Made by a program: the position numbers and the translations under genes. The notes below the pieces were generated by a model. The model ran no database searches. It saw only the letters and a program-made list of their open reading frames with translations, and had not been told where the DNA came from. DNA of 55,855 nucleotides from Caldilineaceae bacterium (GTDB lineage Bacteria; Chloroflexota; Anaerolineae; Caldilineales; Caldilineaceae): the NCBI GenBank assembly GCA_026645575.1, contig JAPKMW010000077.1, positions 1 to 55,855 on the forward strand. The letters run 5' to 3'. Of this stretch, positions 1-55,855 are shown in pieces; within the stretch, counting starts at the first letter, position 1; every line of letters starts with the position of its first letter.

Positions 1-9
1 GTCGTCTTT

Positions 10-48
10 GTTGACAGGATCGTCTGGTCAAACCTTCCCGGAAGATGG
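10..48. repeat. Partial copy of a dispersed intergenic element
   Basis: The block GTTGACAGGATCGTC at 10-24, followed by CCCGGAAGATGG at 37-48, recurs in the same order at 15961-15975 and 16000-16011, upstream of a cohesin-protein gene. In the second copy the blocks lie inside a larger palindrome. The left arm of this copy would lie outside the window. No coding potential is seen. Confidence 0.5.
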
Positions 49-179
49 CGGTCAACTCCCCCAGTTCCGATTGAGCCGGAGTTATCTCTTCGCTATGACA
101 TCATCAACGGGTGGACAGGATCTAGCCTGCCCTGTTGACTAGTGCGCCCCTGGGCATTTTCCGCTATGCTAACCATAAG

Positions 180-258
180 GATTGCCAGAGGGCGTCATGC
201 TTGGCGTCTACCAGAACCCTAGCAGCGCACTGCTGGGGTTCTTTGTGCAGGAGGAAAG
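180..258 (+). promoter_or_regulatory. 5' leader of the glycerol-3-phosphate operon with a terminator-like hairpin
   Basis: A 13-bp stem (213-225 paired with 230-242, one G-T pair, CGCA loop) is followed by TTTG just before the ribosome binding site AGGAGG at 249-254. The hexamer GGCGTC occurs twice upstream, at 191-196 and 203-208. A strong hairpin placed immediately before the Shine-Dalgarno sequence suggests attenuation or mRNA processing. I could not match it to a known riboswitch class. Confidence 0.35.
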
Positions 259-1758
259 ATGCAACAACCCTTTGATGTCATCATTATCGGCGGCGGCATT
301 GTCGGCTGTGCGCTGGCGCGGGAATTGGTGCGCTACCGCCTCCGCGTTGCCTTGGTCGAGAAAGAAGCGGAAGTCGGCTTTGGCACCAGCAAGGCCAACA
401 GCGGCATTATTCATGGCGGCCACCATGCCAACCCGGCCACGCTTAAGGGCAAGCTAGAATGGGCCGGCAACCAGCGCTGGGACAGGCTCTGCGCCGAGTT
501 GGGCTTTGGTTTCAAGCGTATTGGCGAGTTGACCGTCGCCCTCAGTACGGAGGAAGTGCCGGAGCTACACAAGCTGCTCGATCAGGCAACGACCAAAGGC
601 GTTCCTGGGCTGGCCTTATGGGACGGCGAACAGGTGCGCCGGGAGGAGCCGGCGTTGAGCGCAGCAGTGATCGCCGCCGTCTATGCCCCCACTACGGCGG
701 TGATCAACCCTTATGAAGCCTGCTTTGGCCTGGCCGAAAGCGCAACGCACAATGGCTTGACGCTGCTAACGGCTTGTCGGGTGCAGGGGTTTACACAAAC
801 AGCAACCGGCTGGCTGGCCCACACCACGCGCGGCGAACTGGCAACGCGCTTTGTGGTAAATGCCGCCGGGCTTTACGCCGATGCCATCGCCGCATTGGCC
901 GGAGTGCGCACCTTTACGATCCAGCCGCGCAAGGGCGAAGAATACCTGCTTGATAAACGGCTCAAAGGGTTGGTCAAGCATATCATCTTCCCCTGCCCCA
1001 CGCCGCTCTCCAAGGGCATTCTGATCATCCCCACTTTTGATGGCACGTTGATGGTCGGCCCTACCGCCGAAAGCGTCAACGACAAAGAGGATCGCACGAC
1101 CACAATGGCCGGCAGCGCCGAAATCTTTGCCGCGGTGCAACGGCTGACGCCCGGCATTAGCGAACGCGATTGTATTGCCGAGTTTGCCGGTGTACGCGCT
1201 GCCGCTCGCCCTGAGCTTGCCGAATGGGCTGAGGGGGAAGATTTCATCATTGGCCCAACGGCAAAACGGGGTTTTCTCCATGTAGCGGGCATCCAATCCC
1301 CCGGCTTGACTGCGGCGCCGGCCATTGCCGAGTTGGTGGTCGAACTCTTGCGTGATGAGGGGTTGGCGCTGGTGCCCAAGGCCGAGTTTGTGCCGACCTT
1401 ACCCAAACCGATCCACTTTGCCGCCCTCACAACGCCGGAGCAGATGGCGCTGGCCGCCCGTGACGGACACTATGGACGCATCGCTTGTCGCTGCGAAGTT
1501 GTGACCGAAGGCGAGGTACGGGATGCGATTCGGCGGGGCGCTTGCACCTTGGACGGTATCAAGTTTCGCACACGGGCCGGCATGGGGCGCTGTCAGGGTG
1601 GGTTTTGCACGGCGCGCTGTATGGCGATTCTGGCGCGTGAATTGGCGATCCCGTTGAGTGCTGTCACCAAGCGGGGCGGCGATTCGTGGCTGGTCTGCGA
1701 ACAGCCGGCAGAAATGCCCACAGCGACGGAGATGGGCAATGAGGTAGCGTATGATTAG
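259..1758 (+). CDS. FAD-dependent glycerol-3-phosphate dehydrogenase, GlpA-like
   Basis: This 499-residue protein is a D-amino-acid-oxidase-fold flavoenzyme that probably oxidises glycerol-3-phosphate to dihydroxyacetone phosphate at the membrane. The N-terminus carries the FAD dinucleotide motif GGGIVG (about residues 11-16). The last ~90 residues form a BFD-like [2Fe-2S] domain with a CRCE pair and later cysteines in GRCQGGFC. The start is fixed by AGGAGG five bases upstream. It overlaps the next gene by 8 bp, and the downstream GlpB-like and DUF1667 genes form the three-gene set known from anaerobic glycerol metabolism in Firmicutes and Thermotogae. No glycerol kinase is in the window. Other substrates such as 2-hydroxyglutarate are possible for this fold, but the neighbours argue for glycerol-3-phosphate. 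Confidence 0.85.
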
Positions 1759-3028
1759 CAATCTAGTGCGTCACTTCCACCCGGCCTACGATGTGGTTGT
1801 GGTCGGCGGCGGACCGGCGGGACTGGGCGCAGCGCTGGCGGCGAAAGAAAATGGCGCCGAACGGGTGTTGGTCATCGACCGGGAAGCGGAGGCCGGCGGC
1901 ATTCTGCTTCAGTGTATCCACACCGGTTTTGGCCTCCATCACTTTGGCGAGGAGTTGACCGGGCCGGAGTATGCCCAGCGGGTACTGGAACAGGCATTGG
2001 AAAAAGAGGTCGATCTGCTCACCGATGCCTATGTACTGGACATTGCCCGCGACCGTCAACTCAAGGTGCTGTCAGGGGCGCATGGCGTGCAACTTCTGCA
2101 AGCCGGTGCGGTGGTGTTGGCGATGGGGGCGCGGGAACGGACACGCGGCGCCATTCGCATTCCCGGCGAGCGACCGGCCGGCGTCTTTACCGCCGGGTTG
2201 GCGCAGAAACTGGTCAACCAGATGGGCTATCTGCCCGGTCGTCGCGCCGTGATTCTTGGGTCGGGCGACATTGGGTTGATCATGGCGCGGCGGTTGACGC
2301 TGGAAGGGATTGAAGTGGCCGGCGTCTTTGAAATCATGCCGCACGCCAACGGACTAAACCGCAATATCGTCCAATGTCTCCATGATTTTGATATTCCGCT
2401 CCACCTTTCGACAACGGTGGTCGGGATTCATGGCCGCGACCGGGTGGAAAAGGTCATGGTGGCGCCGGTGGATCACCAGTTACAGCCGATCCTCAGTCGC
2501 GCCTGGGACATTCCTTGCGATACCCTCTTGCTTTCTATCGGCCTCATTCCCGACAATGAGTTGGCCCATCAACTACGGCTGCGGCTCGACCCCGTAACCA
2601 GCGGTCCCGTGGTGAGCAGCACGATGGAGAGTTCCATGGATGGCCTCTTTGCTTGTGGCAACACAGTGCATATCCACGATCTGGTTGATTTTGTCAGCGC
2701 CGAGGCCGCTCTGGCCGGCGCCAATGCGGCGCGCTATGTGACCGGTCATCTGCCACCCGCGGACAACGTGCGTCTGATCCCTGGTGAAAATGTCGCCTAC
2801 TGTGTGCCACAGACGATAGCCACCGATCGCGAGCATACGGTCTACCTGCGGGTGCGCCAACCGTTGGAGCAATGCAGCCTGCGTCTGGGTTCTCTGCTCG
2901 GTAATGTAGTCTACGAAAAGAAGTTGCGCTATGTCTTCCCCGCTGAGATGGTCAGCCTCAAACTACGTCCACGCATCCTGGCCGATTTTCATGGCGATGC
3001 GCTGGCGGTGGATGTGGTGGCGCGGTAG
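1751..3028 (+). CDS. NAD(P)/FAD-dependent oxidoreductase, GlpB-like subunit
   Basis: This 425-residue pyridine nucleotide-disulfide oxidoreductase-fold protein has an FAD site near the N-terminus ([12 protein letters not shown], about residues 17-28) and a second Rossmann motif, LGSGDIG, about residues 170-176, suggesting NAD(P) binding. It starts within the end of the GlpA-like gene (8-bp overlap), so translation is probably coupled. In related operons this protein passes electrons between the GlpA-like flavoprotein and an acceptor, with DUF1667 as partner. It could be annotated simply as an FAD-dependent oxidoreductase; the operon context supports the electron-transfer role. Confidence 0.8.
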
Positions 3029-3073
3029 AGGATAGAAGACAGAAGATAGAAGCTAGGGCAAAGGGGGGGTAGT

Positions 3074-3445
3074 GTGGAGACGACGGTGAATTATTTGTGT
3101 ATTGGCTGTCCATTGGGCTGTCGGTTGGAGGTGGATGAGGCGGGGGATGGGCATGTGGTGGAGGTGCGGGGCTTTTCTTGTAAGCGGGGGCAGGCGTATG
3201 CGTTGCAAGAACATTCGTCGCCCCAACGGATGGTGACGACCACCGTAGCGATTGAGGGCGCACTGCTGGCCCGGCTGCCGGTGCGCACCAACAAACCAGT
3301 AGGCAAAAACCAGGTCATGGCGATCTGTCAGGTGCTACGCACGTTCAAAGTCCTGGCGCCGATTCAACGCGGGGCCATCATCCTCCCCAACGTTCTGAAC
3401 AGCGGCGTCGATGTCATTGCCTCCCGCAGCATGGGGGCGATCTAA
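3074..3445 (+). CDS. DUF1667 domain-containing iron-sulfur-type protein
   Basis: This 123-residue protein starts with GTG behind a run of Gs (about 3064-3070). The N-terminus holds CIGCPLGC, and a fourth cysteine follows in FSCKRG, so four cysteines could bind an Fe-S cluster or zinc. DUF1667 proteins are typically encoded third after GlpA-like and GlpB-like genes, as here (45-bp gap), and are presumed electron-carrier or assembly subunits of that dehydrogenase. The precise role is not established. Confidence 0.8.
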
Positions 3446-3539
3446 AAACAGTGGAGGGCGGATAGTGCCGACCATTTGCTATCGGTAGACCGCAACGCAA
3501 TCAAGGGTGAGTCGATTGACGTTGGACTACGCGACCACC

Positions 3540-3597
3540 CGACTACGAACTACTGACTACGGACTATGGACTATGGACTATAGACTATAGACTATCC
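3540..3597. repeat. Short-period degenerate tandem repeat
   Basis: Seven-base units of the GGACTAT/AGACTAT type run through this stretch upstream of the UbiB-like gene, preceded by related GACTACG units. Similar low-complexity strings of different sequence occur in other gaps of the window. Confidence 0.6.
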
Positions 3598-3625
3598 ACC
3601 ATCCACCAAACACAAGGTTGCACCC

Positions 3626-5311
3626 ATGAACCTATTTGGTCACTCCAGTCTGTTTTGGTCGAAACGGCATCGGCGGCGGAGCCGGGAGATTGCCGAAATT
3701 TTGACGCGGCATGGCTTGGGGGCGCTGGTGGCCCAATTGGGGTTGGTGCGGTATTTGGATTGGTCGCGCCGGCTCTTGCACAGAACGGAGAATCGGACAC
3801 ACAATAGCCCAGGACGACACCTGCGCTTGGCCTTTGAGGAACTTGGCCCGACCTTTATCAAACTGGGGCAGTTATTGAGTACCCGCCCCGATCTCCTGCC
3901 GCCGGAGACGATTAGCGAACTCAAATTGTTGCAGGATCACGTGCCGCCGGCGCCGTGGGCGGATGTGCAACCCTGGCTGGAAGCGGAGGTAGGGCGACCC
4001 CTGGCGACCTGTTTTGCCACTATTGAAAGCATACCACTGGCTGCCGCCTCGCTGGCACAAGTGTATAGCGCAACACTGGCCGACGGCAGCCAAGTGGTGG
4101 TGAAGGTGCAACGGCCCCAGATCGAGCCATTGATTGAGACCGACCTGGAAATCCTGCTGGCGTTGGCCCACCGTGCGCAACAGCGCAACCCTGTGGGTGA
4201 ACTCTACGATCTGGTGGCAATGGCTGAAGAGTTTGCCGTCACCATCCGCAGCGAGTTGGATTACCGGCGCGAGGCGCACAATGCCGAACTCTTTGGCGCC
4301 AATTTTGCCGACGCCGCTTATGTTCACATCCCAAAGATTTACTGGAACTACACCACACGCCGCGTACTGACCATGGAGCGGTTAGACGGCATCAAAATTG
4401 ACGACATTGACGCGTTGACCAAGGCCGGCCATGATTGTAAGGAAGTGGCGCGCGCCGCCACTCGCTTTGTCTTCAAAGAAATTTTAGAAGATGGCGTCTT
4501 TCACGCCGATCCCCATCCGGGGAATTATGTGGTGCTGCCAGGGACGGTGATCGGCGTGATGGATTTTGGCAAGGTCGGCTATGTTGATACGCGCGACCGG
4601 GTGGCGTTGACCCTGCTCTTTATTGCCCTGATCCAGATGGATGCACCAGCAATCGTCGATCAGATGATCCGGCTGCGCTTTGTCGAGCGCACGGTTGAGC
4701 GCGAGGCGTTGGAGGCCGATCTGCGCCGCCTCTTGAAACAGTTTCAGGGCGTCCCCTTGCATGAGATCAGAATCACGGCGCTGCTCAACGCGCTGTTGGC
4801 CCTGGTCTTTCGCCACCGCTTGCGCCTGCCAACCGATTTCATTCTACTCCTGCAGACGCTCTCGATGATGGAGGCGGCAGCGATCAAACTTGACCCCGAC
4901 TTTGAGATTTTCACCGTTGCCAGGCCCTATGTACGGCGCTTCCAACGGCAGCTTTGGCTCCGTCCGCAGTGGGGGCCGGAGGCGTTGCGCAGTACGGTCG
5001 CGTTAAGCGATCTGTTGCTGCGCTTGCCCCAACGGGCCGTGCGTATTTTGGATCGCCTGGAAGAAGATAATCTAGGGCTTCAGGTGCGCGTACCCCAGTT
5101 GCCAACGATTTTGCACAAGGTGGATCGCGTTGCCAACCAATTTACCATCACCCTCCTGACCGCGGCTTTTATCATTGCCGTAGCCTGGCTGCTACCCTTG
5201 CTCGATCTCACCTGGCCCTGGAACCTTGCCACTTGGCTAGTCGTCGGCGCGTTTGCCATTGTGAATGGGGCCGGCTTGTGGTTGTTGGCACGCATTATGC
5301 GATCAGATTGA
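3626..5311 (+). CDS. ABC1/UbiB (AarF) family atypical kinase
   Basis: This 561-residue protein belongs to the ABC1/ADCK/UbiB family of protein-kinase-like ATPases, which support quinone or other isoprenoid lipid metabolism at the membrane. The family KxGQ motif is seen as KLGQ at residues 79-82, the Ala-rich nucleotide loop as AAASLAQVY, the catalytic-loop region as HADPHPGNY, and the metal-binding triad as DFG. Two predicted membrane helices close the C-terminus, as in other bacterial members. It stands alone, between a repeat-filled gap and a long hairpin. No quinone biosynthesis gene is nearby, so the substrate cannot be inferred. Confidence 0.9.
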   Translation: MNLFGHSSLFWSKRHRRRSREIAEILTRHGLGALVAQLGLVRYLDWSRRLLHRTENRTHNSPGRHLRLAFEELGPTFIKLGQLLSTRPDLLPPETISELKLLQDHVPPAPWADVQPWLEAEVGRPLATCFATIESIPLAAASLAQVYSATLADGSQVVVKVQRPQIEPLIETDLEILLALAHRAQQRNPVGELYDLVAMAEEFAVTIRSELDYRREAHNAELFGANFADAAYVHIPKIYWNYTTRRVLTMERLDGIKIDDIDALTKAGHDCKEVARAATRFVFKEILEDGVFHADPHPGNYVVLPGTVIGVMDFGKVGYVDTRDRVALTLLFIALIQMDAPAIVDQMIRLRFVERTVEREALEADLRRLLKQFQGVPLHEIRITALLNALLALVFRHRLRLPTDFILLLQTLSMMEAAAIKLDPDFEIFTVARPYVRRFQRQLWLRPQWGPEALRSTVALSDLLLRLPQRAVRILDRLEEDNLGLQVRVPQLPTILHKVDRVANQFTITLLTAAFIIAVAWLLPLLDLTWPWNLATWLVVGAFAIVNGAGLWLLARIMRSD

Positions 5312-5324
5312 TGGTTAAGCCGAT

Positions 5325-5384
5325 CGCTCCTAGCCAGTCCGTGACTGGCGTTGTAGGCCGCCAGTCACGGACTGGCTAGGAGCG
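5325..5384. repeat. Intergenic palindrome, family P1 (26-bp perfect stem)
   Basis: Positions 5325-5350 pair perfectly with 5359-5384 around an 8-base loop. The core TAGCCAGTCCGTGACTGGC is shared with the hairpin at 48371-48436, and in varied form with those at 18706-18763, 21357-21423, 25588-25646 and 50725-50783. It lies 13 bases after the UbiB-like stop codon and could also end transcription, although no T-run follows. Confidence 0.85.
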
Positions 5385-5515
5385 AATTTATGTGGTAATA
5401 ACAAAACGCTGCCAGGCTGACCAGTCTGGATCCTATCCAGATAGGTAGCGACAAAATGGTCGAGGGTTGCTATTGTAAGAGGTAACATCAACCGAGAAAC
5501 CGAGAAAGTCTAGCA

Positions 5516-6274
5516 ATGCTTGTGCGCAAACGTTTGCCTGATCTGGTAGCGGAACATCGACCGGCGGCCATCCGCTCCCGACTTGATGGGATGCAACAAC
5601 ATAGTTATGTGGGTGATGCCGTCTTAGGCGGGATCGATGGTTGTGTGACCACCTTTGCCGTGGTGGCGGGCGCCGTTGGCGGCGGTTTTCCAACAGTGGT
5701 CGCCATTGTGTTGGGTTTTGCCAACCTGCTGGCCGATGGCTTTAGCATGGCAGTGAGCAACTATCAGAACACCAAGAGTCAACGCGAATTTGTTGAAGAG
5801 GCGCGCCGCACCGAAGAGCGCCACATTGAACAGATCCCAGAGGGCGAACGCGAAGAGATTCGTCAGATCTTTGCGCGCAAAGGCTTTGACGGCGAGACAC
5901 TGGAACGCATTGTTGATGTCATCACCCAGGATCGCCAACTGTGGGTAGATACGATGTTGACCGAGGAATTGGGATTGCAGATTGAGGGTCCCAGCCCGTT
6001 ACGTGCCGCGGCGGCCACCTTTCTTGCCTTCTTTGTCGTTGGCGTCATCCCCCTGATTCCCTTTTTAGTGCCTACGTTAACGCCAACCCAAACATTTGTC
6101 ACCAGCGCCGTTGTCACAGCCCTGGCTTTCTTTGGTGTTGGCATGGGCAAGGGGTTTGTGTTGGGGCGAGCGATAGTGCGCAGCGGCTTGGAGACACTTT
6201 TCGTGGGAGGCATGGCGGCCTTATTAGCTTATGCGGTGGGGGCATGGCTGCGCACCACTTTTGGCGTGGCGTAG
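5516..6274 (+). CDS. VIT1/CCC1 family transporter
   Basis: This 252-residue membrane protein belongs to the vacuolar iron transporter (VIT1/CCC1) family, which moves Fe2+ or Mn2+ across membranes. The family's first helix pair is recognisable (GGIDGCVTTFAVVAGAVGG, then FANLLADGFSMAVSNY), followed by a charged Glu-rich cytoplasmic segment (about residues 80-145) that corresponds to the metal-binding domain, and three C-terminal helices. Five membrane segments in total match the family. The ATG at 5516 has only a weak purine stretch upstream, so the start is less certain than the family call. Confidence 0.85.
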   Translation: MLVRKRLPDLVAEHRPAAIRSRLDGMQQHSYVGDAVLGGIDGCVTTFAVVAGAVGGGFPTVVAIVLGFANLLADGFSMAVSNYQNTKSQREFVEEARRTEERHIEQIPEGEREEIRQIFARKGFDGETLERIVDVITQDRQLWVDTMLTEELGLQIEGPSPLRAAAATFLAFFVVGVIPLIPFLVPTLTPTQTFVTSAVVTALAFFGVGMGKGFVLGRAIVRSGLETLFVGGMAALLAYAVGAWLRTTFGVA

Positions 6275-6365
6275 GGCATAGAGCATTATTCGCTGTTACA
6301 CTTTAGCCGGCGGTGTGTCCACCATCGTGCCATACCGCATAACCGAATAGACAAGGAAGTCAATT

Positions 6366-8156
6366 ATGGTCACGGCTGTGAGTAAACTTAAAACTTTCCG
6401 CATCAATCCTTCCTTATCGTTACCAGTGCGCCAGATCGCACTGATCATCCTGTTGGCGTTGGTTGGGTACAGTATAGCGCCGCCCAACCTCACGACCGGC
6501 GCCTATGTGGCTCAAATCCACACGACGGTCGCCGGGCAGACGATTACGCTCGACTTCCCCTTTGCACTTGGGGATGCCGCCGGCGCCCAAGTCACCCAAA
6601 GCGCCACGGTCAATGGCATCACGCTCCTAGTCATGGGCCAAGAGCAATATCGGCTGGGCATTGGGGAACGGCTGCGCTGGCAAGTGCGCGCGTTCGATGC
6701 AGCGGGTCAACCTGTAGCGCTCGATCTGAAAACGACTGGTTCTCTGCTGGTCGGAACGGGCTATCAACAGAGCCTGCCGCCCACCACCCAAGTGCAAGAT
6801 GAAGCGGGGACATGGCTGCTCTTTACCATGCGAATGCCATTGCAGGCCAAAACTACGCTGGCTCTCCTTTTTGCCGTGGCTGGGTTGTGGTTAACCGAGT
6901 TGATCCCGCTAGCGGCGAGTGCGCTCTTGATCCCGGTGGTGGCTGTTGTCACCGGCATTGCCGGCGAGACGGCGGTCTTTCAAGCCTTTGCCGACCCGAT
7001 CATCATGCTCTTCCTGGCCGGTTTTCTGCTGGCCGAAGGGATGCGACGCACTGGGCTGGATCGCTGGGTGGCGTTGGCAATTCTCCACCGTTCCAGCGCC
7101 CAGCCGGCCTATCTGATGTTGACGCTCATGGCGCTGACCGCCTTTCTTTCCATGTGGATGTCCAATACCGCCGCCGCGGCCATCACCATCCCCATTGCGC
7201 TGGCGATTCTGGCCAAGATCCCCGACGACGAGGAGCCGACCGGCTTTCGCAAAGCGCTCATTCTCGCAGTTGCCTACGCAGCGACGATTGGCGGCATCGG
7301 CTCGGCTATCGGCACACCGGCCAATATGTTGGCGGTGAGCTTTCTCAACAAATATACAGGGGCGGAGTTGGCCTTTGCCCATTGGTTTGCTTTTGGTCTG
7401 CCCGTGGTTGTCTTGATGCTCCCGATTATCTGGCTCTATCTGCTCTTTACCTTTGGCCTCAACCCCTGGCGCGTCAATGGCGCGATTCGCCATTCGATTC
7501 AGCACGAACTCTATGCCGCCGAGTTTAAGCAACAAGCCCCTCTGGGTCGCGACCAGAAATTAGTGCTGGGCATCTTTCTGGGCGTCATGGCCTTCTGGCT
7601 CACGGAGGAATGGCACGGCATCTCGACTGCCATTGTCGCGATCGGTGGCGCGCTGCTGCTCTTTTTATTGCGGTTGGTGAAAGAAGAGGATCTGAATGCG
7701 ATCAACTGGAACGCCCTGCTGACCTTTGGCGGCGGTCTGGCGATTGGCACGCTGTTGGTCAATACCGGCGTTTCGGACTGGATCGCCTTGCAACTGGTGG
7801 GGTTGAATAGCTTGCCGGCGGCGCTGGTCGTCTTTCTGGTGGCAGGGTTGACGCTTTTGCTGGGCGCCTTTATTTCCAACACGGCCTGCGCCGCCATGCT
7901 TATCCCCCTGGCGATACCGCTGGCGCAACTCCTGGGGCTAGACCCGCGCCTGCTGGTGGCGGTGGTGGCGATTGGCTCCTCCATCGACTTTGCCCTGGTC
8001 ATTGGCACCCCGCCGACCATGTTGGCCTACGCCACCGGCTTCTTCCGCACCAGCGAAATCTTCCGCCGCGGTCTGCTACTTGACCTGATTGGGCTGCTCT
8101 TGCTAAGCTTTGGCGTGATCTGGATCTGGTGGCTGCTTGGCGCAGTCCAATTGTAG
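6366..8156 (+). CDS. SLC13/DASS family anion transporter with an N-terminal extracytoplasmic domain
   Basis: This 596-residue protein is a divalent anion:Na+ symporter-family carrier, expected to move dicarboxylates, citrate or sulfate. The two family SNT signatures are present, MWMSNTAAAA (about residue 262) and FISNTACAAMLIP (about residue 505). Unusually, one membrane helix (about residues 22-38) is followed by roughly 115 hydrophilic, beta-rich residues before the first canonical helix near residue 165. That segment should lie outside the membrane if the first helix is inserted normally. AAGGAAG lies about six bases upstream of the start. No partner gene is adjacent, and the substrate is not predictable. 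Confidence 0.85.
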   Translation: MVTAVSKLKTFRINPSLSLPVRQIALIILLALVGYSIAPPNLTTGAYVAQIHTTVAGQTITLDFPFALGDAAGAQVTQSATVNGITLLVMGQEQYRLGIGERLRWQVRAFDAAGQPVALDLKTTGSLLVGTGYQQSLPPTTQVQDEAGTWLLFTMRMPLQAKTTLALLFAVAGLWLTELIPLAASALLIPVVAVVTGIAGETAVFQAFADPIIMLFLAGFLLAEGMRRTGLDRWVALAILHRSSAQPAYLMLTLMALTAFLSMWMSNTAAAAITIPIALAILAKIPDDEEPTGFRKALILAVAYAATIGGIGSAIGTPANMLAVSFLNKYTGAELAFAHWFAFGLPVVVLMLPIIWLYLLFTFGLNPWRVNGAIRHSIQHELYAAEFKQQAPLGRDQKLVLGIFLGVMAFWLTEEWHGISTAIVAIGGALLLFLLRLVKEEDLNAINWNALLTFGGGLAIGTLLVNTGVSDWIALQLVGLNSLPAALVVFLVAGLTLLLGAFISNTACAAMLIPLAIPLAQLLGLDPRLLVAVVAIGSSIDFALVIGTPPTMLAYATGFFRTSEIFRRGLLLDLIGLLLLSFGVIWIWWLLGAVQL

Positions 8157-8222
8157 ATGGTATCATGTGATTGGATTTGTGGCGTGGGTTTACAATTGGG
8201 AAGTAAGCAGATTAGACAAAGT

Positions 8223-8286
8223 AGAGATTGAGAGATTGAGAGATTGAGTAGCTGAATCTCTCAATCTCTCAATCTCTCAATCTCTC
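8223..8286. repeat. Inverted repeat of AGAGATTG units
   Basis: Three AGAGATTG units (8223-8248) are answered by their reverse complement (about 8257-8286) across a short loop. The same unit in a similar hairpin recurs at 49566-49639. It lies between the SLC13 gene and the next small membrane-protein gene. Confidence 0.75.
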
Positions 8287-8356
8287 CCGTACTCGTAATT
8301 GCCTTCTCAACCCTTGTTACTTCTCAACCCTTGTTAATTGAGTAGAATGAGCGTCA

Positions 8357-8776
8357 ATGCCGCCGGTTACTCGTACTTTTATTAAAACTGGCTTGCTCTA
8401 TTTGGTGGCCGCCTTGTTGACCGGCTTGCTGGTTGCCGGCTATGCGCCCTTTGGTTGGCCGGTCTGGTTTGCTGCCCTCTCGCCGGTCTATTTTCATCTC
8501 TTTATGGTCGGCTGGGTGACGCACTTGATTATCGGCGTCGCCTATTGGATGTTCCCCAAGTTTACCAAAGAGCAGCCGCGCGGGTCAGCAACACTGGCTT
8601 GGACAGTCTATGGCTTGCTCAATAGCGGGCTGCTCCTGCGCGTGGTGGCCGAGCCGTGGCAGAGTGTGCAGCCGGGGCCGCTTTGGGGCTGGCTGCTGGT
8701 AACGTCGGCGGGGTTGCAGTGGCTGGGCGGGGTGGTCTTTGTCATCAACACGTGGCCGCGGGTGAAAGAGAAATAG
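8357..8776 (+). CDS. Small four-helix membrane protein, heme-copper oxidase subunit I-like
   Basis: This 139-residue, very hydrophobic protein has four predicted helices. Its second helix region, with His47 and His56 around MVGW and ending in YWMFPKF, resembles a helix of cbb3-type oxidase subunit I and NnrS proteins, where histidines bind heme or metal. It is far too short to be an oxidase catalytic subunit. The gene at 8907-9311 is a paralogue. A role in heme, copper or nitric-oxide-related membrane chemistry is possible but unproven. Confidence 0.6.
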   Translation: MPPVTRTFIKTGLLYLVAALLTGLLVAGYAPFGWPVWFAALSPVYFHLFMVGWVTHLIIGVAYWMFPKFTKEQPRGSATLAWTVYGLLNSGLLLRVVAEPWQSVQPGPLWGWLLVTSAGLQWLGGVVFVINTWPRVKEK

Positions 8777-8789
8777 GCAGTCGTCCGTA

Positions 8790-8837
8790 GTCGTGAAGTC
8801 GCGTAGTCGTGAAGTCGCGTAGTCGTGAAGTCGCGTA
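8790..8837. repeat. Three perfect tandem copies of a 16-bp unit
   Basis: The unit GTCGTGAAGTCGCGTA occurs at 8790-8805, 8806-8821 and 8822-8837, between the two paralogous four-helix membrane protein genes. Partial units flank it (GTCGTCCGTA before, GTCCGTAG after). Confidence 0.9.
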
Positions 8838-8906
8838 GTCCGTAGTTGGCTGGTGTACCGCGGCTGCATTGCGGTCTATTTGGTAGTTGATGAGATAGAG
8901 GGGTTC

Positions 8907-9311
8907 ATGCCTCGTCTGAGTGTTTGGATGATCCGCACCGCCCTGCTCCACCTACTAGCAGGCTTTACCATTGGTGCGTTGCTGCTTGCCAACAAAGGCA
9001 TACCGATCCACCCAATGGTCTGGCGCTTGTTACCGACCCATATCGAACTTCTCTTGCTGGGCTGGACATTGCAACTGGCGCTGGGCGTGGCTTTTTGGAT
9101 ATTGCCCCGTTTTCAGAATGACCGGCCACGGGCGTGGCTGGCCTGGGTGGCCTACCTGCTGTTAAATCTTGGGATCGGGTTGGTTGCGGCCGGCGCCTAT
9201 CTGACAACAATTCCGGCGCTGACCTTCTGGGGTCGCTTATTAGAAGTGGGGGCAGCGCTGGCTTTTGCTCTTCATGCGTGGCCCCGTGTTAAGCCGCCGA
9301 TGGCCATATAA
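8907..9311 (+). CDS. Small four-helix membrane protein, paralogue of the 8357 gene
   Basis: This 134-residue protein aligns with the preceding small membrane protein almost without gaps (G-W, then FWILPRF against YWMFPKF, then R-x-W-x-AW). The start at 8907 is preferred because GAGGGG lies just upstream and the residues before it in the longer frame do not resemble the paralogue. At the two positions where the paralogue has His47 and His56, this protein has Glu47 and Gln56, while His45 is present nearby. The pair may form a heterodimer, or this copy may have lost a metal-binding function. Confidence 0.6.
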   Translation: MPRLSVWMIRTALLHLLAGFTIGALLLANKGIPIHPMVWRLLPTHIELLLLGWTLQLALGVAFWILPRFQNDRPRAWLAWVAYLLLNLGIGLVAAGAYLTTIPALTFWGRLLEVGAALAFALHAWPRVKPPMAI

Positions 9312-9365
9312 TTGGGCAACAAGGAGTTCGCACGGGGGGCGTGCGAACTCCTTGTTACCCCAATT
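9310..9365. terminator. Hairpin between convergent genes
   Basis: Positions 9310-9333 pair with 9341-9365 (one mismatch and one bulge) around a G-rich loop. It overlaps the stop of the plus-strand membrane protein gene and lies just beyond the stop of the minus-strand C25 protease, a position suited to ending transcription from both sides. A T-rich stretch is weak, so it may be only a repeat. Confidence 0.5.
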
Positions 9366-9380
9366 ATGTTTTACGCTCCT

Positions 9381-12300
9381 TTACCGCCGCACCATCGGCA
9401 AGAAGAGACATTGACCGCTACAAACCGGCAGCGGCAGAGTGCGCGCCTGGCCGTCACCGGGGGTGTAGTAGCGCCCTTTGTTGTGCGCCGTGGTGACATT
9501 GCCAGCCTGATCAACCACCTGGACAAAGAAGCGCGTCCCCGGCCCACCCGTAAAGACGCCGGACCAGACCTGCGCCGCGGCGTCAAAGGTCAACGGCTGA
9601 GAGAGCAAGCGGTTGGGATCGTCGGCGTTGATATAGGCGACCGTCACCTGGCGAATGCCGGCAGCATCGGTGGCGCCCACCTTCACCTGCACCTGACGCT
9701 CGTTACCAAAGAGACTATTCACCAAATGAATCGTCGGCGGGGTCTGGTCGGGGCTGTCGTTGTAGAAGACCTCGACGGCCAGCCGATCATAGATGCGCAA
9801 CTGGTTGCTGGCGGGTTGATATTGACCAATCTGGGCCACAACCGCCGCCGTGTTACCATCGCTGCGTAGCTCGGTGATCAGCGGCGGGTACCAAGCATCG
9901 GTGTTGCCGCTGGCGGCCCAAGCCGTTTGCACAGCAGACGCGTTCACTTGTGCGCTATATTCGTTGTAGGGCGCAGCAATCAACGGTTGGAAATTGCTTT
10001 CCGTGCGGAAGGTGGCGCTGCGCAGAACGATGCCCCGTCCGCTTTGACCAGCCGGTATGGTTTCGGTGTAGAAGAAGAGCGGCTGAATCGGCTCGCCGGG
10101 GGTCTGGGCGGTGTTCCGGTTGCGCCCCAGGGCGTAGTAGTCGCCGGCTGCGGTGTCCGCTTTGGCAAAAAAGGCAGCGTTATTGAGCGTTGTGCTGAGG
10201 TTGTAATCGCGCACAATCATGCCCAGCGGCGGGAACGCGCCACTGACCTCCAAGCCGGGGAATTCGTCATTGCCGGACAGCGCGCCAGCGCCGCCACTCT
10301 TAACCCCAAACATGGGCAAGCCATAGAAGATCATCGTCTGGAGAATCTTTTCGTCAAAGGCATCCAGGCCACCGCTCTGGCGATAGTAATCCTGCTTGGC
10401 ATCGGTCAACGATTGGCCCATGCTCGCCTGTTGACCCTTGAGCAGCCGTTGGGTGTAGAGTTGCAAGAGCTTTTCCGACCAGCCAATGTCATAGACATGA
10501 CCCCAGCCATAACCGGTGTGACCGATGTAGTTGGCGCCCTTGCCGGCAAAGGCTTGCACCAGGTCAATTGCTCGGCTGCTATCGGTCGGCGGGACATTGA
10601 GACCAGCATGGCAACCGGGCGTGTAGATCAGGGCGCCGCTCAGATCCAGCCCGTTGGCGGCGATCAACTCGTGGGCCTGAATGTTGTCATTGTTGGGCGC
10701 ACCTTCGATCCAGTGAGCGGCATGGCCGGCGATGATCTGGATCTTATAGGGCTGGTTGGTGCGGGTTTGAGCGCTGCGCAGGTTGGCGCCCAGCCAGTTG
10801 TCGCCGATCAAACTACAACTGGCGATGCCGGCGTTGCCATAGTCGGTCTGCCAGAGCTTACAGACATTGGTTGCCATATCCTGCACAAAGTCATAGCCAC
10901 TCACCAGCACGGCATCCTGCGCCGCCAGCGTGGTGACCGGGTTCGCCAGGAAGGCGTCGATCACCCGGATCATGTCGCCAGGCGACTCGACCAGACGACC
11001 CACGGCCAGATCAGGCAGGTAGAGCGGATGGCCCTGCACTGTGGTTGGCTCTTTGTCGGCGTAGTAGTCATCAGAGAGATAGGTATTGCCGTAGAGCGCG
11101 GCGCCGGTGGGATGGGTTTTGTCGGTTTCGCCGTAAGTCTTCTCCGGGTAAAGATCGGTGCGATCCTGGATGCGATAGAAGGGCAGCGCCCGGTCATCGC
11201 CGACGAGAACCAAGTATTTGAGCGTTCCCTGTGCCTGCCAGTGGTTGAGAATCAGGGTGCGAATGGCCGACGCCACCCCGTTGGCCTTCTCTACACTGGT
11301 CAAGTCGCTCTGCCAGGCGCTATAGGCAGCGCGCACAGTATCATTTTGACTGAGGTCGATGATCGTCCCCTGGACTTCCGGTCGTGCGGCCAGAGCATCA
11401 AGCTTGCTCATCAATTGCGTAGCGTCGGCTTCACTGTAGAGCGCGGCGATCTGAGCGCGATTGACCAGGATCAGGCCCTGCCCTTCCGACGGTTGGGGCG
11501 TGGGCGTGGGGGTGGCGGTGGGCGGCGGCGGCAGGGTCGGTACGGGGGTCGGCGTACCGGGTTGCAAGCGCAGGCTATAGCTCATGTTGTTGCCAAAGGT
11601 AGCGCTATTATAGGGGGCGACTTTGGCGTAATAGGTGCCGGCCTGGCCAAAGGTATAAGCAATCTGCGAAGCGCCGCCGGGGGTGTGGTCATCATTTTGC
11701 GCCAACTCTTTGCCGTTAGCGTCGTACAGCACCACCAGGGTATCGGTGGCAGCGCCAACATCGGTCGTCTCCAGCAAATAGGGCGTGTTGGCGTTAACGG
11801 TAAAGGAGACCCAATCCTGATCATTGGCCGGGCAGAAGTTATGTTGTTGCCGTGTGCCATCAGCCGGCAGCGGACGCGCGCTTTCACGGCTGTTGTCCGG
11901 CTCGTTGCCATCGGGGGTGCAGACCCCTTCCTGAATGCGCAATTGATAGGCCGTCTCCTCACCGGCCACGTCTTGTTGATAGTTCTTGGCCTGAACAAAG
12001 TAGTCGCCGGCCTGGGGTGCACGCCAGGTGATACGTCCGCCGTGTCCACCACCGTTGTCGTCATCACAGGCAAGTTGCGCACCGGCGCCATCCACCAGGC
12101 AGAGTACCGGGTCGCTGCTCGTCTTCAAGTTGACCGTTTCGATGGTGTAGGTAATGTTGGCCTGGGCGGTAAACTTGACCCAATCCTCGTCACCAGCGGG
12201 GAAGAAAGTGCGCGCCTGGTCGGTGGCGCCCACGGTCAACGGCTTGGCATTCTCCCGGCTGTTATCCGGCTCAAAGCTGTCACCGCTGGCGCTGGTGATC

Positions 12301-13511
12301 GGCTGCACCTGGATCGTGTAATTGGTGCCGGCGCCGAAAGCACTCTTCAGGTTGGTGGCTTCGACATAGTAGACGCCGGTGCTATTCGCCGTAAACTCCA
12401 CAATATTGCCCAGATTGTTCGCCTGGTCGGCGCTGCAACTGGCGCTCAGGCGCAGCTTGACATCGACATTGGCGCCACTATTGGCCGTGCTGACCCGATA
12501 TTTACTCCCCGCCGTCACCGGGAAGGTGAGCCAGTCGGCGTCGTTGGGTTTGCAAAAGGCGTGGGTTTGGGTGTTGCTCAGGCTCAGTTGACCGGCGGCG
12601 CTACAGGCATCATTGCTTTCATAGTTGTCAGTGCAACCGGCGTCGCTTGTCACCTTGAGGCGATAGTTGGTGGCCGGGCCGTAATTATCATCCTTGTGGC
12701 GGACCCGGACAAAGTAGACGCCATTGCTCGGCGCTTTGAATTCGATCTTGGCGCCGCCGCCAAAGCTGGGCGCATTGCATTTGGGGTAGAGCGCCAATGC
12801 CAGATCAGCGTCGGCGCCGTCGGCAATCGCCTCGATAAAGTAGGTCACATTGGCGACGCCTTGGAATTGCACCCAGTCGAAATCGGCATTCGGGGTGCGG
12901 GCCAGGTTGTGTTGCTGCTCGGCGCCATCGGTGGTGATCGGCTTGGCCTGAGTGCAGGTGTCGTCCTCCTCATAAGCGTCGCCGCTGCCGGTCGGGGGCG
13001 TGGTCGGCGTGGGTGTTGGTGTTGGATCAACGGTGTTCGGATAGAGATTATTATTTTCGTTGCTCTCCGTCACCTGATTTTCCCACGCCGGATCAACATA
13101 GGCATAGACTTTGGCGTTGGCGGGGAAGGGTTCATCGGTGCGTGTCCAGGTGAAGCTGCTCTGGGGCGCCATTGGAATGCCCTGGGTAAAGAGCGAAATG
13201 TACGGCGTCGTCTTGCCCGGCGGCACTTCGCTGGGGTTGATGTAGAGATAGACGTTAAACTCAGCCGTGTCGGGCGTAGGAGCATCACCCTGGTTTTTCA
13301 CTACGACCACAATATTTACCAGTTGACCGGGGCTGGGGTTGGGCGGCGAAATGGTCAAACTTTCGATGACCAGATCGGGGCCGGCCGTGGGCGCTTGGTT
13401 CGGCAGCGCCAGTTGAGTAGCACGGGCAGACGGTAAACGCCCCAAGAGCGGCAACAGCCCGATCAGGCATAAGATTATGATAAACTTGATGATCCGGTTT
13501 GATAAGCGCAT
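9381..13511 (-). CDS. Secreted C25 (gingipain-like) cysteine protease with CARDB and four PPC domains
   Basis: This 1376-residue protein begins with a signal peptide (hydrophobic residues 8-23). A CARDB domain follows (about 45-155), then four PPC-type beta domains near 178-288, 294-403, 410-527 and 534-650, each opened by an acidic D-x-[YF]-E or G-N-E-P-D motif, then a Thr/Pro-rich linker (652-677). The catalytic region (about 680-1130) has the caspase-fold pair His930 (IIAGHAAHW) and Cys967 (YTPGCHAGLN), matching peptidase family C25. Beta-sandwich domains complete the chain, which ends in CLFLPMVRR, a tail shared with six other proteins here. AGGAGAAAGG precedes the start. PPC domains are usual on secreted bacterial peptidases, so extracellular proteolysis is expected; the substrates are unknown. 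Confidence 0.85.
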   Translation of the reverse strand: MRLSNRIIKFIIILCLIGLLPLLGRLPSARATQLALPNQAPTAGPDLVIESLTISPPNPSPGQLVNIVVVVKNQGDAPTPDTAEFNVYLYINPSEVPPGKTTPYISLFTQGIPMAPQSSFTWTRTDEPFPANAKVYAYVDPAWENQVTESNENNNLYPNTVDPTPTPTPTTPPTGSGDAYEEDDTCTQAKPITTDGAEQQHNLARTPNADFDWVQFQGVANVTYFIEAIADGADADLALALYPKCNAPSFGGGAKIEFKAPSNGVYFVRVRHKDDNYGPATNYRLKVTSDAGCTDNYESNDACSAAGQLSLSNTQTHAFCKPNDADWLTFPVTAGSKYRVSTANSGANVDVKLRLSASCSADQANNLGNIVEFTANSTGVYYVEATNLKSAFGAGTNYTIQVQPITSASGDSFEPDNSRENAKPLTVGATDQARTFFPAGDEDWVKFTAQANITYTIETVNLKTSSDPVLCLVDGAGAQLACDDDNGGGHGGRITWRAPQAGDYFVQAKNYQQDVAGEETAYQLRIQEGVCTPDGNEPDNSRESARPLPADGTRQQHNFCPANDQDWVSFTVNANTPYLLETTDVGAATDTLVVLYDANGKELAQNDDHTPGGASQIAYTFGQAGTYYAKVAPYNSATFGNNMSYSLRLQPGTPTPVPTLPPPPTATPTPTPQPSEGQGLILVNRAQIAALYSEADATQLMSKLDALAARPEVQGTIIDLSQNDTVRAAYSAWQSDLTSVEKANGVASAIRTLILNHWQAQGTLKYLVLVGDDRALPFYRIQDRTDLYPEKTYGETDKTHPTGAALYGNTYLSDDYYADKEPTTVQGHPLYLPDLAVGRLVESPGDMIRVIDAFLANPVTTLAAQDAVLVSGYDFVQDMATNVCKLWQTDYGNAGIASCSLIGDNWLGANLRSAQTRTNQPYKIQIIAGHAAHWIEGAPNNDNIQAHELIAANGLDLSGALIYTPGCHAGLNVPPTDSSRAIDLVQAFAGKGANYIGHTGYGWGHVYDIGWSEKLLQLYTQRLLKGQQASMGQSLTDAKQDYYRQSGGLDAFDEKILQTMIFYGLPMFGVKSGGAGALSGNDEFPGLEVSGAFPPLGMIVRDYNLSTTLNNAAFFAKADTAAGDYYALGRNRNTAQTPGEPIQPLFFYTETIPAGQSGRGIVLRSATFRTESNFQPLIAAPYNEYSAQVNASAVQTAWAASGNTDAWYPPLITELRSDGNTAAVVAQIGQYQPASNQLRIYDRLAVEVFYNDSPDQTPPTIHLVNSLFGNERQVQVKVGATDAAGIRQVTVAYINADDPNRLLSQPLTFDAAAQVWSGVFTGGPGTRFFVQVVDQAGNVTTAHNKGRYYTPGDGQARTLPLPVCSGQCLFLPMVRR

Positions 13512-13536
13512 GACCTTTCTCCTACTTGAATTGCAT

Positions 13537-13623
13537 TACGAGTTACGAATTACGAGTTACGAAATGTCGTACAGAGATCTTCGGGATTCCTTTGGGTGCG
13601 GAATTCGTAACTCGTAACTCGTA
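13537..13623. repeat. Inverted repeat of TACGAGTTACGA units
   Basis: Two to three TACGAGTTACGAATTACGA-type units (from 13537) are mirrored by their complement (13600-13623) across about 35 bases. It fills the gap between the C25 protease gene and the upstream cohesin-protein gene. Confidence 0.75.
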
Positions 13624-13638
13624 TACCCGATCTAATGC

Positions 13639-15882
13639 TCATTGTCGAATAATTGGGAGATAGTTGCTATTTTTCATTGCGCCAGTTGGCGGTTGTTCTT
13701 TACTCACGAGGGTGATACCTTCGGCGCGCAGCAGCACACTGCCATTAGCGCCGGCCAGATCAATCCCAGCGCTGCCACCCAACACCGGGGTGAGCAGTGT
13801 GCCGCTAGTGGCCGCTTTCAGGCGCACTTTGAGGGTAGCAAGGGGACGGGCAGCGGCAACCGGCTGGTCGGGGGCCAGGATGACCAGGAAGCGGAGTGTA
13901 CCGGCGTGGTTGTCTACCGCGCTTTGCAGCAGTAGCGTAGACGGGTTGTTGCTCAGGTCAATGGCCAGCACTTCCAGACTACTGGCCGCAAAGGTGTAGT
14001 AGCCGGTGACAGCCAGCACCGGGTCGCCTGCGCCCGGATCGACATAGAGCGGCAACGTCAGCACGGTGTTGAGATCGCTGCTAATGGTCACGGGCTTGTT
14101 GTTGGTCACAGAAGGAGAAGCAAAGGTCAGGCGCGCTTGGGGTTGGCCGCCGGCGCCAATGGGGGCCGGCACTTTGTCCGGCGACGCATAACTCCGGTCG
14201 CCCGCGGCGTTAAAGTTGGCGACCAGCAGCGCGGCATCGCGCGCCGTGACACAATCGTCGGTTTCATCGAGATCGGCGTTTGGCACATAGCCCGTCGCAC
14301 CGGCGCACTGATTGAGCGCGCCGCTCAAGATACCAAAGTCAATGGTGCCGACGCGGTTATCGCTGCGGTCATGCTCGACATCCCCTTCCAGCAAGGTGCC
14401 AAGGTAGAGGCGGTTCTCACCCGGCTGCAATTCAACCAGGCGAATCGCGCTGCCGAGGGTATGATCCCCTTTGACCCGTACCGTATAGCGCCCAATCGGC
14501 AGACCGGCCAGGGTGAAGCGCCCCTGCTCGTCGGTCGTGACCCGTTTGCGGATTGTCGGTTGTTCGCTATTCTCCAGGTCAGTCATACTCAGGGTTAACG
14601 GAATGCTCCACGCCTTGTGCGGTTTGGCGGGACGCCCTTGGAGATCAACCTGGCCCAGGATCATGGCGCCGGTAGCATTCTCGGTGACATGCACTACGCC
14701 ATTATGGGCCGTTTGCAGGATGCTCCCGCCGGGGCCGGTGATGTCAGTGGCCGGGAAGGTGCTGAGGAAGGTAATAGCGGCGCCCGCGGCAGGGGTGGCG
14801 GCTTTGGCTTTGATTACCAGCGATAACACAACAAAAGGTTCGTTGACCGTCTGGTTGAGACCGCCCACGGCGTATTGAAATTCACCGGTGGTGGGGTCAA
14901 AGCGGGGCGCTTCCATTACCTGCGCCAACCCGGTGGTGCGGCTCAGGACGTCCGTCAATTCGAGGTAGGCGGGGTCCACTTTGCCATGTAGTTGCACCCC
15001 ATTGACTGCCGTTGCGCCAGGTGTGACAATAATATCCAGAGTGCGCACACGGTTGACCAGCAAGGTGGTTGGCGCGGGAACAACGGCTAATGTCGCATCT
15101 TTGCCGCCAGCGCGCTCAACCGTGAAGCCGTTGCTGTGCTGGATGATCTCCTGCGCGTTGGTATAGGTGGTGGTGACCGTGATAGGACGCGACCCCGCAG
15201 CGGCGTTGGCGCCGATTTGCAACTTCACCCTGAATTGGGTCGGGCTGGTGACAGTGAGCGCTTGCACCGTAATGGCCGGACCAAAGTCGGCAGTGGTGGC
15301 GGCAGTGAGAAAGTGGCTGTTGGTGGCGGTGACGGTCACTGTTACTTGTGCGCCGGCAGCGGCTTGCGCCGGCTCCACGGCGGTGATCATAGGCGGCGCC
15401 AGGGTGGGGAAGCGGTTGTTCTGTTCATTGCTCTCGGCGACGCGATCTTCCCACGGCGGGTCAACCCAGACAAAAAGCTGCGGGTTGGCGCCGGTAAAGG
15501 GGTGGTCGGTACGAGTCCAGGTGTAGACCGCGCCCGGCGCCAGCGGCACCTCGAACAGAATCGCGCCGGTGGTCGGGGTGGTGGCGGTGGGGGTTGTCGT
15601 GGCGGGGTCAACATAGAGATAGGTGTGAAAGCCAGCAGTCGCCGTGAGATCGCCCTGGTTTTTGATCACCATGATAATGTCGCCGGTTGACCCTGCGCCG
15701 GGGTTGGTGGGGCTGAGGATGACCCGGCTGATAATGAGATCGGGCGCCGCCGTCGGGGTCGCAGCATGGACGGAGGCCAATCCGGCGCCCCGCAATGACC
15801 ACGTTGCGGCAGTACACAAGAGGGCGAAGAAGAAACCAGCGAGGGCAAAACGTGAAAAGATGGATAAGTGCGGTTGTTGCAT
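13639..15882 (-). CDS. Secreted CARDB/cohesin/dockerin scaffold-like protein
   Basis: This 747-residue protein starts with a signal peptide (about residues 1-41). It continues with a CARDB domain (about 45-160), a TIG/IPT-like beta domain (about 162-255), a first cohesin-like domain (about 262-400), a carboxypeptidase-regulatory-like beta sandwich (about 405-495), a dockerin-like pair of Ca2+-loop segments (about 500-560, including NADLDETDDCVTARD), a second cohesin-like domain (about 585-735), and the tail NYLPIIRQ. AGGGAG lies upstream of the start. The second half is clearly paralogous to the upstream 829-residue protein. Cohesins bind dockerins in cellulosome-type assemblies; here the adjacent dockerin-bearing subtilisin is the obvious candidate partner. 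The binding itself is inferred. Confidence 0.75.
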   Translation of the reverse strand: MQQPHLSIFSRFALAGFFFALLCTAATWSLRGAGLASVHAATPTAAPDLIISRVILSPTNPGAGSTGDIIMVIKNQGDLTATAGFHTYLYVDPATTTPTATTPTTGAILFEVPLAPGAVYTWTRTDHPFTGANPQLFVWVDPPWEDRVAESNEQNNRFPTLAPPMITAVEPAQAAAGAQVTVTVTATNSHFLTAATTADFGPAITVQALTVTSPTQFRVKLQIGANAAAGSRPITVTTTYTNAQEIIQHSNGFTVERAGGKDATLAVVPAPTTLLVNRVRTLDIIVTPGATAVNGVQLHGKVDPAYLELTDVLSRTTGLAQVMEAPRFDPTTGEFQYAVGGLNQTVNEPFVVLSLVIKAKAATPAAGAAITFLSTFPATDITGPGGSILQTAHNGVVHVTENATGAMILGQVDLQGRPAKPHKAWSIPLTLSMTDLENSEQPTIRKRVTTDEQGRFTLAGLPIGRYTVRVKGDHTLGSAIRLVELQPGENRLYLGTLLEGDVEHDRSDNRVGTIDFGILSGALNQCAGATGYVPNADLDETDDCVTARDAALLVANFNAAGDRSYASPDKVPAPIGAGGQPQARLTFASPSVTNNKPVTISSDLNTVLTLPLYVDPGAGDPVLAVTGYYTFAASSLEVLAIDLSNNPSTLLLQSAVDNHAGTLRFLVILAPDQPVAAARPLATLKVRLKAATSGTLLTPVLGGSAGIDLAGANGSVLLRAEGITLVSKEQPPTGAMKNSNYLPIIRQ

Positions 15883-15938
15883 GGGTTGGCTCCCTACAAT
15901 AGCTTTGGTTAACAGGAAGACATAGGGTTAACCATGCA

Positions 15939-16010
15939 ATCTTCCGGGAAGGTCGGTCCGGTTGACAGGATCGTCCGCGCCCAGCGGGCTCCCGACCTGC
16001 CCGGAAGATG
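15939..16010. repeat. Dispersed palindromic element sharing blocks with positions 10-48
   Basis: ATCTTCCGGG-AAGGTCGG on the left is answered by CCGACCTGCCCGGAAGAT on the right. The interior contains GTTGACAGGATCGTC (15961-15975), also found near the start of the window. Confidence 0.65.
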
Positions 16011-16061
16011 GTTGGCAGGCCCCTGTAGGCGCCGATGAGGCGCGATTGATTCGATCTACTC

Positions 16062-16138
16062 GTCCCGTAGGGACGCTTGCGTTTAGGAACAAATGATCCA
16101 TGATCAATCCTCTCTAAACTCAGGCGTCCCTACGGGAC
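16062..16138. repeat. Intergenic palindrome, family P2 (TCCCGTAGGGAC type)
   Basis: The left arm 16062-16085 (GTCCCGTAGGGACG, then GCGTTTAG) pairs with 16114-16138 (CTAAAC, then GCGTCCCTACGGGAC). A second copy with the same arms but a different loop sequence lies at 44002-44076. Confidence 0.8.
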
Positions 16139-16163
16139 AAGTGACTGGTATGACGGTTACGCT

Positions 16164-18653
16164 TTACCGGCGCACGACGGGCAGCAAGACCCGGTTGCTA
16201 CCGGCGACCTCGGCGGCCATGACGCTGCCGTTGATGCCGGCGATGTTGGTGTCACGCGGGCCGCCGACGATGGCGGTGAGCAGGGCGCCGCTGGGGGTGG
16301 CCTTGATCTTCACCTGGAAGGTGGCAATCTGGAGGCGTTGGCGCACCGAGCTGCCAATGGCGGCGCTGGCGCTGAACTTGACCGTGCCTTGCGTGTTGTC
16401 GATCACTGGCTCCAACAAGACATTGGGCAAGCCGCCGGTGAGAACCACCTTTACCACCTCCACCACTGCCGGGTTAAAGCGGTAGTGAGCCGTGACGCCG
16501 ACCACGGCGTCGCCGTTGCGGGGATCCACGTAGAGCGGAAGGTCAATGGTTGCACCGACGCCGGCCACGGCCGGGGCTTCCAACGCCAGCACTGCCTGTT
16601 TGCTAGAGATCGGCATAGGGGCCGGGATGCGGGTCGGCGTGTCATAGGCAATGTCGCCCTGTTTGTTAAAGTTGGGGGACAAGAGGCCAAAGTCCTCGAC
16701 GGTGATACAATCATCGGTCTCGTTCAGGTCCGCGTTGGCGCGATAGCCGCTGTCACCTTTACATTTGTCATAGGAGCCGCTCAGGAGGCCAAAGTCGGCA
16801 ATCTGGACGGCGTTGCCGGTGTTGCTGGTATCAATATCCCCTTCCAAGAGGGTGCCGAAGAAGATTTTGTTGACGCCGGCCACTAGCGCCGCACTACGAA
16901 TCAGGTTCGCCAGGGTATGATCGCCCTTGATGCGCAACTGGTACGAGCCGGCGGTCAGGTTATTCAGGGTAAATTCCCCTTTGTCGTCGGAGGTGACGAG
17001 ATAGACCGTCGGGTTGCTGGTGCCTTCGAGCGTCATCTCCAGCGTGAGCGGGATCGACCAGGCCAGGTTGGGCTTGGCCGGGCGCCCTTGGAGATCGACC
17101 TTGCCTTGCAGCGTTGCCATGCCGCCGTTGCCGCCACCAATGATCACCACGCCGTCGCGGGCCGCTTCCATGATGCTGCCGCCAGGGCCGGCAATGTCAG
17201 TGGGTGGGGAGGTGTTGAGGAAGGTGATCGGCGTGCCACTGGCGCTGGTGCTTTTCAGCGCTTCTACTTCCAGGGTGAGGACAGTAAAGGGGTCGGTGAT
17301 GGTGCGGCCCAGGACGCCGGCGCCAAAGCGGAAAACGCCGGTGGTCGCATCAAATTTCAGTGGATCCAACTCTTCACCCAACTGGATGGCGCCTTTGGTC
17401 ACGTTGGTCAGCCGCAGATAAGCCGGGTCAACCCGACCGTGGATTTGCACACCATTCATGGGTGTTGTACCAGGGGACAACACAATATCCAGCGTGGCCT
17501 TGGCGCCAACGGTCAGGGTGGCCGGCGAGGGATCAACATAGAGGGTGGCTGCACCCGGTTCCTGTTGCACCACATTGACCCGGAAGCCGCCGGTTTTGGT
17601 CGCGGCCACGTTGCCGGCGGTGAGCGTCACATCCCGTTCGCCGGGGGTGGCATTGGCGGCAATGGCGATTTCAACGACGGCTTGCGTCGCACTGATGACG
17701 GCGACATTCTTGACGGTGATGCCGGCGCCAAAGTCGGCATCGGTGCGCCCGACGACAAAGTTGGTGTTCTTGCCCTGCACGGTCACGGTGGTGGTAACGC
17801 CGGTGCGCGCGTTGTTGGGTTCGATCTTGGTCAGTTCCGCCGCCGGGCCATTGGCATAGACGGTAAAGCCGGCGGTCTTGGTCACCACTTCGTTGCCGGT
17901 GGTGATGGTGACAACGCGCGGGCCGGGTTCGGCGTCGGCAGCCACAGCCAGGGTGGCGACCAACTGGGTCTTGCTATTCACCACCACTTTGTTCACGGCG
18001 ATGTCTTCGCCAAAGTCGGCGGTGGTCTGGTTGGCGGTGAAGACTGTGTTGAGGCCGGTCACCGTGACATCCACGGTTTTGTCCACTTCACTGCCGCTCG
18101 GTTGCAGATCGGTCAGTTCCGGGCGTTCGCCGTCCACAATGCTCAAGGCGCCGTTGGTGACATTGACCGGCACCGCCGCCGGGGTTGTGCCGCCACCGAC
18201 CAGGGTGGTCTTGGTGGTGTTAAAGGTCAGCTCCGTGCTGCCGCGGGCTTGGGGGGTGGTGGTATAGTCCACCTTCAAAATCGCGCCGTTGCCGGGGGTG
18301 ACGCTCTGTGAGCCGAGAACGTAGAAAAGCACCTTCACCTTGACATTGGCCGGGTCGCTGGCATCCTGCGCCATCGTTACTTGATAGCCGCTCAGGCGAT
18401 TCTCCGGCTGGGCGTTGGTTACTTGCAGGCCAATGGTCGAATCATAGGCGAAGTGGATTTCGCCGGAAGAGATGGCCACGGCATTGGTAAGCCGCAGCGG
18501 GAAGGAGCCGGTGGCGCCAGGGGCGGCGCTGACCGTATCCAGGGCTAACTGATTGGCGCTCTGGGCCGCCACCGGGGGCGCCGGGAAAAGCGCTAGGAGG
18601 AGGGCCAGGAGAAGAAACAGATTGGGTAAGCCGGTTGCTAGACGAGTACGCAT
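16164..18653 (-). CDS. Secreted multi-cohesin/dockerin scaffold-like protein
   Basis: This 829-residue protein has a signal peptide (about 1-30), an N-terminal cohesin-like domain (about 34-170), two TIG/IPT-like repeats (about 172-365), a second cohesin-like domain (about 370-510), a carboxypeptidase-regulatory-like domain (about 515-605), a dockerin-like segment with EGDIDTSN and NADLNETDDCITVEDFG loops (about 608-675), a third cohesin-like domain (about 690-815), and the tail NRVLLPVVRR. AAAGGAG precedes the start. With up to three cohesin-like domains and an internal dockerin, it could both bind dockerin proteins and dock onto another scaffold. Its C-terminal half parallels the 747-residue neighbour, so the two arose by duplication. 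Confidence 0.75.
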   Translation of the reverse strand: MRTRLATGLPNLFLLLALLLALFPAPPVAAQSANQLALDTVSAAPGATGSFPLRLTNAVAISSGEIHFAYDSTIGLQVTNAQPENRLSGYQVTMAQDASDPANVKVKVLFYVLGSQSVTPGNGAILKVDYTTTPQARGSTELTFNTTKTTLVGGGTTPAAVPVNVTNGALSIVDGERPELTDLQPSGSEVDKTVDVTVTGLNTVFTANQTTADFGEDIAVNKVVVNSKTQLVATLAVAADAEPGPRVVTITTGNEVVTKTAGFTVYANGPAAELTKIEPNNARTGVTTTVTVQGKNTNFVVGRTDADFGAGITVKNVAVISATQAVVEIAIAANATPGERDVTLTAGNVAATKTGGFRVNVVQQEPGAATLYVDPSPATLTVGAKATLDIVLSPGTTPMNGVQIHGRVDPAYLRLTNVTKGAIQLGEELDPLKFDATTGVFRFGAGVLGRTITDPFTVLTLEVEALKSTSASGTPITFLNTSPPTDIAGPGGSIMEAARDGVVIIGGGNGGMATLQGKVDLQGRPAKPNLAWSIPLTLEMTLEGTSNPTVYLVTSDDKGEFTLNNLTAGSYQLRIKGDHTLANLIRSAALVAGVNKIFFGTLLEGDIDTSNTGNAVQIADFGLLSGSYDKCKGDSGYRANADLNETDDCITVEDFGLLSPNFNKQGDIAYDTPTRIPAPMPISSKQAVLALEAPAVAGVGATIDLPLYVDPRNGDAVVGVTAHYRFNPAVVEVVKVVLTGGLPNVLLEPVIDNTQGTVKFSASAAIGSSVRQRLQIATFQVKIKATPSGALLTAIVGGPRDTNIAGINGSVMAAEVAGSNRVLLPVVRR

Positions 18654-18705
18654 GGATAGAGGCTCCTTTAGCCAGTGATGTTAGCCAATAATGTAACTAT
18701 TCAGC

Positions 18706-18763
18706 CCGCCTGCTCTTAGCCAGTCCGTGACTGGCGCCGGTCACGGACCGGCTCGGAGCGGGC
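18706..18763. repeat. Intergenic palindrome, family P1 (wobble-rich copy)
   Basis: TTAGCCAGTCCGTGACTGGC on the left faces GCCGGTCACGGACCGGCTCGG on the right. Several pairs are G-T, so this is a partly diverged copy. It lies between the subtilisin and the 829-residue cohesin-protein genes, 6 bases beyond the subtilisin stop codon. Confidence 0.7.
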
Positions 18764-18769
18764 GAAAAG

Positions 18770-21280
18770 CTACCCGATGATGATGTTAATAACCTGTTGC
18801 AGATCGACAATATTCCAGGTGTTATCGCGGTTGAGGTCGCCACGGGTCCACCACTCACGGGGGTAGAGGGTGTAGTCCGGGTTGTCGCTGCGCAGAATCA
18901 TGTTGATCAGCACTTGCAGGTCAACAATGTTAACCGTGCGGTCACAGTTGATGTCGCCGGTGATGACACAGTTATCGCCGGGGCCTTGATAATCGACGAC
19001 CAGGGCAAAGGGCTGGGTACCGCCGGGCAGATTGGGGTTAGGGCTGACCGGCACATTGGTTCCCCGCACTTCCACGGTCCAGATGCCGGGGGCCGCGGTT
19101 TGAATGTAGACATTTTCCACATTGTTGGTGCGATCGGCCTGGCCGCCGCCTTGCAAGGTCCAGCCGCCGCCAAAGTGGTTGCCGATATAGGTCACCGCTT
19201 CGGGCGAGGTGACAACCAGATCCAGGTTGTTGACCAGATCGGGGCCAGCCACCGGGTTGCCGGGGGCATCATTCCAGACCAGCGTGATCTTCAAGGGGCC
19301 ACCGCCGCCGGGAATGGTGTAGCTGTAGCGGGCGACATTGCCGGTGGCGACGCCGGTGGGGTCATCGACGAATTGGTTGGTCTTGTCGGTGGCGTTGACC
19401 AGGTTGATGCGCCCCCAGCCTTCATGCATATTAGGAATCGGGAAGCGGTTGTCGTTGACGCCGTCGTTGTTCTCATCCAGCAGATCCACCGCCGAGTTGA
19501 TCAGGGTGGCTTTGATCAAGGCCGCGCTAGGGGTGACGGTGTGCGCTTCCTGGTAAAATTCTCGCACAATGGCCGCCGCGCCGGCGACAATCGGTGATGC
19601 CATAGAGGTGCCGCCAGAATATTTGTAATGCTCACTATAGGGCAGGCCCCAGCCGTCATCTTGATATTCGTTGTTCTGTGGATTGACGGGATCGTTGTTA
19701 TAGCCCTGTTGGTACATATCCGAGTAACCGGAGAGAATCCAGGTGCCGGGCGCCACCACATCGGGCTTAATGCGACCATCGCGCGTCGGGCCACGGCTGG
19801 AAAAACCGGCCATCTGTTCGGCATTGCCGGCCATGGGATCATTACGGAGCGGAGCAGCCGTAAACCCCCTATCCCCCCAGGATCCGATGAAGTTGCGGCC
19901 CCCCATTTCGGCGCAGGTTTGGTCGGTTGTGCGATCTTTATAGCTCAGGTTGTTGTCACAGGGGAAACCATCAGCACGGGCATTTTCACTGGCGCCGACG
20001 GTGATCGCATTCTTAGCCGTGCCAGGCGCACCGATGGAGCCGTTATCAACAATCCCGTCACCATTCCGGTCAACCCCGGCATTGCCGGCTGCGAAAACGA
20101 TGGTCATATCCGGGATCTGGTGCATAAAGTGATCAACTTGGGCGGCGTTAGCGGTATAAGCGCCGTTGACATCCGCACCCCAGGAGTTGTTATGAATCCG
20201 TGCGCCGGCCCGATAGGCTTGGGCAAAAAGTTCGCGCGTATCATTTGGCAACCCAATAAAACGATACTGACTTTCCGCCGTGCCACCACATTCGGCTTTC
20301 ATCACAACATAATTTTGCACAGCCTGGAAGACCAATTCCGCCTCAGGCGCAACCCCACGCCCGATGCCATTTGGCCCAGCCAGCCCGGCGCCCAGCGCGG
20401 AAACAGCCACGTGGGTGCCATGACCGTCAATGTCCTGAGTGCCGTCATCGACAATGCTGGCAAAACAATTGTGGTTGATCACACCGGGCCAATTGAAGAT
20501 TTCACGAATCCGCCGATTGGGAATGTCGGGAAATTCTTCAATCTTGTCGCCCCGATCCAGACCGGTATCGGCGACAGCGATCACCTGATTTTGGCCAGTG
20601 TACCCATTGGTCTGGACGGTGTTGGCACCCACAATGACGCCGCCGCCATAATCGTTCAGGGCTTGATTGGGGATGTTTTCTTCAATCCAGGCTACGTCGC
20701 TTACCTTGGCAATAGCCTTCACCTGTGGCCCGTTGGCGCTGACCACCAGAATCTCATTCTGACGGCTCAAAACCGGGATGTTCTGGGCAATGATGGCCTG
20801 GGCGACCGCTCTGGCGTCGGCGCCGGGGTGGACCAGAACAGTATAAGTTTTCGCTGTGCCGGCATCGAGCGCCAGGTTGAATTTATAGCCCGGCTGGTAG
20901 GGATCGACAAAACGCACATTGGCCTGCCCCTTCACCTGGTTCGCCTGCTCCGGCGTCATGCGGGTGACAAAGGCGTTTTCGGGAATATAGTCCAATACTT
21001 GGGCGCCGGTGGCTTGGACGGCGGCCTTCCACGCGCCCTGTACTGGGCCGGCAAATTGTACCAGATAATAGGCGGGCTGACCGGCGGGCAAAGCGCCCAA
21101 CGTCAATTCCGGGTCGAGCGGCAGCGCCGTCTGGCCGGGGGTAAAGGTGCCGACTTCCAACTGAATCGGCGGCGGCGGTTGCTGCGCCGCTGGCGCAGCG
21201 TAACTGGCGGCAGGCGTCATGTTCAACAAGAGTGAACAAGCGCCAATAAAGGCAAGGGCATTCAAAAACGATTTGCGCAT
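18770..21280 (-). CDS. Secreted subtilisin-like (S8) serine protease with C-terminal dockerin
   Basis: This 836-residue protein has a signal peptide (about 1-28), a propeptide-like region (about 70-205), and an S8 catalytic domain with Asp238 (VADTGLD), His287 (DGHGTHVA), the oxyanion-hole region FAAGNAG, and Ser559 (GGTSMASP). A PPC/P-domain-like beta region follows (about 640-770). The last ~63 residues (774-836) are a dockerin with two Ca2+-loop repeats, GDINCDRTVNIVDLQ and GDLNRDNTWNIVDLQ, each followed by an Ile-rich helix. It lacks the LPxVRR-type tail of its neighbours, which suggests it is held at the surface through its dockerin, for example by the two downstream cohesin proteins. 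AAGGAGAAAGG precedes the start. Confidence 0.9.
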   Translation of the reverse strand: MRKSFLNALAFIGACSLLLNMTPAASYAAPAAQQPPPPIQLEVGTFTPGQTALPLDPELTLGALPAGQPAYYLVQFAGPVQGAWKAAVQATGAQVLDYIPENAFVTRMTPEQANQVKGQANVRFVDPYQPGYKFNLALDAGTAKTYTVLVHPGADARAVAQAIIAQNIPVLSRQNEILVVSANGPQVKAIAKVSDVAWIEENIPNQALNDYGGGVIVGANTVQTNGYTGQNQVIAVADTGLDRGDKIEEFPDIPNRRIREIFNWPGVINHNCFASIVDDGTQDIDGHGTHVAVSALGAGLAGPNGIGRGVAPEAELVFQAVQNYVVMKAECGGTAESQYRFIGLPNDTRELFAQAYRAGARIHNNSWGADVNGAYTANAAQVDHFMHQIPDMTIVFAAGNAGVDRNGDGIVDNGSIGAPGTAKNAITVGASENARADGFPCDNNLSYKDRTTDQTCAEMGGRNFIGSWGDRGFTAAPLRNDPMAGNAEQMAGFSSRGPTRDGRIKPDVVAPGTWILSGYSDMYQQGYNNDPVNPQNNEYQDDGWGLPYSEHYKYSGGTSMASPIVAGAAAIVREFYQEAHTVTPSAALIKATLINSAVDLLDENNDGVNDNRFPIPNMHEGWGRINLVNATDKTNQFVDDPTGVATGNVARYSYTIPGGGGPLKITLVWNDAPGNPVAGPDLVNNLDLVVTSPEAVTYIGNHFGGGWTLQGGGQADRTNNVENVYIQTAAPGIWTVEVRGTNVPVSPNPNLPGGTQPFALVVDYQGPGDNCVITGDINCDRTVNIVDLQVLINMILRSDNPDYTLYPREWWTRGDLNRDNTWNIVDLQQVINIIIG

Positions 21281-21356
21281 GAACCTTTCTCCTTCGGGGT
21301 CGATGCTGGGCCGGCCAGTGCGCCGGCAGTCGTGGATACGATTGTGATTGGTAACT

Positions 21357-21423
21357 CATTTGCTCGTAGCCGGTCCGTGACCGGCGGTCGGGTCGCCGGT
21401 CACGGACCGGCTACGAGCAAATG
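21357..21423. repeat. Intergenic palindrome, family P1 (30-bp stem)
   Basis: CATTTGCTCGTAGCCGGTCC pairs with GGACCGGCTACGAGCAAATG, continuing through GTGACCGGCG/CGCCGGTCAC. The middle reads CCGGTCCGTGACCGG where the 5325 and 48371 copies read CCAGTCCGTGACTGG, with both arms changed together. Confidence 0.85.
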
Positions 21424-21505
21424 GGTAACTGTACTTGTTTGTGTAGAACCGGTTCTGTTTTCATCTAATGCCGGTCGGGTTGTTTTTTGCACATGGGCGG
21501 GGACG

Positions 21506-21655
21506 AACACGACAACGGATTTAGGCAGGAACGGATTGACTGCTTGTTACGCGGAAATGGATGAAGCAGGCAAAGTTTCAACAAAACCTTCCTCTTTTTG
21601 TGAACATGCCTTGATGCCACGAAAATCCGCTACTTTCTGAATCCGTTGTAGTGTT
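21506..21655. mobile_element. MITE-like element, copy 1 (150 bp)
   Basis: The left end AACACGACAACGGATT and the right end AATCCGTTGTAGTGTT are inverted repeats that extend imperfectly for about 35 bp (GGCAGGAACGGATT against the complement of AATCCGCTACTTTC). The same termini bound a second element at 25518-25731. No transposase gene lies inside, and no clear target-site duplication is seen. Confidence 0.5.
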
Positions 21656-21669
21656 CCGCGCACACGCGA

Positions 21670-21709
21670 AAAGGAGCGCATGGTCGTTGCGCTGACCATG
21701 CGCTCCTTT
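21670..21709 (-). terminator. Rho-independent terminator of the shorter LRR-C13 gene
   Basis: A perfect 16-bp stem (21670-21685 with 21694-21709, 8-base loop) starts about 43 bases past the stop codon of the minus-strand LRR gene. On that strand it is followed by TTTTCG. Confidence 0.6.
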
Positions 21710-21752
21710 CTCGGAAATCTGGTAGGGGGAGAGTGGAAGAGTAAAGTTTTTA

Positions 21753-24700
21753 CTACCGCCGCGTTAGCGGCAGGTAGAGGCGATTGTTCAGCACGATGGG
21801 CGCCATCACAGCGGTCACTTCGGCGGGGCGGGCGTGGAGACCCTCGCTGTCCTGGGCGTAGACGATAAAGCGGTAGCGACCATCCAGGTTCAGCCCAGCG
21901 CCATACCGCCCGTTTCCTTCCGGCTGCAACTCGACCAGGGTGAGTTTGGCGTCAGCGGCGGGGTCTTCGAGAATGAAACCGGCGCCGCTGAGGGGCGGGG
22001 TGTAGTCGGGCGGGTAGAGCAACGCCCAGACGCGCAAGGGGGTTTCGCGATTGTCGGCAATCGTCACTTGTAGGACATTGGTAATGATGCGCACATCGGC
22101 CAAGGTAGGGGGCCAGAGCGCAGCACCGGCGACAGGAGTGGCGCTGCCAAAGCTGCGCAAGGAGGCTTGCAGCGCGTCATCGACTTCGTTCGGGACGCCG
22201 TTGCCATTGGCGTCGAGCCAGGGCAGTTGCCAGAGATCGCCTTCGCGGGAACGGTGTGAGGCAAAGAGCGCCGTGCGTGTCTCCCAATAGGCGCCAAAAA
22301 GATGTTGCCCCTGGCGCAGCGCCGTGAGCAGATGATCCGAGAAGTGCAGCCCCTGGCGCGACGCAAAGGCGCGCTGGGTCGCCGTGGTAGCGGTGAGGAT
22401 CACCCGGCCCGGCTTGCTCAGGGTCGGGTCGCCGTTGATCAAGCCGCCTGCATAAGGGGCGTCGATGATCACATTGATCGGTACGCCGGGAACGCTCTCC
22501 TCCAACTGCGTCAACCACGCGGTCAGGTCAGCAACCGTGACCGCTTTGCCGGCGGCCTCATCGAGCCAGAAACGCCCAGTCTCGCCATTGCCGACCAGGT
22601 AGAGGGTCAGGGCGCGTTGCGGGTTCACTTTGTCTAGCGCCCAGGAGACAATCGCATCACGCAGTAGTTCGGGGGTGATGCTGCCATCGACACCAGGCTG
22701 CGTGGCAGTGGCGGCCAGATAGCGGATATTCTCGTCGCTGTACCCGTTGCTGCGGAAGAGGTTGTAGGCAGCGTCCGCCACGGTGTCGAGATTGGCCTGG
22801 AGGGGTGCGCCATTCGGCAGCCGGCCCGCCACCAGGATCACAGCGCCGGCGCCGGTCTCATCGCCCAGCGCCCGCACGGCAACGCGGTAGGTGTGCAGGT
22901 CACTGCCGGCCTGCCCATTTTGGTCCACTAGCTTCAGCCAGAGCGCGCCGGCCTGGGTCGGCTGATAGTCGAGACGGGCACCGTTGCTAAAGGGTTCATT
23001 CTGCTGCGCCACCGGTTCACCCGCACAATCGGTGTAGAGCGCCAGGGTGACATCCACCGGCGAACCGGCGGGAATCTGCACATCAATGCGGTAGGTGCGG
23101 CCAGGCTGGACAGGGATTTGGAGCCAATCAACGTCGCCGGGGGTGTGGAAGGTATGGTCGAGCAGCCGACCATCAACGGCCAGGGTGCGCGCGGCGGCGC
23201 AGGTGTTGTCTTCCTCAAAGGCGTCGCCGGCGCCGGGTGCGGCGGTGGCGGCGCTGACCACCGGCGTCCAATCGCTCCACAATTCATTTTGTTGCTCGTG
23301 ATGGGCCGGAGTGTAGCTACGAACTTGGAAGTAGTAAGTGGTATTGGCGGCAAGACCTTCCACCGTGTAAGCGCGGCTGCGCTTGCTGGGAGTCTGGCCG
23401 TGGACGGTAAAAGGGCCGGCAGGATCGGTGGCGTAGCTGACTTCATAGAAACCACCATCCAGGGTATAGGCTGCCGGCGTCCAGGTGAGGGCGATGGCGC
23501 TGCTCGACTGTTGGTGGGCGATCAGGTTGGTGGGCGCCAGCGTCTGCGTGGCAGACCAGCCGGGCGCTTTGGCGTCGAGTAACTCTTGCAGGCTGGGCAG
23601 GGGGGCGTAGAGCGCGTTGTAATCGAGCTTTACCTCGACCAGATCGCGCATGTTGACTATACCCAGCGGCAGCGCGCCGCGCAAGCCGTTGTTGTGCAGA
23701 TAGAAGTTGCGCAGATTGACCAGCTTGCCCAGATCCGGCGGCACGGCGCCACTAAACTGGTTGCCATGCAGGTCAAGTAACCGTAGCTCGGTCAAGTTGC
23801 CCAGCGCCACCGGCAGCATCCCTGACAGCCCATTTTCAGCAACCGTTAATTCAGTCAGGTGGGTCAAGTTGCCTAAAACGGTCGGAAGTTCGCCGCTTAA
23901 GTGGTTGTTGTGCAGTTTCAATTGGGTCAGTTGGGTCAACACCCCCAGTTCCACCGGCAGTGGACCGCTCAGTTGATTGTTGTCCAGGTGCAGGGTGCGT
24001 AAGTTGGTCAACTTGCCCAGCGCCGGCGGGATGGGGCCTTGCAACTGGTTCTCTTGCAGCACCAGATGCACGAGCATGGTCAGGTTGCCCAATTGCGGCG
24101 GGATCGCTCCGGTGAAGCCATTGCGGTACAAAAAGAGGGTTGAGAGGCGGGTAAGCTGACCCAGTTCCGGCGGCAGGGGACCGCTCAGTTGGTTATCCGA
24201 AAGGTACAGTTCTTTCAGGTTGCGCAGTTGGCCCAGAGTTGTCGGCAAGGCGCCGGTAAAACGATTGTTGGCCAAACTCAACGATTCCAGGTAGGTCAGT
24301 TGTCCCAGCGCCGTCGGCAGTGCGCCTTGCAGTTGGTTATTGTCCAGGTGTAGCGTTTTCAGATTGGTCAGCCGTTCCAAGCCCGCCGGGAGTTCGCCTT
24401 GTAGTTGATTGTTATTCAGGGTCAAGAAGGTCAATTTCGTCAGGTTGGTCAATTCGGGCGGAAGGGGTCCACTCAACTGGTTCTGATCCAGGCGCAACAC
24501 CGCCAAATTGGTCAGGTTGCCCAGCGCCGGCGGAATTGATCCTTGTAAGCGATTGTTGAATAGATAGAGAGCCTCAAGCTGGGAGAGCGCACCCAGTTGG
24601 GCCGGGATGGCGCCGGTGAGATAGTTGCCATGCAGCGAGAGCGTTTGCAGATTGGTCAAGTTGCCCACTTCCACTGGAATGGAACCGCTGAAACGATTGC

Positions 24701-25181
24701 CGTCAAGATAAAGCAAATTCAAAAAGTTGAGTTGGCCCAAGGCCGGCGGCAATAGCCCTTGTAATTGGTTATCGTCCAGGGCCAAATAGCCCAGGTTGGC
24801 TAAGTTCCCAATCGATGGCGGAAGCGTCCCCGTCAGTCCATTGGCCGAGAGCGTCAGCCAGGTCACATTGCCAAAGAGGCAACGCACCCCCACCCACCCA
24901 GCAGGGTTAAAGGTTGGCCCTTGCCAGCTACAGGGCGTGTTGCTCTGTAACCAGTTGCTGTTGTCGAGCCAACCGGGGCCACTGGTCGCGTTATAAAAGT
25001 CGACCAGCGCCGCACATTCGCTCTGGGAAATTTCCGTCACGGTGCTACAATCAAACGTATTTTGGGCCAGCGCCACCGCCGGGGCAACGCCGAGCGCTTT
25101 GGTCAGGCCGGGCAAGCCAAGGAGGAGAATCAGCAGGCCACCACTCACCAAGTGGCGTAACCAATGATAGGTCGTCGTCAT
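21753..25181 (-). CDS. Secreted plant-type LRR protein with an inactive C13 (legumain-like) peptidase domain
   Basis: This 1142-residue protein has a signal peptide, a plant-type LRR N-cap (ECAALVDFYNATSGPGW, then GVRC), 17 full LRRs of exactly 24 residues with the pattern LxxLxLxxNxLxGxIPxxLG, a terminal half repeat, a fibronectin-III-like domain (about 545-640), a PPC domain (about 645-765), a C13-like domain (about 770-1010), a C-terminal beta domain, and the tail RLYLPLTRR. Both catalytic residues are missing: Asn865 stands where the two paralogues have His, and Pro909 where they have Cys, with the 44-residue spacing kept. It is therefore probably a pseudo-peptidase that binds rather than cuts. 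AAAGGATG precedes the start. It may act as a regulator or decoy for the active LRR-C13 protein encoded next door. Confidence 0.85.
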   Translation of the reverse strand: MTTTYHWLRHLVSGGLLILLLGLPGLTKALGVAPAVALAQNTFDCSTVTEISQSECAALVDFYNATSGPGWLDNSNWLQSNTPCSWQGPTFNPAGWVGVRCLFGNVTWLTLSANGLTGTLPPSIGNLANLGYLALDDNQLQGLLPPALGQLNFLNLLYLDGNRFSGSIPVEVGNLTNLQTLSLHGNYLTGAIPAQLGALSQLEALYLFNNRLQGSIPPALGNLTNLAVLRLDQNQLSGPLPPELTNLTKLTFLTLNNNQLQGELPAGLERLTNLKTLHLDNNQLQGALPTALGQLTYLESLSLANNRFTGALPTTLGQLRNLKELYLSDNQLSGPLPPELGQLTRLSTLFLYRNGFTGAIPPQLGNLTMLVHLVLQENQLQGPIPPALGKLTNLRTLHLDNNQLSGPLPVELGVLTQLTQLKLHNNHLSGELPTVLGNLTHLTELTVAENGLSGMLPVALGNLTELRLLDLHGNQFSGAVPPDLGKLVNLRNFYLHNNGLRGALPLGIVNMRDLVEVKLDYNALYAPLPSLQELLDAKAPGWSATQTLAPTNLIAHQQSSSAIALTWTPAAYTLDGGFYEVSYATDPAGPFTVHGQTPSKRSRAYTVEGLAANTTYYFQVRSYTPAHHEQQNELWSDWTPVVSAATAAPGAGDAFEEDNTCAAARTLAVDGRLLDHTFHTPGDVDWLQIPVQPGRTYRIDVQIPAGSPVDVTLALYTDCAGEPVAQQNEPFSNGARLDYQPTQAGALWLKLVDQNGQAGSDLHTYRVAVRALGDETGAGAVILVAGRLPNGAPLQANLDTVADAAYNLFRSNGYSDENIRYLAATATQPGVDGSITPELLRDAIVSWALDKVNPQRALTLYLVGNGETGRFWLDEAAGKAVTVADLTAWLTQLEESVPGVPINVIIDAPYAGGLINGDPTLSKPGRVILTATTATQRAFASRQGLHFSDHLLTALRQGQHLFGAYWETRTALFASHRSREGDLWQLPWLDANGNGVPNEVDDALQASLRSFGSATPVAGAALWPPTLADVRIITNVLQVTIADNRETPLRVWALLYPPDYTPPLSGAGFILEDPAADAKLTLVELQPEGNGRYGAGLNLDGRYRFIVYAQDSEGLHARPAEVTAVMAPIVLNNRLYLPLTRR

Positions 25182-25328
25182 TATGGCATCCTTTCGGATT
25201 AAAGATTTTGGTTCAACCGGATCTCATGTAGTTGACATGCGTAGGTCACACTCGGAGTGTGACAAGCCCGCTGCGGTGGAACCGTGTCACTCTATATGAA
25301 AGTTAGGAATTTATTTCGGTAACGGTAC

Positions 25329-25395
25329 GGGCATGAGGTTGGCGGGAAGAGTCTCTCTGGTAAAACCCGTCGATCCACCCGCCAACCTCGTGCCC
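25329..25395. repeat. Intergenic palindrome (18-bp stem)
   Basis: GGGCATGAGGTTGGCGGG (25329-25346) pairs with CCCGCCAACCTCGTGCCC (25378-25395), with one G-T position. Its sequence is unrelated to the other palindrome families here. Confidence 0.75.
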
Positions 25396-25517
25396 CTACG
25401 GCTACCGATTGATTTACCTAACCTCCATTAAGAGTAACCTACGATAGCCAGCCTTTCCTTGTCAACCCCATGAATTCCCGCAGAGCCAAGATTTTGTCGT
25501 TATCGAAAAACACAGCA

Positions 25518-25731
25518 AACACTACAGCGGATAGAGGGAGCAACTGATTTTTAATGGGCTGGGTAACACAAATGCCGCTACCGGATTGCTCTTGGCGAGT
25601 CCGTGACTCGCCCTGGTCGGTTGCGAGTCACGGACTCGCCAAGAGCGCAGGCTTGGGCCGGACGGTTTGCCGGCAGGATGCCGGCGCGCCCAGGTCAAAA
25701 ATCCGTTACTGCCCCAATCCGCTGTAGTGTT
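25518..25731. mobile_element. MITE-like element, copy 2 (214 bp)
   Basis: A perfect 15-bp terminal inverted repeat, AACACTACAGCGGAT (25518-25532) and its complement (25717-25731), extends imperfectly inward for roughly 20 more bases. The same ends bound the 150-bp element at 21506-21655. A P1 palindrome (25588-25646) lies inside. The right end stops about 7 bases from the stop codon of the long LRR gene. Confidence 0.55.
25588..25646. repeat. Intergenic palindrome, family P1 (24-bp perfect stem)
   Basis: GCTCTTGGCGAGTCCGTGAC, continuing CTCGC (25588-25611), pairs with 25623-25646. It is a P1 variant in which CCAG/CTGG of other copies has become CGAG/CTCG on both arms. Confidence 0.85.
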
Positions 25732-25738
25732 GCGCCCC

Positions 25739-28700
25739 CTACCGCGTCACCAACGGCAGATACACTTGCGTGTTGTCCTCAACTTGCCCGCCGACCGGCG
25801 CCGCCGTGTTGATGGTGATGACCGCCGGGCGGGCCTGTAGACCGTCGCTATCTTCGGCATGAACAACCACCCGGTAGAGGCCGAGCTGGGTAAAGCCGCT
25901 ATAGTTTAACTGGTAGCGGTCGCCCACCAAGATCAGATCGGCTTTGGGCGCGTTGTCGGGGGTCAGTTCGTTGCCGCTGGTTGGCGGTTGGTAGCCGGGC
26001 GGGTAGATAACGGCCCAGACCCGGGCAATGGCGCCGTTGTCGCGCACATCGGCCTGGATCTGGCGTTGGCCGTTGACGGCGGCGGCTTCCTGCAGCGACG
26101 CAATGTAGGGCGGCCAAAGTTGGCTGGTGGCCTGACTGTTGACCGGGAAGAGGGTGCGGCGGGCAGCAATGGCGGCGTCCTCCAACTCGTTGGGCGCGCC
26201 GTCGCCATCGGCGTCGAGCCAGGGGTCTTGGATCAGGTTAGTCGCCTGGCGGGCGGCAATGCGCGCTTCCCAGAAGCCGCTAAAGAGATGATGGCCCTGG
26301 CGTAGCGCCGTGAAGAGATAATCGGAGAAGTAGGCGCCCTGCTCCGAGGCAAAGGCCAGGTTGTGTAGATTGGTCGAGGTCATGATCACGCGCCCCGCTT
26401 TGCTAAGGGAGCCGGCGTTATTGAAGCCCGTGATAAAGCTGCCGGAGTTGCACGCTTCGATCAGCACATTGATGGCGACATTGGGCGCCGTCTCTTCCAA
26501 CCGGTCGAGCCATTCATCCAGTTGGGCCGGGGTGAGGCGCTGCCCCTGGGTCTCATCCACATAAAAGACGCCCTTGTCGCCGTGGTCGATCAGGTAGAGG
26601 GTCAAGCTGCGGCTTTCGCTGACGCGGCTCTTGGCCCAGGTGGTGATGGCAAATTGGAGATTCGCCAACGTCGCCGCGGCATCAACACCGGGGGGAGCGA
26701 CACCGGCTGCGTTTGTGGCGGTCGAAAGGTAGTAGATATTGTCGGCGTTGTAGCCGTTGTTGAGCAGCGTCTGGTAGAGGGTGGCGGTAACATGATCAAT
26801 GTTGTCCTGCACATCATCGTTGGTGGCATAGAGCCGGCCACCCAGCAGAATGACCGCGCCGTTGGCCGTTTCGCCATCAAGGGCGCGCACGGCAATCTGG
26901 TAAGTGGCATTGGCGCCGGCGGTTCCCCGTTCATTACGCAGTTGGAGATAGTAGGCGCCAGCAGCAGGGGCAGTAAAGTTGTATTGGACGCCGGGGCTAA
27001 AGCTTTCGTTGGATTGTTGCGGGTTGGGGTCGGCGCAACCGGCATAGAGTTTTAAGGCGATATCCACCGTGGAGTCTGCCGTCGGCTGCACGTCGATGCG
27101 ATAGGCGACGCCGGCGCGGGCGGTGAATTGCACCCAATCAACATCGGTGCTTTGGTGGAAGTTGTGATGGTCAAAATAGCCATTGGTGACGATGGCGCGC
27201 GCCTGGGCGCAAGTGTCATCGTTTTCATAGCCATCGCCGACGCCGGAGATGTTGCTGGTGGTGGCGCTGACCGGGGCGCTATAGTCGCTCCATAGCTCAT
27301 TAGGCTGACCACTGCCGGCGGGTGTATAGGTGCGCACACGGAAGAAGTAGGTCGTGTTGGGCGTCAGGCCATCAACAGTATAGCCCGGTGTGCGTTTGTC
27401 TACGGTGCGCCCGTGGGGTGTATAGAGGCCGTCGGCGCTGGTGGCGACCTCGACGGCATAGGCGCCGCCGTCGCCACCATAGGCAATCGGCGTCCAACTG
27501 AGGGCAATGGCGTCGCTCCGTTCGGGCAGCGCCTGGACAGCCGTCGGTGGGAGCGTTTGGGTAGCATCCCAGGTCGGCGCTTTGCTGGTCAAAAAAGCGC
27601 GCAGGGCCTCGTCAGTAGTCGTCAGTTGGTTGTTGGCAAGCTCGAGCGTGACCAGCCGGGTGAGCCGGGCTAATTCAGGCGGGAGGGGGCCGCGCAGGTC
27701 ATTAGCCGATAGATCCAATTCGAGCAGGTTGAGCAGATTGCCCAGTTCCGCTGGGAGGGGGCCAGCCAAGCGGTTGCCGGCCAGGCGCAACGTTGCCAGG
27801 TTGGTCAATCCGCCCAGTTGGGGCGGCAGGGCGCCACTCAGTTGGTTGCGTTGCAGCGAAAGTTGAGTCAAACGGCTGAGATTGCCAAGCGACGCTGGAA
27901 TCGTCCCTTGCAGCCGGTTGTGATTAAGCCAGAGGGTGCGCAGGTGTGGCAATTGGCCCAAGGCGGCGGGGATGGGGCCGCTCAATTGGTTGACGCTTAG
28001 GCTCAGATCGGTAAGCTGTTGCAGTTGGGCCAGGGTCGCGGGAATTTCTCCACTCAGTTGGTTTATATCTAGTTCCAGGGTGGTGAGATTCGTCAGCTTA
28101 CCCAACTGGTCAGGAATCGGCCCGCTCAGGCTATTGTCATAGAGGCGAAGAACCTGTAAGCGCGCCAGGTTGCCCAGTTCCGGTGGAATGGGGCCGCTGA
28201 AACGGTTGCTGTCGAGCCAGAGGGTTTCCAGACTGGTTAACCTGCCCAGGGTAGTCGGCAGTGGCCCACTGAGGTAATTGTTGCTTAACCAGAGATAACG
28301 TAGGTCTGGCAATTCACCTAGCGCCGGCGGCAGCGGCCCACTCAATTGGTTGTTGAAGAGCCATACGTATTCGAGCGCTTTGAGGTTGGCCAGCCCTGCC
28401 GGCACTTCACCACTGAATTGATTGTTGCTCAGGCGCAGATCCGTGAGTTGGGTCAACCGGCCTAGTTCGTTGGGCAGGGGGCCGCTCAAGCGGTTGTCCT
28501 GGAGCCAGAGGGAAGTCACGTTGGTTAGCGCGCCCAGCGTGCTGGGGATGGCGCCCGTAAGCTGGTTTTCCCCCAACCAGAGCGTGGTCAGGTTCGTCAA
28601 GTTCCCCAATTGGGTCGGAATTTCGCCGGTTAGCTCGTTACCGAAGAGCATAAGGGATTGCAAGCCGGTCAGGTTGCCCAATGTGGCCGGGATGGGGCCG

Positions 28701-30520
28701 GTAAGCCGGTTGTTGTAGAGCAGCAAGTCTTGCAATTGCCGCAAAGCGCCCAGCTCGGTCGGCAGTGGGCCGGTGAATTGGTTGTTATAAAAAGCGAGCG
28801 AGGTTAAGCTGGTAAGTTGGGTCAATTCGACGGGGATGGGGCCGCTGAGTCCATTGCTGCCCAGGCTTAAACTCTGCAACTGGCGCAAATTGCCCAGCGC
28901 CGGCGGGATGGCGCCGCTCAGGTCGTTGGTCTGGAGATCGAGCAACAGCAAATTGGCAAGCTGGCCCAACTGGGGTGGAATGGCGCCGCTCAGACGATTG
29001 ATCTGGAGCGAAAGGCCGAGCAGATTGGTCAGTTGCCCCAGTTCAGCCGGAATCGAGCCGCTCAGGCGGTTATCCATGAGGGAGAGAAAACGCAACTGCT
29101 GTAATTGGCTCAACTGGAGCGGGATGGCGCCAACCAAGCGGTTGCTGCTGAGCCAGAGTTGGGTCAAATTGTGCAGGTTGCCCAGTTCCGGCGGAATCGG
29201 GCCGCTCAGGTCGTTGCTCTCCAAACGCAGGATCTGTAAATTGGCGAGCGCCCCCAGGTTGGCCGGAATCGGGCCGCTTAAGCCGTTGACATCCAGACGC
29301 AAACTTTGCAAGGCGGCCAGCATTCCTAGTTCAGCGGGGATGGGGCCGCGCAACCCGTTGTAACAGAGAAAGAGTACATTGAGGTTGGTCAGCCGTCCCA
29401 GTTCCGGGGGGATGGGGCCGCTCAAGCTATTGCCGCAGAGGCCAAAATTCTTTAGCCCGGCCAGGTTGCCCAGTTCGGGCGGGATAGCGCCGGTGAAGCG
29501 GTTGCCCCCCAGATCCAACGTTTCCAGGTTGGTCAAGTTGCCCAGATAGGTCGGCAATGGGCCGCTCAAGCCATTGTTATAGAGATCGAGAAAAAAGAGA
29601 TTGGTCAGGAAGGCCAGTTCCGCCGGCAGCACCCCCGTCAACTGGTTGCCCGACAGATCAAGCCACTGCAAGCTGCGCCAGTTGCCGATTGCCGCCGGCA
29701 GTGGACCCGTGAGGCGGTTGACGCCTTCGGCTGTCAGATATTGGGTATTAGGTATTGGATATTGGATACTGGGTATTGGATATTGGCTGGCAGCACTGTT
29801 GGCAACAGAACCGAATAACGAATAGCCACTATCTGCACTGGCGGGTTTGAGAATCGCCAGTTGATTGCGCAGGTAGGTGGAGCTTTCGGCCAGGGGGCTG
29901 CGGCTATCAAGTTCGACAGGCAAATCGGTAGCCGCAGCAGTGATTGGGTTGTTGTCGAGTGCAGGGCGGGTGGCGCTCACAATGGCGCGCGCTTCGACCT
30001 GTTGCGCCGTATGGTCAATGGCGCCGGCAAGGCTGATGGCACTGAGGCGTTCGGCAGTGGTTAGCGCCGATTGCAGATCAGCAGACAGCGCAGGGGCGCC
30101 TGTTTGCAACGCCATTGCCGCCGGGGGGGTTTCCGCCAGGTCGAGGACGCGCAGGTAGATCAGCGCGCCCAGTTCCGGCGGCAACCCGCCGTTCAGCCCA
30201 TTGTCCGGCAGCATGAGCATGGTGACATGGTTGCCGGCACAGGTGACGCCAACCCAGGTGCAGGGGGTGTTGGTCGCCAGCCAACCGTTTTTGACCACCC
30301 AAGTCGGGCCGTTGGTGCTGTTGTAAAACGTCACCAGAGCCTGACATTCGGGTTGGGGAAGTTCGGTCACATTGGCGCAGGAAAAAGCGCTTTGCGCCAC
30401 GGCAGGACGGGTGGTCGCACCGTCAGCGCTGAAGAGGAGGAGCAGCAAGACAACCGCGCCCCCACCGCAGAGCAGCAGGCGCCAGAGAACAGGACGACAG
30501 GGCAACAATAAACGGGGCAT
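25739..30520 (-). CDS. Giant secreted plant-type LRR protein with a C13 (legumain-like) peptidase domain
   Basis: This 1593-residue protein has a signal peptide (about 1-43), a plant-type LRR N-cap (about 48-95), one LRR start, then a 137-residue insertion (about 131-267) that splits a repeat. After it come 28 full LRRs of exactly 24 residues (about 285-960), a fibronectin-III-like domain (about 995-1090), a PPC domain (about 1095-1210), and a C13 domain with His1313 (LIDHGDKG) and Cys1357 (IEACNSGSF). A Ca2+-loop-like WLDADGDGAPNE, a beta domain and the tail VYLPLVTR finish the chain. The His-Cys pair matches legumain/caspase-fold enzymes. AGAGAGGAAG precedes the start. The LRR fan resembles plant receptor ectodomains and probably binds a protein or glycan that the peptidase then processes; this link is inferred. 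Confidence 0.9.
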   Translation of the reverse strand: MPRLLLPCRPVLWRLLLCGGGAVVLLLLLFSADGATTRPAVAQSAFSCANVTELPQPECQALVTFYNSTNGPTWVVKNGWLATNTPCTWVGVTCAGNHVTMLMLPDNGLNGGLPPELGALIYLRVLDLAETPPAAMALQTGAPALSADLQSALTTAERLSAISLAGAIDHTAQQVEARAIVSATRPALDNNPITAAATDLPVELDSRSPLAESSTYLRNQLAILKPASADSGYSLFGSVANSAASQYPIPSIQYPIPNTQYLTAEGVNRLTGPLPAAIGNWRSLQWLDLSGNQLTGVLPAELAFLTNLFFLDLYNNGLSGPLPTYLGNLTNLETLDLGGNRFTGAIPPELGNLAGLKNFGLCGNSLSGPIPPELGRLTNLNVLFLCYNGLRGPIPAELGMLAALQSLRLDVNGLSGPIPANLGALANLQILRLESNDLSGPIPPELGNLHNLTQLWLSSNRLVGAIPLQLSQLQQLRFLSLMDNRLSGSIPAELGQLTNLLGLSLQINRLSGAIPPQLGQLANLLLLDLQTNDLSGAIPPALGNLRQLQSLSLGSNGLSGPIPVELTQLTSLTSLAFYNNQFTGPLPTELGALRQLQDLLLYNNRLTGPIPATLGNLTGLQSLMLFGNELTGEIPTQLGNLTNLTTLWLGENQLTGAIPSTLGALTNVTSLWLQDNRLSGPLPNELGRLTQLTDLRLSNNQFSGEVPAGLANLKALEYVWLFNNQLSGPLPPALGELPDLRYLWLSNNYLSGPLPTTLGRLTSLETLWLDSNRFSGPIPPELGNLARLQVLRLYDNSLSGPIPDQLGKLTNLTTLELDINQLSGEIPATLAQLQQLTDLSLSVNQLSGPIPAALGQLPHLRTLWLNHNRLQGTIPASLGNLSRLTQLSLQRNQLSGALPPQLGGLTNLATLRLAGNRLAGPLPAELGNLLNLLELDLSANDLRGPLPPELARLTRLVTLELANNQLTTTDEALRAFLTSKAPTWDATQTLPPTAVQALPERSDAIALSWTPIAYGGDGGAYAVEVATSADGLYTPHGRTVDKRTPGYTVDGLTPNTTYFFRVRTYTPAGSGQPNELWSDYSAPVSATTSNISGVGDGYENDDTCAQARAIVTNGYFDHHNFHQSTDVDWVQFTARAGVAYRIDVQPTADSTVDIALKLYAGCADPNPQQSNESFSPGVQYNFTAPAAGAYYLQLRNERGTAGANATYQIAVRALDGETANGAVILLGGRLYATNDDVQDNIDHVTATLYQTLLNNGYNADNIYYLSTATNAAGVAPPGVDAAATLANLQFAITTWAKSRVSESRSLTLYLIDHGDKGVFYVDETQGQRLTPAQLDEWLDRLEETAPNVAINVLIEACNSGSFITGFNNAGSLSKAGRVIMTSTNLHNLAFASEQGAYFSDYLFTALRQGHHLFSGFWEARIAARQATNLIQDPWLDADGDGAPNELEDAAIAARRTLFPVNSQATSQLWPPYIASLQEAAAVNGQRQIQADVRDNGAIARVWAVIYPPGYQPPTSGNELTPDNAPKADLILVGDRYQLNYSGFTQLGLYRVVVHAEDSDGLQARPAVITINTAAPVGGQVEDNTQVYLPLVTR
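29739..29786. repeat. Short-period repeat inside the LRR coding region
   Basis: Units of GGTATTGGATATTGG type repeat in tandem and encode an in-frame Tyr-Pro-Ile-Pro-rich string (residues about 247-261) within the insertion that splits the first LRR. Comparable repeats in this window are otherwise intergenic. Confidence 0.75.
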
Positions 30521-30666
30521 AGCTTCCTCTCTGTTCGTTGATGGGCTGGCGTGACCAACAAGGCCACAAGGTTTGGATCAGCTACCCATATCTAATGCAC
30601 CTGATGCCATTTTTTGCCTATGTCAATGGATTGTTCTTTCCTTGGGTCTATGGTATGCTACGAGCT

Positions 30667-32217
30667 ATGCGCTATTTCAACACATCGGGTCCCTGTGACC
30701 CGGACCGCCATTATACCCTGTTCCGCCCGGCCTTGCTGGCCAAAGGGCAACGCTTGGTGGAGCAAGGGCGCTATTTTACCCTCTTTGCCCCGCGCCAGAC
30801 TGGAAAGACGACCTATTTTCAACTGCTTTTTCGTCAATTGCAGACCCAGGGCTATCTGCCCATTTGGATCAGTTTTGAAGGCATGAAGACGGCGACACGC
30901 GACGAATTTTATGATGCGCTGCAATGGAACCTTCAGTATGAATTTTCACAGGTTGGCCTACAAACCGACTATCCGATCAAAAACCAACTTGATTTACAGC
31001 GCTACCTGACCGAGATATCAGAGCATTCGGCGCCGATTGTCCTGGTCATTGATGAGTTTGAAGATATTCCACCCGTGGTCATGAGCGAAATGCTGCATAT
31101 TTTCCGCGCCCTTTATCACAAGCGCACGCGGCACCAACTCCATGCCCTGCTGTTGGTTGGCGTTAGCACGGTGGCGGAGTTGGTGGTTTCTTCGGCTTCG
31201 CCCTTTAATATCGTCGATCAACTGGAACTGCCCTATTTTACCTTTGACGAGGTGCAAGCCTTAATCGACCAATATGTCAGCGAAGCCGGGCAACCATTTG
31301 ATCCGGCGGTGGTCAAAGCGATCTATGAGAACACACGGGGGCAGCCGGGGCTGGTATCGGCGCTCTGTCAATACCTGGTGGAAGAGATGGCGCCCGACCG
31401 CAGCCAACCGGTGACGATGGCGGCCTTTTACCCGACGCTCAAACATTTTCTTACGGCGCGCAAAGATAAGAATATCTTCAACATTGTACAAAAGGCCAAA
31501 GAAAAACCAGCCTTTATGCTGCGCTTGTTGTTCAACGAAACGCCACTGCCCTTTTCCATTCATGACCCAACCATGGCCTACCTGGCGGCACATGGCGTGA
31601 TTGAAAATGTGGGCGGGAATGTCGAAATCCTTGTGCCGCTCTATGCCAAATGTGTCCTCACCGCCTTTCGCCCCACAATCAACGGGGAAGCCAGAGACTA
31701 CCGCCCTGACTTGCCGGACTTAAGCATCTATGTTAGTGGAAACCGCCTCAACATCAATGCCTTGTTACAAGACTACCGCGCCTATGTCCAACGCCGCGGC
31801 TTTCACGCCTTTGACACGGAACATCTCAAAGAGGGCGCCTGGCACTACTCACTGGATGGCTTTCTCCACTTTTTCATCCAACGGCTGGGTGGCGATACGC
31901 TCGTCGAAGTCCCCAGCGGACGCGGACGCACCGACATTCTGATCCTCTATAAAGGCAGCAAAGAGATTATCGAAACCAAGGTCTATCTCGACCAGGGCTA
32001 TTTTGACCAGGGCAAAACCCAACTGATCGATTACCTGCTCGCCGAAGGGTTGGACCAGGGCTTCTATGTCGTCTTTAGCAACAAACATGGCGCCACCGAC
32101 ACCCTCTACACCGAAGAGACTATCCGCGGCAAACAGCTCTACACCTGGATCATCCCCACCGCTTTCAATGCACCCAGTCGGCGCGTGGCAAAAAAACCAC
32201 GAAAACGCCAGCAATAA
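30667..32217 (+). CDS. AAA-family ATPase fused to a PD-(D/E)XK nuclease-like domain
   Basis: This 516-residue protein is a STAND/AAA_14-like ATPase with Walker A APRQTGKTT and Walker B VLVIDEFEDI in the first third. A winged-helix-like region follows, then a PD-(D/E)XK nuclease-like core (about residues 400-480) with D in GRTDILIL and E-T-K in IIETKVY. The frame is open further upstream, but MRYFNTSGPC at 30667 is the usual N-terminus of this family. No good ribosome site is visible. It is the only plus-strand gene in the 32-kb island, lying head-to-head with the giant LRR gene. Such proteins are often multicopy and of unknown function; defence or mobile-element roles are possible. Confidence 0.75.
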   Translation: MRYFNTSGPCDPDRHYTLFRPALLAKGQRLVEQGRYFTLFAPRQTGKTTYFQLLFRQLQTQGYLPIWISFEGMKTATRDEFYDALQWNLQYEFSQVGLQTDYPIKNQLDLQRYLTEISEHSAPIVLVIDEFEDIPPVVMSEMLHIFRALYHKRTRHQLHALLLVGVSTVAELVVSSASPFNIVDQLELPYFTFDEVQALIDQYVSEAGQPFDPAVVKAIYENTRGQPGLVSALCQYLVEEMAPDRSQPVTMAAFYPTLKHFLTARKDKNIFNIVQKAKEKPAFMLRLLFNETPLPFSIHDPTMAYLAAHGVIENVGGNVEILVPLYAKCVLTAFRPTINGEARDYRPDLPDLSIYVSGNRLNINALLQDYRAYVQRRGFHAFDTEHLKEGAWHYSLDGFLHFFIQRLGGDTLVEVPSGRGRTDILILYKGSKEIIETKVYLDQGYFDQGKTQLIDYLLAEGLDQGFYVVFSNKHGATDTLYTEETIRGKQLYTWIIPTAFNAPSRRVAKKPRKRQQ

Positions 32218-32321
32218 ACAATCGTTGATTTAGCTTACATCCACCAACCACCTCATCCATTGGGGGACGAAATCAATTGGGGGAAGAAGCGCCTTTTCCC
32301 ATCACCGCTACCCATGCCTTG

Positions 32322-34922
32322 CTATTTACGAACCAACGGCAAAAAGAGCCGGCTGCCGTTGTTGAACTCAATCGTCTTCGCCGGGCTGTGCAGGCCGTCG
32401 TCATCCTGGGCGTAGATGACGATGCGATAGCGGCCGGCTTCGTCAAAGGCGCCGTAGAGACCAACATACTCATGGTTGCCACGCGCTTGCAGGGTGATGG
32501 GCGGAGGGCCGACTGTCATCTCTTCGCTGTTGGTCGGCGGTTGATAGCTGGGGGGATAGATAACCGCCCAGACGCTCTCGACCTTGCCGTCATCTAGGAC
32601 TTCGGCCCAGATTTCGCGGCGGGTGGTTGCCGCGGCCAGCCCAGCGCTGTTGCGCACGGTGGCTTGCACCACATAGGGTTGCCAGAGATTGGCGGTGCGA
32701 TCAAAGGCGCCGGGGACGCGGAAGCTCAACTGGGCGGCCAGCGCGCCGTCGTCGCCATCGTTGGGGATGGTGTCGCCGTCATCATCGAGCCAGGGGGTTT
32801 GCACCGAGGGGCTGCGTTGGGTGTTGGCCTGGGCTTCGTGAAAGGCGCCCAGCAGCGTTTTGCCCATCGCCAGCCCGTCAAGCAGCGCATCGGAGAAGAG
32901 CGCGCCGGTGTTGGTCGCCCAGGCCAGTTCATAGGCGCCAGCGGAAGTGATAATAACGCGGCCGGGCTTGCTAATACTTTTGGTCGGGTCGATAAAGCTG
33001 CCTGAGTTGCACGCTTCAATGATCACATTGATGCGCACGCCAGGAACCGCCGTTTCGAGCGCCGTCAGCCACTCATGGAGATCCTGTGGTGTGAGCCGTT
33101 CGCGCCGCGGCTCATCAAGATAAAGTTTGTCATAGCCGCCATGATCCATCAGGTAGAGGGTCAGCGCTTGCCCGTTGCTCAACTTGCCGGCGGCCCACTC
33201 GGTGATCGCCTGGCGCAGATTGGCATTATCGGGCAGACCGTTAACATCAGGCTTGCCATCATTGTCCGGGTCGAGGTTGAGATCAGTCGCCAGGTAGCGA
33301 ATGCGGTCGGCGGGGAAGCCCTGGTTGCGCCAGAGGCGATAGGCGCGATTGGTGATGTTGTGGATCTGGGTTTGCAGGAAGTCCCCCTCCTGGTTGCGCC
33401 CGGCGACGATGATCAGAGCGCCGGTGGTTGGCGCGCCGGTGAGCGCGCGCACGGCGATTTGATAGCGCACGTCGTTGCCAAAGCGGCTGGCCGGGTTATT
33501 ACTTAACTTGATATAGTAGTCAGTGCTTTGGGTGGCGGTGAAGGTTACCCGCACATCCGGCGAGTAGCTATGATCTTGGGTAGTGGTGGCGCCGCTATTG
33601 CAACGGGCGTGCAGACTGAGCAACAGATCGGTGGGGTCATCCCCCGCAACATCGCCTTCGATCAGGTAGGTGGTGTTGGCTATCACCGAGAATTTGATCC
33701 AGTCGGCGTCGGCCTGGGCGTGAAAGTTGCGCGTTTGGGGGATGCCGTCGGTTGCCAATGGTTTGGCAGCGGCGCAATCATCATCCGCCTCGTAAGCGTC
33801 GCCGACGCCGGCAGGTGGCAGTGTAGCGGTTGGCGTGGCCGTGGGCGGCACCGTAGTAGGCGTCATAGTCGCCGTGGGGGTGGCAGCAGGCTGGGTCGGC
33901 GTCGCGGTGACGGTGGGCGGGGTAGTGGGCGTGGCGGTCGCACTTAAATTGAGCGTGAAGGCGCCAGTGGCACTTTCGCTCAGGATGGTGCCATTTGCGA
34001 AGAAGGCGGTGATCCACCATTGACCATCAGCAAGAAATGGAACGCCTGGACTGACAGTGCAGAGGGTGCCGGTGGCGCAGCCAGCTTCGACGGGTGTATA
34101 ATCTTGATTAATCTTACCCGGCGCAAAGGGATCGCCATACTCATTGACCCACAGTTTGTAATAGACGACGTTGGGTAAAGGTTGCCAGGAGAAGTTGGGG
34201 GTATCGGTGTTGATCTCCCCTTGCGGCGCCACCAGGATTGGCGGCGGCAAAGGGGTGGCGGTTGGGCCACTCTGGCAGACGCCCAGGGCAACATCATCAA
34301 AGTTCACGGCGTCAATGGCGCCGTCGGCATAAACTTCAATGGCAAAATTGACGGTGCGCCCAGCCAGTTTTGTCACATCCAACGCCGGCGCAAAGTGCGT
34401 CCAGTCACATTCACAATCAAAGAGCAGGTAATAAGATTGCAGACGGTTGCTAAAGTCGGCGTCGTAGAGGCTGACATAGACATTCTGGTCAACCGTGCCG
34501 TTGATGATGATAGCTTCAAAGTCCAACGTTACCACTGATGCATTGGCCGGAATGGTGAAACGCTGCCAGAGGTCAGCCGTGCGCCCGTTGAAGGTGTTCA
34601 TCGCCAACGAGCGGCTGCCGCTAAAGGCGTAGCGGGCGTCATAGAAGACATTGGCGGCGTCATTCACTGACCAGGCCGCATCCACCTCAAAGCCACCGTT
34701 ATCCAGCGCATTGGGGCAGTGGTTGGTGGGCGACTGCACAGCAGCAGGGTCAACACCTACAACGACCTGGGTGTTCCGGGACGCGTTGGCAGCCGCGCGA
34801 TGATCAGCCGGCCCGGCGATCAAAACGTTTTCATGAGCGGGCCGGCCCGCTTGCGCCGATACGGGTATCAAATAGAGCAGCCCAGCCAGGCAGGCCAAGA
34901 TCATCAACAACGATATTTTCAT
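32322..34922 (-). CDS. Secreted C13 (legumain-like) peptidase with an N-terminal jelly-roll domain
   Basis: This 866-residue protein starts at 34922, chosen because GGGAG lies 6-7 bases upstream and the signal peptide (KISLLMILACLAGLLYLIPV) then begins at once. A carbohydrate-binding-like jelly roll follows (about 70-215, NGGFE to NFDDVALG), then a fibronectin-like domain (about 220-330), a Thr/Pro-rich linker, a PPC domain (about 375-495), and a C13 domain with His594 (LMDHGGYD) and Cys638 (IEACNSGSF). An acidic Ca2+-loop-like stretch, a beta domain and the tail RLFLPLVRK end it. The catalytic module is closely related to those of the two LRR proteins. It is probably an active extracellular cysteine peptidase, of unknown target. 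Confidence 0.85.
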   Translation of the reverse strand: MKISLLMILACLAGLLYLIPVSAQAGRPAHENVLIAGPADHRAAANASRNTQVVVGVDPAAVQSPTNHCPNALDNGGFEVDAAWSVNDAANVFYDARYAFSGSRSLAMNTFNGRTADLWQRFTIPANASVVTLDFEAIIINGTVDQNVYVSLYDADFSNRLQSYYLLFDCECDWTHFAPALDVTKLAGRTVNFAIEVYADGAIDAVNFDDVALGVCQSGPTATPLPPPILVAPQGEINTDTPNFSWQPLPNVVYYKLWVNEYGDPFAPGKINQDYTPVEAGCATGTLCTVSPGVPFLADGQWWITAFFANGTILSESATGAFTLNLSATATPTTPPTVTATPTQPAATPTATMTPTTVPPTATPTATLPPAGVGDAYEADDDCAAAKPLATDGIPQTRNFHAQADADWIKFSVIANTTYLIEGDVAGDDPTDLLLSLHARCNSGATTTQDHSYSPDVRVTFTATQSTDYYIKLSNNPASRFGNDVRYQIAVRALTGAPTTGALIIVAGRNQEGDFLQTQIHNITNRAYRLWRNQGFPADRIRYLATDLNLDPDNDGKPDVNGLPDNANLRQAITEWAAGKLSNGQALTLYLMDHGGYDKLYLDEPRRERLTPQDLHEWLTALETAVPGVRINVIIEACNSGSFIDPTKSISKPGRVIITSAGAYELAWATNTGALFSDALLDGLAMGKTLLGAFHEAQANTQRSPSVQTPWLDDDGDTIPNDGDDGALAAQLSFRVPGAFDRTANLWQPYVVQATVRNSAGLAAATTRREIWAEVLDDGKVESVWAVIYPPSYQPPTNSEEMTVGPPPITLQARGNHEYVGLYGAFDEAGRYRIVIYAQDDDGLHSPAKTIEFNNGSRLFLPLVRK

Positions 34923-34943
34923 GCAAAACTCCCTTGATCGTTG

Positions 34944-35008
34944 GGAACGCTTGCGTTCGTAGCCGGTCACTGGGAACCCGTTGGGGGCGGCTATGCGCGC
35001 AAGCGTTC
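34944..35008. repeat. Imperfect intergenic hairpin
   Basis: GGAACGCTTGCG (from 34944) pairs with CGCAAGCGTTCC (to 35008), and TAGCCG further in pairs with CGGCTA. The hairpin lies between the C13 peptidase start and the propeller gene stop, so it may end propeller-gene transcription on the minus strand. Confidence 0.6.
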
Positions 35009-35017
35009 CTATGGTGG

Positions 35018-36724
35018 TTAGGGTCGGCTCCGTACTAGCGGCAGATAAAGTTGTTGAGGAGCTAGCGGCAAGGCATCATTGATCGTCACGGTCGTCGTCA
35101 CCGGCGCCGACCAGACCCCTTCATCATCCTGAACGCGCAGGCTGATGGTATGTTCACCAGCGGTCAACGTATTCGCCGCTAGGGTGCATTCATGGGCAGT
35201 GGTGCAGAGCGGCCCATCGATGTCGGAACGCCAATCCCAGGCCAACACTTGCGAGGCGGCGCCGCTGGGCGTCTCATCTTGATCGGCGGCGGTCGCGGTT
35301 AGGTGAAGGGTATCAGTCAACGCCAGACGCTGGGTGGGCGGCGTGGTTACTTGGGCGATGGGCGGTTGCCCCGGTGTCACACGACGATCCAGGTAGAGGA
35401 TTGTGCCGTTCTGTTGCGCCGCCACCACGCGTTCACCGGCTGTGGCGACAGCGCTGATGGGCGCCGCAGCAACGGTGTCGGTCAACCAAAGATTGGCAGT
35501 GGCCTGGAAGTGAACACCGCCCGGGAGACCCGCCCAAACTAAACCATCATTCGCCACCGCCAGGGCTTGAATGGTCGCGGGGGCGCCGGCGAGAGCCGCA
35601 TCGGCAGGCAGGCCGTGGGTGGTGGTGTAGGCGCGCCAACTGCCGGCGCTCAGGTCATAGCGACTGATGCCGCCGTGGTAGCCGTTGGTGTCCAGATACG
35701 GTTCACCGCCCACCCAGAGGTGATTGGCGTCAACGGCAAGGGTGCGCACCAGATCCGAGGCCAGCCCATCCCCCGTGCGGTAACGCTGCCAGCCGCTGTT
35801 GAGGTCACCCGTTGCATTAGGTCGATAGTAGACACCGCCTTCCCAAGCGCCTACCCAAAGGCCGCCTTGTGGATCAAGCGCCAGCGCCATGATCGGCTCG
35901 GCAATGGCGGTGATCAATTGCCAACTTTGGCCGTCATAACGGGCCAGGGCGCCGTTACTGTCACCGCCGCCAACCCAGAGGTGGCCGCTCTGGGGATGGA
36001 CAGCGATGGCGCGCATTGTTGCCGCAAAGGGAGCAGGGAGCAGTTGCCACGGTTGCCCGCTCCCCGTTGCCAGATGGCGCGGGCCGGCGACCCAATGGAC
36101 GTTGTTGGGGCCAAGCGCAAAGGCACGCACCGCCGGTTCCGGCCAGGGCAGGGTTTGTGTCGTCACCTGGCGGGTGGTGAGATCCACGGTAATCAACCCT
36201 GCCGGGCCGCCAGCCCACAGGGTCTGTCCTGCGATGGTCAAGGTGTGGGTATAGCCGCCGGTCAAGAGGGGCGTCCACTCACCCCTTTCCGGCAGCACGA
36301 GCGGCACTTCTTGTTCACCTTTGGCGACGCCATCAACGGCCGGTGCGGCACGGAAAGGACGCGCCAGTTGTTCCCCGGCAAAATTGACGGTGAGGGTTAA
36401 GATGTCGCTCCGCTGGGCGCCCAGCCCTTTGCCAGTGAGATCATAGTAGGGCAGGGCGCTGTTGAGGGTCGGCTGGGTGCGGGTGGTAAGGCTTTTGCCG
36501 GCAAAGTTCAGGGTGACGTTGGCGCCTTGCACCGGTTGCCCGCGATAGTAGAGAATGCCCCAGGTGCAGCCGCAATAGTCGGGGTCGGGCGTCAACGGGC
36601 CATAGCCGCGACAGTGGGGCGGCAACGCCACGGGGGGGTCATCCTGAGCATGAACCGGCAACGGCGCAAGGTTGGCAAACAGGAGGCCGATGAATAGGCA
36701 AAGGGTCAGGAATTTTTGGTGCAT
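35018..36724 (-). CDS. Secreted beta-propeller protein with a PKD-like domain
   Basis: This 568-residue protein starts at 36724 because GGAAGGA lies just upstream and overlaps an earlier in-frame ATG. A signal peptide (about 1-26, ending PVHA) is followed by a Cys-rich N-terminal beta domain (about 30-150). Then come propeller blades with the recurring pattern LWVGG...G-x-x-x-Y (about 155-425), of the kind found in two-component-regulator propellers. A PKD/cadherin-like domain follows (about 450-550), and the tail is LYLPLVRSRP, a variant of the shared tail with two extra residues. No catalytic motif is seen. It may serve as a binding module of the surface protease set. Confidence 0.75.
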   Translation of the reverse strand: MHQKFLTLCLFIGLLFANLAPLPVHAQDDPPVALPPHCRGYGPLTPDPDYCGCTWGILYYRGQPVQGANVTLNFAGKSLTTRTQPTLNSALPYYDLTGKGLGAQRSDILTLTVNFAGEQLARPFRAAPAVDGVAKGEQEVPLVLPERGEWTPLLTGGYTHTLTIAGQTLWAGGPAGLITVDLTTRQVTTQTLPWPEPAVRAFALGPNNVHWVAGPRHLATGSGQPWQLLPAPFAATMRAIAVHPQSGHLWVGGGDSNGALARYDGQSWQLITAIAEPIMALALDPQGGLWVGAWEGGVYYRPNATGDLNSGWQRYRTGDGLASDLVRTLAVDANHLWVGGEPYLDTNGYHGGISRYDLSAGSWRAYTTTHGLPADAALAGAPATIQALAVANDGLVWAGLPGGVHFQATANLWLTDTVAAAPISAVATAGERVVAAQQNGTILYLDRRVTPGQPPIAQVTTPPTQRLALTDTLHLTATAADQDETPSGAASQVLAWDWRSDIDGPLCTTAHECTLAANTLTAGEHTISLRVQDDEGVWSAPVTTTVTINDALPLAPQQLYLPLVRSRP

Positions 36725-36786
36725 AAGGAATCCTTCCATTCGTCGGGAAATTTACGAATTTTGTAAATCGTTAGCTTTCTGCTGAT

Positions 36787-39528
36787 CTAATGCGCTTTGA
36801 GAGCAGATTTGTCCATCAGGCCGACAATTGGTCGCCAATTGCCAATGAGAATAAAGGGCGCCCAGTAGGCCGGATGACGATACCGTTGGGTGGCGTCGGT
36901 GGCGGCGCGTCCTTGTTGCAAGAGCGCCAGTTGCGCTTCACGAAGCGCGGCGGCACGGGGGACGCCGGTTAGCAAGGTGCGATAGAACGTTGTCATCAAC
37001 TGCGCCGCGAGCGCATCCTCGACCCGCCACAGGCTGACCAGGAGGGCATTGGCGCCGGCGCTGAGAAAGCCGCCGGCCAGACTGAGCAGATCCGCCCCCC
37101 GCACCTGGCCGTGACCGGTTTCGCAGCCGCTCAAGGTGACCAGGTCGGCATTCAAGTGGAGACGGGCGATTTCAGCCAGCGTTAATTGGCGGTCGGCCAG
37201 GGTAAAGGAGGAGAGCAGCGGTTTGTCCACCCGCAATTTAGCATGGGTGGCAAGATGCACAACCCCGTAGCGGCTGACTGCCCCCAAAAAGTTAGCTGTA
37301 GTGCAAGCCGCTGCAACAAGGGCATCGGCCGCAGGAAACAACTGTTGCAACGCTTGTAGTTCAGTGGAAACGGCGGCCAGATCCCCGTTGTCATAGCCGC
37401 AGAGTAACAGATTTTCGCCGGTGGCGCGGTGGGTTAACGCAAGCTCCAACACCGTAGCACTGGGCGTGTAACTGATGGTATGACTTTCCAGCAAATAGGC
37501 TTGGCCGTCATAGAGAGCTTGAAAGGGAATATAGTGAAGCGCCTGATCAGGCACGATGACCAAGGCCGGAAACTTTTGCAGATGGCCAGCCAACGGTTGG
37601 AGCAAGTGCTGATAGAGTTGATGGAGATGCTGGTTGGCTTCCGCCAGCAAGGTGGGCAAATAGCGCGGTAAACGGGTCAAGCCAAATTGCACCGAAAGCT
37701 CCAAAAGGCGGGTTGTCGTCAGCATCACCCCCTGGCGGGCGCGTTCCACCTTGGCCAGGTTGGCAAGCTTGATGTGATCGATAATGCCAGCCTGTGTCAC
37801 CAGAAAAACCCAAATCTCCTGACGGTCAAGGTGATATTGGAGGAGCAGCCGGTCGTCCAGTTGGGCCTGGATCTTGGGCAGGGGCGCCGGTTCCCCAGTG
37901 GCATAGACCGAGAAGAGCGGCTGACGACGCTGAATCTGGTGAATCAAGCTTTGCGCTTGCTCTTCCAGGCGAATCAAGCGATTCGTGGCAGCAGAATTAG
38001 TGGCGGCAAACGAGGGAAGCGGGCTGCTGTTATCACCACTCTGCATTTCAGTCAGACGCGATTGGCGATTGGCCGTTTCGACTTGTTGGAGCAGATCACG
38101 AAGCTGCCCATTGAGCAAACGCAGATCCGCATCCTCATTTTGGACGGCGTCAGTCACTTCCTGTTCCAGCCGGAAGACTAACTTTTCCATGAGCAGGCGC
38201 GCTTTGGCCCGCTCGATCACTCCAAAGGCCAGCGCCGTCTCGCCCTGCTGGGCATAGCTCCGACAGAGCGCCTGATAGACCACCAGGCGGTCGGTGAGGA
38301 AATCGGCGCGCAAGGTCTCAATCTGGAAATGGCTGCGCAGTAATTCAATCTGCTGGATCGCCTGTTGATAAGCCTGGATCGCGGCGGCGGCTTGTCCTTG
38401 CACCTGCGCCAAATCGCCATGCGCGTGCCAAAGCTGGTAGGTTAGTAGCGGGTCGGCGCGTTGCGCCACCTCCGCTTGCACCTGTTGGAGGATCGTCTTC
38501 GCCGTGGCCCACTCCCCCCGCTTGAAATGACAGCGGGCCAGGATGATCCAGGCCAGATCGGCGGCAAAGGCCGGCCCGTGGTGGGCAAAGGCCGCTTGCG
38601 CCTGCGCCAGGTCCACCAACGTGGCGGTGGCAATGGGCCACTCCGCTTGCAGATCCAGCAGAGCGCGAATGAGGGTCAACCAGGAATGTTGCTGCGCCGA
38701 CGCGCCGCCAGCGGCAATGAGCTTGGCCGCCAGATCCTGTTGCTGTCTAGCCCGGCTATAGTCGCCGATCAGCGTGAGCAGGGCCGCATAATTATAGTGG
38801 AAGCGGATCGTATCAGCCGGCGCGGCCAGGTCTTGCAAAAGCTGTTCGGCGGCCTGGTAGGCCGCCACCGCCTCGGTGACAGCGCCGATTTGGGTGAGAG
38901 CGTAGGCTTTGTTGATGCTAATTTGCGCCAACATCAATGGGTCGTCGAGGCGCTGGGCAATCGCGATCTGCCGTTCATAGAGCGCCAGCGCCTCTTCATA
39001 TTGGCCAAGCAATTCATGGGCCACCCCGGCATTGAGCAGCAAATTGCCCAACCGCTGTTGATCGGCAGGGTCACTTTGGGCGGCGGTGGTCAAGAGCGGC
39101 TCGATTGCGGCGCTCAACGCCACGGCGGCTTCGCTTTGTCCACTATAGGCCAGGGCAAAGACCAGGCTCACCCCCATGCGGGCGGCGTCCAGCGGCTGGT
39201 TGATGGCGAGGTAGGCGGTGCGTCCTTCGACGAGCCGTTGGACTGCTTCGGCAAAGCGGTCGGTCGCCATCAGGGCATTGCCCAAGGCCCAAGCGCCCAG
39301 GGCCGGCGCCGGCATAGGCAGATGCTGACCCAGGCGATAAGCTTCTTCGGCGATCCGATAGGCGTGCGCCGGTTCGGTCCAATAGAATTGGGTGGAGTAG
39401 GCTTTCAACCCTTCGACGCTGGTCACGGTCAACTGCTGTTGCTGGATGAGTACCGGCAGTTGGGCAGCCGGCAGCGATTGTAGGGAGGTATATAGGTCTT
39501 CGGCAGGCATGGCTTGATTAGTTGTCAT
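36787..39528 (-). CDS. CHAT-TPR caspase-like protease
   Basis: This 913-residue protein has no signal peptide. The N-terminal half (about 1-430) is helical with TPR motifs (for example EALALYERQIAIAQ and AAIQAYQQAIQQIEL). A coiled-coil stretch follows (about 440-545), then a C-terminal CHAT domain (about 600-905) with the catalytic pair His762 (HLATHA) and Cys802 (LSGCETG). CHAT domains are clan CD peptidases related to caspases and separase. In type III-E CRISPR systems a TPR-CHAT protein (Csx29) cleaves a protein that binds an RpoE-type sigma factor. Here the next genes upstream on the same strand are a sigma factor and a zinc-finger anti-sigma factor, so the same logic is plausible. It has its own promoter and probably a leaderless transcript. 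Confidence 0.9.
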   Translation of the reverse strand: MTTNQAMPAEDLYTSLQSLPAAQLPVLIQQQQLTVTSVEGLKAYSTQFYWTEPAHAYRIAEEAYRLGQHLPMPAPALGAWALGNALMATDRFAEAVQRLVEGRTAYLAINQPLDAARMGVSLVFALAYSGQSEAAVALSAAIEPLLTTAAQSDPADQQRLGNLLLNAGVAHELLGQYEEALALYERQIAIAQRLDDPLMLAQISINKAYALTQIGAVTEAVAAYQAAEQLLQDLAAPADTIRFHYNYAALLTLIGDYSRARQQQDLAAKLIAAGGASAQQHSWLTLIRALLDLQAEWPIATATLVDLAQAQAAFAHHGPAFAADLAWIILARCHFKRGEWATAKTILQQVQAEVAQRADPLLTYQLWHAHGDLAQVQGQAAAAIQAYQQAIQQIELLRSHFQIETLRADFLTDRLVVYQALCRSYAQQGETALAFGVIERAKARLLMEKLVFRLEQEVTDAVQNEDADLRLLNGQLRDLLQQVETANRQSRLTEMQSGDNSSPLPSFAATNSAATNRLIRLEEQAQSLIHQIQRRQPLFSVYATGEPAPLPKIQAQLDDRLLLQYHLDRQEIWVFLVTQAGIIDHIKLANLAKVERARQGVMLTTTRLLELSVQFGLTRLPRYLPTLLAEANQHLHQLYQHLLQPLAGHLQKFPALVIVPDQALHYIPFQALYDGQAYLLESHTISYTPSATVLELALTHRATGENLLLCGYDNGDLAAVSTELQALQQLFPAADALVAAACTTANFLGAVSRYGVVHLATHAKLRVDKPLLSSFTLADRQLTLAEIARLHLNADLVTLSGCETGHGQVRGADLLSLAGGFLSAGANALLVSLWRVEDALAAQLMTTFYRTLLTGVPRAAALREAQLALLQQGRAATDATQRYRHPAYWAPFILIGNWRPIVGLMDKSALKAH

Positions 39529-39534
39529 GAAATC

Positions 39535-39561
39535 ATTATATCATTCTTAATCTCATGTAAA
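39535..39561 (-). promoter_or_regulatory. SigA-type promoter of the CHAT-TPR gene
   Basis: On the minus strand TTTACA (39561-39556), a 15-base spacer and a perfect TATAAT (39540-39535) lie directly before the ATG at 39528. Only six bases separate the -10 box from the start codon, and no ribosome binding site fits, so the mRNA is probably leaderless. Confidence 0.55.
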
Positions 39562-39738
39562 TAGATTTACAATTATCAATGTACCTTATTGCTTTTCACT
39601 CATTATACCTGAAACTAAGTGTAATGCTCTGTTAAATGATTGATATTTTTCTGTCATTTGTCGTTGAGTTAAGCGAAAATGTGACAGATGAGCTTATCAG
39701 AATCGTCTTTTGTCAAACAAGGGTTGATCGGTCAAATC

Positions 39739-39793
39739 GTAGTAAAGACTTTAGTCTTTCTCCCGGTCAGAGAAAGACTAAAATCTTTACTAC
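39739..39793. repeat. 23-bp intergenic hairpin
   Basis: GTAGTAAAGACTTTAGTCTT (from 39739) continues to 39761 and pairs with 39771-39793, with a single mismatch, around a 9-base loop. It sits between the anti-sigma operon and the CHAT promoter. Confidence 0.8.
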
Positions 39794-39815
39794 GGTTAGG
39801 CATGTGCTGGCAACA

Positions 39816-39851
39816 AAAAGAGCTTCTGCATAGAGATGCAGAAGCTCTTTT
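39816..39851. terminator. Terminator of the sigma/anti-sigma operon
   Basis: A perfect 16-bp stem (AAAAGAGCTTCTGCAT with ATGCAGAAGCTCTTTT, AGAG loop) begins 25 bases past the anti-sigma stop codon. T-runs occur on both strands, so it could work in either direction. It separates sigma-operon transcription from the CHAT gene. Confidence 0.7.
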
Positions 39852-39875
39852 GCGGAGAAAGACGAGGAGTCGGAT

Positions 39876-40649
39876 TTAGGACAGGGTCAGATTTGGCACA
39901 ACGATAGCACGATCGGGCAACTTGACGATGAGTTGATAGACGCCGGCGGGCAGATCCGTCTGCGAGAAAGCGCCAGTCGCCGTTACATCGCCGGTCAGGG
40001 GTAGGGCATCGGGCGCAGCGTTGGTCAAAGTATATTGGGTGTCGGTCAAAGCGGCGGGGGCGAAGAGTTGACCCTCAAGCCGGTAGGCGCCGTTTGCCTC
40101 TTGCTGGATGAGCAGGCTGACATCGGTGTTATCCGCTTCAAAGAGCAATTGGGTCGGGGCAGCGGCGGTGGGGGTGACGCTACGTAGGGCAACGCCGGCC
40201 AGTTGCGGCCCCCCCGGTGTCACCAGGGTGGCAACCACCAGGCGCACCTGTTCCACCAACCCATGCAGTTGTTCCAACAACCCCGGTTGGGTGGGAGCAG
40301 TGAGCGGTTGCGCCGCTGTCACCGGCAATGGCTCGGCGGCAAAAGCATGGAGCGCAGCCACTTCAGCGCTACATTGAGGGCACCCGTGCAGATGGTTCGC
40401 CACCGCCTGGTACGCACTTGGGGTCAGTTCCCGCCAATCATAAGCTTGCAATGTGGCTGGCGACGGGCAGTCAAAACGGTAGAGTGCGCTTTGCAGCCGA
40501 CGCTTCTGCTGCTGTTCCTGGCGTAAGGTGGCGGCGGCAGCCGGGTTGCGCGCCAGAAGTTCAGCAAGGTGGGGTAGATCCTCGCCATCGAGATAGGCTT
40601 CCACCTCCCAGTCGGCAAAATCGCCCAGTGATGAATATTGGTCACTCAT
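39876..40649 (-). CDS. Zinc-finger (zf-HC2-type) anti-sigma factor
   Basis: This 257-residue protein starts at 40649, where its ATG overlaps the sigma-factor stop as ATGA and GGGGAG lies about 9 bases upstream. The longer frame starting at 40667 has weaker support. The N-terminal ~100 residues carry the H-x3-C-x2-C motif (HLHGCPQC, about residues 84-92) of ZAS-type anti-sigma factors, which bind and silence ECF sigma factors. A linker and a helix (LLEQLHGLVEQVRLVVATLV) lead to a beta-rich C-terminal domain (about 150-257). The helix is marginal as a membrane span, so the protein may be cytoplasmic. The neighbouring CHAT protease is a candidate to cleave it and free the sigma factor; that step is inferred. 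Confidence 0.75.
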   Translation of the reverse strand: MSDQYSSLGDFADWEVEAYLDGEDLPHLAELLARNPAAAATLRQEQQQKRRLQSALYRFDCPSPATLQAYDWRELTPSAYQAVANHLHGCPQCSAEVAALHAFAAEPLPVTAAQPLTAPTQPGLLEQLHGLVEQVRLVVATLVTPGGPQLAGVALRSVTPTAAAPTQLLFEADNTDVSLLIQQEANGAYRLEGQLFAPAALTDTQYTLTNAAPDALPLTGDVTATGAFSQTDLPAGVYQLIVKLPDRAIVVPNLTLS

Positions 40650-41362
40650 GGTATTGGCTCTCCCCATAACTCCTGCAACTCTTTGTCACGCCACAGCCGG
40701 TTTTTCAGATTGCGGCGCATGGTGTAAATTTCGGCCACATCCACAAACAGGTCGGGGTGACGTTCCAGGATCTCGCTTGGCTTCAGATCGGAAACAAAAC
40801 TGAGCCGGGCCAGCACCCGTTCCCGTTCATCATGGCAGCAGCGGTTGACGATCTGCCAAAGCTTTTCCTGCCACATCGTTGTCATCAAAACATGCTCCGG
40901 ACGACTGTTGGTTGGTTGCGGCTCAGGGGTCGCATCCAGCGCTTCTTGATCCCAAGCCGCCTGTTTGATCCGCCGCTCTTCCCGCCGTTTGGCTTGTAAA
41001 ACCGCCGTGGCGGCGCAAGAACGCAGGTAGCTGAGAACATGTGCCAACCGTTCGGCATTGGTCAACTTATCTGGAGTAAAGGCTCGCCAGAAGGCGGTAA
41101 AGGTATCGGCAACCAAATCCTCGGTCGGCGTTTCCAGCAAGGGGGCGTGCTGTTTGCTAAAGTGCCCGATCCAATTGACCACCAACTTGCCATATTGGGC
41201 ATAGAGCGCCGACCAACATTGTTCACTCTTTTGTACAATCGCCCGACGAAACAGTTCAAAACAGTACGGCTCATGCGAAGCATCCGTCTTTACCTGGCGA
41301 CAGCCCGTCGCCAAGTCGCTTGGCGTCAATTCCCCCGGCGTCAATTCCTTAAGCACAGTCAT
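40646..41362 (-). CDS. ECF-like RNA polymerase sigma factor
   Basis: This 238-residue protein has a region-2-like segment (about 45-120, including VVNWIGHF and LVADTFTAFWRAF) and a region-4-like helix-turn-helix near the end (LKPSEILERHPDLFVDVAEI, then YTMRRNLKNRLWRD). The spacing between the two is longer than in many ECF factors. GGGTGA lies near the start. The stop overlaps the anti-sigma start by four bases, so the two are made together in fixed ratio. It probably controls the downstream CHAT gene, the secreted-protein island, or both, but I could find no shared promoter motif to prove it. Confidence 0.8.
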   Translation of the reverse strand: MTVLKELTPGELTPSDLATGCRQVKTDASHEPYCFELFRRAIVQKSEQCWSALYAQYGKLVVNWIGHFSKQHAPLLETPTEDLVADTFTAFWRAFTPDKLTNAERLAHVLSYLRSCAATAVLQAKRREERRIKQAAWDQEALDATPEPQPTNSRPEHVLMTTMWQEKLWQIVNRCCHDERERVLARLSFVSDLKPSEILERHPDLFVDVAEIYTMRRNLKNRLWRDKELQELWGEPIP

Positions 41363-41692
41363 GGTTCACCCATATCAGATCAGAACGGCATATCGATCAT
41401 GGTTAGCAACAATAGGTTGTAAGCTTACCAGAGGATCGCCAAAAACGCTACACCATTTGATCGGCGATAAGCTTGCCCGGCGATAAGCTTGATCACCGCT
41501 GACCGTTGGCTTTCATTGACTGCTACTCCAGCTAATGCCGACTGGCGCCCTTTTTGCACATCCCGACTAACTCTTTTCGTTGAACTGAACCAACCAACCC
41601 CTAAACCGCATTTGTCTCTCTCGCCGGTCAATGGCAAAATAGACCTGTTTGTCTTTACCGATTTATCCAGAAATCCAAGTTGAGGAGCAACT
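41363..41692. other. 330-bp divergent promoter region with a tandem repeat, no gene seen
   Basis: This gap separates the minus-strand sigma gene and the plus-strand alcohol dehydrogenase gene. Apart from the 14-base direct repeat annotated separately I see no gene, hairpin or clear promoter hexamers. Confidence 0.5.
41462..41491. promoter_or_regulatory. Two copies of CGGCGATAAGCTTG, possible operator
   Basis: CGGCGATAAGCTTG occurs at 41462-41475 and again at 41478-41491, a 16-base period, about 100 bases upstream of the sigma-factor start. A spacing of one and a half helical turns is compatible with a dimeric regulator site, but a chance duplication is possible. Confidence 0.3.
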
Positions 41693-42661
41693 ATGCGTGC
41701 AACACAGGTAATGGCGCCTGGTGAGATCAAGGTGATGGAAACCCCGAAGCCTGAACTTCAGCCCGGTTATGCCCTGATTCGTACCAAACAAGTGTCGCTC
41801 TGTGGGAGCGATTATCATTCGGTCTATTTTTCCGAGCCGGAAGCCTATCCGCTGCCCCCCGGCATGAGCGGCCACGAAGTGGTGGGGGTTGTCGAGGAAA
41901 TTGATGCGCCGGGATCGGGCATCAAGGTGGGGGATCAGGTGTTGGCCTTGATCCGCACCAATCGCGGCATGGCGGACTACTGTCTGGTGGCGGCCAGCGA
42001 TCTGCTACTACTGCCCAATGGCAAACCGCTCGATTATCTCTTGCAAGCCCAGCAACTGGGGACGATCATCTATGCCGCTAAACATCTGCCGACCAGCGTC
42101 ATTGCCAAGACCGTCGCCGTCATCGGGCAAGGATCAGCCGGCCTATGGTGGAATTTTATGATGCGCCGGTTGGGCGCACGCCGGGTCATCGCCATTGATC
42201 TGCAAGCGCATCGGCTCGCCGTCGCCAAGCATTATGGCGCTACCGATACCGTTCATAATGCCGACCGCGATGCCGTCGAAGCTGTGCGCGCGTTGACCGG
42301 CGGGGAGATGGTCGATGTGGTAATCGAAGCGGCAGGTGAAGCAACGACGATTCCGCTGGCGGTCGAGTTGGTGAAGCGCCACGGCGCCATCCTCTACTTT
42401 GGCGTGCCGCGGCTGGAGAGCCTCGAATATCCCTTCTTCGCCTTCTTCCGCAAGTGCATTCTAGCCCGCGCTATCGTCGGCGCCCTCTCTGACCCCAACC
42501 ATGAATGCACCCGCATGGCGCTCGATCTCATTGCCAAAGGGGAAGCCGATGTCGGGCCGATGCTGACCCACCATTTCCCCTTCTCGCAGGTCATCGACGC
42601 CTTTGAGTTGCAGACGACGCGCGACGAAGGCGCAATTAAAATCGTCGTAGATTTCCCATAA
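41693..42661 (+). CDS. Zinc-dependent medium-chain dehydrogenase without the structural-zinc lobe
   Basis: This 322-residue protein is in the MDR alcohol/sorbitol/threonine dehydrogenase family. Catalytic-zinc ligands Cys37 (SLCGSDYH), His61 and Glu62 (GHEVVG) are present, and GQGSAG marks the NAD(P) site. The four-cysteine structural-zinc loop is absent, which makes it shorter than classical members. TTGAGGAG precedes the start. It stands just before threonine aldolase, but a 233-bp gap with no overlap argues against an operon. The substrate is unknown. Confidence 0.8.
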   Translation: MRATQVMAPGEIKVMETPKPELQPGYALIRTKQVSLCGSDYHSVYFSEPEAYPLPPGMSGHEVVGVVEEIDAPGSGIKVGDQVLALIRTNRGMADYCLVAASDLLLLPNGKPLDYLLQAQQLGTIIYAAKHLPTSVIAKTVAVIGQGSAGLWWNFMMRRLGARRVIAIDLQAHRLAVAKHYGATDTVHNADRDAVEAVRALTGGEMVDVVIEAAGEATTIPLAVELVKRHGAILYFGVPRLESLEYPFFAFFRKCILARAIVGALSDPNHECTRMALDLIAKGEADVGPMLTHHFPFSQVIDAFELQTTRDEGAIKIVVDFP

Positions 42662-42697
42662 GAATACCTAACTTGGACAAGTCAGAACCCAAAAGTT

Positions 42698-42758
42698 AAC
42701 ACGGATAAGGAAGAAGACAGATGTTTGTATCCGATCCGTGTTTATCCCTATCCGTGTT
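42698..42758. repeat. Intergenic inverted repeat around AACACGGATA
   Basis: AACACGGATA (about 42698-42707) is answered by TATCCGTGTT (42749-42758), with another ATCCGTGTTT in between. It lies in the gap after the dehydrogenase gene and may end its transcription. Confidence 0.45.
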
Positions 42759-42894
42759 ATACTCACGATCAGCACAGAAAGTAACCTATTACTCCTGTAT
42801 AAAGTGTTACTTTCTGGCGCTCGTTGGTATAACTAAACTTCTTGGCTGCTGTTCGAGAATTTGACATAGTCGATATTATCAAGAGGAGTTTCTC

Positions 42895-43986
42895 ATGACA
42901 AACAATCCCGCCCACGCCATCGATCTACGCAGTGACACCGTAACCAAGCCAACGCCTGCCATGCGCGAGGCGATGGCTACAGCCGAAGTGGGCGATGATG
43001 TCTATGGCGAAGATCCCACCGTCAACCGATTGGAAGCCATTGTCGCCGACATGCTGGGCAAGGAAGCCGCCCTCTTTGTCTCCAGCGGCACAATGGGCAA
43101 TCTCACGTCGGTGCTGGCCCACTGTGGCCGCGGCGATGAGATGATTCTGGGCGACAAGTCCCATATCTTCCGTGCGGAACAGGGAGGGGCAGCAGCACTC
43201 GGCGGCGTCCACCCCATGGTGATTCGCAACCAGGCCGACGGCACGCTTGATTTTGATGATATTCGCGCCAACATCCGCGCCGACAACGAACATTACCCAA
43301 TTACCAAGTTAGTCTGTGTGGAGAATACCCAGAATCTCTGTGGCGGTCGGGTGTTGCCGCTCTCCTATATGGATGCGGTCGGTGATCTGGCCCATGAACA
43401 TGGTCTCAAGCTCCATGTCGATGGCGCTCGGCTCTGGAACGCGGCGGTGGCGTTGGGGGTTTCGCCGGCCCGTGTCGCCCGCAATGCTGACAGCGTGAGC
43501 CTATGCTTGAGCAAAGGCTTAGGCGCGCCGGTCGGCTCGGTGGTCGTTGGGGACAAAGCCTTTATCGGGCGGGCCAGACGCGCACGCAAAGCGGTCGGCG
43601 GCGGTTTGCGGCAGGCAGGCATTTTGGCTGCCGCAGGCATTGTCGCCGTTACCGAGATGGTGGAGCGGCTAAGTGATGACCATGCCAACGCCAAACAACT
43701 GGCGGAGGGGCTGGCGCAGATCGAGGGCATTCACATCAAACCCGCTGACGTGGAGACCAATCTCGTCTTCTTTGAATTGACCCATCCTGATGTGACGCCA
43801 GCCCAGTTGGTCAATGGATTGGCTGAGCAGGGCGTGAAATTGAGCGCGTCCAGCAATCGCCGGCTGCGCGCTGTGCTGAACCATCATGTCACCGCCGCCG
43901 ATGTCGATCAGGTGCTGGCGGCTTTCCGCACCGTTCTCAGCCAGCCGGTTCACGCCAACGGTCAAAAGGTTGTGGCCTACGGGTAA
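42895..43986 (+). CDS. ltaE: Low-specificity L-threonine aldolase
   Basis: This 363-residue PLP enzyme cleaves L-threonine and allo-threonine to glycine and acetaldehyde. The family N-terminus DLRSDTVTKPT is clear. His90 (DKSHIF) sits where the PLP-stacking histidine is expected, Asp176 (HVDGARLWNA) binds the pyridine nitrogen, and Lys207 (SLCLSKGLGAPVGS) is the Schiff-base lysine. AAGAGGAG lies upstream of the start. The length is slightly above the common ~340 residues. It is followed by a P2 palindrome and the convergent HAD phosphatase gene. Confidence 0.92.
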   Translation: MTNNPAHAIDLRSDTVTKPTPAMREAMATAEVGDDVYGEDPTVNRLEAIVADMLGKEAALFVSSGTMGNLTSVLAHCGRGDEMILGDKSHIFRAEQGGAAALGGVHPMVIRNQADGTLDFDDIRANIRADNEHYPITKLVCVENTQNLCGGRVLPLSYMDAVGDLAHEHGLKLHVDGARLWNAAVALGVSPARVARNADSVSLCLSKGLGAPVGSVVVGDKAFIGRARRARKAVGGGLRQAGILAAAGIVAVTEMVERLSDDHANAKQLAEGLAQIEGIHIKPADVETNLVFFELTHPDVTPAQLVNGLAEQGVKLSASSNRRLRAVLNHHVTAADVDQVLAAFRTVLSQPVHANGQKVVAYG

Positions 43987-44001
43987 CGTGTCAAAAGCAA
44001 T

Positions 44002-44076
44002 CCTGTCCCGTAGGGACACCTGAGTTTAGGGAAGATTTTCAACATTTTCTAAACTCAAACGTCCCTACAGGACGGG
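44002..44076. repeat. Intergenic palindrome, family P2, between convergent genes
   Basis: CCTGTCCCGTAGGGAC, then TGAGTTTAG, is answered by CTAAACTCA, then GTCCCTACAGGACGGG. The arms match the copy at 16062-16138, while the loop differs. It lies between ltaE and the minus-strand HAD gene and could serve as a two-way terminator. Confidence 0.75.
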
Positions 44077-44079
44077 TGG

Positions 44080-44748
44080 TCAGCGGTTGGTGACTGGAAT
44101 TTGGACGGTGAGACGTGGTTGACCGGCCTGACTAATGATGACTTGGACGTCGGCCAACCGATCCACGATGGCGGTGGCGCGCATCAACTCGGCTTTGGGA
44201 TGGGTGGAAGCGACAGCGATCACACGCGCGCCGGCGGCGAGACCGGCTTCAATCCCGGCGGGCGCGTCTTCAAAGACCAGACAACGACTGGCGGGAAGGC
44301 CCAGGCGTGCGGCAGCTAACAAGTAGGGATCAGGGTTGGGCTTGCCCCGTTGTACATCATCGCTCGTGACAAAAACCGCGGGCGTCGGTAAGCCGGCAAA
44401 TTTGAGCCGCGCTGTCGCAACGGCGTGCGTGCCGGAAGTAGCGATGGCACAGGCAGTGGCCGGCAAGGTTGTCAATAGACGTTGAGCGCCTTCATAAACC
44501 ATCAGGCCATCAATGTCAGCGGCTTCGGCAGCAGCCAGTGCTGTGGCTTCCGCCACACTATCCAACTGGGGCGCCACCATCTGGATAATTTCAATGGCAC
44601 GCCGCCCGTGGGCAATTGCCATCAGTTGCACGAGGTCAACCTGGTTGCGGAGCGCCCACAGGCGCCACTGACGTTCAACAACCTGAGTAGAATCGACCAA
44701 AACGCCATCTAAATCAAAGAGAATTGCATCACAATGAAACTCGTACAT
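44080..44748 (-). CDS. HAD-family phosphatase (sugar phosphatase / phosphoglucomutase-like)
   Basis: This 222-residue protein is a class I HAD hydrolase. Motif I is FDLDGVLVDS with nucleophile Asp12 and acid/base Asp14, motif II is the Ser/Thr in IATSGTH, motif III is the Lys in GKPNPDPYL, and motif IV is EDAPAGIEAG. A helical cap lies between motifs I and II. The closest recognisable types are the beta-phosphoglucomutase and sugar-phosphate phosphatases; the substrate cannot be told from sequence. It is convergent with ltaE. Confidence 0.85.
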   Translation of the reverse strand: MYEFHCDAILFDLDGVLVDSTQVVERQWRLWALRNQVDLVQLMAIAHGRRAIEIIQMVAPQLDSVAEATALAAAEAADIDGLMVYEGAQRLLTTLPATACAIATSGTHAVATARLKFAGLPTPAVFVTSDDVQRGKPNPDPYLLAAARLGLPASRCLVFEDAPAGIEAGLAAGARVIAVASTHPKAELMRATAIVDRLADVQVIISQAGQPRLTVQIPVTNR

Positions 44749-44888
44749 CCTTCATCCCGTCTGTATTGTGGGTTACGCAGCACGAATCACGCAACACCTA
44801 CCTAATGACCATCAAATTGCTAATTCTGCCAGTATAACATAGGTCTTGCATACAGACGGAGTTGTCAGTCGATGGTAAACTCGCAGTC

Positions 44889-44917
44889 TGGAACTTTGAA
44901 ACAAAAGTTGTTATAAT
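44889..44917 (+). promoter_or_regulatory. Candidate promoter of the VTT-domain gene
   Basis: A perfect TATAAT (44912-44917) lies 17 bases after TGGAAC (44889-44894), about 57 bases before the start codon. The -35 match is weak. Confidence 0.35.
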
Positions 44918-44973
44918 AGGCACGTTCTTTACCCGTGTATTGATTCTCATTCAATTGATCGGCTTTCAACTCT

Positions 44974-45768
44974 ATGCTTTCTAAAGGCGTTAAATGGCCG
45001 CAGGGAGTTTTATGGCGGCTCTGGTTGATATTTCGTCAGCGGGAAACCTGGCTAGTCTTATTGACCTTGGCCGGTATCACGCTGTTTTTCTGGTTATTGA
45101 GCGAGCCGCTTATCTATCTCCTCCACCAAGGCGATCTGGTGAGCGACTGGATCAACAGCTTTGGCGTGCTAGCGCCAGTGGCCTATATTAGCATCTTTGC
45201 CCTGCAAATTCTCATCGCACCCATGCCCGGTCAATTTATGGGCATGATGGGCGGCTATGTCTTTGGCGTCTTTTTGGGGTCGCTCTACAGTATCACCGGA
45301 TTGGCGATCGGCGCCGGCCTGGCAATGTTTCTGGCGCGACACTATGGCCGCCCCTTTCTAGAACGCTTTTTTAGCCGCGCTGAACTAAAAGTCTGGGAAC
45401 GCAAACTCTACATGCGTTCGCCGGTCAGTTGGGGCTTGCTCTTTGTCTTTCCGGTGCCGGATGTGGTCTTTTACCTTGCCGGGTTGAGTACGATTCCATT
45501 GGTGCGCCTCTTGCCGGCGGTCATTGCCGGTCGCGGTCTGGGGCTGTTCTTTGCCAACATTGTCGGCGGCTTGAGCGCCACCCTGCCGCCGGAATGGGTG
45601 GTGGTCAAGTGGACGGTGCTGGCGCTGCTCGCCTTGCTGCTCTATCGACATGAACGCAAATTGCGCCTCTACTTCCTCTTGGGCGTGCGCTATTGGGAAC
45701 GGGCGGTGAACCGTTGGTTCCGCCGGCGTACAACGACGCCGTCCATCACCGGGAATTCACCTGAGTAA
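44974..45768 (+). CDS. TVP38/TMEM64-type (VTT domain) membrane protein
   Basis: This 264-residue membrane protein belongs to the VTT/DedA-like family. The family re-entrant region is visible as APMPGQFMGMMGGYVFG, followed by the G-rich helix SLYSITGLAIGAGLAMF and the second half with FVFPVPDVVFYLAGLSTIP. About six membrane segments are predicted, with a basic C-terminus. Relatives take part in lipid scrambling or membrane homeostasis. Only 3 bases separate it from the aldo/keto reductase gene, so the two are probably cotranscribed. Confidence 0.8.
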   Translation: MLSKGVKWPQGVLWRLWLIFRQRETWLVLLTLAGITLFFWLLSEPLIYLLHQGDLVSDWINSFGVLAPVAYISIFALQILIAPMPGQFMGMMGGYVFGVFLGSLYSITGLAIGAGLAMFLARHYGRPFLERFFSRAELKVWERKLYMRSPVSWGLLFVFPVPDVVFYLAGLSTIPLVRLLPAVIAGRGLGLFFANIVGGLSATLPPEWVVVKWTVLALLALLLYRHERKLRLYFLLGVRYWERAVNRWFRRRTTTPSITGNSPE

Positions 45769-45771
45769 CTC

Positions 45772-46767
45772 ATGTCATCTTTCGCCGCTTTCTTATTCAC
45801 ACACCAAAGACCATTGCTGGGGCTGGGCCTGGCCGCGTTGGGACGTCCCGGTTACATCAACCTGGGTCACGGCGGCGACCTGGCGCACACCTACGCGGTT
45901 GACGCCATGGAACGCCATGCCCATACGGTGCTGGATGCGGCCTGGGCGCAGGGGATTCGTTATTTTGACGCGGCGCGATCCTATGGCCGGGCCGAAGAAT
46001 TTCTTAGTCATTGGTTGCACAGTAGGAAGATTGATCCGTCAACAGCCGCCGTCGGCTCCAAGTGGGGCTATACCTACACGGCCAACTGGCAAGTGACCGC
46101 CGAAAAACATGAAGTAAAAGAACATTCATTGCCGGTTTTGGAACGGCAGTGGCAGGAGAGTCAGGCGCAACTGGCCAGTTATTTACGCCTCTATCAAATT
46201 CACTCAGCCACGCTGGAGAGCGGTGTTCTTGCCAATCGCGCGGTGTTGGACAAACTAGCGGTGTTAAAACAAAGCGGGGTCGCCATTGGCCTTTCCTTAA
46301 GTGGCGCTCAGCAAGCGGCGATCCTAAGGCAAGCGCTGGCTGTTACAGTGGATGGTGTGCGCCTCTTTGACGCAGTGCAGGCCACTTGGAATCTACTGGA
46401 GCAATCAGCAACAGCAGCGCTTCAGGCCGCGCATGATGCTGGGGTAGCGATCATTGTCAAAGAGGCATTAGCCAACGGTCGCTTGACGTTACGTAACGAC
46501 GCACCAGCCTTTGCCCCAAAATTACAGTTATTACAACGAGAAGCAGCCCGCCTGCAAAGTACCATTGACGCTTTGGCCCTGGCCGCCGTTTTGGCCCAAC
46601 CGTGGGCGACGATTGTCCTGAGTGGGGCGGCGACGGTGGCGCAGTTGGCGTCGAATGCACGCGCCGGTGATGTCAAGTGGGATGAAACAGCCGCTGCCAC
46701 GTTGTTATCCCTGACAGAAACGCCAGAGGCGTATTGGGCGCAACGCAGTAAGCTAGCCTGGAATTAA
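45772..46767 (+). CDS. Aldo/keto reductase
   Basis: This 331-residue (beta/alpha)8 oxidoreductase has the family tetrad Asp66 and Tyr71 (YFDAARSYG), Lys97 (GSKWGY) and His144 (YQIHS). It is expected to reduce aldehydes or ketones with NAD(P)H. It follows the VTT membrane protein gene after 3 bases. The substrate is unknown. Confidence 0.85.
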   Translation: MSSFAAFLFTHQRPLLGLGLAALGRPGYINLGHGGDLAHTYAVDAMERHAHTVLDAAWAQGIRYFDAARSYGRAEEFLSHWLHSRKIDPSTAAVGSKWGYTYTANWQVTAEKHEVKEHSLPVLERQWQESQAQLASYLRLYQIHSATLESGVLANRAVLDKLAVLKQSGVAIGLSLSGAQQAAILRQALAVTVDGVRLFDAVQATWNLLEQSATAALQAAHDAGVAIIVKEALANGRLTLRNDAPAFAPKLQLLQREAARLQSTIDALALAAVLAQPWATIVLSGAATVAQLASNARAGDVKWDETAAATLLSLTETPEAYWAQRSKLAWN

Positions 46768-46776
46768 GAGGTACAG

Positions 46777-46837
46777 ACGCGGATAGAGGAAGCGCGGATT
46801 GTCACAGAGAAACAATCCGCGCTTCCTCTATCCGCGT
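46777..46837. terminator. Bidirectional terminator-like palindrome
   Basis: A perfect 26-bp stem (46777-46802 with 46812-46837, 9-base loop) lies between the convergent aldo/keto reductase and CAP-LysM genes, followed by TTTCTC on the plus strand. Confidence 0.6.
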
Positions 46838-46844
46838 TTCTCCC

Positions 46845-48065
46845 TTACCGAACCCGCAATTTTTGGTCTAGTTGTAAGATGGAATTTTCGGCGAGGTTGT
46901 TGAGCGTCAACAATTCGTGCCAACCCATATTATGACGGGTCGCAATGCTGATAATCGTATCACCAGATTTGACGACATAGTATTCCGGTGAAGCGCTTTC
47001 GGTGGCTGTTGCTGATGCGGCACTGACTGTTTCCGTCGTTGTTGGCGCCGTGGTTGCGTCAGCGGCGGCTTCCGCCATCGGTTGCTCAGCTCGTTTGACG
47101 GCGCCGGGAATACGCAGTTGTTCACCGACACTGATCACGGAAAACTCACTAAGGCGATTTTCCCTAGCCAATTCTTCCCAGGTAATGCCATAGATGGTAG
47201 CGATGCCGACTAGCGTGTCACCTTTTTGCACGGTGTAGCGCCGGACAAAGGTATCACCGGTGCTTTCTTCTTCAACGACGCCGGCGGCAGCTTGCGGTTC
47301 CTCTATAACTGGACCGCCAATACTATCAACGCCGGGCAGCCGAATCACCTGACCAATTTGCAGCAGGGAATATTCGGATAAGCCATTCGCGGTGGCGATT
47401 ACCGGCCATTCAATACCAAAACGTAAGCCGATGGAGAGAAGTGTATCACCGGCCCGAACCGTGTAGTCAACACCCCCGGCAGGAATGGGAAGTGGTTCGG
47501 GCGGCGGTGGCATGACGATCTGGGAAGCATCGCCATTCTGTCCAGCAGCAAAGACGGCGACAAAGATCAACTCGCCGTTGCTAGGATGGCTGCCGAAACC
47601 AATGCCATATTCATGCCAATTGACGTTAAGGATGTTACCCCGATGAACCCGACTGTTCATCCACCATTGAATCGCTAGATCAGGGCTGCTGACCGAGACC
47701 CAATTTTCACTGGCCCAAGCGCTGCCATAGCCGGTGCGCTGAACCCGCTGCTTGACATTGCTGCCATCGGTGCCGTAGTGGCTGTAATTGTAGTTCGCCA
47801 CCATATCATTCACATGCACCTGCGCCGCCAGATTAAGCAATGGGTGGAGCGCTAACAAAGGTAAGCCGGCGTTCGCTCGTTGCTGGTTGATTGACAATGC
47901 CACTGTTTGCGCCGCTGGGTCAAGCTGGCTCAATACGTCACCATCTTGCGCATAAACCGGTGTAACCAACGGGGAGGGGAGAACCAACGTAGTTGTCACC
48001 AACAGGGAGAGCAAGAAGAAAGCCGTCAGTGATGTCGTCTTTGTAGTCCGTGTCACTTTTCTCAT
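46845..48065 (-). CDS. Secreted CAP-domain protein with three LysM repeats
   Basis: This 406-residue protein is placed from 48065 because the signal peptide (about 1-39, ending VYAQ) follows directly. The longer upstream frame has no secretory or domain features. A CAP/SCP domain (about 45-175) shows SHYGTDGSN, ASENW, and HRGNILN with EYGIGF. Three LysM modules follow (near 205-250, 285-330 and 365-406), each starting YxVxxGDT. LysM binds peptidoglycan or chitin-like glycans, so the protein is probably held at the cell wall. It lacks the LPxVRR-type tail of the island proteins, which suggests a different retention route. Confidence 0.85.
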   Translation of the reverse strand: MRKVTRTTKTTSLTAFFLLSLLVTTTLVLPSPLVTPVYAQDGDVLSQLDPAAQTVALSINQQRANAGLPLLALHPLLNLAAQVHVNDMVANYNYSHYGTDGSNVKQRVQRTGYGSAWASENWVSVSSPDLAIQWWMNSRVHRGNILNVNWHEYGIGFGSHPSNGELIFVAVFAAGQNGDASQIVMPPPPEPLPIPAGGVDYTVRAGDTLLSIGLRFGIEWPVIATANGLSEYSLLQIGQVIRLPGVDSIGGPVIEEPQAAAGVVEEESTGDTFVRRYTVQKGDTLVGIATIYGITWEELARENRLSEFSVISVGEQLRIPGAVKRAEQPMAEAAADATTAPTTTETVSAASATATESASPEYYVVKSGDTIISIATRHNMGWHELLTLNNLAENSILQLDQKLRVR

Positions 48066-48161
48066 AGGCCCAAAGAATAGCAGAATTCCCCCCAATTGCG
48101 CAAAATAAATAAATCCACACGAATAAACAGTGTTCAATCGCTTCACAACGCCACGTTGATT

Positions 48162-48191
48162 GTGACATCCGGTGTAATTATGGCATATAAT
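48162..48191 (+). promoter_or_regulatory. Candidate promoter upstream of the alcohol dehydrogenase gene
   Basis: GTGACA (48162-48167), an 18-base spacer and a perfect TATAAT (48186-48191) point towards the alcohol dehydrogenase gene 280 bases away. The resulting long leader would contain the 48371 palindrome. Confidence 0.4.
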
Positions 48192-48370
48192 GGCCGTTGT
48201 GCGCGTGACAGTTGCGTTGCAGTTTGGGAAAAATGGCCTTGCCATGCGCTTTTCAACCCAGAGTCGTGTATGCTGCGTTGGGCAATCGTATGAAAAGCGC
48301 CTACCAATGTGGTTGATCATCAGCCAATTGTCAGCAACAGCAATTGGTAAGCTTCCCATAATTTGTAACC

Positions 48371-48436
48371 ACTAAGCTCCTAGCCAGTCCGTGACTGGCG
48401 TTGCCCCGCCAGTCACGGACTGGCTAGGAGCTTAGT
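48371..48436. repeat. Intergenic palindrome, family P1 (30-bp perfect stem)
   Basis: ACTAAGCTCCTAGCCAGTCC and the following ten bases (48371-48400) pair with 48407-48436. The inner part is nearly identical to the copy at 5325-5384; the outer ACTAAG/CTTAGT pairs are unique to this site. Confidence 0.9.
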
Positions 48437-48471
48437 ATTGTTATTTATTTATCACTTATCAGGAGGAGACT

Positions 48472-49560
48472 ATGCCGATTACAGCACGGGGCGCTATTGC
48501 TCGCCAACCAGGGGCGCCGGTTAGTATTGAAGAGTTTACCATCGATGATCCGGGGCAGAACGAGGTTCTAGTACGAATTCTGGCATCCGGCGTCTGCCAC
48601 ACCGATCTGGGCGTCAAAATGGGCGCCTATGGCAGCGAAGGCTATCCCTTTATCTTGGGCCATGAAGGCGCTGGCGTGATTGAAGCAGTCGGCCCCGGTG
48701 TGACTAACCACAAGGTAGGCGATCATGTGATCCTGGCTTGGCGTGCGCCCTGTGGCAAATGTCGCTTCTGCCGCACCGGCAAACCCAACTTCTGCGCTGC
48801 CAGCTTGAACGCCGAAAAGCGAATGCGCACGCAGGATGGCCTGTTACTCAATCAAGTGCTGGGCATCGGCACCTTCTGCACCCATACACTAGTTCACGCC
48901 GATCAGGCGATTGCCTATGATGCCGCACTACCGGCGCCCCAGATGTCGCTCATCGGCTGCGGCGTGATGACCGGCGTCGGCGCGGCGCTCTATGCCGCTG
49001 GCGTCAAGCCGGGGAGCAGTGCCGCGGTCTTTGGCTGTGGCGGCGTGGGGGATAGTGTGATTCAGGGCGCCCGGCTTGGCGGCGCGACCACGATCATTGC
49101 CGTTGATATTGACCCGCAGAAGTTGGAATGGGCCAAACAATTTGGCGCCACTCACACGGTCAACCCGAAGGAAGTCGATGCGGTCGCCAAGATCAAGGAG
49201 ATCACCGGGGGCAATGGCGTCAACTTCTCCTTTGAGGCGGTCGGCAAGCCACAGACATTGGAGCAGGCGCTCTGGTCGCGCGACCTGGCCGGCACCTGCG
49301 TCTTCATCGGCGTTCCCGGCCCCGGCCCCACCCTCAACTTGCCGTTGCAAAAGTTCTTTGACCTGGGCGGCCATCTCTGCGTCTCCTGGTATGGTGACTG
49401 CCTGCCCTCACGCGACTTCCCGCTCCTGGCCGACTGGTATCGCCAGGGCCAACTCAAGCTCGACGAAGTGGTCACCCGCACCGTCAGCCTGGACGAAGTG
49501 GAAGAAGCCTTTGCCGCCATGGAACGGGGCGAGACGTTGCGGTCGGTGATTGTGTTTTAA
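48472..49560 (+). CDS. Zinc-dependent alcohol dehydrogenase, class III-like
   Basis: This 362-residue MDR protein has the full zinc set: catalytic ligands Cys42, His64 and Glu65 with Cys163, and the structural-zinc cysteines 94, 97, 100 and 108 (CGKCRFCRTGKPNFC). The NAD site reads FGCGGVGDSV. The pattern resembles glutathione- or mycothiol-dependent formaldehyde dehydrogenase and NDMA-dependent methanol dehydrogenase relatives. AGGAGG lies upstream. The substrate is not determined by the sequence. Confidence 0.87.
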   Translation: MPITARGAIARQPGAPVSIEEFTIDDPGQNEVLVRILASGVCHTDLGVKMGAYGSEGYPFILGHEGAGVIEAVGPGVTNHKVGDHVILAWRAPCGKCRFCRTGKPNFCAASLNAEKRMRTQDGLLLNQVLGIGTFCTHTLVHADQAIAYDAALPAPQMSLIGCGVMTGVGAALYAAGVKPGSSAAVFGCGGVGDSVIQGARLGGATTIIAVDIDPQKLEWAKQFGATHTVNPKEVDAVAKIKEITGGNGVNFSFEAVGKPQTLEQALWSRDLAGTCVFIGVPGPGPTLNLPLQKFFDLGGHLCVSWYGDCLPSRDFPLLADWYRQGQLKLDEVVTRTVSLDEVEEAFAAMERGETLRSVIVF

Positions 49561-49565
49561 TACTT

Positions 49566-49639
49566 GGAGATTGAGAGAGTAAGAGATTGAGAGATTTTGG
49601 TATGGCTCAATCTCTTACTCTCTCAATCTCTCAATCTCC
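49566..49639. repeat. Inverted repeat of AGAGATTG type
   Basis: GGAGATTGAGAGAGTAAGAG (from 49566) is mirrored by CTCTTACTCTCTCAATCTC and a further TCAATCTCC (to 49639). It shares its unit with 8223-8286 and ends 13 bases before the M42 peptidase start. Confidence 0.8.
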
Positions 49640-49652
49640 AAAAGTAAAACCC

Positions 49653-50696
49653 ATGTTTGAACTCATCAAAACCTTAACCGAATTAGACGGCCCGGTCGGT
49701 CAGGAAGCGCCGGTCTTGGCTTACATTGAACAGCTTTGGCACAAGTTAGGGGCGGAGGTCTCGCGCACCAAGGTGGGCAATGTGATTGGCCGTTGCGGCG
49801 GCAGCGGGCCGAAGGTCTTGCTGGCCGCACACGCCGATGAGCTTTGCTATCTGGTGCGCGCCATTGATCCGGGTGGTTTTCTCTGGCTGGCGAATGGACA
49901 GGGCTGGCAACGCGCCGCCGGCAACCGCAATGCCTTTTACATGGGGCAGCGGGTCAAGGTCTTGTCGCGCACGGGCGTTATCCCTGGCGTCATCGCCACG
50001 ACGACCGGCCATTTGGCAAGCTATGCATTGCCCGAATTGCACGAGTTGACCTGGGATGATTTCTGGGTGGACACCGGTTTGAGCTATCAGGAACTTCAGG
50101 CCCGCGGCGTGACGCCAGGGACGCGTGTCATCTGGGATGCGACCACTGTGCAGATGGGCGATCATATTGTCGGCAAAGCGCTCGATGACCGGGTGCCACT
50201 GGCGGTGATCAGCGAAGTGCTACGCCGTGTGCCCAAGGACGAATTGCGCTGTGAGTTAACCCTGGCCTGCACCATTCAGGAAGAGATCGGCCTGGTCGGC
50301 GCCTTTGGCATTGCGGCCCATGAACAGTTCGACGCCGCCATCGCCGTCGAGATTGGACTGGCCGGCGACATCCCCGGCGTTCCCTATCGTGCCATGCCGA
50401 CCCGCTTGGGCGCCGGCCCGCTGTTGGTTCACAAAGATTCGCTGGTGCATTATGACCACGCCCTGACCATGCGCTTGGAAACGATTGCACGTCAGGCCGG
50501 CATCGCCATTCAACATGCCGTCTTTGGCTCCTTCGGCAGTGACGGTTCGGCCTTTATGAAAGCCGACATTCCCAGCGCCTTGGTCGCCTTCCCCGGTCGC
50601 TATACCCACACCCCCTTTGAGACGGGCCATATCGACGATATTGAAGGACTGGTTGATTGGCTTTGCGCGTTTGTACGCAGTGAAGCGTCAGCCTAA
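49653..50696 (+). CDS. M42 family metallo-aminopeptidase
   Basis: This 347-residue protein starts at 49653; an earlier in-frame ATG would read through the inverted repeat and is rejected. M42 enzymes are two-metal aminopeptidases that assemble as large tetrahedral particles. Ligands and catalytic residues are visible as His60 and Asp62 (AAHADE), Asp178 (ALDDR), Glu210-Glu211 (QEEIGLVGA), Glu233 (VEIGLAGD, where many members have Asp) and His319 (RYTHTPFE). It is cytoplasmic, with no signal peptide. It stands alone after an unusual repeat-rich gap. Confidence 0.87.
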   Translation: MFELIKTLTELDGPVGQEAPVLAYIEQLWHKLGAEVSRTKVGNVIGRCGGSGPKVLLAAHADELCYLVRAIDPGGFLWLANGQGWQRAAGNRNAFYMGQRVKVLSRTGVIPGVIATTTGHLASYALPELHELTWDDFWVDTGLSYQELQARGVTPGTRVIWDATTVQMGDHIVGKALDDRVPLAVISEVLRRVPKDELRCELTLACTIQEEIGLVGAFGIAAHEQFDAAIAVEIGLAGDIPGVPYRAMPTRLGAGPLLVHKDSLVHYDHALTMRLETIARQAGIAIQHAVFGSFGSDGSAFMKADIPSALVAFPGRYTHTPFETGHIDDIEGLVDWLCAFVRSEASA

Positions 50697-50724
50697 GGGT
50701 TCACAAAAATGTAACTCGATACCT

Positions 50725-50783
50725 TGCTCTTCGCGAGTCTGTGACTCGCCCAGGTCGTGCGAGTCACAGACTCGCGAAGAGCA
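50725..50783. repeat. Intergenic palindrome, family P1 (25-bp perfect stem)
   Basis: TGCTCTTCGCGAGTCTGTGA, continuing CTCGC, pairs with 50759-50783. Relative to the copy at 25588, the TTGGCGAGTCC arm is changed to TTCGCGAGTCT, and the opposite arm carries the matching changes. Confidence 0.85.
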
Positions 50784-50908
50784 GCAACGTATTCTTTTAC
50801 AGACCGTAGGTTATTTATCGTAATCGTAACTACTCAGCCTACCCGCTGGGTGCGGCTAGGAGCGGGCTAAATAGTTACCAAAATCCGACCAATCGTTGGA
50901 GTTACCCT

Positions 50909-52252
50909 ATGCAAATTTTAATTGTCGGTGCAGGCGATGTTGGCTTTCAGTTGGCGAAACGGCTCACCCAAACAGCCCATGACATTACGCTACTTGAATC
51001 TGATGTTGAAAAGGTCAAACGGGCGCGGGAACAGCTTGATATCCTAGTGGTAGAAGGGAGTGGCGGCAGTTTTCATGCCCTGGAAAGCGCCGGTGTTCGA
51101 CGGGTTGATGTGATTGCGGCTGTTACCAACAATGACGAGATCAATTTAACCGCCTGTCGGTTGGCCAAGAAGGTGGGCGTTGGGACAACGCTGGCGCGGG
51201 TACGCAACCCAGAATATACGCAACCTGATTTTATCCTCTCCGGCGCCGAGCTAGGCGTAGACCACATCATCCACCCGGAGCGGGAAGCCGCCGAAGCAAT
51301 TCTCCGGTTGATCCGCCAGTCGAGCGCAAGCTACAGTGTTGAGTTTGAAGAGGGCAAGATTCAACTGCTTGGGCTGCATGTTGAAATTGGTTCGCCTCTG
51401 CTCTATACGCCCCTGGCTGAACTGGGCGTGCGCTACAAGAATCCGCCCTTGCGCATTGTCGCCATCCATCGTAACCACACCACCATTATCCCCACCGGGC
51501 GCGACATTTTACATCCTGGCGATCAGGTCTTTGTCGTCTGTGACCCAAACTATGTTCAGACCTTCAAAACATTGGCCGGCAAGGTGGAAAAGCCACTCAA
51601 TAACATTATGATTCTCGGCGGCGGTCTGGTTGGTCAATTTCTGGCCGAACGATTGGAAGAAGAAGCGAATGTCAAATTGATCGAGAACAATCGTCAACGC
51701 TCGGAGCGGCTGGCCGATCTTTTGCGGCACACCCTGGTGCTCCATGGCGATGGCACCGATCTGGAGCTATTGCAAAGCGAAGATTTGGCACAGATGGATG
51801 CCTTTATCGCTGTCACCGGCGATGATGAAAACAACATCATCACGGCGCTGTTGGCCCGCCATGCCAATGTGAAACGCACCATTGCCCTGGTCAACCGAGT
51901 GAGTTACCTGCCGATTATGCCCAAGATTGGTTTGGACGCGGTGGTAAGCAAACAGTTGCTGACAGTCAACGCGGTGCAACATTTTATTCAACATCAACAG
52001 GTGGCGGCGGTGGTCAATTTGCCCGGTATCGAAGCCCAGTTGATCGAGTATATTGCCGGCGACAGTTGCAAAATTACGCGAAAACCCTTGCGCGACATTC
52101 ACTTTCCCAACCATGCCATTGTCGGTGCGATTTTGCGGAACAACCAATTGGTGGTGCCAAGTGGGCAAACCCAGATCCGACGCGGCGACCGCACGGTTGT
52201 CTTCGCCTTGCCGCAAGCAGTAGACCAATTAGATCACCTCTTTTGCCAATAG
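50909..52252 (+). CDS. trkA: Trk potassium uptake regulatory subunit TrkA
   Basis: This 447-residue peripheral protein gates K+ uptake by TrkH in response to nucleotides. It has two RCK-N/Rossmann domains, the first opening with IVGAGDVG (residues 5-12) and the second with LGGGLVG (about 231-237). Each is followed by a TrkA-C (RCK-C) domain (about 140-215 and 365-447). The size and order match canonical bacterial TrkA. It is 53 bases before trkH, so the pair is an operon. Confidence 0.92.
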   Translation: MQILIVGAGDVGFQLAKRLTQTAHDITLLESDVEKVKRAREQLDILVVEGSGGSFHALESAGVRRVDVIAAVTNNDEINLTACRLAKKVGVGTTLARVRNPEYTQPDFILSGAELGVDHIIHPEREAAEAILRLIRQSSASYSVEFEEGKIQLLGLHVEIGSPLLYTPLAELGVRYKNPPLRIVAIHRNHTTIIPTGRDILHPGDQVFVVCDPNYVQTFKTLAGKVEKPLNNIMILGGGLVGQFLAERLEEEANVKLIENNRQRSERLADLLRHTLVLHGDGTDLELLQSEDLAQMDAFIAVTGDDENNIITALLARHANVKRTIALVNRVSYLPIMPKIGLDAVVSKQLLTVNAVQHFIQHQQVAAVVNLPGIEAQLIEYIAGDSCKITRKPLRDIHFPNHAIVGAILRNNQLVVPSGQTQIRRGDRTVVFALPQAVDQLDHLFCQ

Positions 52253-52305
52253 GCTTTCACCAAGAAACAGCAGAGCGCAACAGCCAAGCACCCATTCCAT
52301 TTATC

Positions 52306-53748
52306 ATGAACTATCACAGTGTGATCCATTTGCAAGGGTTTTTACTCGGCGGCTTGGCCGTCACCATGCTCTTGCCGCTACCTTTCTCGCTCTATTACGG
52401 CACAGAGGATGTTGTGGCGTTGCTCGCCAGCGCACTGCTCACTGGGGTCGTCGGTGTACTGGCCTGGTACACCACCAAGGGCAAACATGACATACGGCTG
52501 CGTGAAGGCTTTGCCGTTGTCACCGTGGGCTGGCTGACCGTTTCTCTCTTTGGCAGCTTGCCCTACCTCTTCTCCGGCGTGATCCCGTCGTTCACCGACG
52601 CCTTTTTTGAAACCATGTCGGGCTTCACCACAACGGGCGCCTCGATTTTGACCAACATCGACCCGCTTCCCCAGGGCATTCTCTTCTGGCGCAGTTTGAC
52701 GCATTGGCTGGGGGGCATGGGGATCATCGTGTTATCGCTGGCGGTGCTACCCATTCTTGGCGTAGGCGGGATGCAGCTCTTTAAGGCCGAAGTCCCTGGC
52801 CCGGTGGCCGATAAATTGACCCCGCGCATTGCCGAGACGGCCAAGATCCTATGGGGTGTCTACGCCTTGCTCACCATTGCCGAAACCTTGCTCCTTATGC
52901 TGGGCGGCATGAGTTTGTTTGATGCGCTTTGTCATAGCTTCGGGACGGTGGCCACCGGCGGCTATTCGACACGCAACGCCAGCGTTGGGGGCTATCAGAG
53001 CGCCTATATTGATTATGTCATCACCCTTTTTATGGTGCTGGCCGGCGCCAACTTCGCTCTCCATTACCGCTTCTTGCGCGGCGACTGGGGCGCCTACTGG
53101 CGCGATAAAGAATTTCGCATCTATTTGGGCATCATTGGCGGTGCAACCTTGATTATTGGGAGCGATCTCTGGTGGAATCGCTATGGCAATGCTCCCCAAG
53201 CAGTGCAATACGCCCTCTTTCAAACCGCCTCGATTCAAACAACCACCGGCTTTGCCACCGCTGACTATGAGCAATGGTCAACCACCTCGCAACTGGTCTT
53301 GCTCCTCTTAATGTTTATTGGCGGGTGCGCCGGCTCCACCAGCGGCGGGATGAAGGTGATGCGGCTCTATTTGTTGGTCAAATTTGCGCTGGGCGAGTTT
53401 ACCCGTTTGCTGCACCCGGCGGCGGTTGTACCGGTGCGCATCAACCGAGTCGCCGTCCCGCGTGAGGTTGTCCTGAATGTGCTGGGCTTTTTTGTACTCT
53501 ATATCTTCCTTGCTGGGCTGGGCGTCTTTGCCATGACCCTCTGTGGCCTCGACCTCGCCACCGCCTTTGGCGCAACGATCACAACCCTGGGTAATGTCGG
53601 CCCCGGTCTCGGCACAGTCGGTCCCAGTGAAAATTTCGCCCATCTCCCCGCCATTGCCAAGTGGCTTCTTGCGCTGCTCATGCTGATCGGCCGCCTGGAG
53701 ATTTTTACCGTGCTGGTTTTCCTATCACCGGCCTACTGGCGCCGATAA
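52306..53748 (+). CDS. trkH: Trk potassium transporter membrane subunit TrkH
   Basis: This 480-residue K+ channel-like transporter starts at 52306, where the membrane protein begins; the longer frame would overlap trkA. Four selectivity-filter loops are visible: TTTGAS, ATGGYST, QTTTGFAT and TLGNVGPG, each with the key Gly. About ten membrane helices are predicted. With TrkA it forms the constitutive K+ uptake system in the inner membrane. Confidence 0.92.
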   Translation: MNYHSVIHLQGFLLGGLAVTMLLPLPFSLYYGTEDVVALLASALLTGVVGVLAWYTTKGKHDIRLREGFAVVTVGWLTVSLFGSLPYLFSGVIPSFTDAFFETMSGFTTTGASILTNIDPLPQGILFWRSLTHWLGGMGIIVLSLAVLPILGVGGMQLFKAEVPGPVADKLTPRIAETAKILWGVYALLTIAETLLLMLGGMSLFDALCHSFGTVATGGYSTRNASVGGYQSAYIDYVITLFMVLAGANFALHYRFLRGDWGAYWRDKEFRIYLGIIGGATLIIGSDLWWNRYGNAPQAVQYALFQTASIQTTTGFATADYEQWSTTSQLVLLLLMFIGGCAGSTSGGMKVMRLYLLVKFALGEFTRLLHPAAVVPVRINRVAVPREVVLNVLGFFVLYIFLAGLGVFAMTLCGLDLATAFGATITTLGNVGPGLGTVGPSENFAHLPAIAKWLLALLMLIGRLEIFTVLVFLSPAYWRR

Positions 53749-53787
53749 TTGCACGGCAGATGCTCACCTTTGGCGAATCGTGAGCGC

Positions 53788-55041
53788 TCACCGCGGCGCT
53801 GCGCTTTGGTTGACTTGGGTGACGCTAAAACCGGCGGTTTGTTTATAACGGGCCGCAATCTCTTCCAATTCCTGGCGTGAAATGACTTCTTCGATCTGGG
53901 TAAAGCCATGAGGCGCCCGTTCTTCGGCCAGTTGCATCACTTGTTCGGGGCCATTTTGGCGGTTCGACAGGGTAATGCGCGCCGTGGGTGGACGCCGCTC
54001 GGTTTCGTATTGCGCTAGGGCTTCCACAACATCATCAGTGGTTGCAAGCAGATTGGCAATCGCTTCAGCATCGAGAATCGCTTGCGATGCGCCATTGGAG
54101 CCAACCGGGTACATGGGATGCGCCGCATCACCTAGCAGCGTCATCCGCCCATGTGACCAGCGGGGCAGCGGATCACGATCTACCAGCGGGTATTCGTAGA
54201 TCGCCACAGCGCTATCGATCAAGGCCGGCACATCCAACCAGTCGAACCGCCAGGATTGGAAGGGTTCGGCAAAGCGCGACTTATCCACCTGGCGGTTCCA
54301 ATCCTGCTTGGGGGGCATCCAGTCAGGAACATTTAGCTCGGCCACCCAGTTGATCAGCGCCTTGCCATCCATTTCACCATTGGGTGAAATGGGGTAGCAG
54401 ACAAACTTCTGGTTTTGATGACCAGCCATGATCATGCTGCGCCCGGTCAAAAAGGGCGGGGCCACCGACACCGCTCGCCAGAGAATGCGCCCGGAGTAGA
54501 TCGGCCCGCCTTCGTTGGGGTAGAGTTGTCGCCTTGCGGTAGAGTGGATGCCATCAGCGGCGATCAAACAACTACCCACCACTTCCTCGGTGACGCCGTC
54601 GCGGCGCTGAAAACGCGCCACAATCCCATCACTTGCTTCCTGCCACGAAACCAGTGTACAGCCTGTCTGTACGGCGTCGCGCCCTAGTCGCTCCTGCACA
54701 GTTTCGTAGAGCAACATTTGCAACAGACCCCGATGAATCGAATATTGGGGATAAGCATAACCGGCGGCGCGACCGCGCGGTTCCACCCAGATGCGCTGAC
54801 CGAATTTGTTGAAATAGCCCAACTCGGCGGTCTGAATCGCGATAGCATCCAGCCTTGGGCTTACGCCTAACCCGTCCAGAACGCGCACGGCATGGGGCAA
54901 TAAATTAATACCCACGCCCAGCGGTTTGAGCATCGCCACCGCTTCAAAGAGTTGGACAGGAATGCCCTGTGCATGGAGCGCCAGCGCCGCGGTCAAACCA
55001 CCAGGGCCGGCGCCGGCAATGATGACTGGGTGTTTATCCAT
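53788..55041 (-). CDS. FAD-dependent monooxygenase (aromatic hydroxylase family)
   Basis: This 417-residue class A flavoprotein monooxygenase has the N-terminal FAD motif GAGPGGLTAA (about residues 10-19), the DG motif in AADGIHSTAR, and the second FAD motif LLGDAAHPMYPVGSNGASQA with its conserved GD. Relatives such as salicylate hydroxylase and PhzS hydroxylate aromatic rings with NAD(P)H. The actual substrate is unknown. It is transcribed away from the PIN-toxin gene, with 50 bases between the two starts. Confidence 0.85.
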   Translation of the reverse strand: MDKHPVIIAGAGPGGLTAALALHAQGIPVQLFEAVAMLKPLGVGINLLPHAVRVLDGLGVSPRLDAIAIQTAELGYFNKFGQRIWVEPRGRAAGYAYPQYSIHRGLLQMLLYETVQERLGRDAVQTGCTLVSWQEASDGIVARFQRRDGVTEEVVGSCLIAADGIHSTARRQLYPNEGGPIYSGRILWRAVSVAPPFLTGRSMIMAGHQNQKFVCYPISPNGEMDGKALINWVAELNVPDWMPPKQDWNRQVDKSRFAEPFQSWRFDWLDVPALIDSAVAIYEYPLVDRDPLPRWSHGRMTLLGDAAHPMYPVGSNGASQAILDAEAIANLLATTDDVVEALAQYETERRPPTARITLSNRQNGPEQVMQLAEERAPHGFTQIEEVISRQELEEIAARYKQTAGFSVTQVNQSAAPR

Positions 55042-55053
55042 TTTTGTAAACCC

Positions 55054-55082
55054 TTGACAATTAGAAAGAAAATGAATACAAT
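55054..55082 (+). promoter_or_regulatory. Strong SigA-type promoter of the PIN/RHH operon
   Basis: A perfect TTGACA (55054-55059), a 17-base spacer and TACAAT (55077-55082) place the transcription start near 55089, only about three bases before the ATG at 55092. This suggests a leaderless mRNA and supports 55092 as the original start of the toxin gene. Confidence 0.7.
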
Positions 55083-55091
55083 TGCATCATT

Positions 55092-55604
55092 ATGATTCTT
55101 AACGCGTCCTTAGATACATCGTTTTAGAGCCGAGCCACCGAAGTGGGGGTTGCCCCGTATCTCTTCCAGTTTTTTCGCGTCCACTATTGCGCCGCCGTCA
55201 AACGGGAGATCATCAGCACTGATCCAACTGAAACAACGCTGGTCTATCCACAAGCAGTGCTCTTTCAGATCTTTGACGAGGACAAACGCTTGCATCAAGC
55301 CGAACCAAGACAATCGCTGCGACGCTTTGGCGCTGGCGAAGCTCATGCCATTGCATTGGCACAGGAAAGGAATTGGCGATTGTTGATCAACGATTACAAG
55401 CCGCTTGTCTTTGCCCAATCAATAGGCATTGCTTGTATGTGTGTTCCTGATTTTTGCGTTCTCCTATATGCTGCTGGGAAAATTACTTTACCAGCGGTAA
55501 ATGGTTTTTTAAAACGTTTGTCGCCTACAACAAGCCCTGTACTTATCACACTGGCAGAAACAACGTTAGGTAAGATCATTGACAAAAAGGGTGATGACGT
55601 ATGA
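55092..55604 (+). pseudogene. PIN-domain toxin interrupted by an in-frame amber codon
   Basis: From ATG 55092 the frame reads MILNASLDTSF and then meets TAG at 55125-55127. The same frame continues openly to 55604 with SRATEVGVAPYLFQFFRVHY and a PIN-like body, including Glu in KREII, the acidic segment GAGEAHAIALA, and INDYKP, matching the metal-binding acids of the DUF3368 type of PIN ribonucleases. The first conserved Asp of the fold lies before the stop. Trp (TGG) is a likely original residue at the TAG position. A product from GTG 55143 would lack that Asp, so the toxin is probably inactive. The end overlaps the antitoxin start by four bases. Confidence 0.65.
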
Positions 55605-55801
55605 GTACAACAATGATTACAAAATCTGTACGACTTTCCCCCGATGAATCACAAGAGCTATCGGCTTTAAGTAAACAAAGCCTGATGTCCGAAACAGCCT
55701 TGATGAAAAAGTGGATCACCGAAGGTATAAAAGCCGAGAAACTCGAACGGGCGATCCAAGCTTATCAAAAACGCCAGGTTACTGATAAACGCAAAGGTTA
55801 G
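55601..55801 (+). CDS. Ribbon-helix-helix type antitoxin
   Basis: This 66-residue protein overlaps the PIN frame as ATGA. The N-terminal strand TKSVRLSPDE and two following helices (ELSALSKQS and ETALMKKWITEGI) fit an RHH DNA-binding antitoxin, with a charged helical tail that would bind the toxin. The toxin-first gene order is the reverse of many type II modules. It appears intact, although the partner toxin is interrupted. Confidence 0.65.
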   Translation: MSTTMITKSVRLSPDESQELSALSKQSLMSETALMKKWITEGIKAEKLERAIQAYQKRQVTDKRKG

Positions 55802-55855
55802 TAATAACCGCATTGTTGAAAACAAGCTTGGATAATCTCTGGTTTGTCGCCAAGA

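Follow-up and report, generated by a model that had tools for sequence, protein, structure and literature searches.

A YLP-box tail at the C-termini of exported proteins in a Chloroflexota gene island, and its possible role in surface sorting

Why should a run of neighbouring exported proteins end in almost the same eight residues? The question is raised by a gene island in a contig of the Caldilineaceae bacterium assembly GCA_026645575.1 (JAPKMW010000077.1; 55,855 nucleotides, all of which is referred to here as the window), where an initial annotation made from the sequence had pointed out seven secreted proteins with near-identical C-termini. All seven tails are present in the minus-strand translations (Table 1), and signal peptides were called on all eight island proteins, the eighth being the subtilisin 18770-21280; gene and signal-peptide calls throughout this work come from simple scripts. 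The consensus of the last ~8 residues is [LVI]-[YF]-L-P-h-[VIL]-x-[RK], or roughly Tyr-Leu-Pro-Leu-Val-x-Arg, and the window's 22 remaining gene calls contain no match to the tail pattern. As had been described, the subtilisin lacks the tail and carries a dockerin instead. The CAP-LysM protein (46845-48359), which had been presented as a secreted protein outside the island, also lacks the tail, but the script called no signal peptide on it either.

Table 1. Tails and scaffold-related modules of the island
Feature	Position	Strand	Protein	Basis
Tail LFLPMVRR (CLFLPMVRR)	9384..9407	-	CARDB/PPC protein 9381-13511 with putative C25-like (gingipain-like) region	translation
Tail NYLPIIRQ	13642..13665	-	predicted cohesin scaffold protein 13639-15882	translation
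Tail VLLPVVRR	16167..16190	-	putative scaffold protein 16164-18653, related to 13639-15882	translation
Tail LYLPLTRR	21756..21779	-	LRR-fn3 protein 21753-25181, related to 25739-30520	translation
Tail VYLPLVTR	25742..25765	-	LRR-fn3-C13 protein 25739-30520	translation
Tail LFLPLVRK	32325..32348	-	C13 (legumain-like) protein 32322-34970 with Ig-like domain	translation
Tail LYLPLVRSRP	35021..35050	-	Reg_prop propeller protein 35018-36739, weak PKD-like end	translation
First cohesin-like domain	14638..15096	-	13639-15882	AlphaFold + Foldseek; limits estimated
Second, C-terminal cohesin-like domain	13708..14136	-	13639-15882	AlphaFold + Foldseek; limits estimated
C-terminal dockerin	18779..18958	-	subtilisin 18770-21280	PF00404, residues 775-834, E 5.3e-6

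The tail and its NCBIfam name

The motif is already known and is not new. The initial annotation was aware of no named family, a statement that we have to correct, since the tail is the 'YLP-box putative sorting motif' of NCBIfam (NF053834 ultrashort_CTERM; NF050076 sort_motif_YLP), and profile searches place the ends of these models, 10 and 11 positions long, on the window tails. With the window searched as 40-residue ends, four of the seven tails passed the curated NF053834 cut-off of 10 bits, scoring 12.4 (9381), 17.5 (25739), 14.3 (32322) and 13.3 (35018) bits. The curated NF050076 cut-off of 15 bits was passed by one tail (25739, 16.9 bits), with three more below it (10.7, 13.6 and 14.1 bits), and for the ends of 13639, 16164 and 21753 neither model was listed. 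The two control ends (subtilisin and CAP-LysM) did not match NF053834, and among eight tail ends from other genomes three passed the NF053834 cut-off and one that of NF050076. The whole protein 25739-30520 scored 11.9 bits with NF053834; full-length NCBIfam searches of six tail proteins and the subtilisin listed no YLP model, probably because HMMER filters drop such short matches. The NCBIfam entries give the model name and not a mechanism, machine or host range, and literature searches, as far as they reach, returned no paper on the tail and no published mechanism. NCBI curators independently also term the tail a putative sorting motif, and what we add to the name are counts of its spread, its independence from the preceding domain, a link to scaffolds and dockerins, and an Acidobacteriota case.

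Cargo, export and spread of the tail

The seven proteins had been described as unrelated in domain make-up, which is too strong. Compared over the 150 residues that precede the tail, they make three groups: C13/Ig with C25-like (four proteins), cohesin (two) and propeller/PKD (one). Here 'C25-like' is our reading of the sequence, Pfam giving no C25 match to 9381-13511. On a wider scale, BLAST grouping by the sequence before the tail divided 91 tail proteins into 47 groups with only the tail in common; two G372 pattern matches, evidently not tails, had been dropped from an original 93, and the Arg, Leu-Pro and chain end of the 91 owe part of their constancy to the way in which most loci had been located. 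The 120 listed homologues of the C13 protein were not found by tail (our two homologue listings are the best 120 of 331 and the best 120 of 3510), and 89 of them have the core within the last 14 residues; the motif closes on R/K in 74 of these 89 and is directly followed by the chain end in 59. Among C13 relatives outside Chloroflexota, whose ends were read by eye, the tail occurs in 0 of 13. In the homologues P0165 and P0191 the tail follows a Pro/Thr-rich linker, and in the AlphaFold model of the scaffold 13639-15882 it appears disordered (pLDDT < 50 over residues 725-747). The C13 protein model has no strand in the tail, but its confidence there drops only to a moderate degree (block means 81 and 67). 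The invariant Leu-Pro of alignment A3 was not used as evidence, because its 52 rows were hand-chosen and mostly bear tails.

The tail is biased towards exported proteins. The enrichment among signal-peptide genes that had been put forward as a check was found in step-wise samples: without three tail genes that are cut at slice edges, 9 of 257 such genes and 0 of 486 others carry the tail (p 6e-5), and with these three included the figures are 9 of 257 and 3 of 489 (p 0.005). Of 49 tail genes lying whole within their slices, 43 received a signal-peptide call and six did not, these 49 coming from regions partly chosen for tails. A C-terminal membrane helix was seen in 0 of 59 tail proteins as against 90 of 329 other signal-peptide genes, which bears out the view that this is not an LPXTG signal: the Leu-Pro is there and no helix follows. 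A mutual exclusion of lipobox and tail was considered and dropped as not significant (tails in 3 of 39 lipobox proteins versus 56 of 349; p 0.24). Tail cargo ranges from 150 to 3509 residues and has no common subunit architecture. One protein, L004, has two tails at its end.

To count the tail in genomes we used the DNA pattern aromatic-Leu-Pro-h-h-x-Arg-stop, which undercounts because it requires Arg-stop at a fixed distance, with Leu/Pro-swapped and reversed patterns as controls. In seven genomes reached via the island's C13 protein, the sums were 164 tail, 10 swapped and 41 reversed matches. The excess was clear in five of them (59/1/7 in G002, 32/2/8 in G005, 31/3/4 in G006, 17/2/10 in G004 and 15/0/0 in G007) and absent over the reversed control in the other two (7/2/9 in G001 and 3/0/3 in G003). 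Five genomes of other groups together gave 7/10/18, and across 100 genomes from the same class as G006 there were 469 matches versus 172 reversed. Occurrence of the tail thus exceeds chance. Its distribution is patchy within Chloroflexota: of 301 sampled genomes 17 had at least 10 matches (tallies at this level were read by eye) and 140 had zero, while one Acidobacteriota genome (G372) had 33. The proposed Chloroflexota signal is therefore one used in part of the phylum, but it is neither phylum-wide nor confined to Chloroflexota. The order of G372 consists of that genome alone.

Scaffolds, dockerin and subtilisin

Two tail proteins of the island resemble the scaffolds of cohesin-dockerin systems. 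The top Foldseek matches of the 13639-15882 model were the scaffoldin chains 4fl4 and 3kcp (aligned range not given), single cohesins matched with TM 0.68-0.72 by target length, and PF00963 is present in its homologues P0254 and P0261; on this model-based evidence we class it as a predicted cohesin-fold scaffold, and 16164-18653 as a putative one only through its relation to 13639-15882. The tail is kept in 18 of 18 homologues that cover at least 74% of 13639-15882. A link to the subtilisin comes from the homologue P0135, which matches the island enzyme up to residue 763, short of its dockerin, at 53% identity, and from residue 767 to the tail aligns with scaffold 16164-18653 at 49% identity. 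In P0135 a scaffold-plus-tail thus stands in place of the dockerin, and subtilisin and scaffold form one chain; a second subtilase fused to scaffold and tail is P0257 (52%). Among the 120 subtilisin homologues listed, a dockerin forms the end of 12 and a tail that of 13; no chain ends in both, and 95 end in neither. The 12 dockerin-ended proteins, among them that of the window itself, are closely related (67-100% identity) and make up a single group, so that the alternation of dockerin and tail may rest on few events. The cohesins and dockerin of the island partners may bind one another.

Candidate readers and explanations of the tail

The initial annotation had proposed recognition by a sorting, anchoring or processing machine, with a search for a co-occurring protease or transpeptidase. 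We compared 20 tail-rich with 20 tail-poor genomes, chosen by hand on size and match number; three genomes with at least 10 matches (G177, G291, G293) are not among them. Exosortase was rejected as the reader (PF09721 in 5/20 tail-rich versus 4/20 tail-poor genomes), and sortase does not discriminate (20/20 versus 19/20); one G113 sortase has its nearest relatives in tail-rich genomes, but the E-values overlap. The sole sortase match in G372 adjoins a gene with an LPKTG-helix end. The window's putative C25-like region and C13 do co-occur with the tail (16/20 versus 4/20 and 10/20 versus 0/20 genomes; p 0.0004 for each), but not universally, being undetected in 4 and 10 of the tail-rich genomes, and for this reason we regard them as common cargo and not as the reader. 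A ~1150-residue C25-like protein beside a cyclase-TPR gene was considered as a processing operon and set aside, its Pfam-seen neighbours being unrelated families. No conserved neighbours besides the cargo itself were seen at tail genes, and a receptor or enzyme reading the tail was found neither there nor among exosortase, sortase, C13 and C25-like proteins. Of the machine hypothesis, then, the C-terminal, domain-independent and signal-peptide-biased element stands, but no machine has been found to go with it, and hence sorting itself is something that we infer.

On balance it is somewhat probable that the YLP-box is a short, portable, helix-free C-terminal tag for sorting or anchoring, with surface retention by receptor docking. 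A tail protein would leave the cytoplasm by its N-terminal (Sec) signal peptide, its last ~8 residues would stay exposed outside the cell, and a dedicated extracellular receptor would bind them non-covalently and so keep the protein on the surface. In the simplest form of binding the tail would add as an edge strand, Leu-Pro and Arg making the specificity contacts. The tail-bearing cohesin proteins would then be anchoring scaffolds, on which dockerin partners such as the island subtilisin might ride.

A first alternative, which we judge unlikely, makes the tail a transpeptidase substrate that is cut at or after Leu-Pro-x-[VIL] and attached covalently to the envelope, much as by a sortase yet with no membrane helix, the candidates being clan CD enzymes (C25-like, C13) or sortases. 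The constant Leu-Pro does resemble LPXTG, C25-like and C13 proteins favour tail-rich genomes as given above, the C13 region in the window has fold matches to the GPI transamidase complex and to legumain-type ligases, among others, and PorU, which acts as the sortase of type IX secretion, belongs to the C25 peptidases and has a sorting domain of its own. However, the substrate would have no membrane helix to hold it, the genomes in which either family goes undetected and the near-ubiquity of sortases speak against each candidate, as does the LPKTG-helix neighbour in G372, and C25-like and C13 proteins often bear the tail themselves, so that they look like cargo. Less likely again is an export signal, like the type IX C-terminal domain, that carries proteins past a second layer or to the cell exterior and does not anchor them. 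It would suit a C-terminal mark on signal-peptide proteins and the tail's presence in one genome of Acidobacteriota, a diderm phylum, but Chloroflexota are mostly described as single-membraned, and the tail is ~8 residues and not a domain: no window tail protein has a type IX sorting domain over the cut-off, the one match seen being internal, sub-threshold and in a single protein. An assembly strand of the donor-strand type, or a quality-control element for a C-terminus-specific protease, seems more doubtful still; a hydrophobic strand-like stretch at the extreme end and the doubled tail of L004 would fit, but the cargo is too varied in length and architecture, and constant Leu-Pro and Arg exceed the specificity that a generic protease signal needs. 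Finally, that the tail is merely the last strand of one homologous beta domain, the outcome by which the initial annotation would have been overturned, is very improbable given the 47 groups, the Pro/Thr linkers, the tailless C13 relatives outside Chloroflexota and the two models, even though the sequences leading up to the tail are related in four of the seven window proteins and BLAST-made groups could still have a common fold.

The YLP-box also has partial likenesses to known systems. As in PEP-CTERM/exosortase sorting, a short C-terminal motif sits on many dissimilar signal-peptide proteins, but PEP-CTERM has a membrane helix and basic cluster whereas little or nothing follows the motif in YLP-box proteins, and exosortase is missing from most tail-rich genomes. 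The Leu-Pro core and basic end residue recall LPXTG/sortase, although the YLP-box has neither helix nor Thr-Gly and genomes rich and poor in the tail hardly differ in having a sortase. In type IX secretion, with PorU, secreted peptidases and propeller proteins likewise carry a C-terminal signal, but there it is an Ig-like domain. Cellulosomal scaffoldins pair a cohesin scaffold with a C-terminal anchor module, and here too a dockerin enzyme lies in the same island; in contrast, the anchor would here be a short tail, and the island's Pfam matches include no carbohydrate-active catalytic family. Tentatively, and with rather less confidence than in anchoring as such, we propose a separate sorting class: an eight-residue helix-free tag, read extracellularly by a receptor or transpeptidase, present on dozens of proteins per genome at most in part of Chloroflexota and, through either transfer or convergence, in one or more Acidobacteriota lineages. 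In this class the tag would also anchor cohesin/dockerin scaffolds of a non-cellulosomal kind. If anchoring holds true, surface proteins become recognisable in a hard-to-grow phylum, the tail points to an undiscovered machine, and scaffolds and proteases may be held on cells by something other than sortase signals, helices or lipids. Because subtilisin, scaffold and tail are joined in a natural fusion, the link between dockerin and scaffold can be tested directly.

A named C-terminal motif and its spread

The eight proteins encoded by the island on the minus strand all received a signal-peptide call from our script, and their translations confirmed that seven share a short C-terminal tail, approximately [LVI]-[YF]-L-P-h-[VIL]-x-[RK], with the eighth, the subtilisin, ending in a dockerin. 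The pattern was found in none of the 22 remaining called genes of the window. The initial annotation proposed this tail as an unnamed and possibly new Chloroflexota sorting signal, but NCBIfam release 20.0 already lists it under two models, the 10-position NF053834 ('ultrashort_CTERM') and the 11-position NF050076 ('sort_motif_YLP'). Each carries the description 'YLP-box putative sorting motif', a label that fits the sorting interpretation but takes away its novelty. These entries supply the name only, and a literature search under it found no paper. Both models were missed in an initial NCBIfam search with full-length window proteins and are revealed by searching the last 40 residues, where four of the seven window tails scored above the NF053834 threshold and one above that of NF050076; neither model matched the C-terminus of the subtilisin or of the CAP-LysM protein, both correctly described as tail-less. 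For eight tail ends from G005 ('bacterium RI_153'), G006 and the Acidobacteriota genome G372, NF053834 was over cut-off in three and NF050076 in one, four further ends matched NF050076 alone below cut-off, and one had no match. To the name we add how widely the tail occurs, evidence that it does not depend on the domain before it, its presence in a lineage outside the Chloroflexota, exosortase and sortase distributions that point to neither enzyme as its reader, and a link to cohesin scaffolds.

Coordinates of the island and of window proteins discussed in the text
Feature	Coordinates	C-terminal end	Observation
Island	9381-36739		
Scaffold protein	13639-15882	tail	models as a scaffoldin
Second scaffold protein	16164-18653	tail	relative of 13639-15882 by sequence grouping
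Subtilisin	18770-21280	dockerin	
LRR protein	25739-30520	tail	short YPIPSIQ/YPIPNTQ-type repeat run precedes main LRR array and resembles an in-frame DNA repeat
C13 protein	32322-34970	tail	legumain-like peptidase, Ig-like domain
TPR-CHAT protein	36787-39528		PF12770, E 9e-63; immediately adjoins the island with its C13 and C25-like peptidases

The tail is concentrated in part of the Chloroflexota. Relatives of the C13 protein led to seven genomes, in which the DNA pattern aromatic-Leu-Pro-h-h-x-Arg-stop gave 59, 32, 31, 17, 15, 7 and 3 matches (sum 164), versus 1, 2, 3, 2, 0, 2 and 0 (sum 10) for a Leu/Pro-swapped control and 7, 8, 4, 10, 0, 9 and 3 (sum 41) for a reversed one, the last two genomes not rising above the reversed control. 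Together, five genomes from other groups yielded 7 tail, 10 swapped and 18 reversed matches. Among 301 Chloroflexota genomes, 161 had at least one match and 17 at least 10 (including G291 and G293, with reversed counts of 16 and 7), and the reversed control reached 10 in 2. The 100 genomes of G006's class contained 469 tail versus 172 reversed matches, with at least 10 in 11 genomes versus 0.

The anticipated enrichment among signal-peptide proteins was borne out in three genomes sampled step-wise in 20-kb slices, where the tail occurred in 9/257 signal-peptide genes versus 0/486 others when three tail genes cut at slice edges were omitted (p 6e-5), and in 9/257 versus 3/489 when these were counted as non-secreted (p 0.005). 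Of the 57 tail genes in a larger, partly tail-selected set, 43 had a signal-peptide call and 6 lacked one, the other 8 being cut. Tail proteins span 150 to 3509 residues.

Tail matches numbered fewer than 10 in 97 of 99 Acidobacteriota genomes; of the other two, one had 11 versus 7 reversed and G372 had 33 versus 5. The single rpoB-family match in G372 shares 66-68% protein identity with five other Acidobacteriota and 61% with a sixth, versus 53-58% with seven Chloroflexota-type sequences, and because it lies closer to the former a mislabelled genome is unlikely; some admixture may be present. Fetched G372 regions held 22 pattern matches, two evidently not tails, and the remaining 20 genes included 14 with a signal-peptide call, five without and one cut, with one encoded protein having a tailed homologue in G006. 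G372 (loci L213-L232) is the sole genome of its order in the set, and horizontal gain is possible.

Independence from the preceding domain

The tail is an element independent of the domain that precedes it. The seven window proteins, originally said to be of unrelated domain make-up, are indeed of more than one kind, but are less mixed than claimed, forming three groups by the 150 residues preceding the tail. By pre-tail sequence, 91 tail proteins fell into 47 groups, 37 of them a single protein. With one member per group, entropy was 3.4-3.9 bits as far as position -2, followed by I/L/V, Y/F, L, P, hydrophobic, I/L/V, any, R and the end. Since the search route for most loci partly dictates Leu-Pro, Arg and the chain end in this profile, more weight falls on the C13 family, whose homologues were retrieved by their protease and Ig region. 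The motif core lay at most 14 residues from the end in 89 of 120 listed C13 homologues, and 74 of these 89 had R or K at the final motif position. By eye, the tail ended 11 of 12 C13 loci from Chloroflexota or 'bacterium RI_153' (the twelfth was unreadable) and none of the 13 from archaea or other phyla. The top named homologue of the window C13 protein was from Caldilinea sp. CFX5 (93% over residues 500-882), and the window accordingly derives from a Caldilinea relative. In structural models, pLDDT fell below 50 over residues 725-747 of the first scaffold protein, and the C13 protein had no strand after 366-371, its block confidence falling only to 81 and 67. Two homologues, P0165 and P0191, pass from a Pro/Thr-rich linker directly into the tail; neither YLP model was listed for them when searched full-length.

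One protein, at locus L004, ends in two tandem motifs (FLPLI, then FLPFISR). Seven listed C13 homologues (P0045, P0048, P0050, P0054, P0060, P0070 and P0085) have another end in common (...AS.MWLIW or ASAVWLIW), which may represent a different module.

Proposed surface retention and candidate readers

The best four PDB matches to the first scaffold model were C. thermocellum scaffoldin chains (4fl4, 3kcp), and single cohesins matched it with TM 0.68-0.72 by target length. In P0135, from Caldilineaceae, 53% identity to the island subtilisin stops just short of the dockerin, and the remainder, through its tail, is 49% identical to the second scaffold; P0257 is a second subtilase fused with this scaffold type and a tail (52%). 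The 120 listed subtilisin homologues ended in a dockerin (12, all in one close group to which the window subtilisin belongs), a tail (13), both (0) or neither (95). A C-terminal membrane helix was found in 0/59 tail proteins versus 90/329 other signal-peptide genes. One G230 tail protein has a domain named 'choice-of-anchor Z' in NCBIfam, such names denoting domains that occur beside various anchors. The simplest account, in which we infer retention, receptor and pairing alike, is that the tail would hold exported proteins at the cell surface and that dockerin proteins would be held there by tail-bearing cohesin scaffolds. Anchoring by docking to a receptor is the most likely reading, and we consider it somewhat probable.

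A co-occurring protease or transpeptidase was sought in 20 tail-rich and 20 tail-poor genomes. Exosortase (5/20 versus 4/20) does not track the tail and was rejected as its reader. Sortase (20/20 versus 19/20) gave no discrimination; the one G372 match adjoins a gene whose product has an LPKTG-helix signal at its end. C13 (10/20 versus 0/20) and the window's C25-like, gingipain-like region (16/20 versus 4/20) correlate incompletely, and because they often bear the tail themselves, both look like favoured cargo. No conserved neighbour other than cargo was found beside tail genes. Cargo and sorter roles can coincide, as in PorU, a C25 peptidase that itself carries a sorting domain, and this precedent, together with the greater frequency of both peptidases in tail-rich genomes, speaks for covalent processing of the tail; against it stand their cargo-like appearance and the non-detection of the C25-like region in tail-rich G023, G113, G175 and G372 and of C13 in 10/20, and this second-ranked alternative to docking is rather unlikely. 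An export signal across a second layer ranks third and is more doubtful still.

The C25-like protein encoded at loci L293-L301 is secreted, is 1113-1185 residues long and has similar neighbours at most loci; the copies read show IGGQIT/IGGSIGA-type repeats, and the L301 copy had no Pfam match and lies beside a cyclase-AAA-TPR protein and an H+-pyrophosphatase. Three tail-poor genomes (L304-L306) have C25-like copies of ~1010 residues, whose ends, YLPNVNVKR, YLPNVNVNR and YLPSVNVKR, are tail-like variants. Genes for C13, C25-like and DUF6345 (PF19872) proteins are adjacent in two genomes, and those for C13 and DUF6345 in a third (L010, L143/L156 and L007), the majority of these neighbours carrying the tail.
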